A stretch of DNA of 64,000 nucleotides, taken from the NCBI GenBank assembly GCA_937961665.1, contig CALGMO010000065.1, positions 1-64,000 of the forward strand, given 5' to 3'. Position 1 is the stretch's first letter. Each line of letters starts with the position of its first letter. Shown piece by piece: positions 1 to 64,000 of the stretch. The notes below the pieces were generated by a model that did no database searches, had not been told where the DNA came from, and saw only the letters and a program-made list of their open reading frames with translations. A program made the position numbers and the translations under genes. This DNA comes from an uncultured Fimbriimonadaceae bacterium (lineage in GTDB: Bacteria; Armatimonadota; Fimbriimonadia; Fimbriimonadales; Fimbriimonadaceae).

Positions 1-473
1 TGGGCGCCGACGAGATCGACGTCGTGATCCGCAGGCCCTTGGCCCTCGCGGGCCGCTGGCGGGAGCTTTTCGACGAGGTTCGGGCGATGCGCGAGGCCGC
101 CGGCGACCGCGTTCTGAAGACGATCCTCGCCACGGGCGAGCTCAGCGATCCGGACACGATCGCCCGTGCTGCCGTGGTTTGTCTGATGGCCGGCGCGGAC
201 TTCGTGAAGACCTCCACCGGCAAGGAGAGCGTGAACGCCACGCTCGAGGCCGGCGCGGCCATGTGCGGCGCCATCCGAGCGTTCCACGGCGCCGTTGGTC
301 TCCGAGCGGGACTGAAGCCGGCGGGCGGAGTGCGAACCACGGCCCAGGCGTTGGAGTGGTGCGCCCTAGTCCGATCGCTGCTGGGCGAGGAGTGGCTGCG
401 GCCGGACACGTTCCGGATCGGCGCCAGCGGCCTGCTGGACGACCTGGTGGACTCGCTCGGCGGAGCGGATTGA
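1..473 (+). CDS. deoC: deoxyribose-phosphate aldolase, 5'-truncated by window edge
   Basis: C-terminal part of DeoC, which cleaves 2-deoxyribose-5-phosphate to glyceraldehyde-3-phosphate and acetaldehyde in cytosolic deoxynucleoside catabolism. The frame is open from the first bases of the window (GADEIDVVI, matching the family's strand-3 motif), so the start lies outside. The Schiff-base lysine is visible in DFVKTSTG and the second conserved lysine in KPAGGVR, so the visible active site looks intact. The stop is TGA at 471-473. The converging neighbour on the minus strand ends 37 bp further on. I see no frameshift. Identity is firm for the family. Confidence 0.93.
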   Translation, partial: GADEIDVVIRRPLALAGRWRELFDEVRAMREAAGDRVLKTILATGELSDPDTIARAAVVCLMAGADFVKTSTGKESVNATLEAGAAMCGAIRAFHGAVGLRAGLKPAGGVRTTAQALEWCALVRSLLGEEWLRPDTFRIGASGLLDDLVDSLGGAD

Positions 474-510
474 TCCGCTCCGCCTCGGTGGGACCCGGCG
501 GCCGGACGCC

Positions 511-2415
511 CTAGGCCTCGGCGAACTCGCGGCGGTCGAACACCAGATCCGAAGCGATCCTCCACAGCTCCGGCTCGATCTGGTTCTCGGGCTTGATCTT
601 GGAGAAGTGGACGATCGCGGCGGTCAGACCGGCCTCGAGCGCGTGGTGAAGGAACACCGAGTTGACGAGCACCCGCGCGGCGGGCTTGAGGCCGAAGCTG
701 ATGTTGCTCACCCCCAGGATGGTGTTGACCCGCGGGTGGCGCCTGCGCAGCTCGCGGATGGCCTCGAGCGTCTCCACGCCGGCCCGGCGGTACTCCTCGT
801 CGCCCGAGCCGAGGGTGAAGGTCAGGCAGTCCACGAAGACGTCCCAATCGGGAAGGCCGTGCGCGCGCGTCCTCTCCAAGAGCCTCTCTGCGATCTCCAC
901 CTTGTGGCCGGCATCCAGCGCCATGCCGCGCTCGTCGATGGTCAGGGCCACCACCGCCGCTCCGTAGCGCCGGCAGAGTTCCAGCACCTTCTCGGCCCTC
1001 TCGCCGCCGTCCTCCAGGTTGATCGAGTTCAGGATCGGCTTGCCCGCCAGCGTCTGCAGGGCCGCCTCCATCACCGGCGTCTCGGTCGAATCGACCATGA
1101 TCGGCACAGTCACCTGGGTGTTGAGGCGGAACAGCAGCCGGCGCATGTCTTCCCGCTCGTCGCGGCCGACGTAGGCGGTGCAGACGTCCAGAACGTGCGA
1201 GCCCTCGGCCTCGAGCTCCCGAGCCATCTCGGTCAGGGCTTCCCAGTTCTCCATGCCCAGCAGGGTGCGGAACGCCTTGCTGCCGTTGGCGTTGGTCTTC
1301 TCACCCACGATCAGAAAGCTGTTGTCCTGATGGTAGGGCTGGAACTGATAGAGGCTGCTGCAACCTTGGAGCCGCACGGCTTCGTCGCGCTCGGGGCGGC
1401 CCAGGCGGAAGTCGAAGCCGGGAAAGGCGGCGCGGACCTTGCGCCAGTGCCCGGCCTCGCCGTGGGGGCGGCCTCTGACGCGCTCAGCGACCGCCCGGAT
1501 GTGCTCCGGGGTCGTGCCGCAGCACCCGCCCACCAGGGCCGCCCCGCACTCCGCGACGAACCGCTCCGCGTGCTCGGCCAGCTCCGACGGGCTCAGCTTG
1601 TACACGGAGCGGCCCTTCTCCATGACCGGCAGGCCCGCGTTCGGCTGCACGCTGATCGGTCGGGTCGAGTTCTCCCCGAGGAACCGAATGTGGCCGGCCA
1701 TCTCGACAGGGCCGGTGGCGCAGTTCAGGCCGAACGCCACGACGCGGGGGAAGCACTCGATCATGTTCAGCGCCGCCGCGAGCTCCGATCCGAGAAGCAT
1801 GGTGCCGGTCTGCTCCATGGTCACTTGGACCAGGGCAGGCACGTCGCGCCCGGTCAGGCGGACGGCGTCCTCGATGGCGACCAGACCCGCCTTGACCATC
1901 AGCAGGTCTTGGCAGGTCTCCAGCATGAGCAGGTCGACGCCCTGCTCAAGCAGCGCGCGGAACGCCAGCGTGTAGGTTCCGACGAGGGTGTCCCAATCCG
2001 TTTGGCCGAGGCTGATCAGCTTGGTTCCGGGGCCGATGGCGCCGGCGACGAAGCGAGGCCTTTCCGCCGTGGAGAACCGGTCCGCAGCCCGACGGGCGAT
2101 CCGCCCCGCCGCCGCGGCGATCTCCTCCAACCTGTCCTCGAGGCCGTACTCGCCGAGCACGATCGAGGTGCAACCGAACGTGTTCGTCTCGACGATGTCC
2201 GCGCCGGCCTCGAGGTATTCGCTGTGGATGCGCTCCACCACATCCGGTCGGGTGAGGTTGAGAACCTCGTGACAGCCCTCCAGCCGCAGCGGGTCGTGCC
2301 CCGGCACGGCGTAGTCGTACGCCGTCAGACCGAGCGACTGGACACGGGTGCCCATCGCGCCGTCGAACACCAGAACGCGCTCGCCGAGGGCTCGCAGGAA
2401 TGCGGAGGACAGCAC
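511..2415 (-). CDS. metH: methionine synthase N-terminal half (homocysteine and methyltetrahydrofolate-binding modules only)
   Basis: 634 aa. The N-terminal homocysteine S-methyltransferase barrel starts at LVFDGAMGTR and carries the zinc-ligand cysteines in GLNCATGP and GGCCGTTPEH. A pterin-binding barrel follows (FLIVGEKTNANGS, later VNTILGVSNISFGL). The protein stops at SDLVFDRREFAEA, the point where full-length MetH continues into the B12-binding cap, so the cobalamin and reactivation modules are absent. The activity needs a separate corrinoid protein; none is visible here. The open frame runs upstream to 2685, but that extension is unlike the family. I chose GTG 2415 because it sits just before the conserved barrel and has CATAAT exactly 6 nt upstream, like other starts in this window. 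A shortened MetH or a related corrinoid methyltransferase are both possible. Confidence 0.85.
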   Translation of the reverse strand: MLSSAFLRALGERVLVFDGAMGTRVQSLGLTAYDYAVPGHDPLRLEGCHEVLNLTRPDVVERIHSEYLEAGADIVETNTFGCTSIVLGEYGLEDRLEEIAAAAGRIARRAADRFSTAERPRFVAGAIGPGTKLISLGQTDWDTLVGTYTLAFRALLEQGVDLLMLETCQDLLMVKAGLVAIEDAVRLTGRDVPALVQVTMEQTGTMLLGSELAAALNMIECFPRVVAFGLNCATGPVEMAGHIRFLGENSTRPISVQPNAGLPVMEKGRSVYKLSPSELAEHAERFVAECGAALVGGCCGTTPEHIRAVAERVRGRPHGEAGHWRKVRAAFPGFDFRLGRPERDEAVRLQGCSSLYQFQPYHQDNSFLIVGEKTNANGSKAFRTLLGMENWEALTEMARELEAEGSHVLDVCTAYVGRDEREDMRRLLFRLNTQVTVPIMVDSTETPVMEAALQTLAGKPILNSINLEDGGERAEKVLELCRRYGAAVVALTIDERGMALDAGHKVEIAERLLERTRAHGLPDWDVFVDCLTFTLGSGDEEYRRAGVETLEAIRELRRRHPRVNTILGVSNISFGLKPAARVLVNSVFLHHALEAGLTAAIVHFSKIKPENQIEPELWRIASDLVFDRREFAEA

Positions 2416-2427
2416 GATGGGATTATG
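2416..2427 (-). promoter_or_regulatory. putative leaderless promoter -10 box of the metH-like gene
   Basis: On the minus strand CATAAT (2427-2422) is followed by 6 nt and then the GTG start at 2415. The spacing matches several other starts in the window. The first base differs from the TANNNT pattern, and no good -35 is visible. Confidence 0.4.
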
Positions 2428-2556
2428 AAACCCGGCATCCTTCCCGTCGGTAAGGGTGCCGGACTTGGACCCATCCCGGTAGATTCGGCGGGAAACAATC
2501 CGGCCCATTGGGCAATCACTTAGTTGTCGGCGGAGAGACGCCGCCCAGCAGAGGCC

Positions 2557-2652
2557 ATGAACTACGAAATCGTCGCCGCAGCAGTCGCCTTGGCAGCCAT
2601 CGCCGGAGCGTGGGGTCTCTACCGCGACTCGATGGCCCAGCGCCGAAGATAG
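2557..2652 (+). CDS. possible 31-aa single-pass membrane peptide
   Basis: Short frame from ATG 2557 to TAG 2652. It begins MNYEIVAAAVALAAIAGAW and ends with a basic tail, RDSMAQRRR. The composition is that of one hydrophobic helix with a positive, probably cytoplasmic C-terminus. A weak purine stretch (AGAGG) lies 5-9 nt upstream. A strong intrinsic terminator on the same strand follows 58 bp later (2710-2760), which suggests that something is transcribed here. No family is recognised. It could be chance coding in a 410-bp gap between divergent genes; comparing synonymous substitution in close relatives would decide. Confidence 0.4.
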   Translation: MNYEIVAAAVALAAIAGAWGLYRDSMAQRRR

Positions 2653-2709
2653 GTTTCCTCCATCCCCAAGCACAACCTCAAACACCCTCCGCCAAACACC
2701 CCTCCCCTA

Positions 2710-2760
2710 GGGCCGCCGCAATCCCCCCACCCCCCCAAAGCCGGCGGCCCGCCTTTTTTT
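2710..2760 (+). terminator. Rho-independent terminator
   Basis: Perfect 9-bp inverted repeat GGGCCGCCG (2710-2718) / CGGCGGCCC (2742-2750), followed by seven T residues at 2754-2760. The loop is long and C-rich. It lies upstream of the ABC transporter gene and would end a plus-strand transcript such as the putative 31-aa peptide mRNA. Confidence 0.65.
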
Positions 2761-2789
2761 GCCCTTCTGGTCCGCGGCCCACGGTTCGG

Positions 2790-2819
2790 TTGCATCGCGG
2801 ACCGAAACGGTTGTAAGTT
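2790..2819 (+). promoter_or_regulatory. promoter of the ABC exporter gene
   Basis: TTGCAT (2790-2795), an 18-bp spacer, then TAAGTT (2814-2819) preceded by G. The start codon GTG follows 5 nt later, which predicts a leaderless or nearly leaderless mRNA. The architecture matches the promoters before the tricorn gene (31401-31430) and the tRNA-Glu gene. Confidence 0.5.
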
Positions 2820-2824
2820 AGGGC

Positions 2825-4684
2825 GTGCGATCCTTTCGGCGGACGCTGCAGTTTCTGAGGCCCTACCGGCTGCGGGTCGTCCTTGCGGTCGTGTTCACGC
2901 TGGTGGTGACGGTCCTGCAGATCCTGCCGCCCCGCCTGTTCCAGTTCACGATCGACTCGGTCTTGAAGCCGGCCATTTCGGCGAAGGCCGAGCTGGCAGA
3001 GATCGAGCCCCAACTGAGGAAGCCCAACCCGGATCCGGCCCTCGCGGAGAAGAGGGATCGTCTCGTACGGCTCCGGGAGGTCGAGGCGCCGCGGATGCTC
3101 CTATGGGCATCTGTGGCCCTCGTGGGCATCGTGGTGCTTCGCAACGTGTGCAGCTACCCGCTCTCCTGGATGCTCAACTGGCTGGGCCACCGGTTCTGCT
3201 TCGACCTGCGGTTCGCCACCTGGAAGCACCTGCACCGCCTGTCCCTCGCGTACCACAACCAGACGCAGGTCGGCAAGATCATGGCCCGCGTCACGGCGGA
3301 CATCGAGCTGATCCAGGGCCTCATCCAGGGGCAGCTGGTGACGTTCATCAGCGACGTGGTCACCCTCGCTGCCGTGCTCGGCATGATGTTCTGGCTCGAG
3401 TGGCGCCTGGCGGCGATCATCGTGTGCCTGATCCCGTTCTACGTGCTCAGCTACATGGCCTTCCTCAAGCACATCCGGGAGGTCAGCCAAGAGCAGCGGC
3501 GGCTGTGGGACGAGATGCTCGGCAAGCTGGCCGAGAAGATCGCCGGCATCGCGGTCGTCAAGGCGTTCGTGAAGGAGGACTACGAGACCGAGAACTTCAT
3601 GTCCAGCGTCCGGGCCAAGTTCCGGGTGGACATGAGGCAGGTGCACCTGAACCGTCGGTTGGGGCTGGTTTCGGGCGTTGTGTCCGCCTTGGGGACGGGC
3701 ATCGTGTACGCCTACGGCGGCAAGCTCGTGGAGAGCGGCCAGATGACGTCCGGCATGCTCGTCGCGATCTCGTTCTACATCGGCTTCATCTTCAACCCCG
3801 CGGTGCGCGTGGTGGACTTCAACAACACGCTGCAGTGGGCGGTGGCCGCCATGGACCGCGTGTTCCAGACCCTGGACACCAGGCCCGACGTCGAGGACAA
3901 GCCGAACGCGGTGCCGCTGCGGACCATCGAGCGGGAGATCGTGTTCGACAACGTCACCTTCTGGTACGTGGAGGGGAAGCCCGCGGTCCAGGACGTGACG
4001 CTCCGCGTGCGGCACGGCCAGATCATCGCGATCGTCGGGCACTCGGGCGCAGGGAAGACCACGCTGATGAACCTGCTGATGCGCTTCTACGACCCGCAGC
4101 AGGGCAGGATCCTGATCGACGGTCTGGATCTGAGGGACATCAAGCTGGAGTCCCTCCGGCGGCACGTGAGCATGGTCGCCCAGGAGAACGTGCTCTTCAG
4201 CGTGTCGATCATGGAGAACGTCAAGTACGGCAACCGCGACGCGACCGACGAGCAGGCCATCGCGGCGTGCAAGGCTGCGGACCTCCACGACTTCATCATG
4301 AGCCTGCCGGACGGGTACGAGACGATGATCGGCGAGGACGGCATCAAGCTCAGCGGCGGCCAGAAGCAGCGCCTGGCGCTCGCCCGCGCGCTCGTCTGCG
4401 ACCCCAAGGTCCTGATCCTCGACGACGTCACCAGCGCGCTCGACGGCGAGACCGAGGCGCGCGTGCAGGACGCCCTCAAGCAGGTGATGAAGGGCAGGAC
4501 CACGTTCATCATCGCCCACCGCCTCTCCTCGGTGGTGGACGCCGACCGGATCGTCGTGATGGACGAGGGCCGCATCGTCGACTCCGGCACGCACGACGAG
4601 CTGGTGGCTCGGCCCGGCATCTACCGCGACCTGTACGAGGAGCAGTTCCGCAGCGCCCTCGACCAGGTTCGCGCGAACGCCTGA
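2825..4684 (+). CDS. ABC exporter, fused permease and ATPase (MsbA/BmrA type)
   Basis: 619 aa inner-membrane half-transporter, expected to work as a homodimer exporting lipids, drugs or peptides. The N-terminal membrane domain (about residues 1-345, starting FLRPYRLRVVLAVVFTL) holds six predicted helices. The ATPase domain has Walker A GHSGAGKTT near residue 405, the ABC signature LSGGQKQR near 508, Walker B VLILDDVTSALD near 530 and the switch histidine in IIAHR. An unusual charged insertion of about 45 residues (roughly 45-90, rich in Lys, Glu and Pro) separates the first two helices. The start is GTG 2825 with a good promoter immediately upstream. The substrate cannot be read from the sequence. 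The gene stands alone, just before the dcw cluster. Confidence 0.92.
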   Translation: MRSFRRTLQFLRPYRLRVVLAVVFTLVVTVLQILPPRLFQFTIDSVLKPAISAKAELAEIEPQLRKPNPDPALAEKRDRLVRLREVEAPRMLLWASVALVGIVVLRNVCSYPLSWMLNWLGHRFCFDLRFATWKHLHRLSLAYHNQTQVGKIMARVTADIELIQGLIQGQLVTFISDVVTLAAVLGMMFWLEWRLAAIIVCLIPFYVLSYMAFLKHIREVSQEQRRLWDEMLGKLAEKIAGIAVVKAFVKEDYETENFMSSVRAKFRVDMRQVHLNRRLGLVSGVVSALGTGIVYAYGGKLVESGQMTSGMLVAISFYIGFIFNPAVRVVDFNNTLQWAVAAMDRVFQTLDTRPDVEDKPNAVPLRTIEREIVFDNVTFWYVEGKPAVQDVTLRVRHGQIIAIVGHSGAGKTTLMNLLMRFYDPQQGRILIDGLDLRDIKLESLRRHVSMVAQENVLFSVSIMENVKYGNRDATDEQAIAACKAADLHDFIMSLPDGYETMIGEDGIKLSGGQKQRLALARALVCDPKVLILDDVTSALDGETEARVQDALKQVMKGRTTFIIAHRLSSVVDADRIVVMDEGRIVDSGTHDELVARPGIYRDLYEEQFRSALDQVRANA

Positions 4685-4804
4685 TCCCCCTCCCGCCCTC
4701 CATCCGAGCGGCTCTCCGCCGCCTCGGCGCCCGGCGCGGATAGGTAGACACCTGTTTCGGACCGATCACCATTCGATACTTTTTGCGAAAATCGGGGGTC
4801 CATT

Positions 4805-4847
4805 CCCATTTCGCTACCATCCTGTTCCCAGAAGACGGCCGTATAAT
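4805..4847 (+). promoter_or_regulatory. dcw cluster promoter with three CCCA/ACCA repeats, candidate MraZ-binding array
   Basis: A perfect -10 TATAAT lies at 4842-4847 (preceded by G). Just upstream are three direct repeats, CCCA 4805-4808, ACCA 4816-4819 and CCCA 4827-4830, each 11 bp apart (TGGG/TGGT on the minus strand). MraZ is known to bind tandem TGGG-containing repeats upstream of its own gene with a period of about one helical turn. Here the period is 11 and the orientation is reversed, so the assignment is tentative. No clear -35 is seen. The leader to mraZ is about 125 nt. Confidence 0.45.
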
Positions 4848-4863
4848 GCTCCTCAGACGGCGC

Positions 4864-4888
4864 GGCGTTCAGGAGGAACCGAAACGCC
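4864..4888 (+). other. mRNA hairpin presenting a Shine-Dalgarno-like loop in the mraZ leader
   Basis: GGCGTT (4864-4869) can pair with AACGCC (4883-4888). The loop contains AGGAGG (4871-4876), the best ribosome-binding sequence in the leader, yet no start codon follows at usable distance. It may be a standby site, a vestige or chance. Confidence 0.25.
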
Positions 4889-4978
4889 GTTCGGGCAGGG
4901 CGGGGTGCTCTACCCAGGTTTCTCGAGCGGTTGGACAGGAGGTCCGGCCGCTCCTCGGATTCTTCGCGGTCGGGGGCG

Positions 4979-5473
4979 ATGGGGATGGAGACGAGGCAGC
5001 TGCCAGCTGGGTTCAAGCCCCTCGTCGGAACGGAGGACACGACCATCGACAAGATGGGGCGCGTTCTCATCCCCAAGACCAAGCGCGACCGCTTGGGCGA
5101 GGACTGCGCGATCACCCTGGGCACCAACGGATGCGTGGTGATCCTCCCCGAGTGGCACTGGCTCGAGCTCCAGCAGTGGCTCTATCAGGCGCCGAAGGAG
5201 AACGTGGGAGCCCAGGAGTACAAGCGGCTGGTGTTCGGCGAGGCGCAGGACTCGCTTCGGTTCGACGCGCAGGGGCGTCTCGTCATCCCCCAGCGCCTTC
5301 GGGAGCTCGCGCGCCTGAAGCAGAAGGTGAAGCTCGTCGGGGCGTTCGACCGCGTGGAGGTCTGGGACGAGGACGAGTACCGGCAGTTCCTGGAGAACCC
5401 GGACGAGTACGGCAAGGACCGGCGGCTGCGTCTGGAGAGGGCGCTCAGGCTGATGCAGGGGGCGCCGGCGTGA
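4979..5473 (+). CDS. mraZ: transcriptional regulator MraZ
   Basis: 164 aa from ATG 4979. First gene of the division/cell-wall cluster; MraZ is a ring-forming DNA-binding regulator of this operon in other bacteria. It contains the two AbrB-like repeats of the family: DTTIDKMGRVLIPKTKRDRL near residues 18-40 and SLRFDAQGRLVIPQRLREL near 95-115. The open frame extends to a TTG at 4931, but the added residues are Ser/Arg-rich and unlike the family, so ATG 4979 (or ATG 4985) is preferred. The stop overlaps the GTG of rsmH. A candidate MraZ operator lies at 4805-4830. Confidence 0.92.
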   Translation: MGMETRQLPAGFKPLVGTEDTTIDKMGRVLIPKTKRDRLGEDCAITLGTNGCVVILPEWHWLELQQWLYQAPKENVGAQEYKRLVFGEAQDSLRFDAQGRLVIPQRLRELARLKQKVKLVGAFDRVEVWDEDEYRQFLENPDEYGKDRRLRLERALRLMQGAPA

Positions 5474-6462
5474 TCGGGACGACGGTCTGGGCGCCTCCCA
5501 AGAGGCGTCCTTGGGAGCGCGTTCGGCGAGCGGTCGTCGCGGGGCCTTTGGCGATGGAAGCGAACAATCCCAGGCACGAACCGGTGATGGTGGGGCAGGT
5601 GATGGCGGCGCTCGCCATCCGCCCGGGCGCGGTGGTGGTGGACGGAACCGTGGGGCTCGGCGGGCACTCGGAGCGCATGGCCGAGGCCGCCGGCGCCGCC
5701 GGGACGCTCGTGGCCTTCGACTGGGACGAGGCGATGCTGGCCCACGCCCAGCGCAGGCTGGAGCGCCTGCCGCTCCGGAAGCTCTGGTTCTGCGAGGACT
5801 TCCGGGCGATCCCCGAGACGCTGGCCGACCTCGGCCTGCGTGCCGACGCGATCCTCCTCGACCTCGGCCTGAACAGCGCCCAGGTGGACGACCCTCTCCG
5901 CGGCTTCAGCTTCCTGCAGGAGGGGCCATTGGACATGAGAATGGACCGGGGGCGAGGCGAGCCCGCCTCGAGCCTGCTGAATCGGCTCGCTCTGGGCGAG
6001 ATCGAGGACCTTCTGCGCGAGTACGGAGACGAGAGGTTCGCCCGGGCGATCGCCCGGAAGATCGTGGAGCGGCGCAAGCTGCGCCCGTTGCGCACCACGA
6101 GGGACCTCGTCGAGTGCGTGCTCGAGGCGATCCCGCCGAGGGCGCGGGACCCGCGCATCCATCCGGCCACGCGCACGTTCCAGGCGGTCCGCTGCGCCGT
6201 GACGGGGGAGCTGGAGGGGCTGGAGGACGCCCTCGTGGAGATCGGCCGGTGCCTGGAGCCGGGCGGCAGGCTCGCGGTGCTGAGCTACCACTCGGGCGAG
6301 GACCGCGCCGCGAAAAGGGCGATCCTCAGGTTGGCCGAGGAGGGGTTCGAGCCGGTGTACCGAAAGCCGGTTCTGCCCGAGCCGGAGGAAGTTCGGAGAA
6401 ATCCGCGGAGCCGCAGCGCGAAGCTGCGGGCCGTATGGCTGCGATCGGGAGGTGGGGACTGA
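5470..6462 (+). CDS. rsmH: 16S rRNA m4C1402 N4-methyltransferase RsmH (MraW)
   Basis: 330 aa if started at GTG 5470, which forms a GTGA overlap with the mraZ stop as at most junctions in this operon. The family-conserved sequence begins at HEPVMVGQVM, so ATG 5554 (302 aa) is a credible alternative and would remove a 28-residue basic extension. The SAM-binding loop is VVDGTVGLGGHSE and the second conserved motif is DAILLDLGLNSAQVDDP, followed by the RGFSF and LDMRMD signatures. It methylates C1402 of 16S rRNA in the cytosol with S-adenosylmethionine. The stop overlaps the ftsL ATG by 1 nt. Confidence 0.93.
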   Translation: MIGTTVWAPPKRRPWERVRRAVVAGPLAMEANNPRHEPVMVGQVMAALAIRPGAVVVDGTVGLGGHSERMAEAAGAAGTLVAFDWDEAMLAHAQRRLERLPLRKLWFCEDFRAIPETLADLGLRADAILLDLGLNSAQVDDPLRGFSFLQEGPLDMRMDRGRGEPASSLLNRLALGEIEDLLREYGDERFARAIARKIVERRKLRPLRTTRDLVECVLEAIPPRARDPRIHPATRTFQAVRCAVTGELEGLEDALVEIGRCLEPGGRLAVLSYHSGEDRAAKRAILRLAEEGFEPVYRKPVLPEPEEVRRNPRSRSAKLRAVWLRSGGGD

Positions 6463-6830
6463 TGAGCGCTGTGCCTTATGTTCGGTCGGGGGTAGGGGCT
6501 GTTCGGGCGCGCGGCCGCGCGCGGTCGGCATCCTTGGCGGGCGTCGTTCCATGGACGACGCTCTGGTGCGCGGTGTGCATCGCGTCCGTCTTGGCGACCA
6601 ACTTCTTCGGGAACGTCGCCCTCGAGCGGTGCCGCCAGGAGACGCGGCAGGCTCAGGCGCGGCTCGACGGCGCCAGGAAGTCTCTGGCGCGGCTCCAGAG
6701 CGCGACCGCCTCGCTGTCGGCTCCGCAGTACCTGACGGATTGGGCCAAGCAGCGCGGCTTCGTCGACTCTGTTCGTCCCTATGCGGAGAGCTCCTCGGTC
6801 GGGGGCGGCTATGTCGCCTTCCGGCGTTGA
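6462..6830 (+). CDS. ftsL: cell division protein FtsL-like
   Basis: 122 aa from ATG 6462, which overlaps the rsmH stop. Cytoplasmic basic N-terminus (residues 1-29), one membrane helix WTTLWCAVCIASVLATNFFG (about 31-50), then a predicted coiled coil from ALERCRQETRQ to about residue 90. This is the bitopic, coiled-coil layout of FtsL, which joins the FtsQ-FtsB complex at the septum. FtsL is too divergent to confirm by sequence alone; position between rsmH and ftsI is the main support. No separate ftsB is seen in the window. Confidence 0.75.
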   Translation: MSAVPYVRSGVGAVRARGRARSASLAGVVPWTTLWCAVCIASVLATNFFGNVALERCRQETRQAQARLDGARKSLARLQSATASLSAPQYLTDWAKQRGFVDSVRPYAESSSVGGGYVAFRR

Positions 6831-8577
6831 CCCCGGCCGGCTACGTCTTGTGACGGGCCTGCTGGCGGCGGGCTTCCTCGCGGCCGTCCTGGGACAGGCG
6901 CGCGTGCAGATCTTCGAGCGGGAGGCGATCCTCGCCAAGGCGAGGCAATCGTCGCGCTTCTTCGTGGAGAAGACGCTTCCGGCCAAGCGCGGGACCATCT
7001 TCAGCTCGGACGGGTTGCCTCTGGCAGAGGACTGGGACGCCGGAGAGCTCCGCGTGAACAGCAACCATGTGCCGCTGAGCCCCGCGTTCTTCGTGGACCT
7101 CTCGACGGCCACCGGCATCGCCCCGAGCGAGATCCAGGCGCTGGTGGTCCAGAGGCGCGGCACCCGGTCGCCGGGCATCGTGTGGCGAAAACCGATCGGA
7201 ATGGCGACCGTGGCGGCCGTGGAGTCGGTTCGCGCCCGCTGGCGGGCGGACGGCGTCTCCGTGGCCCGCGGCGGAGTGCGGCACTACCCGCTCGGGTCTC
7301 TGGCCGGCGGCATCGTGGGCTACGTGCGCGAGGGGAAGGGGGACGCCGGGATCGAGCAAGGCTTCGAGGACGTCTTGGCCGGCCGGGACGGTTTCCAGTC
7401 GGGGATCATCGACAGGCGCGGGGAGTTCCTCACCAAGGGGGTCGGCGAGCGCCGGGAGCCCAGGAACGGCCAGCCGATCGTCCTGACGGTCGACTCCCAG
7501 CTGCAGCGCGCCGCCGCTCTGGCCGTTCGGAAGGCGGTGGAGGAGAACGACGCGGACAGCGGGGTGGCGGTGGTCCTTGACCCCAAGACCGGCGACGTCC
7601 TGGCGATGGCCAACTGGCCCAGCTGGTCTCCGGGGGAGCCGTATCCGGAGGCCGGCGGCAGACGGTCCTCGGCGCTGGTGAACCCGGCCGTGTCGAGCGT
7701 GTTCGAACCGGGCTCGACCTTCAAGGCGCTCACCCTGGCCTTGGCCTTGGACGCCGAGGCCCTCACCACCGGCACCACGGTGTACTGCTCCGGCTCGATC
7801 CTGGTCGGCAAGAGGAGGATCTCGTGCGACCACCACGGCGGGTCGAGGGCGCACGGCGTCGTCACGCCGGAGATCGGCATCGCCAAGAGCTGCAACGTCG
7901 CGGCGGCCACTTGGGCGCTGAGGGTGGGCTATCCCCGGTACGTGGAGTTTCTGGAGAAGCTCGGGCTGCTGGACCCGCCGGGCATCGGCTTCGCCAAGGA
8001 GGCGAAGGGCTACTTCCGGAAGGATGAGCCGGCCAAGCAGCTGCAGCTGGCGACGCTGGGCTTCGGGCAGTCGATCAGCGCGGTTCCGGTCAGCCTAGCG
8101 GCGGCCTTCGCGATGCTGGGCAACCACGGGGTCTTGGTTCGGCCGAGGATCGTGCGGAGGATCGGAGAGAGGGAGATGCCCGTGCGCACCGCCGGGCAGG
8201 TCGTCTCGCCCGCAGCGGCGGACGCGACCCTCAGGATCATGGAGTCGGTGTTTGAGAACCCCCACGGCACCGCCGCGAAGCTCCGGCTCCAAGGCTACCT
8301 GCTGGCCGGAAAGACGGGCACCGCCCAGAAGGTCGGGGCGAAGACGAAGGGCTACGTGTCGAACTTCGTGGGCTTCGTCCCGGCGCGCGATCCCCGGGCG
8401 CTGGTGCTCGTGATGGTCGACAACCCGAGGAAGGCGTACTACGGAGCCGCGGTGGCTGGCCCGGTGTTCATCGACATTGCCGAGGCGATCATCCAGCGCT
8501 TCGGCATCCCGCCGGACCGACCGGCCGGGCCATCCGCGGCGCGACCCGCGCAGGAGGTACACCAACCAGCAGGATGA
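6811..8577 (+). CDS. ftsI: septal peptidoglycan transpeptidase FtsI / PBP3
   Basis: 588 aa from ATG 6811. One N-terminal membrane anchor (about residues 8-30), a PBP dimerisation domain, then the transpeptidase domain. All three active-site motifs are present: S302-T-F-K305 in FEPGSTFKAL, S360-C-N362, and K501-T-G in AGKTGTAQ. It crosslinks septal peptidoglycan in the periplasm together with FtsW. No PASTA repeats, unlike many Gram-positive homologues. The gene starts inside the 3' end of ftsL; an upstream ATG at 6781 is also in frame. It ends in an ATGA overlap with murE. Confidence 0.93.
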   Translation: MSPSGVDPGRLRLVTGLLAAGFLAAVLGQARVQIFEREAILAKARQSSRFFVEKTLPAKRGTIFSSDGLPLAEDWDAGELRVNSNHVPLSPAFFVDLSTATGIAPSEIQALVVQRRGTRSPGIVWRKPIGMATVAAVESVRARWRADGVSVARGGVRHYPLGSLAGGIVGYVREGKGDAGIEQGFEDVLAGRDGFQSGIIDRRGEFLTKGVGERREPRNGQPIVLTVDSQLQRAAALAVRKAVEENDADSGVAVVLDPKTGDVLAMANWPSWSPGEPYPEAGGRRSSALVNPAVSSVFEPGSTFKALTLALALDAEALTTGTTVYCSGSILVGKRRISCDHHGGSRAHGVVTPEIGIAKSCNVAAATWALRVGYPRYVEFLEKLGLLDPPGIGFAKEAKGYFRKDEPAKQLQLATLGFGQSISAVPVSLAAAFAMLGNHGVLVRPRIVRRIGEREMPVRTAGQVVSPAAADATLRIMESVFENPHGTAAKLRLQGYLLAGKTGTAQKVGAKTKGYVSNFVGFVPARDPRALVLVMVDNPRKAYYGAAVAGPVFIDIAEAIIQRFGIPPDRPAGPSAARPAQEVHQPAG

Positions 8578-10064
8578 TGCGCCTATCCGACCTGATCGCG
8601 AGAGCCGGCGTGCTCCCCGACCGCCTGCTGGGGGATGCGCCAATCGCCGGCGTGGTTGCCGACTCGCGCAAGGCCACCGAGGGATGTCTGTTCGTCTGCA
8701 TGCCGAGCCCGAGCGGAGACACGCACCGCTTCCTCGCCGACGCGCGGGCGAACGGGGCCGTGGCGGCCCTGACGCACACGGAGGCGGGCTGCGAGGCCGC
8801 CTGGGAGCTGGGCATGGCCGCCGCCCTGGTGCGCAACGAAGGGACCGCCTTCGCCGAGGCGGTCGCCCGCGTGTGCAAGGCGTTCTTCGGGGACCCCTCG
8901 GCCCGGCTGAAGCTGGTCGGCGTCACCGGCACCAACGGCAAGACCACCACCGCCTGGGTCCTGAGGGACGCCCTCGAGGCCCTCGGCGTGCCGACGGCCT
9001 ACCTGGGGACGCTCGGCTACAAGACGGGCGAAGGCAAGGTCGCGCTGGAGAACACCACGCCCTTCGCGGTGGACCTGAACCAGTGCCTCGCAGACGCCGT
9101 GGAGAGCGGCCTGGCCGGCTTCGTGATGGAGGTGAGCAGCCACGCCCTGGCCGAGCGCCGGGCGGACGGGCTGGAGTTCGATGCGGCCGTGTTCACCAAC
9201 CTCACCCAGGACCACCTGGATTACCACGGCACCATGGAGGCCTACGCGGCGGCGAAGTGGCGGCTGTTCTCGGACCTGCCGGACGCCGCCTCCAAGCCGT
9301 TCCGCGCCGCGCTGAACGCCGACGACCCGACCGGGCGGGAGTGGCTGGGGCGCATCCGCCACCCGGCCGTCTCGTACGGCTTGGAGAGCGGCGACCTCCG
9401 GGGGGCGCCGATTCGGGTCACGGTGGAGAGCATCGAGATGGAGCTGAGCTACGGGGGAGCCTCCGTGCCGGTCAAGGTCGGGCTGGGGGGAGGCTTCAAC
9501 GTTTGGAACACCCTTTCCGTGGCGGCCGCGCTGCTCGCCCTGGGCTACTCGCTCGAGGAGGTCGCCGGCGCCCTGCGAGCCGCCAAGCCCGTCCCCGGGC
9601 GCTTCGAGCCTGTCCGAAACGACCGAGGGATCGGCGTGATCGTCGACTACGCTCACACCCCCGATGCCTTGGAGAAGCTGCTGGACGCGGTGCGCGGGCT
9701 GGGTCCCGGGCGCGTGATCACCGTGTTCGGGTGCGGGGGCGACCGGGATCGAACCAAGCGCCCGAAGATGGCCCGCGCGGTGAGCGAGCGCTCCGACCTC
9801 TCGGTGGTCACGAGCGACAACCCGCGCACCGAGGATCCCGAGCGGATCCTGCAGGACGTGGTGCAGGGCCTCGTTCCGGGGGCGGAGGCGGTCACGATCG
9901 CCGACCGGCGGCAGGCGATCTTCGAGGCCGTTCGGCGCGCTCGGCCCGGAGACGTGGTCGTGATCGCGGGGAAGGGCCACGAGGACTACCAGATCATCGG
10001 GCGCACGAAGTTCCCGATGGACGACCGGAAGATCGCCCGCGAGGCTCTGGAGGCCCTGCCGTGA
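8574..10064 (+). CDS. murE: UDP-MurNAc-L-Ala-D-Glu:meso-diaminopimelate ligase
   Basis: 496 aa Mur ligase adding the third stem-peptide residue in the cytosol. ATP-binding GTNGKTTT near residue 123, the VSSHAL motif, and the family signature LTQDHLDYHGTME. The amino-acid specificity loop reads D415-N-P-R418, the motif known to select meso-diaminopimelate rather than lysine, so the organism should have mDAP peptidoglycan as in most diderms. The start ATG overlaps the ftsI stop (ATGA) and the stop overlaps the murF GTG (GTGA). Confidence 0.95.
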   Translation: MMRLSDLIARAGVLPDRLLGDAPIAGVVADSRKATEGCLFVCMPSPSGDTHRFLADARANGAVAALTHTEAGCEAAWELGMAAALVRNEGTAFAEAVARVCKAFFGDPSARLKLVGVTGTNGKTTTAWVLRDALEALGVPTAYLGTLGYKTGEGKVALENTTPFAVDLNQCLADAVESGLAGFVMEVSSHALAERRADGLEFDAAVFTNLTQDHLDYHGTMEAYAAAKWRLFSDLPDAASKPFRAALNADDPTGREWLGRIRHPAVSYGLESGDLRGAPIRVTVESIEMELSYGGASVPVKVGLGGGFNVWNTLSVAAALLALGYSLEEVAGALRAAKPVPGRFEPVRNDRGIGVIVDYAHTPDALEKLLDAVRGLGPGRVITVFGCGGDRDRTKRPKMARAVSERSDLSVVTSDNPRTEDPERILQDVVQGLVPGAEAVTIADRRQAIFEAVRRARPGDVVVIAGKGHEDYQIIGRTKFPMDDRKIAREALEALP

Positions 10065-11413
10065 GGCCGATCTCCGCGCGAGAGCTGGGCGACATCGTGG
10101 GGGGCGTGCCGCGCTCCCTGGCTCCGGAGGTCGTGGCCACGGGCTTTGCTTGGGACAGTCGGCAGGTGCGGCCCGGCGACGTCTTCCTGTGCATCCGGGG
10201 AGAGCGAGCGGACGGGCACGACTTCGCCGCCGACGCGGCCGCCGCCGGGGCCTCCTTCGCTCTGGCGGAACGCGAGGTGGGCGCTCCGTGCCTGCTCGTG
10301 CCGAACGTCGTCGGCGCGGTGGCGCGCATCGGTATGGCGTTCCGCGACCGCTTCCGGGGCCGGGTGGTCGGGGTCACGGGAAGCAACGGCAAGACCTCCA
10401 CGAAGGAGTTTCTGGCGGCCGCTCTCGGAGTCGCCGGACCGGTGCTCAAGACGCCGGGCAATCGGAACACGGAGATCGCCTCGCCCTTGGTCTGGACGGA
10501 GGCCGAGCCCTCGATGGGGCACGCCGTGGTGGAGATGGCCATGCGGGGGTTCGGGCAGATCCGGCACCTGGCTCTCATCGCTCGGCCACACATCGGCGTG
10601 GTGACCAACATCGGATGGTCGCACCTGGAGATGGTCGGGAGTCGGGAAGGGATCGCGAAGGCGAAGGGAGAGCTTCTGGAAGTCCTGCCAGCAGACGGGC
10701 TCGCCGTGGTGTGGCGCGAGGATCCGTTCGCCTCTCGCCTGATCGGTGCCTCGCCCGCGCCGACGCAGACCTTCGGCTTCTCAGAGGGCGCGGAGTGCAG
10801 GATTCTGAGCGTCGAGCCCGAGGGCTTGGAAGCCTGCCGGATCGAGGGCGTCTGCCACGGCGAGCGGTTCGCCGGGCGCGTGCCGGCGGCGGGGCGGCAC
10901 ATGGCACTGAACGCCGCGGCCGCGGTCTTGGTCGCCTCTTTCGAGGGGGTGCGGCCCCAGCGGGCGATCGAGGCGATCGCGGAGGTCGTGCTTCCGCCCA
11001 TGCGCATGGAGGTCCGGCGCTGGCGCGGCGCGACGCTGTTGCTCGACGCCTACAATTCCAGCCCGACGAGCCTGGCCGCGGCCTTGGAGGTGTTGCTGAG
11101 CGCGCCCGACGCCCGCCGGAGGCTCGCGGTCGTCGGCGAGATGCGCGAGCTGGGAGAGTTCGAGGCGGCCGCGCACCGCGGCGCGCTGGAGGACCTGCGC
11201 AGGCGCCGCTTGGACGGCGTGCTGCTGGTCGGCGAGGCGTTCCGGCGTCTGGAGATCCCGCCTGAGCCTGAAGACGGCCTTCAGGTCGCCGAAGGGCTGG
11301 AGGACGTGCGGGAGTTCCTGCACCGCCTGGGCCCCGGCGACGTCTGTCTGATCAAGGGGAGCAGGGCTTTGGAGCTCGAGAAGGCTCTTCCGCAGAAGGA
11401 GGCGGACTCTTGA
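10061..11413 (+). CDS. murF: UDP-MurNAc-tripeptide:D-Ala-D-Ala ligase
   Basis: 450 aa. Completes the pentapeptide precursor by adding D-Ala-D-Ala. The N-terminal domain begins ISARELGDIVGG, with the typical FAWDSRQVRPGDVFLCIRGER. The ATP site GVTGSNGKTSTKEF is near residue 105. The central NIGWSHLEMVGSREGIAKAKGEL and the C-terminal LLDAYNSSPTS are family signatures. The GTG start is in a GTGA overlap with murE, and the stop overlaps the mraY TTG. Confidence 0.95.
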   Translation: MRPISARELGDIVGGVPRSLAPEVVATGFAWDSRQVRPGDVFLCIRGERADGHDFAADAAAAGASFALAEREVGAPCLLVPNVVGAVARIGMAFRDRFRGRVVGVTGSNGKTSTKEFLAAALGVAGPVLKTPGNRNTEIASPLVWTEAEPSMGHAVVEMAMRGFGQIRHLALIARPHIGVVTNIGWSHLEMVGSREGIAKAKGELLEVLPADGLAVVWREDPFASRLIGASPAPTQTFGFSEGAECRILSVEPEGLEACRIEGVCHGERFAGRVPAAGRHMALNAAAAVLVASFEGVRPQRAIEAIAEVVLPPMRMEVRRWRGATLLLDAYNSSPTSLAAALEVLLSAPDARRRLAVVGEMRELGEFEAAAHRGALEDLRRRRLDGVLLVGEAFRRLEIPPEPEDGLQVAEGLEDVREFLHRLGPGDVCLIKGSRALELEKALPQKEADS

Positions 11414-12366
11414 ACGTGGTTCCTTTGTGGCGGGACGCGGCGTCCTCGTTCTGCATCGCGCTGCTGGTGGCCGCGGTTCTGGCGGCGCCCGTGTTCCGCC
11501 TGCTGCTCGCCCTCAAGTCTCGGCAGGAGGTGAGCAAGTTCGCGCCGGAGGGCCATCAGAAGAAGCAGGGCACACCGACCATGGGCGGCCTCATCGTGCT
11601 GGGAGGCGCGCTGGCGGCCCTTCTCCCGCAGCCCGGCTCGTCGGTGCCGATCGGACTGCTTCTGGGCTTCGCCCTGGTGGGCTTCCTCGACGATTTCGTG
11701 GTTCCGCGCGCCCTCAAGGGCAAGCGGGGTTTGGGCTGGGTGCCGAAGCTCGTGCTGGAGGCGGCAGCCACCGTCGGCGCGTTCTCGGCGGGTGGCGCGC
11801 TCGCCCGGGACCCGGTATGGCTGGGGGTCGCGGTGTTCGCCGTTCTGTTCTGCGCGAACGCCTACAACTTCGCGGACGGTCTGGACGCCCTTGCCGGCGG
11901 ACTGTTGCTCGCTCTCGCGCCCGGGTTCCTGCTGCTCGCGACGCTGTGGTCGAACCCGGTCGTCGCGGTGCTGGTGGCCGCCCTCTGCGGAGCGATGCTG
12001 CCGTTCCTGTTCCTCAATGCGCCCCCGGCCAGGGTCTTCATGGGGGATGTCGGCTCGCTCCCGGTGGGCGCGCTGCTCGGGTGGGCCATGGCTCAGCTTG
12101 CAGGAACCTCGGGGATGGGAGAGCCCGCGCGGTGGGCCGTCCTCGCCGTGCTCGGCCTGGTGCTGGTCGCCGAACTGGTGCCGGTGCCGATCCAGATCGC
12201 CTCGGTGAAGCTCACCGGTCGCCGGGTCTTTCCTCGGACGCCGATCCACCACGCCTTCGAGCACAAGGGCTGGCCGGAAACGAGGGTCACGTGGATGTTC
12301 CTGCTCGTCCAGGTGGCCTGCTCGGGGATCGCAGCGACGATCGCGCTGAGGTGGGGTGTGCTGTGA
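11410..12366 (+). CDS. mraY: phospho-MurNAc-pentapeptide transferase MraY
   Basis: 318-aa polytopic inner-membrane enzyme transferring phospho-MurNAc-pentapeptide to undecaprenyl phosphate to make lipid I. Conserved segments: GHQKKQGTPTMGGL, catalytic-loop LDDF, NAYNFADGLDALAGG, FMGDVGSLPVG and TPIHHAFEHKGWPE, the histidine-rich loop. About ten hydrophobic helices. The start TTG forms a TTGA overlap with murF, and the end overlaps murD (GTGA). Slightly shorter than the E. coli enzyme (360 aa). Confidence 0.95.
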   Translation: MNVVPLWRDAASSFCIALLVAAVLAAPVFRLLLALKSRQEVSKFAPEGHQKKQGTPTMGGLIVLGGALAALLPQPGSSVPIGLLLGFALVGFLDDFVVPRALKGKRGLGWVPKLVLEAAATVGAFSAGGALARDPVWLGVAVFAVLFCANAYNFADGLDALAGGLLLALAPGFLLLATLWSNPVVAVLVAALCGAMLPFLFLNAPPARVFMGDVGSLPVGALLGWAMAQLAGTSGMGEPARWAVLAVLGLVLVAELVPVPIQIASVKLTGRRVFPRTPIHHAFEHKGWPETRVTWMFLLVQVACSGIAATIALRWGVL

Positions 12367-13718
12367 CGGAAGCGTTCCGCGGCCTCCGGCTCGCGATCTT
12401 CGGCTTGGGGCGGTCGGGCCTGGGGGCGGCCCGGCTGGCGTTGCGCTTGGGCGCCAAGCCGTTCGTCGTCGACGAAGGGCCTGGGACTCCTGGGCAAGTT
12501 GCGACGCTCGGGGAGCTGGGGGTGCCGTGCCGAACGAACTGGGACGGCAACGCTTCCGAGATTCCCGCCGATGCCTGGGTCGCATCGCCCGGCGTGCGAG
12601 CGGACCACCCATCGCTGGTCCAGGCACGCAGCCTGGGTCTGCCCGTCTGGGGCGAGGTGGAGTTCGCCTACCGGGCGGCGCAGGGGCCGATTCTCGCGGT
12701 GACGGGCACCAACGGCAAGAGCACGACCACCGCCATGGCGTGGCTGTGCGTCCAAACCCTCGGACAAAAGGCCTGGCTCTGCGGCAACATCGCCGGCACC
12801 GGTTACCCCGAGGTGCCCCTGACGGAGGCCGTGGCGCGCGCCGAACCGGGCGACGTGCTCGTCGCCGAGATTTCCAGCTTCCAGCTCGAGACGGTGGAGA
12901 AGTTCCGCCCGCTGGCCGCGGCGATCACCCAGATTCGGCCCGATCACCTGAACCGGCACGGCTCGATGGAGGCCTACGCCGCGGCCAAGAACCGCATCTT
13001 CGCGGCGATGGGCCGTGAGGAGCGCGCCGTGGCCCCGCTCGGCGACCCGTGGGTTCGCGTTCCCGCCGGCCCCGAGGTCCTGTGGTTCGGCCGAGAGGTC
13101 GGCGACGCCCATCTGGACGGCGACCGGCTCGTTGTGCGCGGCGATTCCGTCTCGATCGCGGAGACGCCGATCGTCCACGAGCACGACCGGCTCAACGCAT
13201 TGGTGGCCCTGTGCCTGGCGACCAAGCTCGCGCCGGGCGATCCCGACTCCTTGCACCGCGCGGCCGAGGGCCTGAGGGGCTTCCGCCCTCTGACGCACCG
13301 GATGGAGGACCTGGGGGTCCGGCGCGGGGTTCGGTTCGTCAACGCCTCGATGTGCACCAACCCCGCGGCGGTGGTGGCGGTGAGCCGAGCCCTGGGTGGT
13401 CGGCGGCTGCTCCTCGTGGGCGGCGTGGCCAAGGAGACGCCGTTTGCGGACCTCGGTCGCCACGCGGCCGAAGAGGGCTGCCGGGTGTGCGTGTACGGCC
13501 GGGACGGCGAGCGGATCGGTGCGGAGCTTGCGGCGGAGGGAGCGACCGTGATCGGTCCGTTCGGCTCGTTGCGGGAGGCGTTCCAAGCCGCGGTCGCAGC
13601 GGCCCAGGCCGGCGAGACCGTGGTGCTGGCCCCGGGTTGCGCGAGCTTCGACGAGTTTCGGGATTTCGAGGAGCGTGGCGCGGCGTTCCGCACGCTCGTG
13701 GAGGGGTTGGGGACTTGA
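12363..13718 (+). CDS. murD: UDP-MurNAc-L-alanine:D-glutamate ligase
   Basis: 451 aa. Adds D-glutamate to UDP-MurNAc-L-Ala. Rossmann-like N-terminus (LAIFGLGRSGLGAARLAL), ATP loop VTGTNGKSTTT near residue 115, the EISSFQLETV and IRPDHLNRHGSMEAYAAAKNRIF signatures, and a C-terminal Mur ligase domain. The usual murD substrate sequence near HRME is present, but then reads NASMCTNPAAV where the family commonly has NDSKATN, so the conserved D-S-K is altered to A-S-M. This is worth noting but does not change the call. GTGA start overlap with mraY, TTGA overlap with ftsW. Confidence 0.93.
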   Translation: MTEAFRGLRLAIFGLGRSGLGAARLALRLGAKPFVVDEGPGTPGQVATLGELGVPCRTNWDGNASEIPADAWVASPGVRADHPSLVQARSLGLPVWGEVEFAYRAAQGPILAVTGTNGKSTTTAMAWLCVQTLGQKAWLCGNIAGTGYPEVPLTEAVARAEPGDVLVAEISSFQLETVEKFRPLAAAITQIRPDHLNRHGSMEAYAAAKNRIFAAMGREERAVAPLGDPWVRVPAGPEVLWFGREVGDAHLDGDRLVVRGDSVSIAETPIVHEHDRLNALVALCLATKLAPGDPDSLHRAAEGLRGFRPLTHRMEDLGVRRGVRFVNASMCTNPAAVVAVSRALGGRRLLLVGGVAKETPFADLGRHAAEEGCRVCVYGRDGERIGAELAAEGATVIGPFGSLREAFQAAVAAAQAGETVVLAPGCASFDEFRDFEERGAAFRTLVEGLGT

Positions 13719-14959
13719 GTCGGAAAAGCCGAGGTCTGCTGCTGGCTACCTGGCACGATCCGGTGCTCTTGGCTCTGGCGTTGCTCGCCACCGTGCTCGG
13801 CGCTCTGGCGATCGTGGACGCCGGTTACGTGCGCTCGCTGGACAAGAGCCAGGCCCTCCTCCCGCGCGAGGTCGCGATGCATGGCCTGGGCTTCCTGGTC
13901 GGTCTGCTCGGCTACCTCTGGGTCTCCCGACGGTCCGCGGCTGGTCTGCAGAGGTTCGCGCTCCTGGCGTGGCTGGGATGCTGCGTCCTGCTGGTGCTGA
14001 CCAAGACTCCTCTGGGCGTCGAGATGAACGAGGCCAGGCGCTGGGTTCGTCTCGGACCCATCCAGGTTCAGCCCTCGGAGTTCGCCAAGGTCGGCGCGCT
14101 GCTGTACCTCTCGGCGGTGCTGGCGAGGAGGAAGCCGTGGCACAACCGCCCGATTCCTCTGACGCCGTTGCCGCGCTGGCTGGACCACGTGCTCGTGCCG
14201 AAGCTCGCCAGGGCCGGACCGTTCCTGTGGGTGGTTGCGGCGGCGGGAGTGATCGAGCTGGAGCCGGACCTGGGAACGGCCGCGGTTCTGGTCTGTGCGT
14301 CGTACCTTCTGCTCATCGCGGGAGGAGTGTCCCGCAAGTCGCTGCTTCTGCTGTTCGCCGTCGGACTGCTGGGGGCCACCCTTCTGGCCACAGGGAAGTC
14401 GTACCGCATGGAGCGCCTGACGTCGCACTGGCACCGCTGGGAGCAGTCGAACATCGATGACGTGGGCTACCAGACTGTGCAGTCGGAGATCGGCATGGCC
14501 CTGGGCGGCTTCGTGTCGTTGGACGCCGGCGGAGGGCGCACGAAGCGGATGATCCCGGCACCGACGACGGACTTCATCATGGCCACTATCGCCGAGGAGA
14601 CCGGCTTTGTGGGGGCTGTGGCGGTGATCGGCCTGCTGGGGGCGATCGTGGGAAGGTTGCTGTGGTTGGCGCGGCGCGCTCCCACGCGGTTCGGCGGCCT
14701 GTTCCTGACGGGCTTGGCGGGGTGGATCGGGATCCAGACGTGCGTGAACGTCTGCATGGCCAACGCGCTGATCATGCCGATCGGCGTGCCCCTGCCGTTC
14801 TTCAGCTCGGGCACGTCGAGTCTTGTCGCACTCTGGTTGGCGGTGGGAGCGGCGCAGGCGGTGATGCGCCCGGTGCCGCAGAAGGCGGCGATGGAGGTGG
14901 AGCATGCGGCTGGTCGTGACCGGTGGGGGCACGGGCGGGCACGTCTATCCCGCGCTTGA
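13715..14959 (+). CDS. ftsW: septal peptidoglycan glycosyltransferase FtsW
   Basis: 414-aa SEDS-family membrane protein with about ten helices. It polymerises lipid II at the septum with FtsI. Family signatures include ARRWVRLGPIQVQPSEFAKVG, ELEPDLGTAAVL, and the C-terminal GVPLPFFSSGTSSLVALWLAVG. The start TTG overlaps the murD stop. The last 56 nt overlap murG, so the C-terminal tail (after about residue 395) is probably not conserved. RodA is the main alternative, but the dcw location supports FtsW. Confidence 0.93.
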   Translation: MSRKSRGLLLATWHDPVLLALALLATVLGALAIVDAGYVRSLDKSQALLPREVAMHGLGFLVGLLGYLWVSRRSAAGLQRFALLAWLGCCVLLVLTKTPLGVEMNEARRWVRLGPIQVQPSEFAKVGALLYLSAVLARRKPWHNRPIPLTPLPRWLDHVLVPKLARAGPFLWVVAAAGVIELEPDLGTAAVLVCASYLLLIAGGVSRKSLLLLFAVGLLGATLLATGKSYRMERLTSHWHRWEQSNIDDVGYQTVQSEIGMALGGFVSLDAGGGRTKRMIPAPTTDFIMATIAEETGFVGAVAVIGLLGAIVGRLLWLARRAPTRFGGLFLTGLAGWIGIQTCVNVCMANALIMPIGVPLPFFSSGTSSLVALWLAVGAAQAVMRPVPQKAAMEVEHAAGRDRWGHGRARLSRA

Positions 14960-15983
14960 GGTCGCGCGGGAGGCGCGCTCGCGCGGCTGGGAGGTGCGCT
15001 ACCTAGGATCGGAGCGCGGGCAGGAGGGCGCCGCCTGCAGAAGGGAGCGCCTGGAGTTCGAGGCCTTTCCCTCCGAGCCGCTCGTCAGCCTGAAGACTCC
15101 GGCCGGCTGGCGAGCCCTCGCGAGGCTGCTGCGCTCGAGCCTGCTGGCCAAGCGGTCTCTGAGGCGCGACCGGCCGGACTTCGTGTTCGCGACCGGAGGC
15201 TACTCCGCGGCGCCGGTGTTGCGGGCGGCGCAGTCGCTCCGGATACCCTATGGTCTGCACGAGCAGAACGCCGTGCCCGGCCGGACGATCCGTCTCGCCG
15301 GACCCAGGGCGGCCTTCGTAGCGACCGTGTTCCGGGCCGCCGAGGACCGGCTTCCCGGGTGCCGGGTGGTGCGCACGGGGATGCCCGTTCGGGCCGAGCT
15401 GCGCCGGGCGGCCGCGGACCGAGACCCCGCGCGGGCGGATCGGATCCTCGTGGTCGGCGGCTCCCAGGGCTCGGTGGCGATCAACGAGGTGGCGCTGGCC
15501 ACGGGTGCGCGGATGACCAAGCCGCCGGTGCGCTGGACCCACGTCTGCGGCAGGGCGAACTTCGACGCCTGCTTCCACGCCTTCACCAACCTCGGCCTGC
15601 CGCCGGAGTACGAGCTGAAGGCGTTCCTCGAGGCCGCGGAGATGGCCGCGGAGTACCGGCGCGCGCGGTTGGTCGTGGGGCGCAGCGGCGCGGGTACGCT
15701 ATCGGAGCTGGCGGCCTTCCGCATTCGGTCCGTCTTGGTCCCCTACCCCGGCGCCTTCGGACAGCACCAGCTGCACAACGCGCGGGAGTTCGAGGCGATG
15801 GGCGCCGCGCGCATCCTGCCGCAGGAGGAGCTGACCCCCGCCTCTCTGGAGGGGGCGCTCGTGGAGCTGTGGGAGAGCGACGCCTCCGCCGCCGTCGCGG
15901 AGCTGGCGCGTTGGGATCTGCCGGATGCCTCGGCTAGGATCGCGGATCGGATTGCGGAGGCCGCGCGGACGGTCGCACCATGA
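14904..15983 (+). CDS. murG: UDP-GlcNAc:lipid I GlcNAc transferase MurG
   Basis: 359 aa. Peripheral membrane GT28-family enzyme making lipid II. N-terminal GGGTGGHVYPALEVA, the central LHEQNAVPGRTIRLA, the nucleotide-binding GGSQGSVAIN, and the C-terminal donor site GRSGAGTLSELAAF with HQLHNAREFEAMGAA. ATG 14904 is preceded by the purine-rich GGAGGTGGAG, one of the better ribosome-binding sites in the operon; this may be needed because the start lies 56 nt inside ftsW. The stop overlaps murC-ddl (ATGA). Confidence 0.95.
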   Translation: MRLVVTGGGTGGHVYPALEVAREARSRGWEVRYLGSERGQEGAACRRERLEFEAFPSEPLVSLKTPAGWRALARLLRSSLLAKRSLRRDRPDFVFATGGYSAAPVLRAAQSLRIPYGLHEQNAVPGRTIRLAGPRAAFVATVFRAAEDRLPGCRVVRTGMPVRAELRRAAADRDPARADRILVVGGSQGSVAINEVALATGARMTKPPVRWTHVCGRANFDACFHAFTNLGLPPEYELKAFLEAAEMAAEYRRARLVVGRSGAGTLSELAAFRIRSVLVPYPGAFGQHQLHNAREFEAMGAARILPQEELTPASLEGALVELWESDASAAVAELARWDLPDASARIADRIAEAARTVAP

Positions 15984-18229
15984 GAACCCCGGAGGAGATC
16001 GCCAACCGATTCGCGCCCACCGCGCAGCTCGGCCAGTGCCGTGGTCTTTACCTGGTCGGCATCGGCGGGGCGGGGATGAGCGGTCTGGCCCTGATCCTGC
16101 AGAGGCGGGGCGTGCCGGTGCGGGGGTCCGACGCCACGGAATCGGAGACCACGAGAGCGCTGCGCGAGGCCGGCGTACCCGTCAGGATCGGTTCCGGCGC
16201 CGACGAGCTGGAGCCGGAATGGGGCGTGGTGCTTTCCGACGCGATCCCGATGGACGCTCCCGAACCGCTTCGCGCCGACGAACTGGGTTCGCCGCTGTTT
16301 CGGCGCTCCCAGCTGCTCGGCTGGCTCGCCCAGGGCCGGCGCACGATCGCGGTGACCGGTTCTCACGGCAAGACGACGACGACCGGGATGGTCGCTCGGG
16401 CCCTCCTGGATGCCGGTCTGGATCCGTTGGTCGTGGTGGGGGCGGCGGTTCCGGAGTTCGGTGGGCCGATCGTGGACGGGGACGGGGGTTGGGCGGTTCT
16501 GGAGGCCTGCGAGGCGTACAACGGGATGCTCGACCTCGACCCCTCGATCGTGGTTCTCACGAACCTCGAGTGGGAGCACGTCGACTTCCACCGCAGCTTC
16601 GAGTCGCTCGCGGAGAGCGTGCTGCGCTTCGTTCGCAAGCTTCCCGAGGACGGCGTGCTCGTGTACTGCGGAGAGGACGCCGGCGCGCGCCTGGTGGCGG
16701 ACCGATTCGAGGGCCGGAAGGTCGCCTACGGGCCTCTGGACGACCGCTGGCCGCTCGCCGTCCCCGGCCGAAAGAACCGCCTGAACGCCGGTGGGGCCTT
16801 GGCGGCCTGCGTGGCGGCGGGGCTCGACCCGGAGGCTTCGGCGCGGTCGATCGGTCGGTTCCGCGGGGCCGAGAGGCGGCTGCAGGTCCTTCAGGAGAGG
16901 CCGATCGCGGTGCTGTCCGACTACGCCCACAACCCCACGGAGATCGAGGCGAGCCTCGAGGCCTGCCGCGAGGCGTACCCCGGGCGCAGGCTGCTGGTCG
17001 CCTATCAGCCCCATCTTTTCTCGAGGACCCAGGGCAAGTACGGCGAGTTCGCGGAGGCGCTGGGGAAGGCCGACCGGGTGTTTCTCACCGACATCTACCC
17101 GGCTCGGGAGGATCCGATCCCGGGCGTGAGCTCCGCGCGGATCGCCGAGCTCCTGACGAACGGACGCTATGTGCCCTGTCGGCATCTTCTACCGAGGATC
17201 GTCGCCGACGAGGCCCGCGACGGGGACGTGGTGGTCGGGATGGGTGCGGGCACGATCGGCTCGTTCCCGGGGGAGTTCCTGCTGGAGCTGGAGCGGAGGG
17301 CTCGGCCGCTGAGGGTGCTGATCGCGCACGGCGGGGACAGCGCCGAGCGGGAGGTGTCGCTGCATTCCGGGCTGGCCGTCGAGCGGGCCTTGCGGAGCCG
17401 AGGCGTCCAGTGCGTAAGGGTGGACCTCTCGGAGCTTCTGCTCGGCGCGGGCGATCTGCGCCTCCTCGCGGGGCCGGAGAGACCGGACGTGGTGTTCTTG
17501 GCCGTGCACGGGACGAACGCCGAGGACGGTGGGATCCAAGGCCTCTGTCGGCTGCTGCACCTTCCGTTCACCGGCTCCGACATTGCGGCGAGCGCCCTGG
17601 CCATGGACAAGCGGCTGGCCAAGCGGATGCTGGCCGAGGCGGGCCTGCGCGTGCCCCGAGGCGTCGTGCTCCGCTCGCCGGAGGACCCCGTGGGGCTGGA
17701 GCCGCCGGTGGTCGTGAAGCCCAACGCCCAGGGTTCGACGATCGGCATGGGCTTCGTGCGCAGTCAGGAGGAGCTGCTCCCGGCGGTTCGGCGAGCGTTC
17801 GAGTACGACTCGACGGTGCTCGTGGAGGAGTGGGTGGAGGGCATCGAGGTCTCGGTTCCCGTGATGGGGGACAGGGCCCTGCCCCCCGTCGAGATCGTGC
17901 CTCGCTCCGGAACCTACGACTTCGCGGCGAAGTACGAGCTGGGTGGAACGGACGAGATCGTGCCGGCCCGGATGCCGGACGAGTGGATCCGCCGCGCCGA
18001 GGAGGCCGCGCGGACGGCGCACCGGGCGCTGGGTTGCTCCGGGGTGACCCGCACGGACATCATCGTGCGGGACGGCGAGCCGATCGTTCTGGAGCTGAAC
18101 ACCCTTCCGGGCCTGACGCCAACCTCGCTGGTGCCCCGGTCGGCCCGGGCGGCCGGCATCGACTTCGCCGACCTCTGCCTTTGGATGATCCACGATGCGC
18201 TCGAAAGGTCGAAGAAAGAGGCGCTCTAG
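15980..18229 (+). CDS. murC-ddl: MurC-Ddl fusion: UDP-MurNAc:L-alanine ligase joined to D-alanine:D-alanine ligase
   Basis: 749 aa, two complete enzymes in one frame. Residues 1 to about 440 are MurC: GIGGAGMSGLA at the N-terminus, ATP loop TGSHGKTTTT near 126, LTNLEWEHVDFH, DYAHNPTEIEASL and VAYQPHLFSRT. From about residue 443 (LRVLIAHGGDSAEREVSLHSG) the protein is Ddl: FTGSDIAASALAMDK, ATP-grasp VVVKPNAQGSTIGM near 575, TRTDIIVRDGEPIVLELNT and PGLTPTSLVP. It would add L-Ala to UDP-MurNAc and also make D-Ala-D-Ala for MurF. Such fusions are known in Chlamydiae and some other phyla. ATGA overlap with murG; ftsQ starts 35 nt before the end. Confidence 0.95.
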   Translation: MRTPEEIANRFAPTAQLGQCRGLYLVGIGGAGMSGLALILQRRGVPVRGSDATESETTRALREAGVPVRIGSGADELEPEWGVVLSDAIPMDAPEPLRADELGSPLFRRSQLLGWLAQGRRTIAVTGSHGKTTTTGMVARALLDAGLDPLVVVGAAVPEFGGPIVDGDGGWAVLEACEAYNGMLDLDPSIVVLTNLEWEHVDFHRSFESLAESVLRFVRKLPEDGVLVYCGEDAGARLVADRFEGRKVAYGPLDDRWPLAVPGRKNRLNAGGALAACVAAGLDPEASARSIGRFRGAERRLQVLQERPIAVLSDYAHNPTEIEASLEACREAYPGRRLLVAYQPHLFSRTQGKYGEFAEALGKADRVFLTDIYPAREDPIPGVSSARIAELLTNGRYVPCRHLLPRIVADEARDGDVVVGMGAGTIGSFPGEFLLELERRARPLRVLIAHGGDSAEREVSLHSGLAVERALRSRGVQCVRVDLSELLLGAGDLRLLAGPERPDVVFLAVHGTNAEDGGIQGLCRLLHLPFTGSDIAASALAMDKRLAKRMLAEAGLRVPRGVVLRSPEDPVGLEPPVVVKPNAQGSTIGMGFVRSQEELLPAVRRAFEYDSTVLVEEWVEGIEVSVPVMGDRALPPVEIVPRSGTYDFAAKYELGGTDEIVPARMPDEWIRRAEEAARTAHRALGCSGVTRTDIIVRDGEPIVLELNTLPGLTPTSLVPRSARAAGIDFADLCLWMIHDALERSKKEAL

Positions 18230-18938
18230 CGTCCGTGCGCGCCCCCTCCTGTGGTGGCTGCTCGCGCTCAACCTGGCCGCCGGCGTGGCGTTCAGCCCTG
18301 CGATGGCGGCTCGGCGCGTTCGGGTGATCGGCGCCAAGACGGTGGACCAGGCTCGGATGCGGGGGGTGCTGAAGGGGCTGAAGGGAGTCCCGTATTTCCT
18401 AGTCAACGAGCCGGAGCTGGAAAGCCGGCTGGCCGCGGCCCCTCACTTGGACTCGGTGTCCGTTTCCCGAAACCTGTTCGGGCGGGCGGTGGTGCGGGTC
18501 GTTCCCCGCCGACCGGTTGCCCGGATCGCGTCGCAGAGGAGCCTGGCGCTGGACCCCCAGGGCGTTGCGTTCCTCCACCCCGGGCCGGTGCGCGGGGTGC
18601 CCACCGTCTTTCTGCCGGGGCAGGCGTTCCGTCCCTGGCTCTCCGCCTGCGCGCCGTTCGAGACGCGGAGCCTCGCCTGGGTGTGCGAACGGGCCTCCGC
18701 CATCCCGAGCCTGGACCTTGGGTCTGTGGTCCTGACCTATCAGGGTGCAGTATCCTTGAGGGACAGGTCTGGGGCGACGGTCGTCCTCGGGCCGGCGGAG
18801 CGTCTGGAGGAGAAGCTCGAGCGGCTGGAGTCGATTCTGGCCGAGCGGCCGAGCCTCTTCGAGTCCGTTCGGGTTCTGAACCTGACGGCTCCTTCGCGGC
18901 CTGCGGTGGTCGAGCGCTCCGGGGTGGTGCAACCGTGA
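18195..18938 (+). CDS. ftsQ: cell division protein FtsQ/DivIB-like
   Basis: 247 aa. Strongly basic cytoplasmic tail (RSKGRRKRRSSVRARP), a membrane helix at about residues 18-35, then a POTRA-like segment starting ARRVRVIGAKTVDQARMRGVL and a beta domain containing VRVVPRRPVARI and LALDPQGVAFL. This is the FtsQ arrangement, and the place downstream of ddl is canonical. The protein scaffolds the divisome on the periplasmic side. It starts inside the Ddl coding end and finishes in a GTGA overlap with the DUF881 gene. Confidence 0.88.
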   Translation: MRSKGRRKRRSSVRARPLLWWLLALNLAAGVAFSPAMAARRVRVIGAKTVDQARMRGVLKGLKGVPYFLVNEPELESRLAAAPHLDSVSVSRNLFGRAVVRVVPRRPVARIASQRSLALDPQGVAFLHPGPVRGVPTVFLPGQAFRPWLSACAPFETRSLAWVCERASAIPSLDLGSVVLTYQGAVSLRDRSGATVVLGPAERLEEKLERLESILAERPSLFESVRVLNLTAPSRPAVVERSGVVQP

Positions 18939-19690
18939 ATCCCTTCGCGAACCGCATGGCGGGCTCCCAATGGGTGGTGCCCGTGAGCGTCTTGGCGGCC
19001 GTCCTCGGCTTCATGCTGACGATGGCGTGGATCACCGTGGATACCCGCCAGCAGCGCATCCGGATGCTGCCCCCGGACCAGCAGAGCCGCATCAACACGC
19101 CCACCCTCAACGTGCTGGACGAGTATCAGAAGCTGGCCTCCGAGGTCGCCAAGCTGCGGGAGGAGAAGACGAAGCTCGAGAACGCGATGGCCAGCCAGAC
19201 CAACCAGGCGAAGCTCCTGAACGAGAGTCTGCAGGAGGTGAAGCTCTGGGCCGGCCTGACCGAGGTGGAAGGGCCCGGTATCGCCGTGACCCTGCGCGAC
19301 AGCACCAGCCCGTCCTCGGCCGGCATCGCGGGCGGAGACCTGATCATCCACGACTGGGACGTTCTGCGCGTGGTCAACGAGCTGTGGAACGCGGGAGCCG
19401 AGGCGATCGCGGTGAACAACCACCGGGTCGTCGCCGGGACGAGCTTCCGTTGCGTGGGCACCGTGATCATGGTCGACAACATCGAGGTGTCGTCGCCCGT
19501 GGTCATCCGAGCCATCGGTGACCCGGACACGCTGTTCGGCGGCGTCAACATCCGCAACGGCGTTCTGGCGGAGATCCGCTCGTCCGACCCGAACATGGTG
19601 ACCGTGACGAAGTTCGAGCGGGCGAGGCTGCCGGCCTACACCGGCTCCACGACGTTCCGCTACCTGAAGATTCCGGAGAGCAAGCCATGA
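18935..19690 (+). CDS. DUF881 family membrane-anchored protein
   Basis: 251 aa. One membrane helix near the N-terminus (about 13-31), a coiled coil (about 50-95, rich in Lys, Glu and Leu), then the DUF881 domain with the characteristic VEGPGIAVTLRDS, GGDLIIHDWDVLRVVNELWNAGAEAIAVNNHRV and RAIGDPDTL. DUF881 genes typically sit beside sbp/DUF1290 and ftsQ or ftsZ in Firmicutes, Actinobacteria and relatives. A role in division or envelope assembly is inferred from context, not shown. Overlaps both neighbours by 4 nt. Confidence 0.9.
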   Translation: MNPFANRMAGSQWVVPVSVLAAVLGFMLTMAWITVDTRQQRIRMLPPDQQSRINTPTLNVLDEYQKLASEVAKLREEKTKLENAMASQTNQAKLLNESLQEVKLWAGLTEVEGPGIAVTLRDSTSPSSAGIAGGDLIIHDWDVLRVVNELWNAGAEAIAVNNHRVVAGTSFRCVGTVIMVDNIEVSSPVVIRAIGDPDTLFGGVNIRNGVLAEIRSSDPNMVTVTKFERARLPAYTGSTTFRYLKIPESKP

Positions 19691-20082
19691 TCCTCCTCCC
19701 TCTCCTCGCGCTGCTGCTCGGCTTCGCCGCCGCGGTGTGGTTCAAAGGCTTCGTGGGTCCGGTCGAGCCGGTGAACGCCCAGTACTTCGCGGTGGGTTGC
19801 GTCGCGGGGCTCGACACGCTGTGCGGAGGCGTTCGGAGCGGCTTGGAGGGGAAGTTCTACACCGACGTGTTCGTGACGGGCTTCCTGTCCAACGTCCTCA
19901 TCGCCTTCGGAATGGCGTGGCTGGGGGACCAGATCGGTGTGAACCTCTTCTTGGCCGCGGTGCTGGTGATGGGTGGTCGCATTTTCACGAATCTGAGCCT
20001 CATCCGCCGTCTGCTTCTGGCAAAATGGCAGGATAGCCGCGACCGGCAGAAGCGCGCCGCCGCGGAAACGCCCTCTCCATGA
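19687..20082 (+). CDS. sbp: small basic protein Sbp (DUF1290) membrane protein
   Basis: 131 aa with about four hydrophobic segments. FAVGCVAGLDTLCGGVRSGLEGKF and the following FYTDVFVTGFLSNVLIAF are the diagnostic region of the DUF1290 family, first named Sbp in Bacillus. It pairs with the DUF881 gene upstream, as in many genomes, and precedes ftsA. Function is unknown; a role near the division machinery is suggested by neighbourhood. The charged C-terminal tail ([14 protein letters not shown]) is probably cytoplasmic. ATGA overlaps at both ends. Confidence 0.87.
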   Translation: MILLPLLALLLGFAAAVWFKGFVGPVEPVNAQYFAVGCVAGLDTLCGGVRSGLEGKFYTDVFVTGFLSNVLIAFGMAWLGDQIGVNLFLAAVLVMGGRIFTNLSLIRRLLLAKWQDSRDRQKRAAAETPSP

Positions 20083-21308
20083 GAAGCGACTTCGTCACCG
20101 TGCTGGACCTCGGCAACCAGTCGGCCACCTGTTTGGTGGCCGAAGCCACCGATCGTGGCTGGCGGGTCGTCGGGCACCACACCGTGCCGAGCAAAGGGAT
20201 GCGCCGCGGGCTGGTCGCCGACCAGGACGAGGCGGCTCGAACCGTGGCCGCGGCGATGCGGGGCCTCACGGCGAAGACCGGCCTGCAGCCCGAGGGGGTC
20301 GTCGTCGGCGTGGGCGGAGCGCACGTGGAGGGCCACGCCGCGCAGGGCTTCGTGCCGATCATTCCTCCCGGCCGCCCGGTGCAGCGCGAGGACGTGCTGC
20401 AGGTGGTGAACCACAGCCGGCAGATCCTCGTTCCGCCGGACCGCGAGCAGATCCAGGCGCTCCCCCGTGAGTTCCGCATCGACGGACAGCGGGGCATCCA
20501 GCAGCCGATCGGAAAGAGGGGCAGCCAGCTGGAGGTCCTGACCCTCATCCTCACGGGCCAGACCGCTCAGCTCCAGAGCCTTGAGCGGGCGGTGTCCGCG
20601 AACGGCCGGCGGGTCGAGCAGATGGTCGTCAAGGGTCTCGCGTCGGGCCTCGGCGTCCTCTCGCAGGAGGCGCGGGAGCGTGGCGCCGTGGTGGTGGATC
20701 TCGGAGCGGGCTCCACCGAAGTGGCCGTGTTCGGGGACGGAGTGCTGGTGTACGCCGCGTCCGTCCCGCTGGGTTCCGAGCTGGTGACGTCCGACGTGAG
20801 CAAGCTCGTGCAGACCGCCCCCGACGAGGCGGAGCGGCTGAAGGTGCAGCACGGGTCGGCGTGGGCCGCCGCGGTGGACAAGGCCGACGTGGTGGATGTG
20901 CTCCAGGTCGGGCAGACGCAGCTCCGGCCGATGCGCCGCCGGGTGCTGTGCGAGATCATCGAGAGCAGGATGAGGGAGATCGCGGGCTTCGTCCGCCAGC
21001 ACGTCGAACGCAGCGGCTACGGCGCGCAGGGGGGATTGCCGATCGTGCTCACCGGGCGCGGAGCGCTGCTCGATGGGCTGACCGAGCTGTTCCAGGACGT
21101 TTTCGAGGGCGCTCGGGCGTCGGTGGCCGCTCCCAACGCCGTGGGTCTGGGAGGCACCAGGGCCGAGCGCATGGGCTTCGCGGCGGCCTGCGGTCTGGCG
21201 GCGTTCGCCATCGAGAGCCTGGAGAACGAGCTGGTGCCGGCCAGCGGCGGCAACGGCTGGCGGGATAGGATTCGTACGTTTTGGTCGCTGTGGGGCGGCC
21301 GATCTTGA
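20079..21308 (+). CDS. ftsA: cell division protein FtsA
   Basis: 409-aa actin-fold ATPase that tethers FtsZ filaments to the membrane. It starts with the phosphate-1 motif [16 protein letters not shown]. The second phosphate loop is [15 protein letters not shown] near residue 205, and [14 protein letters not shown] is the adenosine motif. The last residues ([14 protein letters not shown]) form an amphipathic helix, the membrane-targeting sequence typical of FtsA. The start ATG overlaps the sbp stop. It is separated from ftsZ by 13 nt carrying AGGGAGA. Confidence 0.94.
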
Positions 21309-21321
21309 GGGACCAGGGAGA

Positions 21322-22503
21322 ATGAGCGAGGAGAACGGGAAGAAGGCGACGATCAAGGTCATCGGCGTGGGCGGCGGCGGATCGAACGCGGTCGACCGGA
21401 TGATCGAGGCCGGCATCAAGGGCGTCGAGTTCATCGCGATGAACACGGACGTGCAGGTGCTCGACCGCGGCAAGGCTCCGCGCAAGCTCCAGCTCGGCGC
21501 CAGCCTCACTCGCGGTCTCGGCGCCGGCGGGCGGCCCGAGATCGGCCGCGCGGCGGCCGAGGAGAGCAAGAACGAGATCCGCAAGGCCATCGAAGGGGCC
21601 GACATGGTGTTCGTCACGGCCGGAATGGGCGGCGGAACGGGCACCGGCGCGGCGCCGATCGTGGCCGACCTGGCGCGCGAGATGGGGGCGCTCACTGTGG
21701 CCGTCGTCACCCGGCCGTTCACCGTGGAGGGCAGCCAGCGCGCCAAGCACGCGGCCAAGGGGATCGCCGAGCTGACCGAGCGCGTCGACACGATCATCGT
21801 CATTCCCAACGACCGGCTCCTGCACGTGGTGGAGCGGCGGACGGCGCTCATCGACGCCTTCCGGGTCGCCGACGACGTGCTTCGGCAGGGAGTCCAGGGC
21901 ATCAGCGACATCATCACGGTCCCCGGTCTGATCAACGTGGACTTCGCGGACGTCCGGGCGGTGATGACCAACGCCGGTCCGGCGCTGATGGGCATCGGGT
22001 ACGGCGTGGGCGACCACCGGGCGATCCAGGCGGCCCAGTCGGCCACGAACAACCAGCTGCTGGAGCAGAACATCGCCGGAGCGAGGGGCCTGCTGGTCAA
22101 CATCACGAGCGGCGAGGATCTGACGCTGGCCGAGGCGCACGAGGCGATGGGCTACATCATGAGCCAGTGCGACGAGAACGACGCCAACATCATCTTCGGC
22201 GTGGTGGTGGATCCGAGCATGCAGGGCAGCGTGAGGATCACCGTTTTGGCGACGGGATTCGTCCCGGGGGCCCAGGCTCCGGTCCAGGTGGCCGCAGCCC
22301 AGGCCGCCGCCCCCCAGACCTCCGCACCCAGCCCAGCGCCGAGGGTCTCGGAACCGGCGGCGCCGCCGAGCGAGCCTCCGGCGTCGAACCGCGCCGCGGG
22401 CGCAGGCCGTTCGTTCCCGAGCGTGGAGCTGCCGGATGAGGAGGAGATCGAAATCCCTCCGTTCATCCGGAACGCCCAGGCGCGCGAGCGCGACGCCCGA
22501 TAG
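21322..22503 (+). CDS. ftsZ: cell division GTPase FtsZ
   Basis: 393 aa tubulin homologue forming the Z ring. N-terminal [17 protein letters not shown], the GTP-binding tubulin signature [10 protein letters not shown] near residues 103-112, and the T7-loop region [12 protein letters not shown] Pro/Ala-rich linker (about 315-365) leads to the conserved C-terminal peptide [10 protein letters not shown], the FtsA-binding site. Last gene of the dcw cluster; it converges on the PAS sensor gene with only 9 bp between the stops, and no terminator hairpin is evident. Confidence 0.97.
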
Positions 22504-22512
22504 AGGCGCTGA

Positions 22513-25500
22513 TCAGGCCGCTTCCTGGTCCGGCTGGCCATCGAGGAGCCGCCTGAGGCGGTCGACCTCCGCCTGCGTCTCGACGAGCCGGCTGGCCAGC
22601 TCGTTCATCTGGAGCGTCCGCGCCTCGCGCCGGGCCTCCTCCTCGCGCCGGTGGGTGACGTCGTGGCAGGCGAAGAGAACGCCCATGGGCTCTCCGTCCA
22701 GATCCTTCAGGCCGATCGCACCGACCACAGCCCAGCCTTGGGAGCCGTTCGGCCTGCGGAAAGGCCTCTCCACGGCGGGCCAGCTCTCTCCCGCCAGGGC
22801 GCGCCGGAACAGGTCGTTCCAGTCGAACGCCTCCAAGGGCGTCTGGGTGATCAGGTCGGACAGCGGTTGGCCGAGGGCCTCGTTGGGCCGGCGTCCGAAG
22901 AGCTGCTCCGCCGCGCGGTTCCACTCCACGACGGCGCCGTCCGCGTCGCAGGCCACGCAGGCCACGGGCAGGCCTTCCACGAACCGCCGATACCGCAGCG
23001 CGGCGGACTCGAACTTCTTCCGAGCCTCTTCCGATTCGCGGAGCGAGGCGCCGAGACGCTCGCCCTGTTGCGCCAAGATGGCGTTGCGCTCCTCGAGCAG
23101 CGCTCTCAGGCGCTCCAGCTCGGCGTTCTTCGCCTTCAGGGCCTCCTCCGCCTCCCGACGGTCCGTCACGTCGTTGAGGACCCCGTGGATCGCGCCCGTA
23201 CCGGTCCGGGTTGGCAGCGACAAGCGGGCCTGAACCCACCGTGTGGCGTCTCCCCGGAGGCGGAACTCCGCGGTCAGCAGACCCTCGCCTTCTGCGAGGG
23301 CTCGCCGCAAGGCCTCCAGAAGCCAGTCGCGGTCCAGCGGGCTCACCAGGTCGGCCAGGGCCTGGGACGATCCACCCGGGAGCGCGACGCAAGCGCCGGC
23401 GGACCAAAGCGCCTCGTGGGGCGGTTCTGACTTCCAGACCCACATGGTGGCGCCGCACTCCTCCAGGGCGCGCTGCATGTCGAGCAGTCGGTTGCCTAGG
23501 ACCGCGAGGCGTTCTTGAGCCTCGATCCGCTCCGTTGCGTCGGCCAGGACGAACACGGCGTGCCTGCGGCCCTCCTCCTCGAACCACGAGAGCGTGCCTT
23601 CGAAGGTCCTCGCAGAGCCGTCGGAGCCGGTGTGGCGCACGGTCACGTCGGCACGATCCTGGATTTTGGCTAGCTCGAAGTTGAGCTCGAACCGCTCCGC
23701 GTCGTCGGGGTCGGAGATCAGGTCGGCCAGCCGTCGCCCCCGCGCGGCGGAGGCCTGCACGCCGAACAGCCGCACCGCGGATTCGCTCCAGTATTCGACC
23801 CTTCCCGAGAGGTCCGTGGCGATCACCGCCTCCGAGATGCCAGCCATCATCGCCCTCGAACGGGAGGCGGCCTGCTCCAGCACGCTCGTCATCCGCTCGT
23901 GATGGGTGGCGTCGCGACCGGACGCGTAGAGGAGGCCCAGGTCCGGGTCGAAGGCGAGACACCAGGACACGGTCCTCGTTCCGCCGTCCGGACGCCAGCG
24001 CGTGCGGTAGTCGGTCACGGAGGAGCCGGAGAGGGCCAAGTGCCCCAACAGCTCCACGAGCCCTGCCCGATCTTCGAGGGCGACGAGCTCCGAGAGCGGC
24101 ATACCGATCAGGTCGACGGGGTCGGCCCCGAAGAACGCGCACAGGGCGTCGTTGGCCGTGAGGATGCGTCCCAGGCTGTCGGCGACGCAGTGGAACTCCG
24201 GCGAAATCTCGAACAGGCGGGCCAGCTGCCCGGAATGCTCCAGCGTCCGAAGAAGCCGCTCCTCGGACTTGCGCGCCTCCGTCACGTCCTGCACCGTCGC
24301 CAGAATGCGCCGCGGGTCGTCCAGAGAAGTCGCGACCACCGAGACCCATCGCACGGCGCCCTCCGGCGTCCGCAGCCGGGCCTCGAAGCGCGAGCTGCCT
24401 CTCGCTGACTCGGCCCGAGACTGCATGGCTCGGAGCACGATCGGGCGGTCGCATTCCAGGAAGGACTGAACGAACGAGTCCGGCTCGCACCGCTCCAAGC
24501 CCGCGAGTTCCCGCCAGGCGGCGTTGCACCGCACGATGGCGAGGTCGGGCGAGACGATCAGCGCCCCGTCGGGACTCTCGTCGAACATCCTTCTGTAGTC
24601 GGCGGCCGCCTCGAGAGCCTCCGCGAGCGCCGAGTGGGCCTTCAGCAGCTCCGTCTCGTTGTGCAGCAGCACCCCGATCTGGTCGCCGATGGGGAACAGA
24701 CTCGCCTGAATGTGGAGGGTGCCATTCGGGGAATCCGCCTCGCAGGAGGCGCGGGCCGTGCGACCGGTCGTCGCCACGCGTCGGAGAAGCTCGGCCAAAG
24801 GTTCCGACCAGCGGAGGGGAAGGTCCGTTACCCGGGCCGCCTCGGCACCGTCGCAGAGGCTCCGCAGGGCTGCGTTGGCCAAGATCACCGCGCCATCGCG
24901 ATCCGCCACCACCAAGCCTGCGGTCAGGCTCCCGATCACGGTTCGGAAGCGCCGCTCGCTGTCCTGCAGGCGCTCGAACGTGGATCGGATCTCGGTAACG
25001 TCGTGCAGGAAGGCGACCACGCGCGGTCCCTGGGCCGTGACGAGCCGGACGGCAGACCCCTCGAGCCACCGCTTCGGCTCTCCCTCCAGGACGCCGGAGA
25101 CGCGCACGGGCTCGTCGCTCGCCGCGGCGCGGATCCAGAATGGATCCTCGAACAGGGCCCCCAGCAGGCTAGGGTGGAACTCGCTGCCCTGCGGCGCGAG
25201 GCCCCTCGCGGCCTGGTTCGCCCATTCGATCCCACCGTCCTCGAACAGGACGAACGCGGGCATGGGACTGGCCTCGAGAACCTGGCGTGCCAGCCTCGCG
25301 GCCCTCTCGGCCTCCACCCGAGTCGTGCCGTCGAAGCCGGTGACCAGAAGGCAAGGCGAACCCTCGAGAACGACCCGTGCCGCTTGGAACACCAGCAGAC
25401 GCCGCGGTTCCGAGTTGGTCCATGCCAGTCCGGAGCCCTCCCCGTTCGGCGGATCGGCCGGCGAACCATCCTCGTGCGCCAAGAGTTCGCTCCACGGGGA

Positions 25501-26646
25501 GCCCGTTTCCGAAGGGTCGAACCGGAGACACGCCTGGGCCGCCGCGTTGGCGTAGGTGCAACGACCTTGGGCGTCGAAGAGCAGCACGACCGCAGGCACC
25601 GAGTCGACGATTCGGCGGAAGCCGGCCAGATCCCTCAGGGCGGATGCGATCGCTCGGCCCATCGCGCCGATCTCGTCGGTCCCGAGGTTCGGCATCGGAT
25701 GCGAAGCGTCGTGCACGGTGGCAGACTGTGCGAACTCGCTGACTTCTTCCAGACGACGGACGATGCGGCTCCCGAACAAGAGCGCCACCGACACCGTGCA
25801 CACCATCGCGAGAAGCCCGGACACGCCGAGGACCAGGCCGAGAACGCCCGTTGCGGCCTGATAGAACGGACGGTCCAAGTCCATCGCGATCCAACCGGCC
25901 AGAGCGCCATCGGGACTGCGGATCGGCTGGCAGCACCGCACGAAGTCTTGGCCCAGGGCAACCCAGACCCCGTCTCCCCGGTCGACACCCTCGGCGGGCC
26001 GCTCCGGCCGCTGGGGCAGGAACGTCGCCTGCACCTGAAGGGCGTCTCGGACTTGCCCCGCCTCCACGTGTCCGAGCCGGGTCGCAAGGATGAACTCCCC
26101 CCGCGGTTCGCCGCTCTTGTCCGAGCGCCGGATCGGTGCGGCCGCCACCATCCAGATCTCGTCGCGACTGAGGTAGATGCCGGACCTCTCGGTGGTGTCC
26201 ACGGTGCCGAACGGCGACGAGGGGCTGAACAGCTGCTCCAGGCCGAGGGTCCAAGGAATCGTGCGCGCCTCCTGTCGGTCCACGAAGACGCAGGCCAGGC
26301 GGCGACCGGACGGAGCGCGGGCCATCCACAGCTCGGCTCCCAAGGAGGCCATGGCTGAGGGGTCCGCGTTTTCGCGGACGAAGGCGTCGGTGGGATGCGC
26401 CGCGAACTCGTACATCGAATCCCAGTTCGCGTAGTCCCGCACGATGCGCAGGAGGTCCGCAACCCGGAGGTCGAGCACGTTCTGGGCCCGCAGCATCTGG
26501 CGCTCCGCGTTGGCGATCTCCAGCTCCCGGAACTGGCTCTGGAGGAGGGAGTACGCCAGCGCGCCCACCAGCGCGATCGGCAGAAACACGGTAGCCAGCG
26601 CCCCGAGCAGAACCTGCGCCCGAAGTCCGTTGACCTGAAAGCTCAA
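22513..26646 (-). CDS. CHASE4 and multi-PAS membrane sensor without an output domain
   Basis: 1377 aa. Membrane helix at about 12-34, a periplasmic CHASE4-like sensor to about 260 (DYANWDSMYEFA is typical of that family), a second helix at about 270-293, a short HAMP-like linker, then about eight PAS modules. Their opening motifs are recognisable: VDSVPAVVLLFDAQGRCTYAN, SPDGALIVSPDLAIVRCNAAW, GISEAVIATDLSGRVEYWSE and GLPVACVACDADGAVVEWNR. It ends in a coiled coil. I find no histidine kinase, GGDEF, EAL or HD segment anywhere. Start TTG 26646 overlaps the stop of the HD-GYP gene (TTGA), so the two are translationally coupled; the HD-GYP protein is the obvious candidate output partner. Confidence 0.85.
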   Translation of the reverse strand: MSFQVNGLRAQVLLGALATVFLPIALVGALAYSLLQSQFRELEIANAERQMLRAQNVLDLRVADLLRIVRDYANWDSMYEFAAHPTDAFVRENADPSAMASLGAELWMARAPSGRRLACVFVDRQEARTIPWTLGLEQLFSPSSPFGTVDTTERSGIYLSRDEIWMVAAAPIRRSDKSGEPRGEFILATRLGHVEAGQVRDALQVQATFLPQRPERPAEGVDRGDGVWVALGQDFVRCCQPIRSPDGALAGWIAMDLDRPFYQAATGVLGLVLGVSGLLAMVCTVSVALLFGSRIVRRLEEVSEFAQSATVHDASHPMPNLGTDEIGAMGRAIASALRDLAGFRRIVDSVPAVVLLFDAQGRCTYANAAAQACLRFDPSETGSPWSELLAHEDGSPADPPNGEGSGLAWTNSEPRRLLVFQAARVVLEGSPCLLVTGFDGTTRVEAERAARLARQVLEASPMPAFVLFEDGGIEWANQAARGLAPQGSEFHPSLLGALFEDPFWIRAAASDEPVRVSGVLEGEPKRWLEGSAVRLVTAQGPRVVAFLHDVTEIRSTFERLQDSERRFRTVIGSLTAGLVVADRDGAVILANAALRSLCDGAEAARVTDLPLRWSEPLAELLRRVATTGRTARASCEADSPNGTLHIQASLFPIGDQIGVLLHNETELLKAHSALAEALEAAADYRRMFDESPDGALIVSPDLAIVRCNAAWRELAGLERCEPDSFVQSFLECDRPIVLRAMQSRAESARGSSRFEARLRTPEGAVRWVSVVATSLDDPRRILATVQDVTEARKSEERLLRTLEHSGQLARLFEISPEFHCVADSLGRILTANDALCAFFGADPVDLIGMPLSELVALEDRAGLVELLGHLALSGSSVTDYRTRWRPDGGTRTVSWCLAFDPDLGLLYASGRDATHHERMTSVLEQAASRSRAMMAGISEAVIATDLSGRVEYWSESAVRLFGVQASAARGRRLADLISDPDDAERFELNFELAKIQDRADVTVRHTGSDGSARTFEGTLSWFEEEGRRHAVFVLADATERIEAQERLAVLGNRLLDMQRALEECGATMWVWKSEPPHEALWSAGACVALPGGSSQALADLVSPLDRDWLLEALRRALAEGEGLLTAEFRLRGDATRWVQARLSLPTRTGTGAIHGVLNDVTDRREAEEALKAKNAELERLRALLEERNAILAQQGERLGASLRESEEARKKFESAALRYRRFVEGLPVACVACDADGAVVEWNRAAEQLFGRRPNEALGQPLSDLITQTPLEAFDWNDLFRRALAGESWPAVERPFRRPNGSQGWAVVGAIGLKDLDGEPMGVLFACHDVTHRREEEARREARTLQMNELASRLVETQAEVDRLRRLLDGQPDQEAA

Positions 26647-27554
26647 GCCGCCCTCCTTTCCCCAAGAAGGAGAACGAACTCCGCGAAGACCTCGCGCTGG
26701 AAGTGGTGCAGCATCTCTCGTCGCATCAGCTCCAAAGCATCGAAGGGTCGCAGCGGCTGACGGTAAGGCCGCGGACCGGTGAGCGCGTCGAAGACGTCCG
26801 CCACGGAGCAGACGCGGGCCATGGGCTCGATCTGGTCGCCTCGAAGGCCCAGCGGATAGCCTTGACCGTCGGCGCGCTCGTGATGCTGGAGCGCGACCAG
26901 GGCGCAGACGGGATCGAGCTCCCCGCGCTCGGAGAGGATGCGATGGCCCTCGCTGGGGTGCCGCCGCATCAGGGCTCGCTCCATCGCGTTCAGCGGACCG
27001 GCCTTGTTGAGGAGGTCAAGGGGCAGCGTGACCTTGCCGATGTCGTGGAGCAGGTACCCGGGAGCGGCCGCCGCGACGTGGGCGGCTCCGGACGCTCCTG
27101 CGAGGCGGGCCGCCAGGCAGATGGCAAGGCACCCGACCCGAACCGAATGCTCATACGTGACCCGGTCGTAGGAGGACACCAAGGCGAGGCTCCCCGCCAC
27201 GGCCGCGTCGGTGGAGACGGCGTATGCCAAGGCTTGGGCCACACCGCTGGCTGCGAGGATGTTCTCAGGAGTCGGATCGTTGAACACGGCCGAGACGACC
27301 CTTTCCGTCAGACCGTAGACCGTCCGTGCCTTCTCCTCGGGAGGGATGTTCTCGCTCTCCAAGATGGTCACGATCTCCCGGGTGGTCTCGGTCAGCTCCG
27401 CTGGGCCGCTGCCCGACTCCTCCTCGGCCGAATCGACGTAAACCCAGTCGAAACCCGCCTCACGGATTCTTCGGATCTGCTCCACGGAACCGATGGTGAA
27501 CGAGGTCCGGGCGAACGGGTGGCGCAGCCAAGAGGCCGGCAGGGTGACGCCCAT
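26643..27554 (-). CDS. HD-GYP phosphodiesterase with N-terminal DUF3391-like domain
   Basis: 303 aa, soluble. The N-terminus (LPASWLRHPFARTSFTIGSVEQIRRIREAGFDWVYVDS) resembles DUF3391. The HD-GYP domain follows, with H170-D171-IGK, RRHPSEGHRIL and H224-H225-E226 in HHERADGQGYPLG; all visible metal ligands are kept. HD-GYP enzymes hydrolyse cyclic di-GMP (some act on cGAMP), so an active phosphodiesterase is expected. Start ATG 27554 matches the family N-terminus. The downstream PAS sensor overlaps by 4 nt. No response-regulator receiver domain is present, so control may come by contact with the sensor; that is inference. Confidence 0.9.
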   Translation of the reverse strand: MGVTLPASWLRHPFARTSFTIGSVEQIRRIREAGFDWVYVDSAEEESGSGPAELTETTREIVTILESENIPPEEKARTVYGLTERVVSAVFNDPTPENILAASGVAQALAYAVSTDAAVAGSLALVSSYDRVTYEHSVRVGCLAICLAARLAGASGAAHVAAAAPGYLLHDIGKVTLPLDLLNKAGPLNAMERALMRRHPSEGHRILSERGELDPVCALVALQHHERADGQGYPLGLRGDQIEPMARVCSVADVFDALTGPRPYRQPLRPFDALELMRREMLHHFQREVFAEFVLLLGERRAA

Positions 27555-27690
27555 TTCCCACCGTCAACCGTTGCACAGGGGTCCGGGTTCGTTCGCCCAT
27601 CCGTCTTCGGCTCCTTTCCAATATCGGCAGGCAGGCACGGTTTCCTTCAGCGTCCGCTCCTTCCGATGGTTCTGCGGCGTCTGTAGATTG
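27555..27690. other. divergent intergenic region between the HD-GYP and CBM9-like genes
   Basis: 136 bp. A GTAGATT box (27683-27689) lies only 1 nt before the ATG of the plus-strand gene, so it does not fit the 6-nt leaderless spacing seen elsewhere. No palindrome or clear -35/-10 pair was found for the minus strand. Confidence 0.3.
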
Positions 27691-28962
27691 ATGGTCTCCT
27701 GCATCGCAGCGTTGGTCCTTCTGCAGCTGCCGGCCGTCGAGCAGCCGGTCGCCCGGCCGGTCGAACCGGACTTCACGGTTCCGCTGATTCCGTCCATCGA
27801 GCAGAGGCTGGGTGCGTCGCCGCGCCTGGATGGAGAGATCGAGCCCGAGGAGTGGGACGAGTTCGCGGCCTCGGGCGACGCGCAGACTTGGTTCCAGTGG
27901 GAGTCGGGGGGGCTGCACGCGGCCGCGAGGTTGCCGGTCGGCCAGGATCTTCTGGTGTCGCTCGACCTGAGGGGCGATGGATGGCTCGTCGGGTCCGACA
28001 ACCTCGAGATTCGCGTGTCTTGGGACGGCGCGGCGGCGAAGGCCGCTCTGAGGCGCCTGGACGCCACACATCCGGAGGGTCCGGAGTGGGTGGACGCGTC
28101 GGAGCTGCTGCCGTGCCTGTCGGTGGCCGCCAGCGGCGACTCGTCGCAGTGGTCGGTCGAGATGACGCTACAGGATTGGGGCTTGGGTCAGCTGCCCGCG
28201 CGCGAGGGCGAGCGCCTGGCGCTGCGCTTCGACGCGTGCTCGAAGAACCAGGGCGACTACGCGCCCTTTCTGCCGAGGCTGGTCGCGCCGGTCCGGCTGG
28301 TGCTCTCCCGGACGCTGTTCGCTCCGGAGGGGTTTCGGTTCCGGCCCGAGTTCCGTGGCCGCAGCGTGGTGCCCGGCCAGTCGCTCCGCGTGCGCTTCAC
28401 GTTCGAGGGATCGCCTGACCTGGGTTTGACCCGCGCGGAGATGAGGACGGAGGGTCTGGGGCAGGAGGACGCCACGCTCCAGGCGGAGCCTTTCCCGGGC
28501 TTCGACCGCAAGGGCCGGGCGTTCGTGGACTATCCGATCCGCGTCTCGCCGAACGCCGCGACGGGGTACCGGGTCGCTCGCTGCACCCTCCTCCGCCAGG
28601 AGGGGGATCCGATCGTGTGCCAGACGAGCTATCAGATCGCGCCGCTGGTGAGCTTCGAGGCCGTCGTGCCCAAGGGCCTGGTGTCCGAGCAGAGGGCGGT
28701 CAAGGTTCGGGTTCCGGTGTACCTGCGGTCGAACGTTCTGGGCCGCGTGGACGGCGTGTTCGACGCCACGCTGCCCCAAGGATGGACGTCCGAGGCGGGA
28801 CTGGGCAAGCGGTTCATCATCCCGAACTCCCGCGGCAGCGTTCGCAAGGTGTTCGACGTGACGATCCCGGCCGGCGCGCGGGGCGTGTTCCCAGTCCTGC
28901 TGAGGGCCGAGTTCGACCGGGGCAAGAAGGTGGAACAGACGGTGTGGATCACCGTGCTGTAA
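27691..28962 (+). CDS. secreted protein with CBM9-like domain
   Basis: 423 aa from ATG 27691. A hydrophobic signal peptide (MVSCIAALVLLQLPAVEQPVA) directs export. Residues about 25-220 look like a carbohydrate-binding CBM9/DOMON-type domain (PRLDGEIEPEEWDEFAASGDAQTWFQWESGG pattern, then SDNLEIRVSWDG). The remainder appears to be beta-sandwich repeats (VPGQSLRVRFTFEGS; KVRVPVYLRSNVLG) of unknown role. The frame is open upstream to 27493, but that extension is non-family and would overlap the divergent HD-GYP gene. Probably binds extracellular sugars or acts as a surface protein. The next gene is only 9 bp away. Confidence 0.7.
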   Translation: MVSCIAALVLLQLPAVEQPVARPVEPDFTVPLIPSIEQRLGASPRLDGEIEPEEWDEFAASGDAQTWFQWESGGLHAAARLPVGQDLLVSLDLRGDGWLVGSDNLEIRVSWDGAAAKAALRRLDATHPEGPEWVDASELLPCLSVAASGDSSQWSVEMTLQDWGLGQLPAREGERLALRFDACSKNQGDYAPFLPRLVAPVRLVLSRTLFAPEGFRFRPEFRGRSVVPGQSLRVRFTFEGSPDLGLTRAEMRTEGLGQEDATLQAEPFPGFDRKGRAFVDYPIRVSPNAATGYRVARCTLLRQEGDPIVCQTSYQIAPLVSFEAVVPKGLVSEQRAVKVRVPVYLRSNVLGRVDGVFDATLPQGWTSEAGLGKRFIIPNSRGSVRKVFDVTIPAGARGVFPVLLRAEFDRGKKVEQTVWITVL

Positions 28963-28971
28963 GGTAGGGCC

Positions 28972-29706
28972 ATGGCCGGGTACTGGGCGCCGCTGCCGAC
29001 ACCGTTCACGGACGACGGCACCGCTCTGAGCGAGGTGCGGCTCGCGCGGCTGGTGCGCGAGATCCTGAAGCGCCCCGTCGAGGGAGTGGTGGTCGCTCCG
29101 GACGCGGGGGAGTTCTGGGCGCTCGCGGTGGATGAGCGCACGACGCTGCTCGAGGCGGTCCTGCGAGAGGTCAAGGGGGCGGTGCCGGTTTGGTGCCACG
29201 TGTCGAGCCTCCGCACGGCCACGAGCCTGGATCTGGCCCAGCACGCGGAGCGACACGGCGCGGCCGCCGCCATCCTCATGCCGCCGCTCTACGGCGTCTT
29301 CGACGAGCTGGAGCTCTTCGAGCACTTCCGCTACGTGCGGCAGTACCTGGAGATTCCGCTGCTCGCGGTCGACCCACAGAGGCGCCTTGCCGAACCGCTG
29401 CGCCGCCGCATCGTGGAGGAGATCGGCGTGGAGTTCGCCGAGCCGGTCCCTTGGCTGGTGGAGCTGCTCCAGACGCAGGCGGTGGCCAGTTCGGACTCCT
29501 TCCACGCGGGGAAGGCGATCTGCACCCCCTTGGCCTGGACCTTGGAGGGGGAGGCCGAGCCGAACACCATGAGCCGCGCCTGGCTGGAGGGCGAGCTGCG
29601 GTGGCGCAAGGTCGGCGCCGCGCGGTACGGCAAGTGGCTGTTCGCCTCGCAGGGAGTGGACCTGGGTCCCCCGCGCCGACCGCATCTGGACTGGGCGGGG
29701 CCGTAG
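28972..29706 (+). CDS. DHDPS/NAL-superfamily barrel protein lacking catalytic residues
   Basis: 244 aa. The start (YWAPLPTPFTDDGTALSEVRLARLV) and LMPPLYGVFDELELFEHFRYV identify the dihydrodipicolinate synthase / N-acetylneuraminate lyase fold. The residues needed for that chemistry are gone. The GTTGE loop reads PDAGE, the active-site tyrosine motif YNxP reads AVDP, and the Schiff-base lysine position falls in GVEFAEPVP with no lysine. It is also about 50 residues shorter than usual (about 295). A pyruvate-lyase role is therefore unlikely; a binding or regulatory role is possible. TAAGGT lies 6 nt before the ATG. It converges on hisF. Confidence 0.75.
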   Translation: MAGYWAPLPTPFTDDGTALSEVRLARLVREILKRPVEGVVVAPDAGEFWALAVDERTTLLEAVLREVKGAVPVWCHVSSLRTATSLDLAQHAERHGAAAAILMPPLYGVFDELELFEHFRYVRQYLEIPLLAVDPQRRLAEPLRRRIVEEIGVEFAEPVPWLVELLQTQAVASSDSFHAGKAICTPLAWTLEGEAEPNTMSRAWLEGELRWRKVGAARYGKWLFASQGVDLGPPRRPHLDWAGP

Positions 29707-29715
29707 GGGCTCGGC

Positions 29716-30477
29716 TCAGATCATCCGCATCGGCAGTCCCGCGTCGGCCATCGCGCGCTTCAGCTCCCCGATGCGGTACAGGCCGTCGTGGAGGATTCCC
29801 GCCAGCAGCACCGCATCCGCGTGTCCGATCCGGACGCCGTCGACCAGGTGCTGTGTGCAGCCGACGCCGCCGCTCGCGATGACCGGGACCTCCACGGCGT
29901 CGGCGACGGCCCGGGTGAGCTCGAGGTCGTAGCCTTGGCGGGTCCCGTCGCCGTCCATGCTCGTCAGCAGGATCTCTCCCGCTCCGAGGGCTGCCGCCCG
30001 CGCGGCCCATTCCACGGCGTCGAGGCCGGTGGGGCGCCGGCCCCCGTGGGTGAAGACTTCCCAGCCGCCTCCTGGCCTCCGCTTGGCGTCGATGGCCACG
30101 ACGACGCACTGGGCTCCGAAGCGGTCCGCGGCCTGCGCCACCAGTTCCGGCGTGCGGATCGCGGCGGTGTTCAGGCTGACCTTGTCGGCTCCGGCGAGCA
30201 GGGCCTCGCGGATCTGGTCCACCGTCGAGATTCCGCCGCCGACGGTGAAGGGGATGAAGACCTGTTCGGCGACCTTCTCCGCCAGGTCCACCACGGTCGG
30301 CCTGCCCTCGTGCGAGGCCGTGATGTCGAGGAAGACCAGCTCGTCGGCTCCCTCCCGGTCGTAGAACGCTGCGAGCTCCACGGGGTCTCCCGCGTCGCGG
30401 AGGCCGACGAAGTTCACGCCCTTCACGACGCGTCCGTCCTTGATGTCGAGGCAGGGGATCAGTCGGATGCTCCTCAT
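29716..30477 (-). CDS. hisF: imidazole glycerol phosphate synthase cyclase subunit HisF
   Basis: 253 aa TIM barrel that with HisH converts PRFAR to IGP and AICAR in histidine synthesis. Catalytic aspartates are present in [14 protein letters not shown] (about D11) and VVVAIDAKR (about D130). Phosphate-binding loops FTVGGGIS and IASGGVG are also present. ATG 30477 matches the family start and overlaps the stop of the upstream hypothetical gene (ATGA). No hisH or other his gene is nearby, so histidine genes must be dispersed. It converges on the DHDPS-fold gene with 9 bp between. Confidence 0.96.
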
Positions 30478-31175
30478 CGTTCCAGCTCCGGTTCCACCCG
30501 GACGCGCGCGAGGCCTCGGCGTCCGGCCCTGATTGTGAAGCGGAACCGGCCCAGCTCGCTGGAGACCACCCCGCTCCACCGCCACGGCCCGCCCAGAGCC
30601 AGGTCCTCTGCGAGGCGCCGCAAGACAGGGCGGACGGCCGTCGGCCCCGCGGTTCCCGTAGGTTCGGAAGCGAGGTCGGGGCAGCCCAGCTTGGCCATGC
30701 CCAATACGCGCACTTCGCCGGCCGACTCGGCCAGTCGCAGGTGGGACCAGCAGTCGCTGTCGGCATCGACGGCCTTAGAGAGGCGCTCCGTGAGGGGGTC
30801 GTACGCGGCCAAGGCTCGGCATCGCTCCGCGACGCCCCTCGCCGCCAGGGCCAGCGCCGCGGCCGCGCCGATGTCGCCTCCCCGGACCCGGTCGGCGTAG
30901 ACGAGCCGCAGCATCGCTGGACTGCGCTCCAAGGCCGCGAGGGCGTCGGGATCCGTCTCCGGCAGCCAAGCATCCGCGTCGGGGCGGAACGGGACCGGGT
31001 TCTGGGCGCGCAGGACGAGCCCGACGTGCAGGGCGGGGTGCCGCAGGATCGTTCGCTCGGTGGAACCCTCGGGGAACGCCTTGGCCAGAGCGGACAGCCC
31101 GGGGGGAGCGCCGTGCGGCAGGTAGAGCCAGTGCTCCATGAGGCGGGGCCGGTACGGAGGTCTGCGGAGGATCAC
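30474..31175 (-). CDS. hypothetical protein between zinc-ribbon and hisF genes
   Basis: 233 aa from GTG 31175, which overlaps the zinc-ribbon stop (GTGA); ATG 31139 is an alternative. Not recognised. No signal peptide or membrane helix. Alternating Ala/Leu/Arg-rich helical stretches ([22 protein letters not shown]) and a C-terminal beta-rich part ([23 protein letters not shown]). Tight coupling on both sides suggests that it is co-translated with the zinc-ribbon protein and HisF. The context gives no clear function; it is likely a lineage-restricted cytosolic protein. Confidence 0.6.
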
Positions 31176-31387
31176 GGTCCCGACCCGTTGAGCCACCGCT
31201 CGGCGAGCTTGAGCTCCTCCTCGTCGAGCATGGGCCAGCAGAGCGGGCAGATTCCGGCTTCGTTCACCCTCGGGCCTCGGCAGACAAGGCACGAGTCCGT
31301 GCGGACCGCCTGCTGAACGATGCGGCGCGTCTTGAGGGCCGTGGGAAGCTCCCACCTGGGAATCGCCTCGCTGTTCCAGCGTTCCAC
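31172..31387 (-). CDS. small zinc-ribbon protein
   Basis: 71 aa from GTG 31387. Two CxxC pairs, CLVCRGPRVNEAGICPLC, make a compact zinc ribbon; the rest is helical (MLDEEELKLAERWLNGS). Could be a small nucleic-acid or protein-binding factor; no specific family is recognised. It heads the coupled minus-strand operon to hisF. The start is supported by TAAACT placed exactly 6 nt upstream (31399-31394). Confidence 0.7.
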   Translation of the reverse strand: MERWNSEAIPRWELPTALKTRRIVQQAVRTDSCLVCRGPRVNEAGICPLCWPMLDEEELKLAERWLNGSGP

Positions 31388-31399
31388 GCGAGGAGTTTA
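31388..31399 (-). promoter_or_regulatory. leaderless promoter -10 of the zinc-ribbon/hisF operon
   Basis: Minus strand: G then TAAACT (31399-31394), 6 nt, then GTG 31387. Transcription would start at or next to the start codon. It lies back-to-back with the tricorn promoter; the two -10 boxes are 25 bp apart. Confidence 0.5.
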
Positions 31400-31400
31400 C

Positions 31401-31430
31401 TTGCGTCCGGGGAAACCGAGGGAGTAAAAC
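31401..31430 (+). promoter_or_regulatory. leaderless promoter of the tricorn gene
   Basis: TTGCGT (31401-31406), an 18-bp spacer, then TAAAAC (31425-31430) preceded by G, then 6 nt and ATG 31437. Same -35 type and spacing as at 2790-2819 and before tRNA-Glu. Confidence 0.55.
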
Positions 31431-31436
31431 CGGCCC

Positions 31437-34400
31437 ATGTTCCGCTCGATGCGTGGTTGGCTGTGCGCGACTCTGGCGCTGACCGCGGCGGTCGCCGCCG
31501 CGCAGCTGGACCAAGCCGCCCCCAAGCCGATCCGAGGCGTGCGCAACCTGGCGCTGAGTCCGGACGGCAGCTCGCTGGCGTTCGTGTACAAGGGCGACGT
31601 GTGGGTCGTTTCCTCGCAGGGAGGGCGAGCCACGCGCCTCACGGGCAACGTGGAGATGGACTCGAACCCGGTGTGGTCCCCCGACGGCAGGTGGATTGCG
31701 TTCGCCTCGAATCGGGACGGTCGAACCGACACGTACCTCGTTCCGGTGGAGGGTGGCGCTCCCCAGAGGCTCACGTGGTCCGGCGTCGGGCCGAGCGCGT
31801 GGACGCCCGACGGCAAGGAGATCCTGGTGTCGCAGAACAGGGAGGACACGTTCCCCGGCCTGTACGCGATCGACGTGAAGACCACCGCCGTGCGGCGGCT
31901 CTACAGGGACTTCGTGGGGATCGGCAGCCCGACCGTGTCGCCCGACGGCAAGCTGGTGGCCTTCAACCGGCGCGGCTTCCCTTGGTACCGTCCGCGCTAT
32001 CAGGGCTCGGCGGCGGCCTCGCTGTGGCTGCTGGACACCTCCACCGGCAAGGCGCGTCCGCTGCGGGAGAACGGGTTCCAGCACCTTTGGCCGCGCTTCG
32101 GGTCCGATGGCAAGACGGTCTACACCGTCACCGTCGGCGAGCTCACGCCCAGCTCGAGCCCGCTGAACCGCCCGATCGGCAAGATCGTGGACAGCCCCGA
32201 GCGCACGCCCAACGTGTACGCCGTGGACCTCAGCGGCCGCGCCAGGAGGCTCACCTCGTTCGTCGGGGGCGCCGTGCGCTCGCTGTCGGCGGCGGCGAAC
32301 GCCCCGTTGCTGGCCTTCGAGTACGAGGGTGACCCCTACACGATGGCCCCGGGCGGACAGCCGACCAAGATCGCGATCTTCGCCAACGAGGACGAACTGA
32401 CGCCCACCACGGAGCGGCTGGTGCTGACCGATGGGGCCTCGAACGTGGCCATCAGCCCAGACGGAGAGCGGATCGCGTTCGTGGCACGGAACGACATCTG
32501 GATAGTGCCGATCGCCAAGGGCAAGGGGCCGAACAAGGACGACGCGACGCAGATCACGGAATGGCCCGGCCTCGACGACGAGCCCGTCTGGCACCCCGAC
32601 GGCAAGAGCCTGTTCTTCGTGAGCGATCGGGAGGGTCCGCAGCGGATCTACCGTGTGAACGTGGAGACGAGGGAGACCTCCGTCTTCTACAAGACCGAGA
32701 GCGACGCCCACGAGCTCAGGCTGACTCCGGACCGAAAGCACCTCGCGTTCTGGGTCTCCGGGGCGGACGGCGGCATCTATTGGATCCCGGTCGGCGGAGG
32801 CCAGGCCAGAAAGCTCGTCGACGACCCCGGGCAGCACAACTGGAACACGGCTTTTTCGTTCTCGCCCGACGGTCGCTTCCTCGCCTACGCGAGGCAGAAG
32901 GGCAACGTGCCCGCGAACCTGTTCGTCGTCGACCTCTCGACGGGCAAGGAGCAGAACGTCACACGGCTCGCGGCGACGCACGGCAACCCGGTTTGGTCCG
33001 CGGATGGGAAGTACCTGTACTTCACCTCTGACCGGGACGGGGACGGGCTCTACCTGCTGCCGCTCACGCTGGAGGACGCGAGGACTCCGGACCTCGAGCT
33101 TCGGTACGCCAAGCCGAAGGAGCAGCCGAAGGTCCAGATCGACTTCGACGACATCCACCTTCGCATCCGCAAGCTCACAGGCCAGCCGGTCGGAGGCGAG
33201 CCGATCGTCGACCGCGAGACGGGCGACCTCTACTTCCGCTCCAACGACGGCGATCTGTGGCGGTGCTCGTACAACGGCGAGAGCGTCTCCAAGGTGACGC
33301 AGGGCGGACGCGTGGGGATGTATGCGTTCTTCGAGTCCGGCGACCGGATCTTGTTCGAGCAAGCCGGCACGCTGAAGATCTTCACCCCCCGGCAGATCCC
33401 GCCGCGCAAGGAGGGCGACAAGGAGAAGCCCGGAGTGCCCGCCGGGATCCAGGACGTTCCGTTCCGGGCCGTTTGGGTTCGCGACATCCGGGGCGAGCAG
33501 CGCGCGGCGTTCTACCAGTTCTGGAGGATGTACAACCGGAACTTCTACGACCCGAACTTCCACGGGCGGGATTGGGTCAAGATCCGGGATCGCTACGCGC
33601 CGCTGCTCGAGTCGGTGGGGCACCGTTCGGAGCTGGCGCTGGTGCTGAACATGATGGTCGGCGAGCTGGAGGCCTCGCACAGCGAGGTCGGGGCTCCGGG
33701 CGGCGGCCCCACGGCGGTTCCGCTGGCTCACCTCGGGTTCGACATCGACTACGGATACAAGGGGCCGGGTCTGAGGGTCGCCTCGGTGCCGAAGGGCGCA
33801 CCGGGCAGCTTCGCCAAGACGCTCCTCAAGCCGGGCGAGTACGTGCTGCAGGTCAACGGCAAGGACGTGTCGAACAACGAGCTGCTGTACCGCGACGTGC
33901 TGGCCGGCGAGGTCGGGCGCGACCTGAGGCTGCTGGTGAACGCCTCCCCGAACAAGTCCGGCGCCCGCGAGGTGGTGTACCGGGCCCTGACCGCGGGCGA
34001 GTACGGCGGCATCCTGTACCGCAACCGGATCGAGGCCCGTAGGAAGTGGGTCGATCAGGCCTCGGGCGGAAAGGTGGCCTACGTGCACATCTCGGGCATG
34101 GGTGGGGGCAACTTCACTCAGTTCAATCGCGAGGTCTGGTCGGAGTCCCTGGGCAAGAAGGCGGTGATCATCGACGTGCGGGACAACGGCGGAGGAAACA
34201 TCAGCGATCGGCTGATCGACATCCTCGAGCGCGTGCCGCACAGCTACTATCGGGACCGCGACGGCGAGACGCGCCCCGCGCCCGACCAGAGCTGGGACCT
34301 TCCCACGGTGGTGCTGCACGCCGAGTCCAGCTTCTCCAACGCCGAGATGTTCCCGTACGCCATGAAGGCCCGCCGGCTGGCCACTCTGGTGGGCATGCCC

Positions 34401-34619
34401 ACTCCCGGCTACGTGATCTGGACGTGGGGCCTGCCGCTGGTCGACGGGACGAGCGCGCGGATGCCCGCCGCCGGAGTGTGGCGGCTGGACGGCACCCCGC
34501 TGGAGAACAACGGCCAGAAGCCGGACATCGAGGTGCAGATCACCACGGAGCAGTACTTCCGCGGAGAGGATCCCCAGCTGGCCAAGGCCGTGGAGGTCCT
34601 GCTAGGCAAGGTGCGCTAG
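31437..34619 (+). CDS. exported tricorn-like protease (beta-propellers, PDZ, S41 peptidase)
   Basis: 1060 aa. Signal peptide (about residues 1-22, GWLCATLALTAAVAAA), then two propeller regions with repeated LALSPDGSSLAFV-type blades, a PDZ-like domain (about 755-850) and the C-terminal serine peptidase domain. The catalytic layout fits archaeal tricorn: Ser747-His748 in EASHSEVG and nucleophile Ser967 in SSFSNAEMF, 219 residues after the histidine as in Thermoplasma tricorn (His746, Ser965). Glu1023 lies in PLENNG near the known Glu1023. It would degrade peptides, and a signal peptide implies action outside the cytoplasm, unlike the classical enzyme. Confidence 0.9.
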   Translation: MFRSMRGWLCATLALTAAVAAAQLDQAAPKPIRGVRNLALSPDGSSLAFVYKGDVWVVSSQGGRATRLTGNVEMDSNPVWSPDGRWIAFASNRDGRTDTYLVPVEGGAPQRLTWSGVGPSAWTPDGKEILVSQNREDTFPGLYAIDVKTTAVRRLYRDFVGIGSPTVSPDGKLVAFNRRGFPWYRPRYQGSAAASLWLLDTSTGKARPLRENGFQHLWPRFGSDGKTVYTVTVGELTPSSSPLNRPIGKIVDSPERTPNVYAVDLSGRARRLTSFVGGAVRSLSAAANAPLLAFEYEGDPYTMAPGGQPTKIAIFANEDELTPTTERLVLTDGASNVAISPDGERIAFVARNDIWIVPIAKGKGPNKDDATQITEWPGLDDEPVWHPDGKSLFFVSDREGPQRIYRVNVETRETSVFYKTESDAHELRLTPDRKHLAFWVSGADGGIYWIPVGGGQARKLVDDPGQHNWNTAFSFSPDGRFLAYARQKGNVPANLFVVDLSTGKEQNVTRLAATHGNPVWSADGKYLYFTSDRDGDGLYLLPLTLEDARTPDLELRYAKPKEQPKVQIDFDDIHLRIRKLTGQPVGGEPIVDRETGDLYFRSNDGDLWRCSYNGESVSKVTQGGRVGMYAFFESGDRILFEQAGTLKIFTPRQIPPRKEGDKEKPGVPAGIQDVPFRAVWVRDIRGEQRAAFYQFWRMYNRNFYDPNFHGRDWVKIRDRYAPLLESVGHRSELALVLNMMVGELEASHSEVGAPGGGPTAVPLAHLGFDIDYGYKGPGLRVASVPKGAPGSFAKTLLKPGEYVLQVNGKDVSNNELLYRDVLAGEVGRDLRLLVNASPNKSGAREVVYRALTAGEYGGILYRNRIEARRKWVDQASGGKVAYVHISGMGGGNFTQFNREVWSESLGKKAVIIDVRDNGGGNISDRLIDILERVPHSYYRDRDGETRPAPDQSWDLPTVVLHAESSFSNAEMFPYAMKARRLATLVGMPTPGYVIWTWGLPLVDGTSARMPAAGVWRLDGTPLENNGQKPDIEVQITTEQYFRGEDPQLAKAVEVLLGKVR

Positions 34620-34632
34620 AGGGTGAGGGCCG

Positions 34633-36471
34633 TCACGGCCTCGGCGTGGCGGCCCCCTCGTCGCACCCGGGCTTGGCTCGGGGGCCTGTCTTCGTCCAGT
34701 CCAGAGCGGGTAATCCCCTGCGTCTCAGCTCGTCGGACGGTGTCCAGCGCAGGCCGTCGAGGCGTCCGAGACTCGGCACGTCGCGCTCCCGGAGGGTCGC
34801 CCTTCCGGTCTCCGAATAGTCGCTTAGCGCGACGCGGACGAGCCGCCTGGGACCGGCGAGGATCGCGTCCATCGGAAGTCGGCCGAAGGCAGCTTCGGGA
34901 GCGCGAAGCGTGACCTCCCCTTCGGCCACGGCCACATTGCGCTCCAGCCTGTAGCCTTCGCTGCGGGCGAAGGTCATCAGGATCGGTCCGCCGTTCACGA
35001 ACACGTTCTCGCGGATCGTGTTGCCCTTGGCCATGTGATTGCGCGAGGCCTCCACCACCCCTACGCTGAGGTTCCGCTCCAGCGTGTACCCCTGACCCTG
35101 CTCGTCGATGTAGTAGGCGGCCGCGCCGTATCCGCCGGTGTCGGCGATGTCCCGGACGACGTTGCCCCGGATGGTCACGTTCTTCGAGAAGCCCGAGTAG
35201 ATGCCTCCGCCGTCGTGCAGCACGCGCATCGCCCGCTCGATGAGGTTGGCTTCGAACAGCATCCCCTCCGCGCCCCCGAGGATTCCGGTGTAGGGGGTGT
35301 CGGCGACGTGGTTGTGCCGGACGGCGGTGCGCTCCCCGCCCGCCCACAGGCCGATCGCGCTCGGGTAGAGGAAGCCCACGTTGCGAACCCGGCAGTCCTC
35401 CACCACGCTGTCGGCACCCTCCACGCGGATTCCTCCGGCGCCGCAGTCCTCCGCGAGGCATCGGGACACGGTCGTTCCGGGGGACTGCACGACACGGATG
35501 CCCCAGTTGTTGACGCGCCGGACGGTGACGTTGCGCAGGGCGAGGCCGCGGCAACCTGTCGCCGAGATCGCTCCCTCGGCTTCGCCTGCTCCGAAGCCCG
35601 CGGCTTGGGGCCTGGCGTCGCAGCCTTCGACGATCAGGTCGCGCAGGGTCACGTCCTCGGCCCCACGCAGGACGATCGCGTTGTCCACCAACGGCGCCTC
35701 GACCCGGGCTCGGTCCAGCCTCTCGCCGGGCAAGGGCCGAACCACGAGCCTGCCGTTGGCGCGATCGTGGAACCACTGGCCGGGCTGGGTGAGCCCCTCG
35801 CGGGTGTTCCACACGACGTAGTCCTGCACGCCGAACGCCCCCGGCGGGTGGCCGAGGCGGCTCGCGAAGGTCAGGATTCGACGGGAGGGGTCGTACGCCC
35901 GGACGCCGACCGTGGATTCGTCCCACATGTGGTACACGGTGACCTCGGCGTTCCGCACCTCGAACTCCGGACCGAGATCCCCCTCCCGGACCTTCATCGT
36001 CGTCAGTTCCTCGTCCGTCGGCGGCCGCTTCCATCCTCCGCCGGTGGTGCTCATCCACGGGACATCGAAGACGCTCTCGTGGCGCAGGCGGCCGCTCTGG
36101 GGAAGCCGCGCCCGGGGGCGAACTCTGCCGTCGATCGCAAGAAGGCGGAGCGGGCGGTCGGTGGGTGCTGGGGCGGACCACGTCCCGTCCGCCTCGGGCC
36201 GCCAGTTGCGGACGACCACCGAGCCGGAAACGATCGCCGGGCCTTGGAGAACCAGTCCCTTGTCCTGCGATCCCAGCTCCAGCGGCTGGGTCAGTCGGTG
36301 CACTCCGGGCAGCAGCCGGATCTGCCGGATCGAGGCAGCCCGCGCCCTGGCCACCGCGGCGGTCAGGGTTCGCAGGGGCCTCTCGCGGCTGCCCGGCTGC
36401 CCATCGTCGCCGCTCGGCGAGACGTACAGCACCACCGGGGCCACTCCGAAGCACACAACCCAAGGCAGCAT
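34633..36471 (-). CDS. secreted right-handed beta-helix protein, probable polysaccharide-active enzyme
   Basis: 612 aa. N-terminal hydrophobic export signal (MLPWVVCFGVAPVVLYV), then the common beta-helix opening VSPSGDDGQPGSRERPLRTLTAAV and multiple parallel beta-helix rungs (LRNVTVRRVNNWGIRVVQS, EDCRVRNVGFLYPS, IRGNVVRDIADTGGYGAAAY). Such proteins include GH141-like and polysaccharide lyase families; I cannot assign one. It is divergent from the GH127-like gene, and the two may act on the same plant or microbial polysaccharide. It converges on the tricorn gene with a 13-bp gap. Confidence 0.75.
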   Translation of the reverse strand: MLPWVVCFGVAPVVLYVSPSGDDGQPGSRERPLRTLTAAVARARAASIRQIRLLPGVHRLTQPLELGSQDKGLVLQGPAIVSGSVVVRNWRPEADGTWSAPAPTDRPLRLLAIDGRVRPRARLPQSGRLRHESVFDVPWMSTTGGGWKRPPTDEELTTMKVREGDLGPEFEVRNAEVTVYHMWDESTVGVRAYDPSRRILTFASRLGHPPGAFGVQDYVVWNTREGLTQPGQWFHDRANGRLVVRPLPGERLDRARVEAPLVDNAIVLRGAEDVTLRDLIVEGCDARPQAAGFGAGEAEGAISATGCRGLALRNVTVRRVNNWGIRVVQSPGTTVSRCLAEDCGAGGIRVEGADSVVEDCRVRNVGFLYPSAIGLWAGGERTAVRHNHVADTPYTGILGGAEGMLFEANLIERAMRVLHDGGGIYSGFSKNVTIRGNVVRDIADTGGYGAAAYYIDEQGQGYTLERNLSVGVVEASRNHMAKGNTIRENVFVNGGPILMTFARSEGYRLERNVAVAEGEVTLRAPEAAFGRLPMDAILAGPRRLVRVALSDYSETGRATLRERDVPSLGRLDGLRWTPSDELRRRGLPALDWTKTGPRAKPGCDEGAATPRP

Positions 36472-36547
36472 GTTTCAGTTTGGTCCAAGAAACCGTCCGC
36501 AGCGATTGCATTGTGAGGATGGAATGCGGATAGGATGATGGTTGGCC
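36472..36547. other. divergent intergenic region between beta-helix and GH127-like genes
   Basis: 76 bp. TAGGAT (36531-36536) lies 11 nt before the GH127-like ATG and might be a -10. No box with the 6-nt spacing is seen on either strand, and no clear operator palindrome. Confidence 0.3.
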
Positions 36548-38818
36548 ATGATCTCGTGTCTCCTGTTCTCTCTGCTCGCGGCGCCACAGGCGCAGCCGTT
36601 CGACCTCGCGGACGTGCGGCTGACGGCCGGCCCGTTCTTGGAGGCCCAGCGCGTGCACGCCGAGTACCTGAAGCGTCTGGAGCCGGACCGTCTGCTGGCC
36701 CGGTTTCGCGAAAGGGCCGGGCTGCAGCCCAAGGCCCAGGGATACGGCGGATGGGAGGCCATGGGCGTGTCGGGCCACAGCCTCGGCCACTATCTGTCGG
36801 CGATTGCGGCGATGGGGCGGGCGACCGGAGACCCCGAATTCCGCAAGAGGGTCGCGTACATCGTCGAGGAGCTCAAGCTGTGCCAGGACGCCCGAGGAAC
36901 CGGCTACGTCGCAGCCATCCCGGACGAGGAGCGCCTGTGGAGCGAGATCCGGAGAGGCGAAATCCGCAGCCAGGGATTCGACCTCAACGGGGTCTGGGTG
37001 CCGTGGTACACGCTGCACAAGCTGTTCGCCGGCCTTCTGGATGCGCACCGGCTGATGGGCAGCCGCAAGGCGCTGGAGATCGCCCGTCGGCTGGGTGACT
37101 GGGCGATCGACGTCACGAGGAACCTGAACGAGGAGCAGTGGCAGCGCATGCTGGCCTGCGAGCACGGTGGTATGAACGAGGTTCTGGCGGAGCTCACGGC
37201 CCGAACGAAGGATCCCCGCTACCTCGCCCTCGCCCGCAAGTTCCATCACCGGGCGATCCTGGACCCGCTGGCCGAGGGAAGGGACATTCTTCCGGGAAAG
37301 CACGCCAACACCCAGTTCCCCAAGCTGATCGGGCTCACGCGGATCCACGAACTCACCGGAGATCCGGCGGCCGAGCGCGCTGTGCGCTTCTTCTGGGAGA
37401 CCGTGGTGCGGCACCATACCTACGCCATCGGCGGCAACAGCGACCACGAGTACTTCGGTCCTCCCGATCGGCTGGCGGAGCGTCTGTCCACCAACTCCTG
37501 CGAGACCTGCAACACCTACAACATGCTCAAGCTCACTCAGAGGGTGTTCGACTGGTCGCCCAACGGCGAGGCCGCGGACTATGCGGAGCGCGCCCTCTGG
37601 AACCACATCCTCGCCTCCTCGAACCGGGAGGATGGGGGTGTGACGTACTATGTGACGCTCCAGCCCGGCACGGCGAGGACGTACAACCGACCGTTCAGCG
37701 ACTTCACCTGCTGTGTGGGAACGGGGATGGAGAACCACGCCCGCTACGGTCTCTACCTGTATGCCCACGAGGGCGCGCGTCGTCTCTACGTGAACCAGTT
37801 CGTGCCCTCGACGTTGCGCTTCCGCGAGGCCGGGCTGGAGTTCCGGCTCGAATCCGGTCTGCCCTCGAGCGGCAAGGTCCGTCTGACGGTCACCAAGGGC
37901 GGCCCGCGCAGCTTGGAGGTGCTCGTTCGGCACCCGTCCTGGGTTCGCGGACAGGTGGTCTACAGGATCGACGGGCGACCGATCCCGAGCTCGGGCAGGA
38001 ACGGGTTCGACGTCCTTCGACGGACCTGGACGGCTGGAGACTCGGTGGAGTTCGAGTTGCCGCTCGAACCGCGCGTGGAGCCCACCCCGGACAACCCGAG
38101 CCGCTTCGCCGTGCTGTTCGGGCCGGTCGTGCTGGCGGCCGATCTCGGCCGAGGCGGAGAGGTGGAGCGCCTGCCGGTGCTGGTGACCGGCGGCCGGCCG
38201 GTGCGGGACTGGCTGAGACGCTTGCCGGGCGGGCGCTTGGCCTTCCGCACCGTGGGGGTCGGTCGGCCGGAGGATCTGACGCTTCGGCCGTTCCACGAGC
38301 TGGTCCACGAGCGGGCGATCGTGTACTTCGACGCCTTCACCGAGAGCCAGTGGGCGGAGCGTGAGGCGGAGTACAGGGCCGAGGAGAGACGCCGCGCGGA
38401 GCTGGCCGCAAGGACCGTCGACGAGCTGCGGATCGGCGAGATGCAGCCCGAGCGGGACCATGGGCTCACCGGCGAGAGGACGTCGGCGGGCGAGGCCATG
38501 GGTCGCAAGTGGCGCCACGCCACCGACGGAGGCTGGTTCGAGTTCTCGCTCAAGGTCGATCCCGCCGTCCCCAACGAGCTGGTGGTGACCTACTGGGGAC
38601 CGGATTCCGGCGGGCGCGAGTTCGACATCCTCGTGGACGGCCGCAAGATCGCCACGGAGCGGCTGGACGGCCGGTTCGGACGCCGCTTCGTGGACGTGGC
38701 CTACCCGTTGCCGGAGGAGGCCACCCGGGGCAAGACCTCGGTTCGCGTCCGCTTCGCGGCTCTGCCGGACCGGTGGGCCGGAGGAGTGTTCGGGGTTCGG
38801 ATGGTGCGGTCCCGTTGA
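36548..38818 (+). CDS. GH127-family (DUF1680) beta-L-arabinofuranosidase-like hydrolase
   Basis: 756 aa from ATG 36548, starting with a short signal peptide (MISCLLFSLLAAPQAQ); an in-frame TTG at 36542 is less likely. The (alpha/alpha)6 barrel shows LGHYLSAIAAM, the CEHGGMNEVLAEL motif and the diagnostic zinc/catalytic cysteines: E319-T-C321 in CETCNTYN, and C388-C389 in CCVGTGMENH. In characterised GH127 enzymes Glu338, Cys340, Cys417 and Cys418 hold zinc and a cysteine is the nucleophile. A C-terminal beta domain of about 150 residues ends the protein (FDILVDGRKIATERL). Expected to release L-arabinofuranose or related sugars outside the inner membrane. Confidence 0.9.
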   Translation: MISCLLFSLLAAPQAQPFDLADVRLTAGPFLEAQRVHAEYLKRLEPDRLLARFRERAGLQPKAQGYGGWEAMGVSGHSLGHYLSAIAAMGRATGDPEFRKRVAYIVEELKLCQDARGTGYVAAIPDEERLWSEIRRGEIRSQGFDLNGVWVPWYTLHKLFAGLLDAHRLMGSRKALEIARRLGDWAIDVTRNLNEEQWQRMLACEHGGMNEVLAELTARTKDPRYLALARKFHHRAILDPLAEGRDILPGKHANTQFPKLIGLTRIHELTGDPAAERAVRFFWETVVRHHTYAIGGNSDHEYFGPPDRLAERLSTNSCETCNTYNMLKLTQRVFDWSPNGEAADYAERALWNHILASSNREDGGVTYYVTLQPGTARTYNRPFSDFTCCVGTGMENHARYGLYLYAHEGARRLYVNQFVPSTLRFREAGLEFRLESGLPSSGKVRLTVTKGGPRSLEVLVRHPSWVRGQVVYRIDGRPIPSSGRNGFDVLRRTWTAGDSVEFELPLEPRVEPTPDNPSRFAVLFGPVVLAADLGRGGEVERLPVLVTGGRPVRDWLRRLPGGRLAFRTVGVGRPEDLTLRPFHELVHERAIVYFDAFTESQWAEREAEYRAEERRRAELAARTVDELRIGEMQPERDHGLTGERTSAGEAMGRKWRHATDGGWFEFSLKVDPAVPNELVVTYWGPDSGGREFDILVDGRKIATERLDGRFGRRFVDVAYPLPEEATRGKTSVRVRFAALPDRWAGGVFGVRMVRSR

Positions 38819-38905
38819 TGGAACCCGGGGCGATCTCCTGCGGTTCCTAGATGCAGGTGCCGACAACTTGGTAGGGACAACCCGCGGCGGGTGGCTGCCG
38901 CTACG

Positions 38906-38912
38906 GTATCTT
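38906..38912 (+). promoter_or_regulatory. possible -10 box for the Wzz/BY-kinase gene
   Basis: GTATCTT in the 182-bp gap after the GH127-like gene, about 88 nt before the ATG at 39001, so this mRNA would have a leader. No convincing -35. An imperfect GAACC...GGTTC repeat (38821-38845) might end the upstream transcript. Confidence 0.3.
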
Positions 38913-39000
38913 TGGGCCTGATCGGCCCCGATCCCGTCGGTACGGCACGACTCTTGCCGGAGGCGAACAAGGTCGGCACTCCCAAAGCCACGATGAACCC

Positions 39001-41148
39001 ATGAAGCACGATCTGCAGGAGCACTACTCGGGCGACCTCTCCTTCCGGGACTTGGTCGGCATCTTCAAGCGTCAGTGGCCGCTCACTCTCGTCACGGTGG
39101 TCCTGTTCGTGGTTCTGGCGGGTGTCTACACCGCGATCACACCCTCCAAGTACCGCAGCACGGCGCGGGTTCTCATCGAGAACAACCCCGCCCGCTCGGG
39201 AGGGCAAGGGGATCCGCTGAGCATCATCTCGTACCAAGAGGCGATCTTCGACGTCCCGACGCAGATCCAGATCATGCAGAGCCCGCAGATTCTGAACGAC
39301 GCTGCGGTGCAGGCGGGTCTGATGGCGCCGCAGACGCAGGGCCAGCTGGAATCCGCGCCGTCGGTGGATGTTCGGTCGATCGGCGACACGGGTGTGCTGG
39401 AGATCAACGTCGACTCGCAGAACCCGGAGCACACGAAGAAGCTCGCCGACGCGCTGCCAACGGTGTTCGGCCGCTACATCCAGAGTCGCCAGCGGGACGC
39501 CCTGGGGCGGGCGATCTCCTACCTGAACAAGCGGCTCGAAGAGGAGACGAGGGAGCTCGCCAAGGCTCAGACGGAGCTGGTGAACTTCCGCAAGCGCCAC
39601 AACGTGGTGGACTCCAACACCGAGATGGGCATCCGCGTGAGCTTCGACAGCGCGGCCCAGCAGCAGGTGGCTCAGGCGGAGACCGCCGTGCAGGCGGCGT
39701 TGGCCCGCCTGCAGGAGCTGGAGGTGCAGCGAGCCTCGCTCCCGCAGATGATCGAGCAGCCCTCCACCGTGCAGAGCACCGCCGAGCTGGAGCAGGAGAA
39801 GGGCAACCTGGATCGTCTGCTCGCCGCCCGCCGCCAACTGCTGCTGACGTACAACGAGAACAGCCTCGCGGTGCGGAAGATCGACGAGCAGATCGCCTCG
39901 CAGAAGCAGTACATCGAGAACCTCCAGAAGCGTCTGCTCGTCAAGCCTTCGATCAAGAACCCGCAGCTGGACGCGCTGGACGCCCAGATCGTGGCCGCGA
40001 AGGCCGAGCTGAAGTCCGCCCGCGCCCAGCTCGCGGCGGCCCAGAGCCAGGCCGCGCAGCGCAGCAGCAGCCTGATGTCGATGCAGAGCCTGGCCAAGCA
40101 GCAAGCGGCCTTGGAGTCGAAGGTCGCGGAGCGCGAGCAGACGATCCGTCGGCTCTCGGCCACGGTCGACGACCTGGTGCTGCGCGACAATGCCCTGAAG
40201 ACCCCGATGAGCGTGGTGATGGCCGCCTCGGAACCGGTCAAGATCGCGCCCAAGGCCGAGATGAACCTCGTCGTCGGAGCGCTCTTCGGCCTCGTGTTCG
40301 GCCTGATGCTCGCGATGGCGCGGGACACGCTGCAGGATCGGGTCTCCTCCGACCGCGACGCCAAGCACGTCTCGGGACTGGACATTCTCGCCCGGCTTCC
40401 CGTGATCAAGAGGGCCAGCCCGTTGGTGGCCCGCAGCGGGGATCCGCTGGCCTTGGACCGGTACCGGCTTCTGCGCAGCAACATGGCCTTGGCGCACGAG
40501 TACCAGAAGAACGGGACCGGACTGGTGCGCGCGGAGGACGGCATCGACGTGTTCGACGGTGAGTTCCACCCCACGGCGGTGATGCCGTACAACGACCCGA
40601 GCCTCAAGGCGGTGATGGTGACCAGCACCTTCGCCGGAGAGGGCAAGTCCGTCGTGGCGGCCAACCTGGCCACGGCGATGGCCCTGGACGGGCGGTCGGT
40701 CATCCTGGTCGACGCGAACCTGAGGATGCCGACCGTGCACAGGGCGTTCGGGGTGGAGCAGGTTCCCGGCCTGTCCGAGGTGCTGAACGGTGAGAAGGAG
40801 CTGGAGGAGGTCATCAAGGACTCGCCCATCCAGAACCTGCGCGTGGTGCCGGCGGGAACCCTGCCGAGCAACCCGTCGGGCCTCATCGCCTCCGATCGGA
40901 TGGTCGAGACCCACGAGAGGCTGAAGGAGATGGCCGACGTCGTGGTCTACGACACCGTGAGCAGCTTCGCGCTCGCCGACTCGCAGGCGCTGGCGGCCAT
41001 CGTGGGCACGGTCCTGTTCGTCACGAAGGTGGGCGGCCCGAAGAAGGACGACATGCGCGAGGCCATCTCGACCCTGAAGATGACCAAGGCCCGCATCCTC
41101 GGCATCGTGGTGAACAAGGATCCGTCCGCCCGCGTGGTTCTCAGCTGA
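39001..41148 (+). CDS. Wzz-BY-kinase fusion (polysaccharide co-polymerase with ATPase domain)
   Basis: 715 aa inner-membrane protein of exopolysaccharide assembly. First helix at about 28-45 after FRDLVGIFKRQWP, a long periplasmic part with coiled coils (about 160-400), and a second helix near 420-440 (NLVVGALFGLVFGLML). The cytosolic ATPase has Walker A FAGEGKSVVAANLA near 545, Walker A' VILVDANLRMP and Walker B VVVYDTVSS. The tyrosine-rich C-terminal tail of true Wzc/BY-kinases is missing; the protein ends KDPSARVVLS. It may act as a chain-length ATPase rather than a self-phosphorylating kinase. No glycosyltransferases or wzx/wzy are adjacent. Confidence 0.87.
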   Translation: MKHDLQEHYSGDLSFRDLVGIFKRQWPLTLVTVVLFVVLAGVYTAITPSKYRSTARVLIENNPARSGGQGDPLSIISYQEAIFDVPTQIQIMQSPQILNDAAVQAGLMAPQTQGQLESAPSVDVRSIGDTGVLEINVDSQNPEHTKKLADALPTVFGRYIQSRQRDALGRAISYLNKRLEEETRELAKAQTELVNFRKRHNVVDSNTEMGIRVSFDSAAQQQVAQAETAVQAALARLQELEVQRASLPQMIEQPSTVQSTAELEQEKGNLDRLLAARRQLLLTYNENSLAVRKIDEQIASQKQYIENLQKRLLVKPSIKNPQLDALDAQIVAAKAELKSARAQLAAAQSQAAQRSSSLMSMQSLAKQQAALESKVAEREQTIRRLSATVDDLVLRDNALKTPMSVVMAASEPVKIAPKAEMNLVVGALFGLVFGLMLAMARDTLQDRVSSDRDAKHVSGLDILARLPVIKRASPLVARSGDPLALDRYRLLRSNMALAHEYQKNGTGLVRAEDGIDVFDGEFHPTAVMPYNDPSLKAVMVTSTFAGEGKSVVAANLATAMALDGRSVILVDANLRMPTVHRAFGVEQVPGLSEVLNGEKELEEVIKDSPIQNLRVVPAGTLPSNPSGLIASDRMVETHERLKEMADVVVYDTVSSFALADSQALAAIVGTVLFVTKVGGPKKDDMREAISTLKMTKARILGIVVNKDPSARVVLS

Positions 41149-41154
41149 CGCGGC

Positions 41155-42438
41155 CTACGGCTTCCGCCACAGGATGTAGACCGGGTCCTCGCCGACCCGG
41201 TCCGGCATTCTGGGCGAGGCCGGAGAGGCTCCCGGGCCGAGGGGCATCGTCTGGACCGACTCGACGCGCCCCGGCGGCGTGGGAAGCTTCGAGCGGCTGG
41301 TCTTTCCGGATCCCGTGGGGCACCACGCCACCCAAGCCATGCGGCCCGGGTCCTTCGCGTTCTCGAACTCGAACACGAACAGATCCTCGCGCCTTTCGGC
41401 CACCTTGCGCGCGAAGCGGAATTCGCCGAGCGTGGCCATCAGATGCGCGACGGCGTGGAACGCCGGCTTGGGGGAATACTTCCGCGTGAGGCCGGAGGAC
41501 CCGTGCAGCTCCGGCAGGTCTTCGTCGTTGAACCAGTAGAGGTACGCCCGCTGGACGTCCATCGAGGCGAACAGAAGGAAGCTTCGCACGATGAACCGCG
41601 CCTGCTCCTCGTCGGAGACGTCGACCCACTTGGCGAAGTCGCCGTCTGGTTTGGGCTGGGCCGTCGAGGCGTCGTAGCCGAACTCGGTAACCCAGAGCGG
41701 GCGGTCGGGCAGGTGGCGGTCGCGCCATTCGATCGCGCTGTGGACGTCCTTCAGGTAGCGGAGGCGCTCGTCCTCCGGGTGGCTGCGCCGCCACGTCGGG
41801 TACTCCTCGAGCATCGGGTAGGTGTGGACCGTCACCACGTCCACTAGGTCCTTGGAATCCTCGAAGATCCGCAGCGTCTTGGCGTACCGGTGGCTGGCGC
41901 CGGCGGTGGCGGCGCACGTCGCGATCTTCAGGCTCGGGTCCGCCTTGCGAATGCCCTGGGCCATGGCCCTGAAGATGCGTGCGTAGAGGGCGTCGTCGAA
42001 CAGCCCCGGCTCGTTGCCTATCTCCACCGAGGAGAGGTAGGGGAACGGACTGGAAGGTCCGAACCACCTGGCCAGGCTGAACCCGTAGGCGTAGGCGTCT
42101 CGCTCCGGGTCCTTCCACTTGTCCGGCGCGAGCTCCTCGAACATCACCGTCGCGTCGACCTCGTAACCGGCCTGGATCCATGATCCGTACAGGTCTTTCC
42201 AATCCACGCCGTTCTGGGCCTTCGGAAACGGGGTCGGGTTGCGCGGGTTGTCTCCGAGGTCCCAGGAGGCGGGATGGTAGTTCCTCAGGAGGCGTGCCAC
42301 CGGCTTGTACAGGTCCGGCTTGAACAGCACCGTGTGGACGTTCAGCCCGATGAAGTCGCTCAGGACCGGCTTTGGAGAGGCGGCGAGCGCCGCGACGAGG
42401 GCTAGGGTGGCGATCATCGGAAGCGATCCTCGGCCCAT
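41155..42438 (-). CDS. secreted clan-A glycoside hydrolase-like TIM-barrel protein
   Basis: 427 aa from ATG 42438 (ATG 42417, with GAGGA upstream, is an alternative). Signal peptide LPMIATLALVAALAAS. The barrel has an acid/base motif SVEIGNEPGLF (E143) and a nucleophile motif PLWVTEFGYDAS (E252), separated as in GH39/GH5-type clan-A retaining glycosidases. The C-terminal third is a beta domain. The exact GH family is uncertain. Substrate is unknown, though the neighbouring GH127-like and beta-helix proteins point to polysaccharide use. It converges on the Wzz/kinase gene with 6 bp between. Confidence 0.75.
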   Translation of the reverse strand: MGRGSLPMIATLALVAALAASPKPVLSDFIGLNVHTVLFKPDLYKPVARLLRNYHPASWDLGDNPRNPTPFPKAQNGVDWKDLYGSWIQAGYEVDATVMFEELAPDKWKDPERDAYAYGFSLARWFGPSSPFPYLSSVEIGNEPGLFDDALYARIFRAMAQGIRKADPSLKIATCAATAGASHRYAKTLRIFEDSKDLVDVVTVHTYPMLEEYPTWRRSHPEDERLRYLKDVHSAIEWRDRHLPDRPLWVTEFGYDASTAQPKPDGDFAKWVDVSDEEQARFIVRSFLLFASMDVQRAYLYWFNDEDLPELHGSSGLTRKYSPKPAFHAVAHLMATLGEFRFARKVAERREDLFVFEFENAKDPGRMAWVAWCPTGSGKTSRSKLPTPPGRVESVQTMPLGPGASPASPRMPDRVGEDPVYILWRKP

Positions 42439-42472
42439 GCTACCCTTCCGATGTGCCAAGCTCCGATCCGTG

Positions 42473-43423
42473 ATGCGGGTTCATGGGGCAGGGGGCTGGG
42501 CGCCCGAGGCGCAGGAGACGCTGCGGCGGCGCACGCGTCGGTTCGCGAGTTGGACATTCGGCGACGAGCCTCCCGCCGATGCGGAGGTGTGGGTCGGTTC
42601 GGGGTTCACGGCCGAGCATGCCGCCCGGTTGCCGCGGTTGCGGGCGGTCGTCGTGCCGTGGGCCGGACCGAGCCGCGAGCTGGTCGAGCAGGTGCGGCGC
42701 GTTCCGGGCCTCACCCTGCACAACCTGCATCACAACGCCGACGCCACCGCGGAGATGGCCGTCGCCCTGCTGATGGCCGTGGCCAAGAGCGTGGTCCCGC
42801 GCGACCGGGCGATGCGTCAGGGAGACTGGGGCGGCCGGGGCAGGGCGTCTTCGGCCCTGTTGCTGCATGGCTCCACCGCGCTGGTGTTGGGCTACGGAGC
42901 GATCGGAGGGCGCATCGCGCGCATCTGCCGTTCCATGGGGATGCGCGTGGCAGCCGTACGGAGGGAGGCGAGGACCGGCGACCCCGCGTGGGTGCACCCG
43001 GTGTCCAGGCTGCCGGAGCTTCTGCCGACGGCCGACGCGCTGCTCTGCTCGCTTCCCCTGACGAGCGAGACGGAGGGCTTGATCGGCAGGAGGGAGATCG
43101 GGCTTCTGCCCGAGAGGGCGATCGTGGTCAACGTGGGGCGAGGGCCGGTTTTCGACGAGGACGCGTTCTTTGAGGCGCTGGCGACGGGCCGTCTATGGGG
43201 CGCCGGGCTGGACGTCTGGTGGCGGTATCCTTCCGGCGAGCCGCCGCAGTGGCCTTCCAGGCATCCTTTCCACGAGCTTGAGAACGTCGTTCTCACTCCG
43301 CACTGCGGCGGATGGGCCGAGGGCATCGACGAGGTCCGCTTCCGAGATCTCGCCCGACTGCTCCGCCGCCTCTCCGCGGGCGAGCGGACCGCCAACGCCG
43401 TCGACCCGGACCGGGGCTACTGA
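42473..43423 (+). CDS. D-isomer-specific 2-hydroxyacid dehydrogenase family protein
   Basis: 316 aa cytosolic NAD(P)-dependent oxidoreductase. Nucleotide-binding ALVLGYGAIGGRIARIC near residue 140. Catalytic residues are visible: Arg in VVNVGRGPVFDEDAFFEAL, the following acidic residues, and His in VLTPHCGGWAEG. Substrate-binding residues do not allow a specific name; phosphoglycerate or glyoxylate reductases are relatives. ATG 42473 or GTG 42470 are both possible. It runs divergently from the glycosidase-like gene (34-bp gap) and converges on the pseudopilin cassette. Confidence 0.85.
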   Translation: MRVHGAGGWAPEAQETLRRRTRRFASWTFGDEPPADAEVWVGSGFTAEHAARLPRLRAVVVPWAGPSRELVEQVRRVPGLTLHNLHHNADATAEMAVALLMAVAKSVVPRDRAMRQGDWGGRGRASSALLLHGSTALVLGYGAIGGRIARICRSMGMRVAAVRREARTGDPAWVHPVSRLPELLPTADALLCSLPLTSETEGLIGRREIGLLPERAIVVNVGRGPVFDEDAFFEALATGRLWGAGLDVWWRYPSGEPPQWPSRHPFHELENVVLTPHCGGWAEGIDEVRFRDLARLLRRLSAGERTANAVDPDRGY

Positions 43424-43430
43424 TCCAGCA

Positions 43431-43460
43431 AAAGGCCCCCGGCGATCCAGGCGCCGGGGG
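43431..43460 (-). terminator. terminator of the first pseudopilin cassette
   Basis: Perfect 9-bp stem CCCCCGGCG (43436-43444) / CGCCGGGGG (43452-43460). On the minus strand it is followed by CCTTTT, so it serves the minus-strand operon 18 bp after the lipoprotein stop; it may weakly stop the plus-strand dehydrogenase transcript. Confidence 0.6.
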
Positions 43461-43478
43461 AGTTCGGGGGCCGGGGTG

Positions 43479-43622
43479 TCAGCGGGTCTGGCCCGCGTTG
43501 CCCGGCTCGGCGGCGTAGTCGCCTTCCTTCACGGGGCTGCCGGCCTTGTCGTCCGAGCCTCCGGAACACCCGAACGATCCGAGGAGGATCATCGCTGCAA
43601 CGAGCCAAACCATCCGCTTCAT
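43479..43622 (-). CDS. small putative lipoprotein of pseudopilin cassette 1
   Basis: 47 aa. Signal MKRMVWLVAAMILLGSFGC with a cysteine at residue 19 in a loose lipobox (SFGC), then a short hydrophilic tail rich in Gly, Ser, Asp and Lys (GGSDDKAGSPVKEGDYAAEP). ATG overlaps the stop of the upstream small membrane protein (ATGA). Last gene of the regulator-pseudopilin cassette; the second cassette ends with a comparable lipoprotein at 52435-52626. No known family. Confidence 0.65.
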   Translation of the reverse strand: MKRMVWLVAAMILLGSFGCSGGSDDKAGSPVKEGDYAAEPGNAGQTR

Positions 43623-43804
43623 GGGGAAACCTTGCCTTCTTCGATCAACTTCTGGCGGTACTCGCCAGGCTCCATCTGGTAGTCGTCGGGGCGAACCTTC
43701 GTCGAGTCGGTGGGTTTGAACTGGACCCACGCGAACCACCCGATGGCGGCCACGACGAGAGCCAGGATCACTGCGATCAGCGGTTTCGGAACCTCGCTCT
43801 TCAT
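43619..43804 (-). CDS. small single-pass membrane protein of pseudopilin cassette 1
   Basis: 61 aa. A single helix (PLIAVILALVVAAIGWFAWV, about 8-27) followed by a charged tail with PDDYQMEPGEYRQKLIEEGK. Follows the pseudopilin gene by 70 bp that contain a hairpin, and is coupled to the downstream lipoprotein. Could assist the pseudopilus as an assembly or anchoring factor; that is a guess from context. Confidence 0.6.
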   Translation of the reverse strand: MKSEVPKPLIAVILALVVAAIGWFAWVQFKPTDSTKVRPDDYQMEPGEYRQKLIEEGKVSP

Positions 43805-43827
43805 GCTCTGCGCCGAGTGGCGGGCCG

Positions 43828-43849
43828 AGGGGGCCGCGACGGGCCCCCT
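43828..43849 (-). other. intra-operon stem-loop
   Basis: AGGGGGCC (43828-43835) pairs with GGCCCCCT (43842-43849), between the pseudopilin stop and the small membrane gene. No T-run on either strand. It may stabilise the pseudopilin mRNA 3' end or reduce downstream expression. Confidence 0.4.
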
Positions 43850-43874
43850 GACGCCGCTGGTTCCTTGGTTCGAA

Positions 43875-44741
43875 TCAGTAGGCGAAGCCTGCCGTGCCGG
43901 GCGCGACGTCCCACGGGCAGGTGCCGGCCGGAGCGGGCTTGTTGCTCGTCTTGACCTTCGGGAAGTAGCCCGAGAAGAGGCCGGAGACGGTGTCGTTCAC
44001 GTTGCCGAGCTTGCCCATGATGACCGCCTTGGCGAACGAGGCGTGCCCGTCGGTGAAGGCGAAGTTCGCGCCGCCGTTGAACCCGCCCCGGGTCGTGATC
44101 GCGCTCCGGTTGTTCATGGCGCCGAACAGCTCGTAGCCCCAACCGCCGGTGCTGATGTTCCAGAACCACTTGGTCTCGCCGTTCTCATCCTGGCAGGACG
44201 AGTAGGTCCAAGCGTACTGCGACGGGCCGAGCATCGCGATCTCCGCGGGGACGTCGATCGACGTCGCGCTGGTCGCTCCCGGGCTCAGAGGCCCGAAGTC
44301 GGCGCGCGAGATCATGTGGTTCAGCGCGTAGGTGACGCGGTACCGGCGGGTGAGGTCGGTGTCGGCCGCGTTCAGCTGCCCGGGGTACAGGTAGCCGCCG
44401 GGGCCGTAAAGGATGTCGCTGTTGGTCGCCGTGGAGAACAAGCCCTTGGACTTCACGTACGGCATCAGGATGTCGCTCCAGAACGGCCGCTCGAAGAAGT
44501 CGCCGGGGTTCGGGTAGCTCGGCGAGCTCCAGCGTCCGGCGTACGGGAACGACAACAGCGTGTCGTCGTTGTCCGACGCGTACATCAGGGCTCCGAGGGC
44601 GAGCTGCTTGACGTTGGACAGGTCCTGGGTGCGCTTCGCCGAGAGCTTGGCCTGGGCGAAGACCGGGAACAGGATGGCCGCGAGGATCGCGATGATCGCG
44701 ATCACGACGAGGAGCTCGATGAGGGTGAACGCACGTTTCAT
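43875..44741 (-). CDS. type II/IV-like pseudopilin, prepilin-type N-terminus (cassette 1)
   Basis: 288 aa. Begins [18 protein letters not shown]: short basic leader, then the class III signal with Phe+1 and Glu+5; the -1 residue is Ala instead of Gly. The helix leads to the FPVFAQAK sequence common in Armatimonadota. C-terminal GGANFAFTDGHASF is the prepilin-associated H-X9-DG region, but here the expected first His is Phe. A GGAGA ribosome site overlaps the stop of the upstream regulator gene, so the two are co-transcribed. Likely an extracytoplasmic filament or secretion pseudopilus subunit. Confidence 0.88.
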   Translation of the reverse strand: MKRAFTLIELLVVIAIIAILAAILFPVFAQAKLSAKRTQDLSNVKQLALGALMYASDNDDTLLSFPYAGRWSSPSYPNPGDFFERPFWSDILMPYVKSKGLFSTATNSDILYGPGGYLYPGQLNAADTDLTRRYRVTYALNHMISRADFGPLSPGATSATSIDVPAEIAMLGPSQYAWTYSSCQDENGETKWFWNISTGGWGYELFGAMNNRSAITTRGGFNGGANFAFTDGHASFAKAVIMGKLGNVNDTVSGLFSGYFPKVKTSNKPAPAGTCPWDVAPGTAGFAY

Positions 44742-44757
44742 GGTTTCGTCTTTTCTC

Positions 44758-45858
44758 CTATGAACTAGGGGCCACGGTCGTCGTGCCCCGCAGAACGAAT
44801 TCGGGTTCCAGGATGTGGCGCCGGCTCTCGGTCGCGCCGAGGCTGAGCGCCTCCAGCAGGATGTCGGCGGCCAGGCAGGCCATCTGGTCGAGCGGCTGCC
44901 GGACGGTCGTCATGGGCGGGTACGACAGCCGAATGAAGTCCGGATCGTCGTAGGCGACGATCGAGATGTCCTCGGGGCACCTCAGCCCGAGGCGATGCAC
45001 GATGCCGAGGAGCGAGAAGGCAATCTTCGGTCCCGCGGCGAACACGGCCGTCGGCCTGTCGCGGTCCAGCAGCACCGACTCCAGCAGGGCCTCGGTGCCG
45101 GCGTCGATGCCCCAAGCCTCGTCCATGATCACAACCCGGTTCTCGGGCAGAACGATGTCGCGCGCCCTCAGGGCGATCCGGAAGCCGCGCAGGCGTTCGC
45201 GAGTGTTCGAGTCGGACGGGCATCCTCCGAGGAACATCAGCTTGCGATGGCCGAGATCGGCGAGGTGGTTCGCGGCCATCAACCCCCCCAACAGGTTGTC
45301 GCTGTCTACGAACGACAGGCCGGGGTAGTTCCACGAGCAACCCAGCAGCACCACAGGCCGCCCGCCGAGCCGAAGGTCCGCGAACATCGGCAGAGAGGTC
45401 TCCGGCGGGTCGATGACGATGTAGCCTGCGGGTGGGGCCTCGCCGGAGTCCCCCAGGGGCGCGCTCTGGAACGGCCGCAGGTCGATCCGTACGGACTTCT
45501 CCTGGAGCCTCTCCAGTAGCTTCCAGTAAAGAGTGCCGAAGTACACGTCGCCGACTGCCCCGACGGAGTCGACGGGCACCACGACCCTGCAGACCTGGCC
45601 CTCGACGATGCCCGGGCTGCTGGCGACGAACGTTCCCCGACCCTTCTCGCGGACCAGCCAGCCGTCCTGCACGAGCGCCAGGATCGACTTGTTCGCGGTC
45701 ATGCGGCTCACGCCGAACCGATCGGCGATCTCGACCTCGCTCGGCAGCCGGTCTCCGGGGCGAAGCGTGCCCGACCGGATCTGATCGAGGATCGCATCCC
45801 GGATCTGAACGTGGACCGGCTTCGAGCCGTCCTTCGAGGAGAGCTTCGGAACGTTCAC
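44758..45858 (-). CDS. GntR-type regulator with LacI-like sensor domain (cassette 1)
   Basis: 366 aa. N-terminal winged helix (about 14-80; ILDQIRSGTLRPGDRLPSEVEIADRFGVSRMTANKSILAL) of the GntR family, joined to a periplasmic-binding-protein-like domain (about 88-360) with LacI signatures MAANHLADLGHRKLMFLGG and RCPEDISIVAYDDPD. This is the AraR-like architecture, which usually senses a sugar. Start GTG 45858. Two TGTCTAGACA-type palindromes and a TATAAT lie upstream, so autoregulation is likely. The pseudopilin gene follows after 16 bp, so the regulator probably controls its own operon. Confidence 0.88.
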   Translation of the reverse strand: MNVPKLSSKDGSKPVHVQIRDAILDQIRSGTLRPGDRLPSEVEIADRFGVSRMTANKSILALVQDGWLVREKGRGTFVASSPGIVEGQVCRVVVPVDSVGAVGDVYFGTLYWKLLERLQEKSVRIDLRPFQSAPLGDSGEAPPAGYIVIDPPETSLPMFADLRLGGRPVVLLGCSWNYPGLSFVDSDNLLGGLMAANHLADLGHRKLMFLGGCPSDSNTRERLRGFRIALRARDIVLPENRVVIMDEAWGIDAGTEALLESVLLDRDRPTAVFAAGPKIAFSLLGIVHRLGLRCPEDISIVAYDDPDFIRLSYPPMTTVRQPLDQMACLAADILLEALSLGATESRRHILEPEFVLRGTTTVAPSS

Positions 45859-45863
45859 AGCTT

Positions 45864-45871
45864 GTCTAGAC
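45864..45871. promoter_or_regulatory. proximal operator, GTCTAGAC core
   Basis: Palindrome GTCTAGAC within TTGTCTAGACTCAA, 5 bp before the regulator start. Its centre is 41 bp (about four helical turns) from the distal operator at 45901-45916, a spacing suited to looping or cooperative binding. Confidence 0.55.
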
Positions 45872-45900
45872 TCAACCGGAATTGATCAGTCACAACCCGG

Positions 45901-45916
45901 ATGTGTCTAGACACAT
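45901..45916. promoter_or_regulatory. distal operator, perfect 16-bp palindrome
   Basis: ATGTGTCTAGACACAT is a perfect inverted repeat. It overlaps the 3' end of the minus-strand -10 box (45920-45915) and the predicted transcription start, a position typical for repression. Probable binding site of the adjacent GntR/LacI-like regulator. Confidence 0.65.
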
Positions 45917-45920
45917 TATA
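45915..45920 (-). promoter_or_regulatory. -10 box TATAAT of the cassette 1 operon
   Basis: TATAAT on the minus strand, preceded by G. The transcript would have a leader of about 50 nt carrying both operators. No canonical -35 was found. Confidence 0.55.
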
Positions 45921-45976
45921 CGACGGATTAGGCAGGTTGGAGTCCGGAAGCACCAAGGGCCTACGGCCCCACAGCA

Positions 45977-46002
45977 AGAACCCCGCAGAAATGCGGGGTT
46001 CT
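45977..46002 (-). terminator. strong stem-loop after the UroD-family gene
   Basis: Perfect 11-bp stem AGAACCCCGCA / TGCGGGGTTCT closed by a GAAA tetraloop. It sits 31 bp past the stop at 46033. There is no T-run on either strand, so it may be a mRNA 3'-end stabiliser or a Rho-assisted terminator rather than a classical intrinsic one. Confidence 0.5.
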
Positions 46003-46032
46003 CCGGGCCCGAAGCGAAGCGCGGCGCGCGAC

Positions 46033-47277
46033 TCAGGCTTGGACCAGCTCCATCGCGATCCGCGCCCACTCGTCGAGGCGCCGCGGCTCGTAGCGGATCG
46101 TGGAGATGTCCTTCAGGATCAGCTCGACGGAGCACCCGTGGCGGCGGCAGACGTCGAGCGTCGCCTGGAGGTCCCGCCTGACCGCCTCCGGGTCGAACGA
46201 GTCCGTTGCCAACAGCGCCGGGCTCGGCTTGCGCGAGAACACGAAGTCCCCGCCGATCTCCTCGGCGCCGCGCTCCTGGTCGACCCACGGGGACATCGAC
46301 ACCTTCCGCACGTTGGGGATCTTGCGGACCTGCTCCATCTTCCCGTCCAAGGGGTCGCAGCAGCCGTAATAGACCAAGCCGAACCGCTCGCAGATCCGAG
46401 AGGCGTAGGCGACCTCGAACTCGTCGAACATCTGCGGCGAAACCGAGGCGAAGATCTGGGCCAGCCCGAACATCCAGAGGTCCTTGCACCTGGGCCGAGC
46501 GGGGTCGAAGCCCTCTTTGGGCAGCTCGTCGGTGTAGGCTCCGGTGCAGTGAATGATCGGCTGGGGCTGGCAGAGAAGGCCCTGCTGCTCGAGCTGGTCG
46601 AGCATCGCGAGGTACCCCTCGGTCATCCGCCCGACGAGCCGGTGCATGTAGTCGGGGCGATCGACCAGGTAGTAGAGGGTGTTCTCGACGCCGACCCACG
46701 TGCTGATCGGGTCCCACAGCGAGAGGTAGGGATCGCAGCCTTGGAGCCGGACTTCCAGAGTGCCGTCGAAGATCTCATGGGCCCGCTCCAGGCGACGCTT
46801 CGTCTCGGCCTCGTCGTGCCACACCCGCGGCGTCTGGATCTTCTCCAGATCCTCCTCGGTTTCGAACTGGCACCTGTAGATGTGCCCCAGCACGTCGCTG
46901 GTGGGGTCGATCGACGCCGTCTCCTCCTGCACGTGGATGCCGAACCCGGTGTTGTGGACGGCCATGGGCACGTCCAGATAGGGCTCGACCACCCGGTCTA
47001 CCGGAAAGTGGTTCCATTGGTACAGGATTCGGCGCAGGCCCAGCTCATACCCCCTGCATTCGGGATCCTCACACAGCAGGTCCAGCTCGCCGGTCTGTTG
47101 GAGCTCGTTCCAACAGACTTGGTCGATCATCACCATCGGCCGCTCCATTCGGACGGCGTTGAGCCTCTTCCAGAGGCGGCGCTTCTCCTCCTGCACGGGT
47201 AGGGCGGCGATCTCGGCCACACGGTTGGCGAGTTCCCGCAGCAAGGAGCGATCGTGGGTGCTGACCCTGCTTTGCAT
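46033..47277 (-). CDS. uroporphyrinogen decarboxylase (UroD/MtaA) superfamily protein
   Basis: 414 aa cytosolic barrel. C-terminal signatures VYYGCCDPLDGKMEQVRKIPNVRKVSMSPW and EEIGGDFVFSRKPSPALLA place it in a branch of the UroD/cobamide methyltransferase superfamily often seen beside sugar-catabolism genes, not the haem enzyme itself. Candidate zinc or thiol ligands are IIHCTG, RPRCKDLW and YYGCCDP. A demethylase or decarboxylase role on a sugar-derived substrate is conceivable but unproven. It is divergent from the GH2-like giant (70-bp gap), and both have -10 boxes 6 nt before the ATG, suggesting paired expression. Confidence 0.75.
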   Translation of the reverse strand: MQSRVSTHDRSLLRELANRVAEIAALPVQEEKRRLWKRLNAVRMERPMVMIDQVCWNELQQTGELDLLCEDPECRGYELGLRRILYQWNHFPVDRVVEPYLDVPMAVHNTGFGIHVQEETASIDPTSDVLGHIYRCQFETEEDLEKIQTPRVWHDEAETKRRLERAHEIFDGTLEVRLQGCDPYLSLWDPISTWVGVENTLYYLVDRPDYMHRLVGRMTEGYLAMLDQLEQQGLLCQPQPIIHCTGAYTDELPKEGFDPARPRCKDLWMFGLAQIFASVSPQMFDEFEVAYASRICERFGLVYYGCCDPLDGKMEQVRKIPNVRKVSMSPWVDQERGAEEIGGDFVFSRKPSPALLATDSFDPEAVRRDLQATLDVCRRHGCSVELILKDISTIRYEPRRLDEWARIAMELVQA

Positions 47278-47341
47278 GGGTCCAAGTTACCCAGAGGAGG
47301 CCGGGAGCGGCACCATGCGCCTGGATGTGAACGCGTATACT
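47278..47341. promoter_or_regulatory. divergent leaderless promoters of the UroD-family and GH2-like genes
   Basis: Minus strand: G-TAACTT (47289-47284), 6 nt, ATG 47277. Plus strand: G-TATACT (47336-47341), 6 nt, ATG 47348. Neither has a canonical -35. No copy of the TGTCTAGACA operator is seen between them. Confidence 0.5.
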
Positions 47342-47347
47342 GGGAGC

Positions 47348-50300
47348 ATGAGGACTCTTCCGCCACGGTTCCTTCCGTGCCTTCTGCCGGTCGTTCTCGC
47401 GGGTTCGGCTCTCACGCTTCAGGCTCCTCCCTTGGCGTGGGTGGAGGGTGAGTCCTTCGCCGAGGCGTCTGTGAAGCCGATGGTGTCCGGCTGGGGCAAC
47501 CGCGCCGTGCTGTCCAGAGGGGAGTGGGCGCAGATCTCCACCGACGACCGGAACGCTCCTCCGGCGACGATCCGGTACGAGTTCGACGCTCCGGCCGCCG
47601 GCCGGAACGAGATCTGGGCGAGGATCGGCTACGAATTCGCCCGCTCGCCGTTCCGCTGGAGGCTGGATGGAGGGACGTGGACCGACGTCGCGCCCGAGGT
47701 GCTGACCACCGACCTGATGCCCATGGACCGTTGGGTCGAGGTGGCTTGGCTGAAGCTGGGAGAAGCGGAACTCGGCGCCGGGCGGCACCGAATCGAGTTC
47801 GAGGTTCGGCAGAGGAAGAACGACCGAGGCGAGAACAGTGGTCTGCTGTTCGCGCTGGACGCGCTCGCGGTGACCCCCGGGCCTTTCCGGCCGAACGGTC
47901 CTCGGAAGCCGGGCGAGGCCACGCCGAGCGAGGAGGATCGCAAGGCCGCCGAGACCGTGTTCGAGGTCGCCGCCGCGAAGCCGGGCGAGCGTTCCACGGT
48001 TCGCCTGGAGGGGCTTTGGGAGATCGCGCGGGCGGACGAGCAGCTGCCGGGGCCCGTCGCGGAGCCGATGCGGGACCTGCCAACGGAGGCCTTCTGGACG
48101 GCGATTCCGGTTCCGAGCGACCGGAACGTGTCGCGCCCCGATCTGATGTTCGCCCATCGCCTTTGGTACCGGACGCGGTTCCGGCTGCCGGCCGGCTATG
48201 CCGGCGGCTCGGTCCTGCTGCGCTTCCCGCTCAACAACTTGAACACCACAGTGGTGGTGAACGGCCAGCTCTGCGGCTTCCAGAAGGACCCGCTGGTTCC
48301 GTTCCTGGTGGACGCGACCAAGGCGGCACGGCCCGGGGTGAACGAGCTGATCGTCGGGATCCGGGACGCTTGGTACGGCTATTCCGCCAACCCGAACGAT
48401 CCGATGAAGCTGCGGAGGAAGTTCAACCTGCCCCTCGACGTGGTGAAGGGAGGCTTCCAAGACCTCGCTTACCCGATCTGGAACTCCTTCTATTCGGGCA
48501 TTCTGGAGACCCCGGTGCTCACTTTGACCGGGCCTGCGTACGCGGAGGATGTCTTCGTCAAGCCGAAGGTTTCCGAAGGCGTCGTGGAGGCGGAGGTGAC
48601 CGTGCGCGGCGGTCCGGCCCAGGTGCGCTGCGACGTTGTGGATCCCATCTCCGGGCAGATTCTGGCGCCGTTGGGAACCGTTCCCACGGGCGAGGGCGGA
48701 GTGGCCGTCGTGTCGGGTCGCTGGGAGAACCCCAGGCTGTGGTGGCCCGACGACCCGCAGATGGTCGTGCTGCGCACCACGGTGATGCAGAACGGCCAGC
48801 CCGTGGACCGGGTCGACACTGAGTTCGGCTACCGCGAGTGGACCGTGCAGGGTGTCCACTGGTACCTCAACGGGGTGCGCTGGAAGGGCTGGGCGGAGCT
48901 CACGCAGGGTGAGACGCCCGAGGAGTGGCTGGCCAACTATCGCAGGTCTGGCCAGAGGTTCATGCGCCTCGCCGGCATCGCCCAGAACGGAAGCTACCGA
49001 TGGAAGGGGATGCCGATCGAGGAGGCCCTGCGATGGTTCGACCGCAACGGCGTCGTGGTGCGCCGCAGCGGCATCCTCGACGGCGAGGTCATCGGATACA
49101 TGCCGGTGGAGCAGGACCCGGACCTGAGAAAGCTGTACGGTTCGGAGATCAAGGTCGAGCTGCTGCGGAACTGGCAGGACCAGATGGCCGCGCAGGTGCG
49201 GGCGGAGCGGAACCACCCGTCGATCCACGTGTGGTCGCTGGAGAACGAGTTCCTCTACATCAACACGCTCAACCTGTGGGGCCATCTGATGGATGAGTTC
49301 GAGCGCGAGGTGCTTCGCGCCGGAGAAGCCGTCCGCAAGCTCGATCCAACCCGGCTCTGGATGGTGGACGGTGGCGGAGCGGCCAAGAACAACTCGTTCC
49401 CGGTGCACGGGGACCACTACGTGTTCACGAACAACCCGAGCGACTATCCTGCGCTCGCCTTCTCCGCCTTCCCCAGGGGTGGCGGCCGAGGCCGCTGGGA
49501 GTGGGACCAGAAGCGCCCGCGATACCTGGGCGAGGACTTCTACGCCGCCGGAATCAACCCCGCCGACTACGCTTGGATCCAGGGGGAGGAGGCGTTCAAC
49601 GGCAAGGCGGCAGCGCAGAAGGGCATCGCACTCATTCAGCGGATGCTTACGGAGGGCTATCGGTGGGGAGACCACTACGCCTTCTGGCACTTCTGGGTCG
49701 GGCACGAGGGCGAGCAGTACGGCAAGTACGTCTCGAACGCGGAGAGGGCCGTCTTCTGCAGGGAGATGGACTGGTCGTTCGGCTCGGGACAGAAGGTCGC
49801 TCGGACGCTCCGCGTGTTCAACGATACGCGCCATGCGGATCCGATGGTGCTGGAGACGGAGCTCTCGGTGGGCGGCCGAACCTTGGAGCGGACGACGAGG
49901 GAGCTGAAGGTGGCTCCGGGTTCCCACGAGAGGCTGAAGGTCGAGTGGGCCGTCCCGCAGGTCTCGGCGCGAACCGAGGGTGCCTGGCTCCTGCGCCTGA
50001 AGGTCGGCGGCAAAACGGTGTTCGAGGATCGGAAGCCGCTGGCCGTGATGCCCTCCTCCTCGCTGCTGGATCCCAAGCTCCGGTCCGCGCTGCCCAAGGG
50101 TTCGCTGGCGGTCTGGGATCCGTCCGGCAGGATCCTCGGGTGGGTTCGGGCTCACGGACTCGACCCGATCGTGGCGAACGGTCCGAAGGTGCCCGCCGGC
50201 GTGCGGGTGCTGGTCGTCGGCCCCAACGCTCTGGACGAGGCCGCCAGCCTGCGCTCCGACCTCGCGGCGCTGGCCCTGACGGGAGTGCGCGTCGTGGTCC

Positions 50301-52342
50301 TCGAGCAGAGCCACCCGCTGAGGGTCCAGGGCCTGCCGATCCCGGTGGAATCCACCGATCGGCGGGGAGCGTTCGCCTTCGTGGAGAACCCGACGCACCC
50401 GGTGATGGACGGGCTGAAGGACGCCGACCTGACCGCTTGGCCCGCGGATGGCTGGACCTTCGAGCGCGCGTATGCGAAGCCGACCCAAGGCGCGCGGTCC
50501 TTGGTGCAGGCTCACGCTCGGCTTCGGTACAGCCCTCTGCTCGAGGTTCCGGTCGGGGAGAGTCTGATGCTGCTCTGCCAGCTCAAGGTCGGCGCCAACC
50601 TGGGCCAGGCCCCCGCCTCCCGGCTGCTGGCGAACCTCCTGCTGCACGCGGCCACGTACAAGAAGACCGCCGTGCCTGTGGTGGTGTATGCCGGGCCCAA
50701 CGAGCAGCTCCGCAAGGCCGTCTCGGCCACGGGCGTGGTGTTCACCGAGGCCAAGACGGTGGCCGAGGCGATCCGCCCGGCGGCCAGGCGCATCGCCGTG
50801 GTGAGCGCGGACGCCGCGACGCTCCGCACGCTCGCGGGGATGAAGGCGGATCTGACGGCGTTCTTCGGGGTGGGTGGCACCTTGCTCCTCAACGGGCTGA
50901 CTCCCGAGGGCGCCGATGCCTATTCGAGCGTCGTCGGGGTGCCTCACCTGGTGCGGCCGTTCCGCCGGGAGCGCACAGGCTGGAACCTGCCGCGCGATCC
51001 GTTGGCTGTTGGTATCGGCACGGGAGAGATCGCCATGCTCTCCTCCGAGCGGCTGTTCGAGTGGACCTCGGACATGTGGATCGCCGACGACGTGTTCCAC
51101 GCCGTGGTCGACGTGCGGGACGTGGCCCCGTTCGGCGTGCCGGCGGGATTCGAGAACGTCGTGAACGGCATGGTTTCGGCCGACGGGTGGAAGTACATCT
51201 ACTCGTTCGTCATGCCCGACATGAAGCCGGAGCTGGAGTTCCGGTTCGCGCGACCGTTCCCGTTCGAGGCGATCGAGTGGACCGGCAACGGCTTCTACCA
51301 CCTGGTGAGCAAGATCGAGCTGGTCTTCGACGGGAAGGACCGCCTGACCTTCGACGTGCAGCCGAACACGGAGCCTCAGCTCCTTCGGTTCGATCAGCCG
51401 AAGACCGCGAGCAGGGTGCTGCTTCGGATCGCCGACTGGGTCCGCGTTCCGTCGGCCTCGCAGAACGTGGTGGGAATCGACAACGTGCGCCTGTTCGTCC
51501 GGCGGGATCCTTCGGTCTGGTCCAAGGTGCATCCGGTCGACGCCACGGGCGGGATCGTCCGCTACGAGATCGGCAAGGGCCAGGTGGTGTTGTGCAACCT
51601 CCTGTTCAAGGACTCCGAGTCCGTGCCCGAGAATGCGACGAAGAAGCGGAACATCCTGGCGGGCGTGCTGAGGAACCTGGGCGCCGCCTTCGGCGGCGAG
51701 CGGACCGTGGTGGCGGGAGCGGCGGGGAACCGCTACGTGTCCGTCGACCTGTCCAAGCACGCCAACCAGTTCCGCAACCAGCGGGGATGGTTCGGCGACC
51801 AGAGCCGCACCTTCGCCGACTTCCCGGCGGGCCGGCAGGTGCTCGGCGGCGTGCCCTTCGAGGTGTACGCGTTCGCCACATCGCCCGTGCCGGAGTGCGT
51901 GATGCTCGGCGGCCCGGGTGTTCCGAACAACCTGCCCGAGAAGGTGGAGGGCATTCCCGTGGGACGAACGGCCGCGGCTCTGTTCTTCGTGCACACGGCA
52001 AGGATCGACCGCTGGCCGAACGACGACGAGCGCAGGCGCGGCGTGGAGTTCGAGGTGGCCCGCTACCGAGTGCGCTATGCCGACGGGCAGAGCGTGGAGA
52101 TCCCCCTCGTGCTCGGGAGGAACATCGGTCCCTACGTTTCCAGGAACCCGGAGGCGCTGAAGGAGGCGGCCGTGGCGTGGAGCAAGGCGTTCTCCGAGTG
52201 GCCGGAGGAGAAGGCGGTCGCCTACCTCTACCAGTGGAACAACCCGAGGCCGGGGGTGGCGATCCAGTCGATCGACCTGTTCTATGGCTCGCAGGAGAGG
52301 GTCGGCGTGCCCGCCTTGCTGGCCATCACGGCCGTCGAGTGA
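47348..52342 (+). CDS. giant secreted GH2-like multidomain glycosidase
   Basis: 1664 aa with signal peptide FLPCLLPVVLAGSAL. Residues about 28-180 look like a carbohydrate-binding beta-sandwich (WVEGESFAEASVKPM; RNEIWARIGYEF). A GH2 region follows (about 205-830): sugar-binding domain (LWYRTRFRLPAGY, FPLNNLNTTVVVNGQLCGF), then the barrel with acid/base E634 in HPSIHVWSLENEF and likely nucleophile E729 in RYLGEDFYA. Residues about 900-1110 resemble the amidotransferase-like domain of some beta-galactosidases (VRVVVLEQSHPL, NPTHPVMDGL). The last 500 residues are beta-rich with discoidin-like patches. Substrate unknown. Start ATG 47348 has TATACT 6 nt upstream. Confidence 0.82.
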   Translation: MRTLPPRFLPCLLPVVLAGSALTLQAPPLAWVEGESFAEASVKPMVSGWGNRAVLSRGEWAQISTDDRNAPPATIRYEFDAPAAGRNEIWARIGYEFARSPFRWRLDGGTWTDVAPEVLTTDLMPMDRWVEVAWLKLGEAELGAGRHRIEFEVRQRKNDRGENSGLLFALDALAVTPGPFRPNGPRKPGEATPSEEDRKAAETVFEVAAAKPGERSTVRLEGLWEIARADEQLPGPVAEPMRDLPTEAFWTAIPVPSDRNVSRPDLMFAHRLWYRTRFRLPAGYAGGSVLLRFPLNNLNTTVVVNGQLCGFQKDPLVPFLVDATKAARPGVNELIVGIRDAWYGYSANPNDPMKLRRKFNLPLDVVKGGFQDLAYPIWNSFYSGILETPVLTLTGPAYAEDVFVKPKVSEGVVEAEVTVRGGPAQVRCDVVDPISGQILAPLGTVPTGEGGVAVVSGRWENPRLWWPDDPQMVVLRTTVMQNGQPVDRVDTEFGYREWTVQGVHWYLNGVRWKGWAELTQGETPEEWLANYRRSGQRFMRLAGIAQNGSYRWKGMPIEEALRWFDRNGVVVRRSGILDGEVIGYMPVEQDPDLRKLYGSEIKVELLRNWQDQMAAQVRAERNHPSIHVWSLENEFLYINTLNLWGHLMDEFEREVLRAGEAVRKLDPTRLWMVDGGGAAKNNSFPVHGDHYVFTNNPSDYPALAFSAFPRGGGRGRWEWDQKRPRYLGEDFYAAGINPADYAWIQGEEAFNGKAAAQKGIALIQRMLTEGYRWGDHYAFWHFWVGHEGEQYGKYVSNAERAVFCREMDWSFGSGQKVARTLRVFNDTRHADPMVLETELSVGGRTLERTTRELKVAPGSHERLKVEWAVPQVSARTEGAWLLRLKVGGKTVFEDRKPLAVMPSSSLLDPKLRSALPKGSLAVWDPSGRILGWVRAHGLDPIVANGPKVPAGVRVLVVGPNALDEAASLRSDLAALALTGVRVVVLEQSHPLRVQGLPIPVESTDRRGAFAFVENPTHPVMDGLKDADLTAWPADGWTFERAYAKPTQGARSLVQAHARLRYSPLLEVPVGESLMLLCQLKVGANLGQAPASRLLANLLLHAATYKKTAVPVVVYAGPNEQLRKAVSATGVVFTEAKTVAEAIRPAARRIAVVSADAATLRTLAGMKADLTAFFGVGGTLLLNGLTPEGADAYSSVVGVPHLVRPFRRERTGWNLPRDPLAVGIGTGEIAMLSSERLFEWTSDMWIADDVFHAVVDVRDVAPFGVPAGFENVVNGMVSADGWKYIYSFVMPDMKPELEFRFARPFPFEAIEWTGNGFYHLVSKIELVFDGKDRLTFDVQPNTEPQLLRFDQPKTASRVLLRIADWVRVPSASQNVVGIDNVRLFVRRDPSVWSKVHPVDATGGIVRYEIGKGQVVLCNLLFKDSESVPENATKKRNILAGVLRNLGAAFGGERTVVAGAAGNRYVSVDLSKHANQFRNQRGWFGDQSRTFADFPAGRQVLGGVPFEVYAFATSPVPECVMLGGPGVPNNLPEKVEGIPVGRTAAALFFVHTARIDRWPNDDERRRGVEFEVARYRVRYADGQSVEIPLVLGRNIGPYVSRNPEALKEAAVAWSKAFSEWPEEKAVAYLYQWNNPRPGVAIQSIDLFYGSQERVGVPALLAITAVE

Positions 52343-52353
52343 GCCGGGGTTGA

Positions 52354-52390
52354 GCGGGGCGCGGGCCGGCGGCCCGCGCCCCGCGTTCTT
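52354..52390 (+). terminator. terminator after the GH2-like gene
   Basis: Perfect 14-bp stem GCGGGGCGCGGGCC (52354-52367) / GGCCCGCGCCCCGC (52371-52384) with a 3-nt loop, followed by GTTCTT. Very stable; it separates the plus-strand giant gene from the converging cassette 2. Confidence 0.6.
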
Positions 52391-52434
52391 CCGACGCGCG
52401 GACGCGGGCGGACGACCGCGCCCACGGCGGCGTG

Positions 52435-52626
52435 CTACCGGGGGCCTTCGCCTGCCGGCGCGGAGGCCGGCTTGCGGACCTCCTTCTCCCCGCCCGGCGA
52501 AACGTAGGCGAAGTTGCCGACCCGCTTGTCCTCCGGCACCGAAGCCCGCTCCGGGTCCTCCCCGCAACCCGGCGTTCCGAGCGCGAGGAGAAGGAGGATC
52601 GCAAGGGCCACAGTGGATCGCAGCAT
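52435..52626 (-). CDS. small putative lipoprotein of pseudopilin cassette 2
   Basis: 63 aa. Signal [21 protein letters not shown] with Cys21 in a loose lipobox (TPGC), then a charged tail (GEDPERASVPEDKRVGNFAYVSPGGEKEV). The ATG overlaps the pseudopilin stop (TGATG), so translation is coupled. Same position and layout as the lipoprotein at 43479-43622, although the tails are not clearly similar. Not a known family. Confidence 0.65.
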   Translation of the reverse strand: MLRSTVALAILLLLALGTPGCGEDPERASVPEDKRVGNFAYVSPGGEKEVRKPASAPAGEGPR

Positions 52627-53414
52627 CAGTACTTCCCCGAGATGGAGCAGGGTTCGGACGACAGCTTGGCCGGGTAGAAGCCGTCGACGATCCGGTCCGG
52701 GAGCGCCGGGTGGTCCGAAGGCAGGCGCATCATCTTTCCGAACTTCGAGTGGCCATCCGAGTAGGTGATGTTGTTGCCATCGCCGTGGTAGACCTTGCCG
52801 TAGTAGCCCCAGTCCGGAACGACGCCGTGCGGGAAGGCCCGGTGGCCCTGATCGCCCGTGTCGCCGGGGAACGGCACGCAGACCCGCCAGGAGTACTGGT
52901 ATTGGCCGTCCATGTAGAAGGCCACCTCGGCGGGTTCGCCGATCCACGAGGAGGTCTTGGCGGTGGCGAACAGAACCTCATTGATCGTGTAGTCCGCGGC
53001 TTGGAGGAGGGGCCTCTTCTGCGGATCGCCGCACACCCACACGGAGTTGCTGGCCACGTAGTTCAGGTCGGAGTTGCTCGGGCAGTCGAACAGGCCCCCG
53101 TTCTTGATGTAGGGGTGGAGCAGTACGCCGTAGTGGTTCTGCTGGCAGGGCTGGCCGAGCCAGTCCATGCAGTCGGTCCAGTAGCCGGTTTCCGACTTGG
53201 GGCAGCCGCCCGGCCAGGTCTGTTCGAAGAACGTGTCGTCGTAGTCCGACGCGTACATCAGAGTCGCCAGACCGAGCTGCTTGGTGTTCGAGAGGCACTG
53301 CGTCTTCTTGGCTGCGGCCTTGGCCTGGGCGAACACGGGGAACAGGATCGCCGCCAGGATGGCGATGATCGCGATGACGACCAGAAGCTCGATGAGTGTG
53401 AAAGCTCGTTTCAT
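52626..53414 (-). CDS. type II/IV-like pseudopilin with H-X9-DG motif (cassette 2)
   Basis: 262 aa. Its N-terminal 32 residues match the cassette 1 pseudopilin, from [16 protein letters not shown] through FPVFAQAK, then the two diverge. Rich in cysteine ([41 protein letters not shown]), suggesting disulfides in an oxidising compartment. The C-terminal H-X9-DG motif is intact ([17 protein letters not shown]). It follows the GntR/LacI-like regulator by 12 bp and is coupled to the small lipoprotein. No strong ribosome site. Predicted extracytoplasmic pseudopilus subunit. Confidence 0.88.
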
Positions 53415-53426
53415 GTTCGATGTGGT

Positions 53427-54518
53427 TCAAGGCTGGGTCGGGGGAGCGGAGGTGGATGCGCGGACCACCAGCTCCGGTGGGAAGAGCCGGCGCCCTCCGG
53501 CGGCGGGAACCGCAGAGCCGGCCACCATCTCGGCGACGCACGAGGCCATCTCCTCGAAGGGCTGGCGGACCGTGGTGAGCGGCGGCAGGGAGAGCGCGAG
53601 ATAGGGGGGATCGTCGAAGGCGACGATGGACAGGTCTTCGGGCACTCGCAGACCCAGATCCGCTGCGGTCCGGAGCGCCTGCATGGCGAGGCGGGGTCCG
53701 GCGGCGAACAGCGCCGTCGGCCGGTCGTTCGATGCGAGCCCGCTCCGGAGCCGCGTCTCCGTATCCGGAGAGCTCGCGAAAGAGTCGGTTGGGAACATGA
53801 AGGAAAGGCGGGGGTCGGCGAGGAGGCCGGCGGCGATGCATGCGGCCTGCCAGCCCCGCTCCCGGTCGATGGAGTTGGACTCCTCCGGGTAGCCGCCGAC
53901 GAAGGCCACTCGCGCGTGGCCCAGGGAGCTCAGGTGGCGAATCGCCAGGGCCGCGCCGAGCAGGTTGTCTGCGTCCACGGAGGACACCCCGTAGCCTTGG
54001 ACGTCGGAGGCGATGGCGATGGTGGGCACTCCCCTTCGAGCGACCTCGAGAAGATCGTCGTAGGCGTAGCGCGGCGTGGCGATGGCGATGAGCGGCGCGG
54101 CGCCCAGCCCGAGCATCCACTCGACCGTATCCTTCGGCGGAGGGGCGGCGACCTGCAGCGGCAGGCCGCGCGCGGCGAGGTGTGAGCGCAGCTGCCAGTA
54201 GATGGTCTGGAAGAACTCGTCCTTGAGATACATCTCCGGCTCGGCGAGCACCAGCACCGGGTTCGGCGATGGGCGGCGGGCTTGGTCGCTGACGAAGGTG
54301 CCCGAGTGGCGGCGTCGGACCACCCAGCCGTCCTCGGCGAGCGACACGACGGCCCGGTTGGCGGTCATGCGGCTGACGCCGAAGCGCTCGGCCAGGTCCA
54401 CCTCGTTGGGAAGGCGGTCTCCGGGCGCGAGGCGGCCGGAACGGATCTCAGCGAGGATTCTCGCCTTGATCTCCAGGTACCGGGGCACCGTCGCGATCCG
54501 TTCCGGCTTCTGCCTCAT
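53427..54518 (-). CDS. GntR-type regulator with LacI-like sensor domain (cassette 2)
   Basis: 363 aa, clear paralogue of the regulator at 44758-45858. Winged helix at about 12-78 (PGDRLPNEVDLAERFGVSRMTANRAVVSLAEDGWVV, almost the same recognition helix as the paralogue) and LacI-like domain (AIRHLSSLGHARVAFVGGYPEESNS; RVPEDLSIVAFDDPPYLAL; PPLTTVRQPFEEM). ATG 54518 has GAGG upstream. The shared GVSRMTAN recognition segment agrees with related operators upstream (54531-54542 and 54600-54618). Probably ligand-responsive repressor of its own pseudopilin operon; ligand unknown. Confidence 0.88.
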   Translation of the reverse strand: MRQKPERIATVPRYLEIKARILAEIRSGRLAPGDRLPNEVDLAERFGVSRMTANRAVVSLAEDGWVVRRRHSGTFVSDQARRPSPNPVLVLAEPEMYLKDEFFQTIYWQLRSHLAARGLPLQVAAPPPKDTVEWMLGLGAAPLIAIATPRYAYDDLLEVARRGVPTIAIASDVQGYGVSSVDADNLLGAALAIRHLSSLGHARVAFVGGYPEESNSIDRERGWQAACIAAGLLADPRLSFMFPTDSFASSPDTETRLRSGLASNDRPTALFAAGPRLAMQALRTAADLGLRVPEDLSIVAFDDPPYLALSLPPLTTVRQPFEEMASCVAEMVAGSAVPAAGGRRLFPPELVVRASTSAPPTQP

Positions 54519-54530
54519 CGCGAAACCTCA

Positions 54531-54542
54531 ATGTATAGACAT
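54531..54542. promoter_or_regulatory. operator-like palindrome upstream of the cassette 2 regulator
   Basis: ATGTATAGACAT, a palindrome with one mismatched pair, matching the cassette 1 core TGTCTAGACA at 9 of 10 positions. It lies 13 bp before the regulator ATG. Confidence 0.5.
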
Positions 54543-54599
54543 AGTGATGCGGAGATCGGGATGGTTGGGAGAGTTTCGGGCGGCCTCGCTCACAAATCC

Positions 54600-54618
54600 A
54601 TGTCTGTTTGCTAGACAT
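54600..54618. promoter_or_regulatory. second operator-like site, cassette 2
   Basis: ATGTCT (54600-54605) and AGACAT (54613-54618) form an inverted repeat with 7 bp between; the right part reads TTGCTAGACAT, close to the cassette 1 operator. About 76 bp upstream of the proximal site. Confidence 0.4.
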
Positions 54619-54630
54619 ATCCGGTGCCGG

Positions 54631-54662
54631 AAAAAGGTCGGGGCGCGCCGAATGCGCGCCCC
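54631..54662 (-). terminator. eno: enolase terminator
   Basis: 9-bp stem GGGGCGCGC (54640-54648) / GCGCGCCCC (54654-54662); on the minus strand it is followed by GACC and five T residues (54635-54631). It lies 24 bp after the enolase stop. Confidence 0.65.
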
Positions 54663-54686
54663 GGGAGACCAGCCTGCGCGGAGACC

Positions 54687-56033
<1,347 letters not shown>

Positions 56034-56411
56034 CTACCTCTGGGACCTTCGGTCCGGCTTCGGAGGACCGCAGGCGGAGCCCAGGCAAAGCCGGTGCCTG
56101 TTCCGCGCCACCCAGCGGTAGGCGGCCTCGCGGACGGATCGGGGCACGAGCCGGGCGGCGGCGAGCAGGATCCTCGGGGCGCCGGCATGGCGCATCGTCC
56201 TCCAGACCGCCTCGAAGCCCGTGTGCGTGCCCTCGTCGTCGATCAGGATCAGACTCTCCGGCAGCCCGCTGTCGGAAGCCAAGCGCTCCGCCTCCCGGCT
56301 CCCGCGGGGCACCCAACCGAGGTTCGCCGCCTTGGGGAGCCTCCGCAGAAGCTCCACTGAGCGGCGGCAGAAGCGGCAATCTCCGTCGAAGATGACGACC
56401 GGCGAATCCAA
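56034..56411 (-). CDS. DCC-family (DUF393) thiol-disulfide oxidoreductase-like protein
   Basis: 125 aa. Opens VVIFDGDCRFCRRSVELL, the family's DxxCxxC motif with Cys12 and Cys15, followed by ILIDDEGTHTGFEAV. The family is annotated as predicted thiol-disulfide oxidoreductases, with activity largely unproven. The only practical start is TTG 56411, because a stop lies seven codons upstream. C-terminal Arg/Pro-rich tail. It is divergent from the DUF389 gene (120-bp gap). Confidence 0.85.
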   Translation of the reverse strand: MDSPVVIFDGDCRFCRRSVELLRRLPKAANLGWVPRGSREAERLASDSGLPESLILIDDEGTHTGFEAVWRTMRHAGAPRILLAAARLVPRSVREAAYRWVARNRHRLCLGSACGPPKPDRRSQR

Positions 56412-56519
56412 GGGTTCCCTCAGTGCCTTCTACGACTCTCCGGAGCCTTGCGTGGGAGGATGGTCGGAAGGGGTGGGCCGTAGGATGCACCGCCGCACGC
56501 CATAGCCGCGGCCGTATTG

Positions 56520-56525
56520 TATCTT
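56520..56525 (+). promoter_or_regulatory. leaderless promoter -10 of the DUF389 gene
   Basis: G-TATCTT, 6 nt, then GTG 56532. An overlapping GTATTGT lies at 56514-56520. No -35 match. Confidence 0.45.
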
Positions 56526-56531
56526 CCTTGC

Positions 56532-57569
56532 GTGTCCCAGCAGTTGGCGGCAGAGGGGATCGATCGCGCCGGGATCCGCCTCCAGATCTACCGAGGAGCG
56601 AGGCTCGACTCCAACTACCTCGTCATGAACGCGCTGGCCACGATCGTGGCGGCCTACGGGCTTCTGTCCGACAGCACGGCCGTCGTCATCGGAGCGATGC
56701 TCCTGGCCATGCTGCTGGGCCCGATTCTGGGGCTGGCGCTGGGTCTGGTCGACGGCAACACGCGCCTGCTGGTCCGCTCGGCCGTCGCCGAGGTGGCCGG
56801 TGCCGGGCTGGTGCTTGCCGTCGGCTTCGCGATCGGCTTGATGAACCGCGATCTGCCGATCACCCGAGAGATCCTCGTTCGCACCGAGCCCAACCTGCTC
56901 GATCTGGGAATCGCGCTTGCAGGCGGCGCGGCGGCCGCCTACGCGATTTGCGTGCCCAAGGTCAGCGCCGGCATGGTCGGTGTGGCCATCGCCACCGCTC
57001 TCGCTCCGCCGCTCACGGCGTGCGGCATCTGCCTGTCGCGGGGGATGCTCGCCGAGGCTGCCGGAGCGTTCCTCCTGTTCTTCACGAATCTGGTCGCCAT
57101 CCAGTTCGCATCCTCGTTGGTTCTCGCCGCCTTCGGGCTGCACGCGTTCTCGAAGGAGAGGTCGAGAGAGCCGGGCTTCCAACGCCGGATCGCGGTGGAC
57201 GCCGCGCTGCTCGCGGCGCTCGTCGTGTTCCTGTCAGACCGGCTGGGACACTCGATCTCCGTGCGACGGGCGGAGGACACGGCCCGGAGGACCCTCGAAT
57301 CCGTAGCCGCGCGCATCCCCGGGGCTCGGGTCATCGAGGTCAACCTCACCGAGCGGGAGGACCAACGCAACCTGGTGGCCGTCGTGCGGACCCCGCGGGC
57401 TTTTCGGCCGCCGGAGGTTGCTCAGGCCGAGTCTGCCCTCCGCTCCGCGCTGGGTGGGGAGGTCACCCTGCGGGTGCGCTCCGTGCTCACGGAAGAGGCC
57501 ACAAGCCAAGGCGTTCTTTCGGCGCAGCCCTACGCGTCCGATCCATCCTCGACGGAAGATTGGCGCTGA
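56532..57569 (+). CDS. DUF389 family polytopic membrane protein
   Basis: 345 aa from GTG 56532. Two clusters of hydrophobic helices: family core DSNYLVMNALATIVAAYGLLSDSTAVVIGAMLLAMLLGPILG (about residues 27-70) and GMVGVAIATALAPPLTACGICL near 150-170, then a cytosolic or periplasmic domain after LGHSISVRRAEDTARRTLES. Function of DUF389 is unknown. The GTG start is supported by the promoter spacing; five extra codons to a TTG at 56517 are possible. tRNA-Glu lies just downstream on the other strand. Confidence 0.87.
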   Translation: MSQQLAAEGIDRAGIRLQIYRGARLDSNYLVMNALATIVAAYGLLSDSTAVVIGAMLLAMLLGPILGLALGLVDGNTRLLVRSAVAEVAGAGLVLAVGFAIGLMNRDLPITREILVRTEPNLLDLGIALAGGAAAAYAICVPKVSAGMVGVAIATALAPPLTACGICLSRGMLAEAAGAFLLFFTNLVAIQFASSLVLAAFGLHAFSKERSREPGFQRRIAVDAALLAALVVFLSDRLGHSISVRRAEDTARRTLESVAARIPGARVIEVNLTEREDQRNLVAVVRTPRAFRPPEVAQAESALRSALGGEVTLRVRSVLTEEATSQGVLSAQPYASDPSSTEDWR

Positions 57570-57616
57570 GGCCGAATCCTGACAGGGACGATCAACGGTT
57601 GGACCTGTGGAAGGAT

Positions 57617-57693
57617 TGGTACCCCGGACGGGATTCGAACCCGCGATCTTCGCCGTGAGAGGGCGATGTCCTGAACCGCTAGACGACCGGGGC
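57617..57693 (-). tRNA. tRNA-Glu (anticodon CTC)
   Basis: 77 nt on the minus strand. Acceptor GCCCCGG pairs with CCGGGGT; D arm GTCT/GGAC; anticodon stem TCGCC/GGCGA with loop CTCTCAC (anticodon CTC); T arm GCGGG-TTCGAAT-CCCGT. The 3' CCA is encoded. Reads GAG codons, suited to this GC-rich genome. Confidence 0.95.
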
Positions 57694-57705
57694 GTCCAGA
57701 CGCTG

Positions 57706-57735
57706 TTTATACCGCGTTCGGTCCGTCGCGCGCAA
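57706..57735 (-). promoter_or_regulatory. tRNA-Glu promoter
   Basis: Minus strand TTGCGC (57735-57730), an 18-bp spacer, then G-TATAAA (57711-57706), 12 nt before the mature tRNA. Supports the TTGC-N18-GTANNN promoter pattern of this genome. Confidence 0.6.
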
Positions 57736-57784
57736 GGGCCCCCGCCAGCCTCCTTGGTGGACCGAGTCTCCGCGGGCGACCGTC

Positions 57785-60007
57785 TCAGGGACGGATCGTG
57801 ATCGGCTTGTAGCGCCACCCCTCCGCCAGCGGCGTCTGGTCGTTGGCGTGCGGGCCGCTCTCGGCCACGCCCGGAGGCAGGACGGTGCGCGCCCTCGGCA
57901 TCGGACGGACCTCAACGATCTGGATGAACGTCCCGCGGTTGCCGTAGGGAACGGGAGGCTCCGTGGATCGGATGGTCCCGGGCTCGAACCTCCAGAGGCT
58001 CGGGTCGTTGCCGCGCGCCTCGGCGAGCCTCGCCACGGCTCGGCGGAAGGCCTCGCGCAGCACCTCGTCCCTCTTGCGGCCGGCGAGGAAGTCGTAGCTC
58101 GTGCGGCCGCCGAGGGCGTTCTGCAGGAACGTCGGCTGGGCAACCCGTCGGAGGTTGTCGGCCCCCAGCATCGTGCCCACGTGGGGCTGAAGGAGCACGG
58201 AGACGAGCTCCTCGTTGGCGGCTTGGAAGATCGCGGCGCCGGGGCTGCCTTCGATCATCCAGCCGTCGAAGCCCAGCAGGTACCGAGCGGCGTCGACCTC
58301 CAGGGGGGACCCTGCGAAGTCGGCCAACGCGGCGCGCCACATCGGCTGGCGCCGCTGGAAGACCTCGGAGCGGCGCGCGATCGTCCACAGCGCCCTTTCG
58401 AGGTCCGCGATGGTCAGCTTGTCGCCTTCCAGCGCGGAGCGGATGAGGTCCACGCGGTCGACCCGCCCCCACACGGGCGTGTCGAGGTTGGGCCACCAGG
58501 TTGCAGGCTTGTTGTTCCAGTTGGTGAGTAGACCCTTGGCAGGGTTGACGACCTGGGGCATCCGGTCGAACGGAAGGATGCCCTTCCATTCGTATTCCGG
58601 CTCGCCGGGGGTGGGGAACCGTGGATCGAGCCCGTCGGCCCGAAGCGGCACTCGCCCCAGGTAGGCGAACCCGATGTCTCCCTGGGCGGTCGCGTAGAAC
58701 AGGTTGAAGCCCATCGAGGCCTTGGGGCCGAGCTTCGCCACGTCGTTCGGCGTCGCGGCGTTGTAGAGGCCGATCAGCGTGTCGTACGACTCGAGCTCGC
58801 GCATCCAGAAGCTGGACCGCAGGGCGAACCGCCACTGTCCGTTCCGCACGGTCAGGATCACCGGACCCAGGTGCGTCCGGACCTGGCTCACCGTTTCGGT
58901 CGGCGCGCCGCGCACGCGCAAGGGCTGCGAGAGCACGGTCAGCTTGCGGGAGGACGCGCCGTAGCGGTAGGCGTCTGGGCCCTGTCCCTCCAGGCAGACG
59001 ACGTCCTCGGTGTCGGCGACCCCGGTGGTGAGCGCCCAGGCGAGCTTCTGGCTGTGCCCGACGAGCACGCCCGGCACGCCCGGGACGTCCATGCCGGCGA
59101 CGGCGATGCCGGGTGCGGAGATGGACATCTCGTGCACGATGCTCGGCTTGGTGAAGCCCATCTGCGGGCCGCTCACCAGAAGCGGGTGGCCGGTCGCGCT
59201 GCGCTTCGGGGAGACGACGATGGCGTAGCTGCCGGTCCGGCTGGGCAGACCGTGGCGCTCCGCAACAGCCGTGGATTCCGTGCGCTCGGCGAGCTGGAGC
59301 GCGGGCAGGAGCTCGAGCAGGTTCAGCTTGGGTAGCCTTCCGAGCTGGGCCTGCGTGTCCGCCCTCGTGAAGCGGGGGAAGGAGGGGCGACGGTCCGCAG
59401 GCAGGTCGTCGGCGGGGTCGAGAGTGGTGGGCGCATCCGGATCGTTCTGCCAGGCGAGGTCGTCCAGGACGTCCAGGGCCTTCTCCTTGCAGGGCTGGGT
59501 TTGCAGGTACGCCAGGGCGGCCAGGTTGCGCAGCTCGCCCGCCCCGCCGCGGCCGAAGAGCCGGAACAGGCGCACGGCGATGGCTGCGCTGTCGCGGACG
59601 GTCCAAGGCTCCGGCCTCCGGCCTTGGAACTGGGCCGGCAGGCGTCCTTCCGAGAAGGCCTTGTCGACGAAGGCGTTCACACCTTTGGCGTAGTTCTCGA
59701 AGGCAGCCTTGGCCCGGGAGGAGAGGGCCTGGAATTGGGCGTCCAGCTCCTCGGGCGTGTAGGCCGTCTGCAGGGTTTCCCGGTCGGACTTGGCGTAGTC
59801 GGGTCCCAGCAGCTCGGCCATCTGACCCTGGGCCAGGCGCCGGGACAGCTCCATCTGCCAGAGGCGGTCCTCGGCCACCGCGTAGCCGGCGTGGAAGAAG
59901 GCCTCCTCCCAGGTCGGAGCCAGGATGTGGGGCACGCCGTAATCGTCGCGCACGATCGGGGAAGCGGCCGAGGAGCACAGGGCGGCCAGCGCGAGAAGGG
60001 CAACCAT
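57785..60007 (-). CDS. penicillin acylase family Ntn hydrolase
   Basis: 740 aa, exported (MVALLALAALCSSAASP). The start of the mature protein, IVRDDYGVPHILAPTWEEAFFHAGYAVAEDRLWQMELSRR, is the family alpha-chain signature. Autocatalytic cleavage is expected before Ser260 in SRTGSYAIVVSPKRSATGHPLL, making the nucleophile of the beta chain; LLTNWNNKPATWW is a second conserved block. Such enzymes cleave amides such as acyl-homoserine lactones, beta-lactam side chains or cyclic lipopeptides; the substrate here cannot be inferred. GTATGGT at 60061-60055 may be the -10. tRNA-Glu follows downstream. Confidence 0.9.
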   Translation of the reverse strand: MVALLALAALCSSAASPIVRDDYGVPHILAPTWEEAFFHAGYAVAEDRLWQMELSRRLAQGQMAELLGPDYAKSDRETLQTAYTPEELDAQFQALSSRAKAAFENYAKGVNAFVDKAFSEGRLPAQFQGRRPEPWTVRDSAAIAVRLFRLFGRGGAGELRNLAALAYLQTQPCKEKALDVLDDLAWQNDPDAPTTLDPADDLPADRRPSFPRFTRADTQAQLGRLPKLNLLELLPALQLAERTESTAVAERHGLPSRTGSYAIVVSPKRSATGHPLLVSGPQMGFTKPSIVHEMSISAPGIAVAGMDVPGVPGVLVGHSQKLAWALTTGVADTEDVVCLEGQGPDAYRYGASSRKLTVLSQPLRVRGAPTETVSQVRTHLGPVILTVRNGQWRFALRSSFWMRELESYDTLIGLYNAATPNDVAKLGPKASMGFNLFYATAQGDIGFAYLGRVPLRADGLDPRFPTPGEPEYEWKGILPFDRMPQVVNPAKGLLTNWNNKPATWWPNLDTPVWGRVDRVDLIRSALEGDKLTIADLERALWTIARRSEVFQRRQPMWRAALADFAGSPLEVDAARYLLGFDGWMIEGSPGAAIFQAANEELVSVLLQPHVGTMLGADNLRRVAQPTFLQNALGGRTSYDFLAGRKRDEVLREAFRRAVARLAEARGNDPSLWRFEPGTIRSTEPPVPYGNRGTFIQIVEVRPMPRARTVLPPGVAESGPHANDQTPLAEGWRYKPITIRP

Positions 60008-60076
60008 CGGGGACGATTTTCGCCGCCGCGAGCCGGAATTCCTAGGCTTTCCGAACCATACGGTCCGATCGGAAGT

Positions 60077-60262
60077 TCAGCGAAGGCGTGGAGACTGAGA
60101 CGAGAAGGCGCGGTTGATGAGGCTGTACAGCGCCCATGCGATGATCGCCATCACCGCCAACGGGATCACCAGGTTCAAGACCGCGTAGGCGAGGTTCACA
60201 AGAATCCGGAACAGCACGATCGCCAGAACGATCGACAGCACCAGCTTCACAGTTCCGTTCAT
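60077..60262 (-). CDS. small two-helix membrane protein
   Basis: 61 aa from ATG 60262, preceded by GAGGAGAG. Nearly all hydrophobic: VKLVLSIVLAIVLFRILVNL and VLNLVIPLAVMAIIAWALY form two helices, with a short polar end (NRAFSSQSPRLR). The frame extends upstream to 60358, but the ribosome site argues for the short form. No recognised family; may be a small stress or envelope protein. Lies upstream of the penicillin acylase gene on the same strand with a 69-bp gap. Confidence 0.65.
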   Translation of the reverse strand: MNGTVKLVLSIVLAIVLFRILVNLAYAVLNLVIPLAVMAIIAWALYSLINRAFSSQSPRLR

Positions 60263-60438
60263 CGAACTCTCCTCGGAACGTTCGCCCGCGAGCGCTCCAA
60301 TGTCTCCTGCTCCATTGAACGGCAAGAACCTGGGCGAAACCAATCGGCTCGGGACCATCGACCCTTGCGGGTTCTTGTCGTCTTGCCGATGCTTTTACCC
60401 CAAAACCGATCTCTTTCGGGTGCCGGTTCCTTGTGGAG

Positions 60439-60444
60439 TATTCT
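60439..60444 (+). promoter_or_regulatory. leaderless promoter -10 of nadE
   Basis: G-TATTCT, 6 nt, ATG 60451. No good -35 was found. Confidence 0.5.
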
Positions 60445-60450
60445 GCCGGC

Positions 60451-61314
60451 ATGGCACTGAGGGTGGTGAAGGCCGCGCCGTTCGATCCGAACGACGACTC
60501 TTGCCTGCGTGTGGACGCGCCCCTGGTCGTTCGCTGGCTGGTGGAATTCCTTCGGCAGGAGTGCGTCCGTCGCCGGGGGGTGACCAGGGCGGTGCTCGGC
60601 CTGAGCGGCGGCGTCGACTCGGCGGTTGTGGCGTACCTCTGCGCGCGGGCCTTCGGCCCGGAGAACACGCACGCCTTCCGGATGCCCTACAAGATCTCCT
60701 CCTCGGAGAGCCTGGAGCACGCCCAGCTCGTCATCGATGATCTCGGCCTGCAGGCGAGGACGATCGACATCACCCCCATGGTGGACGGCTACCTCTCGAA
60801 CTTCGAGCCGGACGCCTCCCCGGCGAGGGTCGGGAACGTCTGCGCGCGCAGCCGCATGATCGTGCTGTTCGATCAAGCCGCCAAGCTCGGCGCCCTGCCG
60901 ATCGGCACCGGCAACAAGAGCGAGCGGCTATTCGGCTACTACACCTGGCACGCGGACGACTCGCCGCCGATCAACCCCATCGGCGACCTGTTCAAGACGC
61001 AGGTCTGGCAGATCGCGAGAGAGCTCGGCGTTCCGAGCGTTATCGTGGACAAACCGGCGAGCGCGGACCTGATCCAAGGCCAGACCGACGAGGGCGACTT
61101 CGGCATCCGCTACCGGGACGCCGACCGGATCCTCCACCACCTCACGCAGGGCTACTCGCCGGCGAAGCTGAAGCAGATGGGCTTCGACCCAGGCCAAGTG
61201 GATCTGGTGTTCGCGAAGGTCGAGTCCACGCACTGGAAGCGGCGGCTTCCGACGACCGCGATGCTCAGCAAGTCCGCGATCGGCGAGTTCTACCTGCGGC
61301 CGGTGGACTACTGA
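60451..61314 (+). CDS. nadE: ammonia-dependent NAD+ synthetase
   Basis: 287 aa. Converts nicotinic acid adenine dinucleotide to NAD+ with ATP and ammonia. The P-loop of the N-type ATP pyrophosphatase family is VLGLSGGVDSAVVAYL near residue 50; later GTGNKSERLFGYYTWHADDSPPINPIGDLFKT and KPASADLIQGQTDEGDFGIRY are diagnostic. No glutaminase domain is attached, so free ammonia is used. Start ATG 60451 is supported by the promoter spacing; the in-frame upstream ATG-like extension to 60433 would include the -10. Confidence 0.95.
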   Translation: MALRVVKAAPFDPNDDSCLRVDAPLVVRWLVEFLRQECVRRRGVTRAVLGLSGGVDSAVVAYLCARAFGPENTHAFRMPYKISSSESLEHAQLVIDDLGLQARTIDITPMVDGYLSNFEPDASPARVGNVCARSRMIVLFDQAAKLGALPIGTGNKSERLFGYYTWHADDSPPINPIGDLFKTQVWQIARELGVPSVIVDKPASADLIQGQTDEGDFGIRYRDADRILHHLTQGYSPAKLKQMGFDPGQVDLVFAKVESTHWKRRLPTTAMLSKSAIGEFYLRPVDY

Positions 61315-61484
61315 CCTCGGCGCCGGGCGCAGGGGGCGACCCAGAGCGCGGGTTCGTGCCGCTGGCCTCGGGCCGCTCCGCGGAGCCGGGGGCGTCCGAT
61401 CCGGCCTCGCGCGGCCAGAAGGGCGAAGGGAACGGCGGCGGCCGTCGCCATCCAGAGCAGACGGAGGGGTTTCGGGCTGGGCAT
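61308..61484 (-). CDS. possible small membrane protein
   Basis: 58 aa from ATG 61484. One possible helix LLWMATAAAVPFALLAA, then an Arg-rich tail (RGRIGRPRLRGAARGQRHEP). GAGG lies 8 nt before the ATG. The 3' end overlaps the nadE stop by 7 nt on the opposite strand. Composition could simply reflect GC bias; I give it low weight. Confidence 0.3.
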   Translation of the reverse strand: MPSPKPLRLLWMATAAAVPFALLAARGRIGRPRLRGAARGQRHEPALWVAPCARRRGQ

Positions 61485-61534
61485 CGTCGTCGGCCTCAAA
61501 CCAGATTTTCGGCAGGAGGCCGCCCGAACCGGAG

Positions 61535-61807
61535 TCAACCGGACTCGATCCGGAAATCCGGCCAGGAAACGTGCTCGTAGGATTCGGCCGCCAGGACGGA
61601 ATCCACCCGGCCCGGTCCGGCCTTCAGCTCCCCCAGGAACGACTCCAGCTTGGCGGGGTCGTCGTGGCACGCCAGGCCGCGCACCGCCCCGTCGGGGGAG
61701 TTCCGGACCGAGCCGCGCACCCCCAGACGCCGGGCGAGCCTCAGCACGTACCAGCGGAAACCGACTCCTTGGACGGCGCCGGTGACGGTGAACGAGCGCG
61801 TCGGCAT
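61535..61807 (-). CDS. acyP: acylphosphatase
   Basis: 90 aa, the normal length. Hydrolyses acyl phosphates such as 1,3-bisphosphoglycerate or carbamoyl phosphate. The active site is intact: Arg18 in GAVQGVGFRWYV and Asn36 in GSVRNSPDGAV. ATG 61807 is preceded by TAGACT at 6-nt spacing. Divergent from the ATP-grasp gene with closely interleaved promoters. Confidence 0.95.
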   Translation of the reverse strand: MPTRSFTVTGAVQGVGFRWYVLRLARRLGVRGSVRNSPDGAVRGLACHDDPAKLESFLGELKAGPGRVDSVLAAESYEHVSWPDFRIESG

Positions 61808-61813
61808 GGCTGG

Positions 61814-61843
61814 AGTCTACACCGCGCGGAGCGGGAGTAGAAT
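61814..61843. promoter_or_regulatory. interleaved divergent promoters of the acylphosphatase and ATP-grasp genes
   Basis: Minus strand: G-TAGACT (61819-61814), 6 nt, ATG 61807. Plus strand: G-TAGAAT (61838-61843), 9 nt, ATG 61853. The two -10 boxes are 18 bp apart, so each occupies the other's -35 position; the promoters should compete for polymerase. Confidence 0.5.
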
Positions 61844-61852
61844 CGAGCCCGC

Positions 61853-63004
61853 ATGCCCGTCGAGCAGAAACCGAGAGCCCTCGTCATGCACCCTATCGAC
61901 TGGCTCGGGGTGGCCCGCCTGCCGGGGTTGCTGGCCGAGGCCGGGTTCCGCGTGGCCTCGCTGTGCGACCCGAACAGCCTTCTGGCGAAGACGAGGCACA
62001 ACGAGCGGGTTTTCCCGATCGACTCTCGGGACGGGAACCGCGCCCTGAGGAGCCTGTCGGCGGCCTTTGTGGAGTGGCCGTGCGACCTGATCCTGCCGGG
62101 AGACGACGGCACGGTGCGGCTGCTGCAGGACGCCCTCGTTCTGATGCGCGAGGGCCGGGCGCAGGGCGCGCCGCGCGGTCTGCAGGAGGCCCTGGCCCGA
62201 TCCCTTGGCGATCCCTCTGGGTTCGCGGCGTTGCGCAGCAAGATGGCGTTGGGGGATCTGGTGCGCCAGTTGGGACTCCCCATCCCCGAGCGGCGGCGCG
62301 TCCTGGCCGTTTCGGACGCCTTGGCGTTCGCGGAGGAGCACGGGTACCCGGTGCTGCTGAAGAGCGAGCGGTCCGTGGCAGGCCGCGGGGTGCGGGTCTG
62401 CACCGACGAGGCCTCGTTGGCCGCCGCGGCCTTCGAACTCCTCCCCCAGTTCGCCGGGCGGCAGGAGGGAACGGTGTTCGCCGAGCGCTACGTCGAGGGG
62501 AGGCTGAGCGTGGGTCAGTTCGTCGCTTGGCAGGGCCGCGTCGTGGGCTCCAGTTCCGCTGAGCTGACGGTGACGGATCCACCGGGCGGACCGACTACGG
62601 TGATGACGTGCATCGAGAACCCCGGCTTGGAACAGATGGTGCGGAGGATCGTGGAGAGGATCGGCGCGACGGGCCTGGGGAGCGTACAGGCCATCGTGGA
62701 CAGGGATGGCGTGCCTTGGTTCGTGGAGGCAAACCCGCGGTTCGTGCCGCCCATGGCGCCGAGCCGCCGGGCAGGTTTCCACGTCGGCAGACTGTTGCGG
62801 TCGGCTTTGGAGGGCACGACCCCCGAGCCCTGGTCGTGGCCCGTCGGCTCCGCCTACGCGCTCTTCCCGCAGGAGGTTCTGCGCGATCCCGAGAGCGAGT
62901 GGCTGGAGAAGGCGATCCACGACGTCCCGGAAGACGACCCGCCGCTGGTGCAAGCTTATTGGGACTACGTTCGCAGGGAGAGGGAGCGACGTGCGTCTCG
63001 CTGA
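61853..63004 (+). CDS. ATP-grasp family ligase-like protein
   Basis: 383 aa. N-terminal nucleotide-binding-like fold (ALVMHPIDWLGVARLPGLLAEAGFRVASLCD), then an ATP-grasp core with LRSKMALGDLVRQLGLPIPERR, YPVLLKSERSVAGRGVRVC and the metal-binding PWFVEANPRFVPPM. The layout resembles carbamoyl phosphate synthetase-like and peptide-ligase ATP-grasp proteins that join a carboxylate to an amine. Substrate is unknown. The GNAT gene overlaps its last 14 nt, so the pair probably acts together, for example in making or modifying a small peptide or amino-acid conjugate. That role is inference. Confidence 0.82.
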   Translation: MPVEQKPRALVMHPIDWLGVARLPGLLAEAGFRVASLCDPNSLLAKTRHNERVFPIDSRDGNRALRSLSAAFVEWPCDLILPGDDGTVRLLQDALVLMREGRAQGAPRGLQEALARSLGDPSGFAALRSKMALGDLVRQLGLPIPERRRVLAVSDALAFAEEHGYPVLLKSERSVAGRGVRVCTDEASLAAAAFELLPQFAGRQEGTVFAERYVEGRLSVGQFVAWQGRVVGSSSAELTVTDPPGGPTTVMTCIENPGLEQMVRRIVERIGATGLGSVQAIVDRDGVPWFVEANPRFVPPMAPSRRAGFHVGRLLRSALEGTTPEPWSWPVGSAYALFPQEVLRDPESEWLEKAIHDVPEDDPPLVQAYWDYVRRERERRASR

Positions 63005-63428
63005 GATTCGTTGGGGCAGCCGCGAGTACGCGGCGGAAGTCGACCTGAGGTACCGTTTGCTCCGCCAGCCGCTCGGGCTCTGGTTCTCGCCGAGGGAGCT
63101 GGAGGCGGAAGAGGGCGAGCGGCACTTCGGCGCGTTCGAGGGGCGCCGGCTGGTCGGCTGCGTGGTGGCCCGCCCGCTGGGGCAGGAAGCCGTCCAGCTC
63201 CGGCAGATGGCCGTCGAGGAGGACCGTCGAGGCCGAGGCTTCGGAAGGCGGCTCCTCGCGTTCGCCGAGGCCGAGCTGGCGGAATCCGGATTCGCCCAGG
63301 CGGTGCTGCACGCGAGGGAGACGGCCGTGGCCTTCTACCAGAAGGCGGGCTACTCCGTGGAAGGCGATCCGTTCGAGGAGGTCACCATCCCCCACCGACT
63401 GATGCGGAAGCCGCTCACTCGCCGGTGA
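62991..63428 (+). CDS. GNAT family N-acetyltransferase
   Basis: 145 aa from GTG 62991. Acetyl-CoA-binding motif A: LRQMAVEEDRRGRGFGRRLLAFAE; motif B near AVAFYQKAGYSVEGDPFEEV and the final IPHRLMRKPL resemble ElaA/YjcF-type small GNATs. The frame is open further upstream, but that sequence is another frame of the ATP-grasp gene. Overlap with the ATP-grasp gene suggests co-translation. The last 14 nt overlap the convergent scpB-like gene. Acceptor unknown. Confidence 0.87.
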   Translation: MRLAEIRWGSREYAAEVDLRYRLLRQPLGLWFSPRELEAEEGERHFGAFEGRRLVGCVVARPLGQEAVQLRQMAVEEDRRGRGFGRRLLAFAEAELAESGFAQAVLHARETAVAFYQKAGYSVEGDPFEEVTIPHRLMRKPLTRR

Positions 63429-64000
63429 ACACCGGCTTGCGCTTCTCCAGGAACGCGCGGATCCCCTCGGCGTAGTCCTTGCTGTCGTAGACCTTGCGCC
63501 GCAGACCCTGGATCCGCTCGAACGTCTCCGGAGACAGCGGCGACGCGTTCTCGAGGATGCGGAGCTGTTCCTTCATCACCGCGATGCTGAGCGGCGAGTT
63601 CAGCGTGATCTCCCTCGCGAGCCCGTACGTGAACTCCTCCAGCTGGTGGACCGGCACCAGGTGGTTCAGCACCCCGAGCTCCAGCGCCCTCTCCGCCGGG
63701 ATCGGCAGGCCCGTGAACAGCATCTCCTTCGCGACCCTGGCTCCGAGAGTGTTGAGGAGGTTCAGCAAGCCGGTCGTGTTGTAGGGCACGCCGATCTTGG
63801 CGGGCGTGGTGGCGAACGTGCCGGTGTGGGTGGCGATCAGGATGTCGCAAGTGAAGCACACCTCGCACGCCCCGCCCCACACGCTGCCCTCGATCATGGC
63901 GATCACGGGGGCGGGAAAGCTCCGGATGGTGCGGATCAGCTGCTCCAGCGGGTCGCTGTAGTGGAGCGGGTCGCGGCCGGACACGGGCAGCTCGCGCACG
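63415..64000 (-). CDS. scpB: methylmalonyl-CoA decarboxylase-like crotonase, truncated at window edge
   Basis: At least 195 residues; the N-terminus lies beyond the right edge. Strong resemblance to E. coli YgfG/ScpB: DPLHYSDPLEQLIRTIRSFPAPVIAMIEGSVWGGACE, TFATTPAKIGVPYNTTGLLNLL, and the C-terminal ETFERIQGLRRKVYDSKDYAEGIRAFLEKRKP. ScpB decarboxylates methylmalonyl-CoA to propionyl-CoA. The oxyanion-hole glycines (GSVWGGA) are kept. A general enoyl-CoA hydratase is less likely given the overall match. Converges on and overlaps the GNAT gene end. Confidence 0.88.
   Translation of the reverse strand, partial: VRELPVSGRDPLHYSDPLEQLIRTIRSFPAPVIAMIEGSVWGGACEVCFTCDILIATHTGTFATTPAKIGVPYNTTGLLNLLNTLGARVAKEMLFTGLPIPAERALELGVLNHLVPVHQLEEFTYGLAREITLNSPLSIAVMKEQLRILENASPLSPETFERIQGLRRKVYDSKDYAEGIRAFLEKRKPVFTGE

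Follow-up and report, generated by a model that had tools for sequence, protein, structure and literature searches.

Leaderless genes are known in Deinococcus and Actinobacteria, as the initial annotation had stated and as reported in two papers (PMC12340547; PMC3160421). In D. radiodurans, the motif TANNNT typically occurs 6–7 bp before the open reading frame (ORF), the 5′ UTR being absent or very short; for Deinococcus-Thermus, an added −35 element is described as raising transcription, the alternative signal being GGAG (Zhong et al. 2025, PMC12340547). The TA-led genes of Actinobacteria and other bacteria have TANNNT about 12 bp upstream of the start, as counted from its first T, and coexist with Shine-Dalgarno genes (Zheng et al. 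2011, PMC3160421); the main text of that paper does not contain the word 'Armatimonad', its table having a row 'Other Bacteria'. GeneMarkS-2 is quoted as predicting leaderless transcription in 21.6% of bacterial species, the leaderless genomes having promoter-type and Shine-Dalgarno upstream signals together (PMC9581028). The Armatimonadota bacterium studied here resembles the latter two cases in the coexistence of both signals, and shares with D. radiodurans the spacing of 6–7 and with Deinococcus-Thermus the GGAG alternative; the Deinococcus-Thermus box, however, has been tested by mutation and expression (PMC12340547), whereas the Armatimonadota one is known from sequence alone and belongs to a different phylum. 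A literature search found no description of leaderless transcription in Armatimonadota and, the mode itself being already known from Deinococcus-Thermus and Actinobacteria, its occurrence in this phylum would on the best reading be what is new.

The window, i.e. the whole stretch of 64,000 nucleotides that was analysed, comes from a member of Armatimonadota close to Fimbriimonadales and was compared with 905 kb of the same genome lying outside it (a third of the genome, 92% of this sample being covered by the gene caller), where 383 transcription-unit heads were available. With d denoting the number of nucleotides between the end of TANNNT and a candidate start of the head, the motif was found at d = 6–7 in 51 of these 383 heads, the mean of 100 shuffles being 6.7 and their maximum 16, so that the genome-wide peak over shuffled controls, proposed as a check in the initial annotation, is present in the sampled third of the genome. 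The spacing of exactly 6 nt claimed there was, on the other hand, too strict: the peak does include 6, but d = 7 is almost equally filled (26/383 and 25/383 heads, respectively), and the rule is therefore 6–7 nt. Counting both strands, the window contains 49 GTANNNT, of which seven have an ATG or GTG 6 nt further on, the counts for gaps of 3, 4, 5, 7, 8, 9, 10 and 11 nt being 1, 1, 1, 0, 1, 4, 1 and 1, respectively. TANNNT at 6 nt precedes 5 of the 17 divergent heads of the window (20-shuffle mean 0.1), and was found at 6–7 nt before none of its nine genes located at least 50 nt behind a same-strand gene.

Concerning the individual candidate −10 boxes of the window, all eleven that had been listed previously have the coordinates, strands and spacings given for them, the distance to the start codon being 6 nt at nine sites. 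A guanine stands directly 5′ of the box in ten of the eleven, and the proposed GTANNNT describes nine of them, the departures being the boxes before the genes starting at 31437 and 2415. As a rule, GTANNNT was rejected, the fraction of boxes with a preceding G being 0.74 close to starts and 0.54 at sites far away; this G is a preference. Two divergent boxes lie close to each other: TAAAAC (31425–31430, plus strand), which is not a strict TANNNT and precedes the ATG at 31437 of a tricorn-like protease gene (Pfam), and TAAACT (31394–31399, minus strand) before the GTG at 31387 of a 71-aa ORF with no match in Pfam. A similar pair consists of TAACTT (47284–47289, minus strand; ATG at 47277) and TATACT (47336–47341, plus strand; ATG at 47348); of the two loci from the same genus, L229 and L230, a counterpart of the former box (TAAGTT, at 6 nt) was seen in L229 and not in L230, and the latter box is kept in both (at 6 and 7 nt, respectively). 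On the plus strand, TATCTT (56520–56525) precedes the GTG at 56532 of a DUF389 protein gene (Pfam), the homologues of which in two loci (L064 and L235) have TAAGCT at 7 nt, more distant ones being mixed; among 18 distinct homologues the layout was found at the nearest start in four and at another start in four, and was absent in ten.

The box TATTCT (60439–60444, plus strand) stands before the ATG at 60451 of nadE. It is followed downstream by another divergent pair, TAGACT (61814–61819, minus strand) before the ATG at 61807 of an acylphosphatase gene and TAGAAT (61838–61843, plus strand) located 9 nt from the ATG at 61853 of an ATP-grasp protein gene; in the locus L065 both boxes recur with identical sequence and identical spacing. 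TAAGTT (2814–2819, plus strand) is 5 nt from the GTG at 2825 of an ABC transporter gene (Pfam). CATAAT (2422–2427, minus strand) precedes the GTG at 2415 of a homocysteine methyltransferase/pterin-binding protein gene, whose start is uncertain, the gene caller having picked 2508 instead; a homologue in L077 likewise has CATAAT 6 nt before its ATG. The last box, TAAGGT (28960–28965, plus strand; ATG at 28972), is a doubtful promoter, because it shares bases with the stop codon of the preceding gene and the head is only 9 nt behind that same-strand gene. In the examined homologues of the genes at 2825, 28972 and 31437, all sharing at most 43% identity, the layout was absent.

Heads of transcription units carry the box more often than genes that closely follow another one on the same strand (close-behind genes). 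When motifs were learned from 236 divergent heads, the outcome was TANNNT, mostly at d = 5–9, and even a Shine-Dalgarno seed (AGGAGG) converged on this box; in 205 close-behind genes the same seed yielded GGAG. A box score of at least 7 at d = 5–9 was reached by 64/236 divergent heads (about 19 expected) and 19/205 close-behind genes (about 6 expected), the latter category retaining also a smaller peak at d = 6–7 (11/209 vs 2.5). This residual peak can be explained by internal promoters, and the contrast between heads and internal genes is not absolute. It should be pointed out that the mixture weights of the motif models were not used as a leaderless fraction, because shuffled data gave high weights, too (0.56–0.93).

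A base preference was also seen immediately 5′ of the start codon. At 51 sites with d = 6, position −1 is C in a fraction of 0.88, compared with 0.38–0.44 in three control sets, as it would be if transcription began at the start codon; for d = 7–9 the preference is weaker (0.44–0.57). A pyrimidine at −1 is enriched in the heads of the own genome (0.83 of 59 vs 0.54, p = 6e-5) and in four genomes of the same family (0.75 of 44 vs 0.53, p = 0.008); the difference did not reach significance for the named Armatimonadota loci (0.81 vs 0.62, p = 0.052) or in the close-behind genes of the own genome (p = 0.34). The 153 box-bearing genes not lying close behind a neighbour start with ATG (116), GTG (30) or TTG (7), i.e. 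with ATG or GTG in 146 cases. Any TTGACA-like −35 element would be weak, TTG being found 16–18 nt upstream of the −10 box at 8 of 69 sites in the own genome (control offset 2) and at 0 of 51 sites in the same-family genomes (1 at the control offset).

With regard to relatives, the peak at d = 6–7 recurs in the four same-family genomes (39 vs 14.0 expected) and in named Armatimonadota loci with nadE left out (34 vs 9.8). Twelve other Armatimonadota families—one genome each, pooled and processed by the same pipeline—gave no peak (43 vs 45.0 expected), and it was also absent from the Chloroflexota loci. The most striking recurrence among the named Armatimonadota loci is that before nadE, where, in 33 loci, TANNNT was found at 5–8 nt in 18 and at 4–10 nt in 25; in 23 orthologue pairs the box is present in 15/18 head-like copies vs 1/5 copies close behind a same-strand gene. 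The overall co-occurrence between orthologues (odds ratio 8.7) is no general proof, because nadE dominates it with 23 of the 92 pairs. Outside nadE, subtracted by hand, the other member has the layout in 3/10 pairs with the layout in the own copy and in 8/59 pairs without it there, so that the gene-by-gene sharing is thin. Of the single families, one (f13, genome G013) may carry the trait, having 8 heads at d = 6–7 vs about 3.5 and 5/25 close-behind genes, the 100-kb samples being too small for single-family verdicts. Four nadE loci labelled Chthonomonas, whose starts have a nearby TANNNT (at distances of 6, 9, 10 and 12 nt), speak against a strict limit to one family, although these MAG labels may be old. 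We tentatively suggest, while rating it as somewhat less than an even chance, that leaderless transcription could characterise one Armatimonadota branch, made up of the family and related Fimbriimonadales, while being absent from most others, the phylum then holding a gain or loss.

Based on the preference for heads, the C at −1 and the conservation before nadE, the boxes are very probably the −10 elements of leaderless promoters of the sigma-70 type, with the polymerase starting at or near the start codon; the best reading would place such promoters at roughly 20–30% of divergent heads. A housekeeping −10 box would set the start of RNA polymerase at the start codon or a few bases from it, and we infer that +1 would be the start codon itself. 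The promoter information would be contained mostly in the −10 element (roughly GGTANAAT), with a weak −35. The transcripts would then lack a leader, and their 5′-terminal AUG or GUG would presumably be recognised by ribosomes without a Shine-Dalgarno site; operon-internal genes and heads without the box would rely on Shine-Dalgarno sites or other leaders.

It could be argued that TANNNT is instead an AT-rich ribosome-binding or translation-enhancing signal within a normal 5′ leader, since its distance is about that of a ribosome-binding site, close-behind genes retain their smaller peak, and in these genes the fit of the motif model is nearly the same whether it is seeded with TANNNT or with AGGAGG (151.7 and 154.5, respectively; shuffles 64–73). 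Such a signal, however, should be used equally in operon-internal genes, where the excess is smaller than at heads, and most nadE copies that closely follow a gene on the same strand are without the box; the motif is, moreover, the sequence of a −10 box. This explanation is considered improbable. The same holds, slightly more firmly, for the idea that the box is a true −10 element of a promoter with a short leader and that translation truly begins at codons further downstream: the start calls are computational, the gene caller having given, when checked on E. coli, the exact best start for 33 of the 39 genes found, but the N-termini align from residue 1 in many nadE loci, in the L065 acylphosphatase and for the gene at 47348, and both the C at −1 and the preference for ATG favour the assigned start.

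Chance or base composition deserves attention at the level of single sites. As the window carries 102 TANNNT on its two strands, single examples can be accidental, and the box at 28972 may be one of them; gene-internal starts even show a 3-base rhythm that is highest at d = 6 (17/13,391). That rate, nevertheless, is 0.13%, vs 27/1,511 (1.8%) for candidate starts at heads, the 51 heads observed far exceed the shuffle maximum, and the pooled twelve families remained without a peak. As a general explanation, chance is ruled out by the shuffled controls and appears hardly credible.

If the leaderless promoter reading is true, with at least a fifth of the divergent heads of the family leaderless, many of its genes would be misplaced by methods of start-codon calling or promoter prediction that presuppose a leader, and expression designs taken from leadered bacteria may fail in Fimbriimonadaceae. 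The family, set against the pooled other Armatimonadota, offers a compact setting for shifts between leadered and leaderless states; should the one-branch trait be real, the point at which an initiation mode used across the genome was gained or lost could be located on a tree and related to changes in the sigma factor, ribosome or initiation factors.

As for genes expected to have leaders in the window, the initial annotation assigned operators or Shine-Dalgarno sites to mraZ, eno and the pseudopilins. This applies only in part: no such signal was seen within the last 20 nt before the second pseudopilin gene and mraZ (at the start chosen by the gene caller), but eno has AAGGAGG, and AGGAG stands about 14 nt ahead of one pseudopilin gene. 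The 3′ end of the 16S rRNA is typical, with CCTCC.

Upon re-reading the window, all eleven sites at which the initial annotation had seen a candidate -10 box (mostly TANNNT) shortly before an ATG or GTG start codon (starts at 2415, 2825, 28972, 31387, 31437, 47277, 47348, 56532, 60451, 61807 and 61853) were present, nine with the box ending 6 nt before the start codon, one at 5 nt and one at 9 nt. A G precedes ten of the boxes, but the strict form GTANNNT holds for only nine. Of the 49 occurrences of GTANNNT in the window, seven sit 6 nt ahead of ATG or GTG, the remaining gaps from 3 to 11 nt yielding 0-4 each. Since the divergent pairs 31387/31437, 47277/47348 and 61807/61853 have start-to-start distances of 49, 70 and 45 nt, respectively, and a box on each side, these three intergenic regions appear to be little more than two back-to-back promoters. 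Three members are weak: the box of 28972 overlaps the stop codon of the upstream gene, 31387 opens an ORF of 71 amino acids without a Pfam match, and the gene caller placed the start of 2415 at 2508 instead. The box of the latter, CATAAT, lies likewise 6 nt ahead of ATG in its homologue from locus L077, and a C may thus perhaps be tolerated at the first box position.

As an independent test set, genes were called across 904,728 bp of the source genome (2.88 Mb, 142 contigs, 95% complete), the window being excluded; on an E. coli locus (L225), the caller recovered 39 of 42 listed 3' ends, with the start exact in 33 of these 39 and the annotated start among the candidates in 38. Genes with a divergent neighbour or at least 50 nt behind a same-strand gene were taken as heads, those at most 20 nt after one as close behind, and a gene was scored positive if at least one of the candidate starts around its best start was preceded by the box. 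Among 383 heads, TANNNT was found at 5, 6, 7 and 8 nt in 8, 26, 25 and 10 cases; the peak is therefore present in this third of the genome, with 51 heads at 6-7 nt, whereas 100 dinucleotide shuffles average 6.7 and never exceed 16, and 11.5 are expected from the flank (12-44 nt). The spacing of exactly 6 nt proposed originally has to be relaxed, however, 7 nt being filled almost equally. Divergent heads alone gave 35/235 versus 4.3 (shuffles) and 7.3 (flank). The peak of the close-behind genes (11/209 versus 1.6 and 2.5) is smaller than that of the heads, yet real. Gene-internal starts exhibit a three-base rhythm, the box lying at 6 nt in 17/13,391, versus 27/1,511 candidate starts at heads.

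The motif learned from 236 divergent heads reads G-G-T-A-N-A-(A/C)-T, mostly 5-9 nt before the start, and even an AGGAGG seed converges there to its A-N-N-A-T portion, with unchanged position. With 205 close-behind genes the AGGAGG seed leads to GGAG, its fit (154.5) nearly equalling that of the TANNNT seed (151.7; shuffles 64-73), so that both signals occur in these genes; a candidate 16S 3' end pattern with CCTCC was found once. Using a matrix built from the divergent heads, with sites counted at 5-9 nt versus 5-nt bins at 15-44 nt, scores of at least 7 were reached by 64/236 divergent heads (versus ~19 per bin) and 19/205 close-behind genes (~6), and scores of at least 5 by 110/236 (~41) and 35/205 (~19). 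The resulting excess, ~19-29% of divergent heads, is only approximate because the matrix was trained on those same heads; strict TANNNT at 6-7 nt gives ~13% (37/236 versus 5.5, 20 shuffles). The G ahead of the box is a preference rather than a rule (0.74 near starts versus 0.54 at far TANNNT sites), as is a G two bases before the box (0.68 versus 0.52). The latter would correspond to promoter position -14, the G of the extended -10 element. A -35 signal is weak in the source genome (TTG in 8/69 sites versus 2 at a control offset) and in same-family genomes TTG occurs in 0/51 versus 1.

The base just before the start codon, which lies outside the matrix, is C in 0.88 of the 6-nt sites (n=51), compared with 0.38 of heads without the box (280), 0.44 of close-behind genes (221) and 0.43 of all candidate starts (2,870). 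Since the usual bacterial initiator is pyrimidine-purine at -1/+1, transcription of the 6-nt genes likely starts at the start codon itself. At 7, 8 and 9 nt the share of C is 0.57, 0.44 and 0.48, and these transcripts may carry a few extra 5' bases. Comparing strict TANNNT at 5-7 nt with far sites, a pyrimidine at this position was found in 0.83 of 59 own heads versus 0.54 (p 6e-5), 0.75 of 44 heads from the four genomes of the same family versus 0.53 (p 0.008), 0.81 of 36 heads from the named Armatimonadota loci versus 0.62 (p 0.052) and 0.61 of 57 from 12 other families versus 0.51 (p 0.17); Gemmatimonadota loci show no enrichment (0.50 of 16 versus 0.64). The 153 box-bearing genes not close behind another (145 outside the window) start with ATG in 116, GTG in 30 and TTG in 7 cases, the best starts overall (n=747) with 446, 223 and 78.

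Concerning orthologues, the start region of nadE (60451) was read in 33 of 34 named loci (L092 left out), some being near copies of one another; 18 carry TANNNT at 5-8 nt, a number that rises to 25 if 4-10 nt is allowed, the other eight having none in this wider range, and the remaining upstream DNA is, by eye, unalignable between most loci. None of four Herpetosiphon and Gemmatimonadota loci has the box, a weak negative with the start misplaced by 24 codons in two. In 23 nadE pairs from 26 named loci, the box (5-8 nt) occurs in 15/18 copies whose neighbour is divergent or lies further away versus 1/5 of the close-behind copies (one-sided exact p ~0.017, worked by hand). Similarly, the acylphosphatase gene (61807) is divergent with a box in L065, and has none in L097, L098, L101 and L137, where the preceding DNA reads, by eye, as the end of nadE. 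This tracking of gene arrangement in both genes is the behaviour expected of a promoter. The box of 47348 is kept in L229 and L230, that of 47277 in L229 but not in L230, and the unusual 9-nt spacing of 61853 is retained in L065. Among 18 distinct homologues of 56532 (DUF389), the box is at the nearest start in four, at another start in four and missing from ten; no box was found in the examined homologues, all with at most 43% identity, of 2825 (ABC transporter), 28972 and 31437 (tricorn-like protease). Sharing outside nadE, whose pairs were subtracted by hand, is thin: 3/10 orthologue pairs if the own member has the layout, 8/59 if it lacks it.

The nadE identities (95% to Armatimonadetes UBA8783, 86% to Fimbriimonadales SKW193, 73% to a Fimbriimonas MAG) place the lineage in Armatimonadota near Fimbriimonadales, the family, judged from the labels of these matches, being probably Fimbriimonadaceae or a close one. 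Four genomes of this family (100 kb each) have the box at 6-7 nt in 39/209 heads versus 12.5 (shuffles) and 14.0 (flank), whereas 12 genomes, one per family, from 12 of the 36 other families among 151 genomes show no pooled peak (43/576 versus 35.4 and 45.0). After exclusion of 6/80 loci labelled Gammaproteobacteria or just 'bacterium', and with genes of same-group loci not independent owing to shared orthologues, the named Armatimonadota (34 loci, one labelled merely 'bacterium') gave 50/160 versus 9.5 and 10.8 (34/135 versus 9.8 minus nadE), Chloroflexota (9/12 loci used) no peak (5/57 versus 6.0 and 6.4), and Gemmatimonadota (27/28 used) 19/141 versus 3.6 and 4.5. The Gemmatimonadota loci (L105-L143) show the peak without nadE, too (15/118 versus 3.8). 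The 100-kb controls gave 5/48 versus 1.2 (Deinococcus deserti plasmid) and 10/57 versus 6.3 (E. coli, p 0.11).

The 6-7 nt peak, the C at -1 and the dependence of the nadE box on arrangement uphold, at the level of sequence, the leaderless promoters suggested in the initial annotation. The mechanism is already known from other phyla; what is new is that this Armatimonadota family has it and that the other families, sampled as a pool, do not. In the literature, TANNNT leaderless signals are given for 207/953 bacterial genomes (Zheng 2011, PMC3160421), predicted leaderless users are quoted as 21.6% of bacterial species (PMC9581028), and a class table of SD/antiSD lists 25% for Fimbriimonadia and 70% for Chthonomonadetes (PMC10783764); Zhong 2025 (PMC12340547), surveying also species throughout the bacterial domain, describes for Deinococcus radiodurans a box tested via mutation with 6-7 bp spacing, as at the peak here. 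The open-access literature, covered partly by titles, yielded no account of leaderless transcription in Armatimonadota, which may exist elsewhere, and no title or abstract naming it for Gemmatimonadota.

As for other genes of the window, the tricorn-like protease gene (31437-34619) has 14 matches in its own genome and 36 in one same-family genome, and a tRNA-Glu (CTC) lies at 57617-57693 on the minus strand. A prepilin-like gene is present in two copies (in the regions 43875-45858 and 52626-54518), each adjoining a gene with an N-terminus resembling, by eye, a GntR-type regulator, and the palindromic TGTCTAGACA is located upstream of the first of these putative regulators (43875-45858 region).
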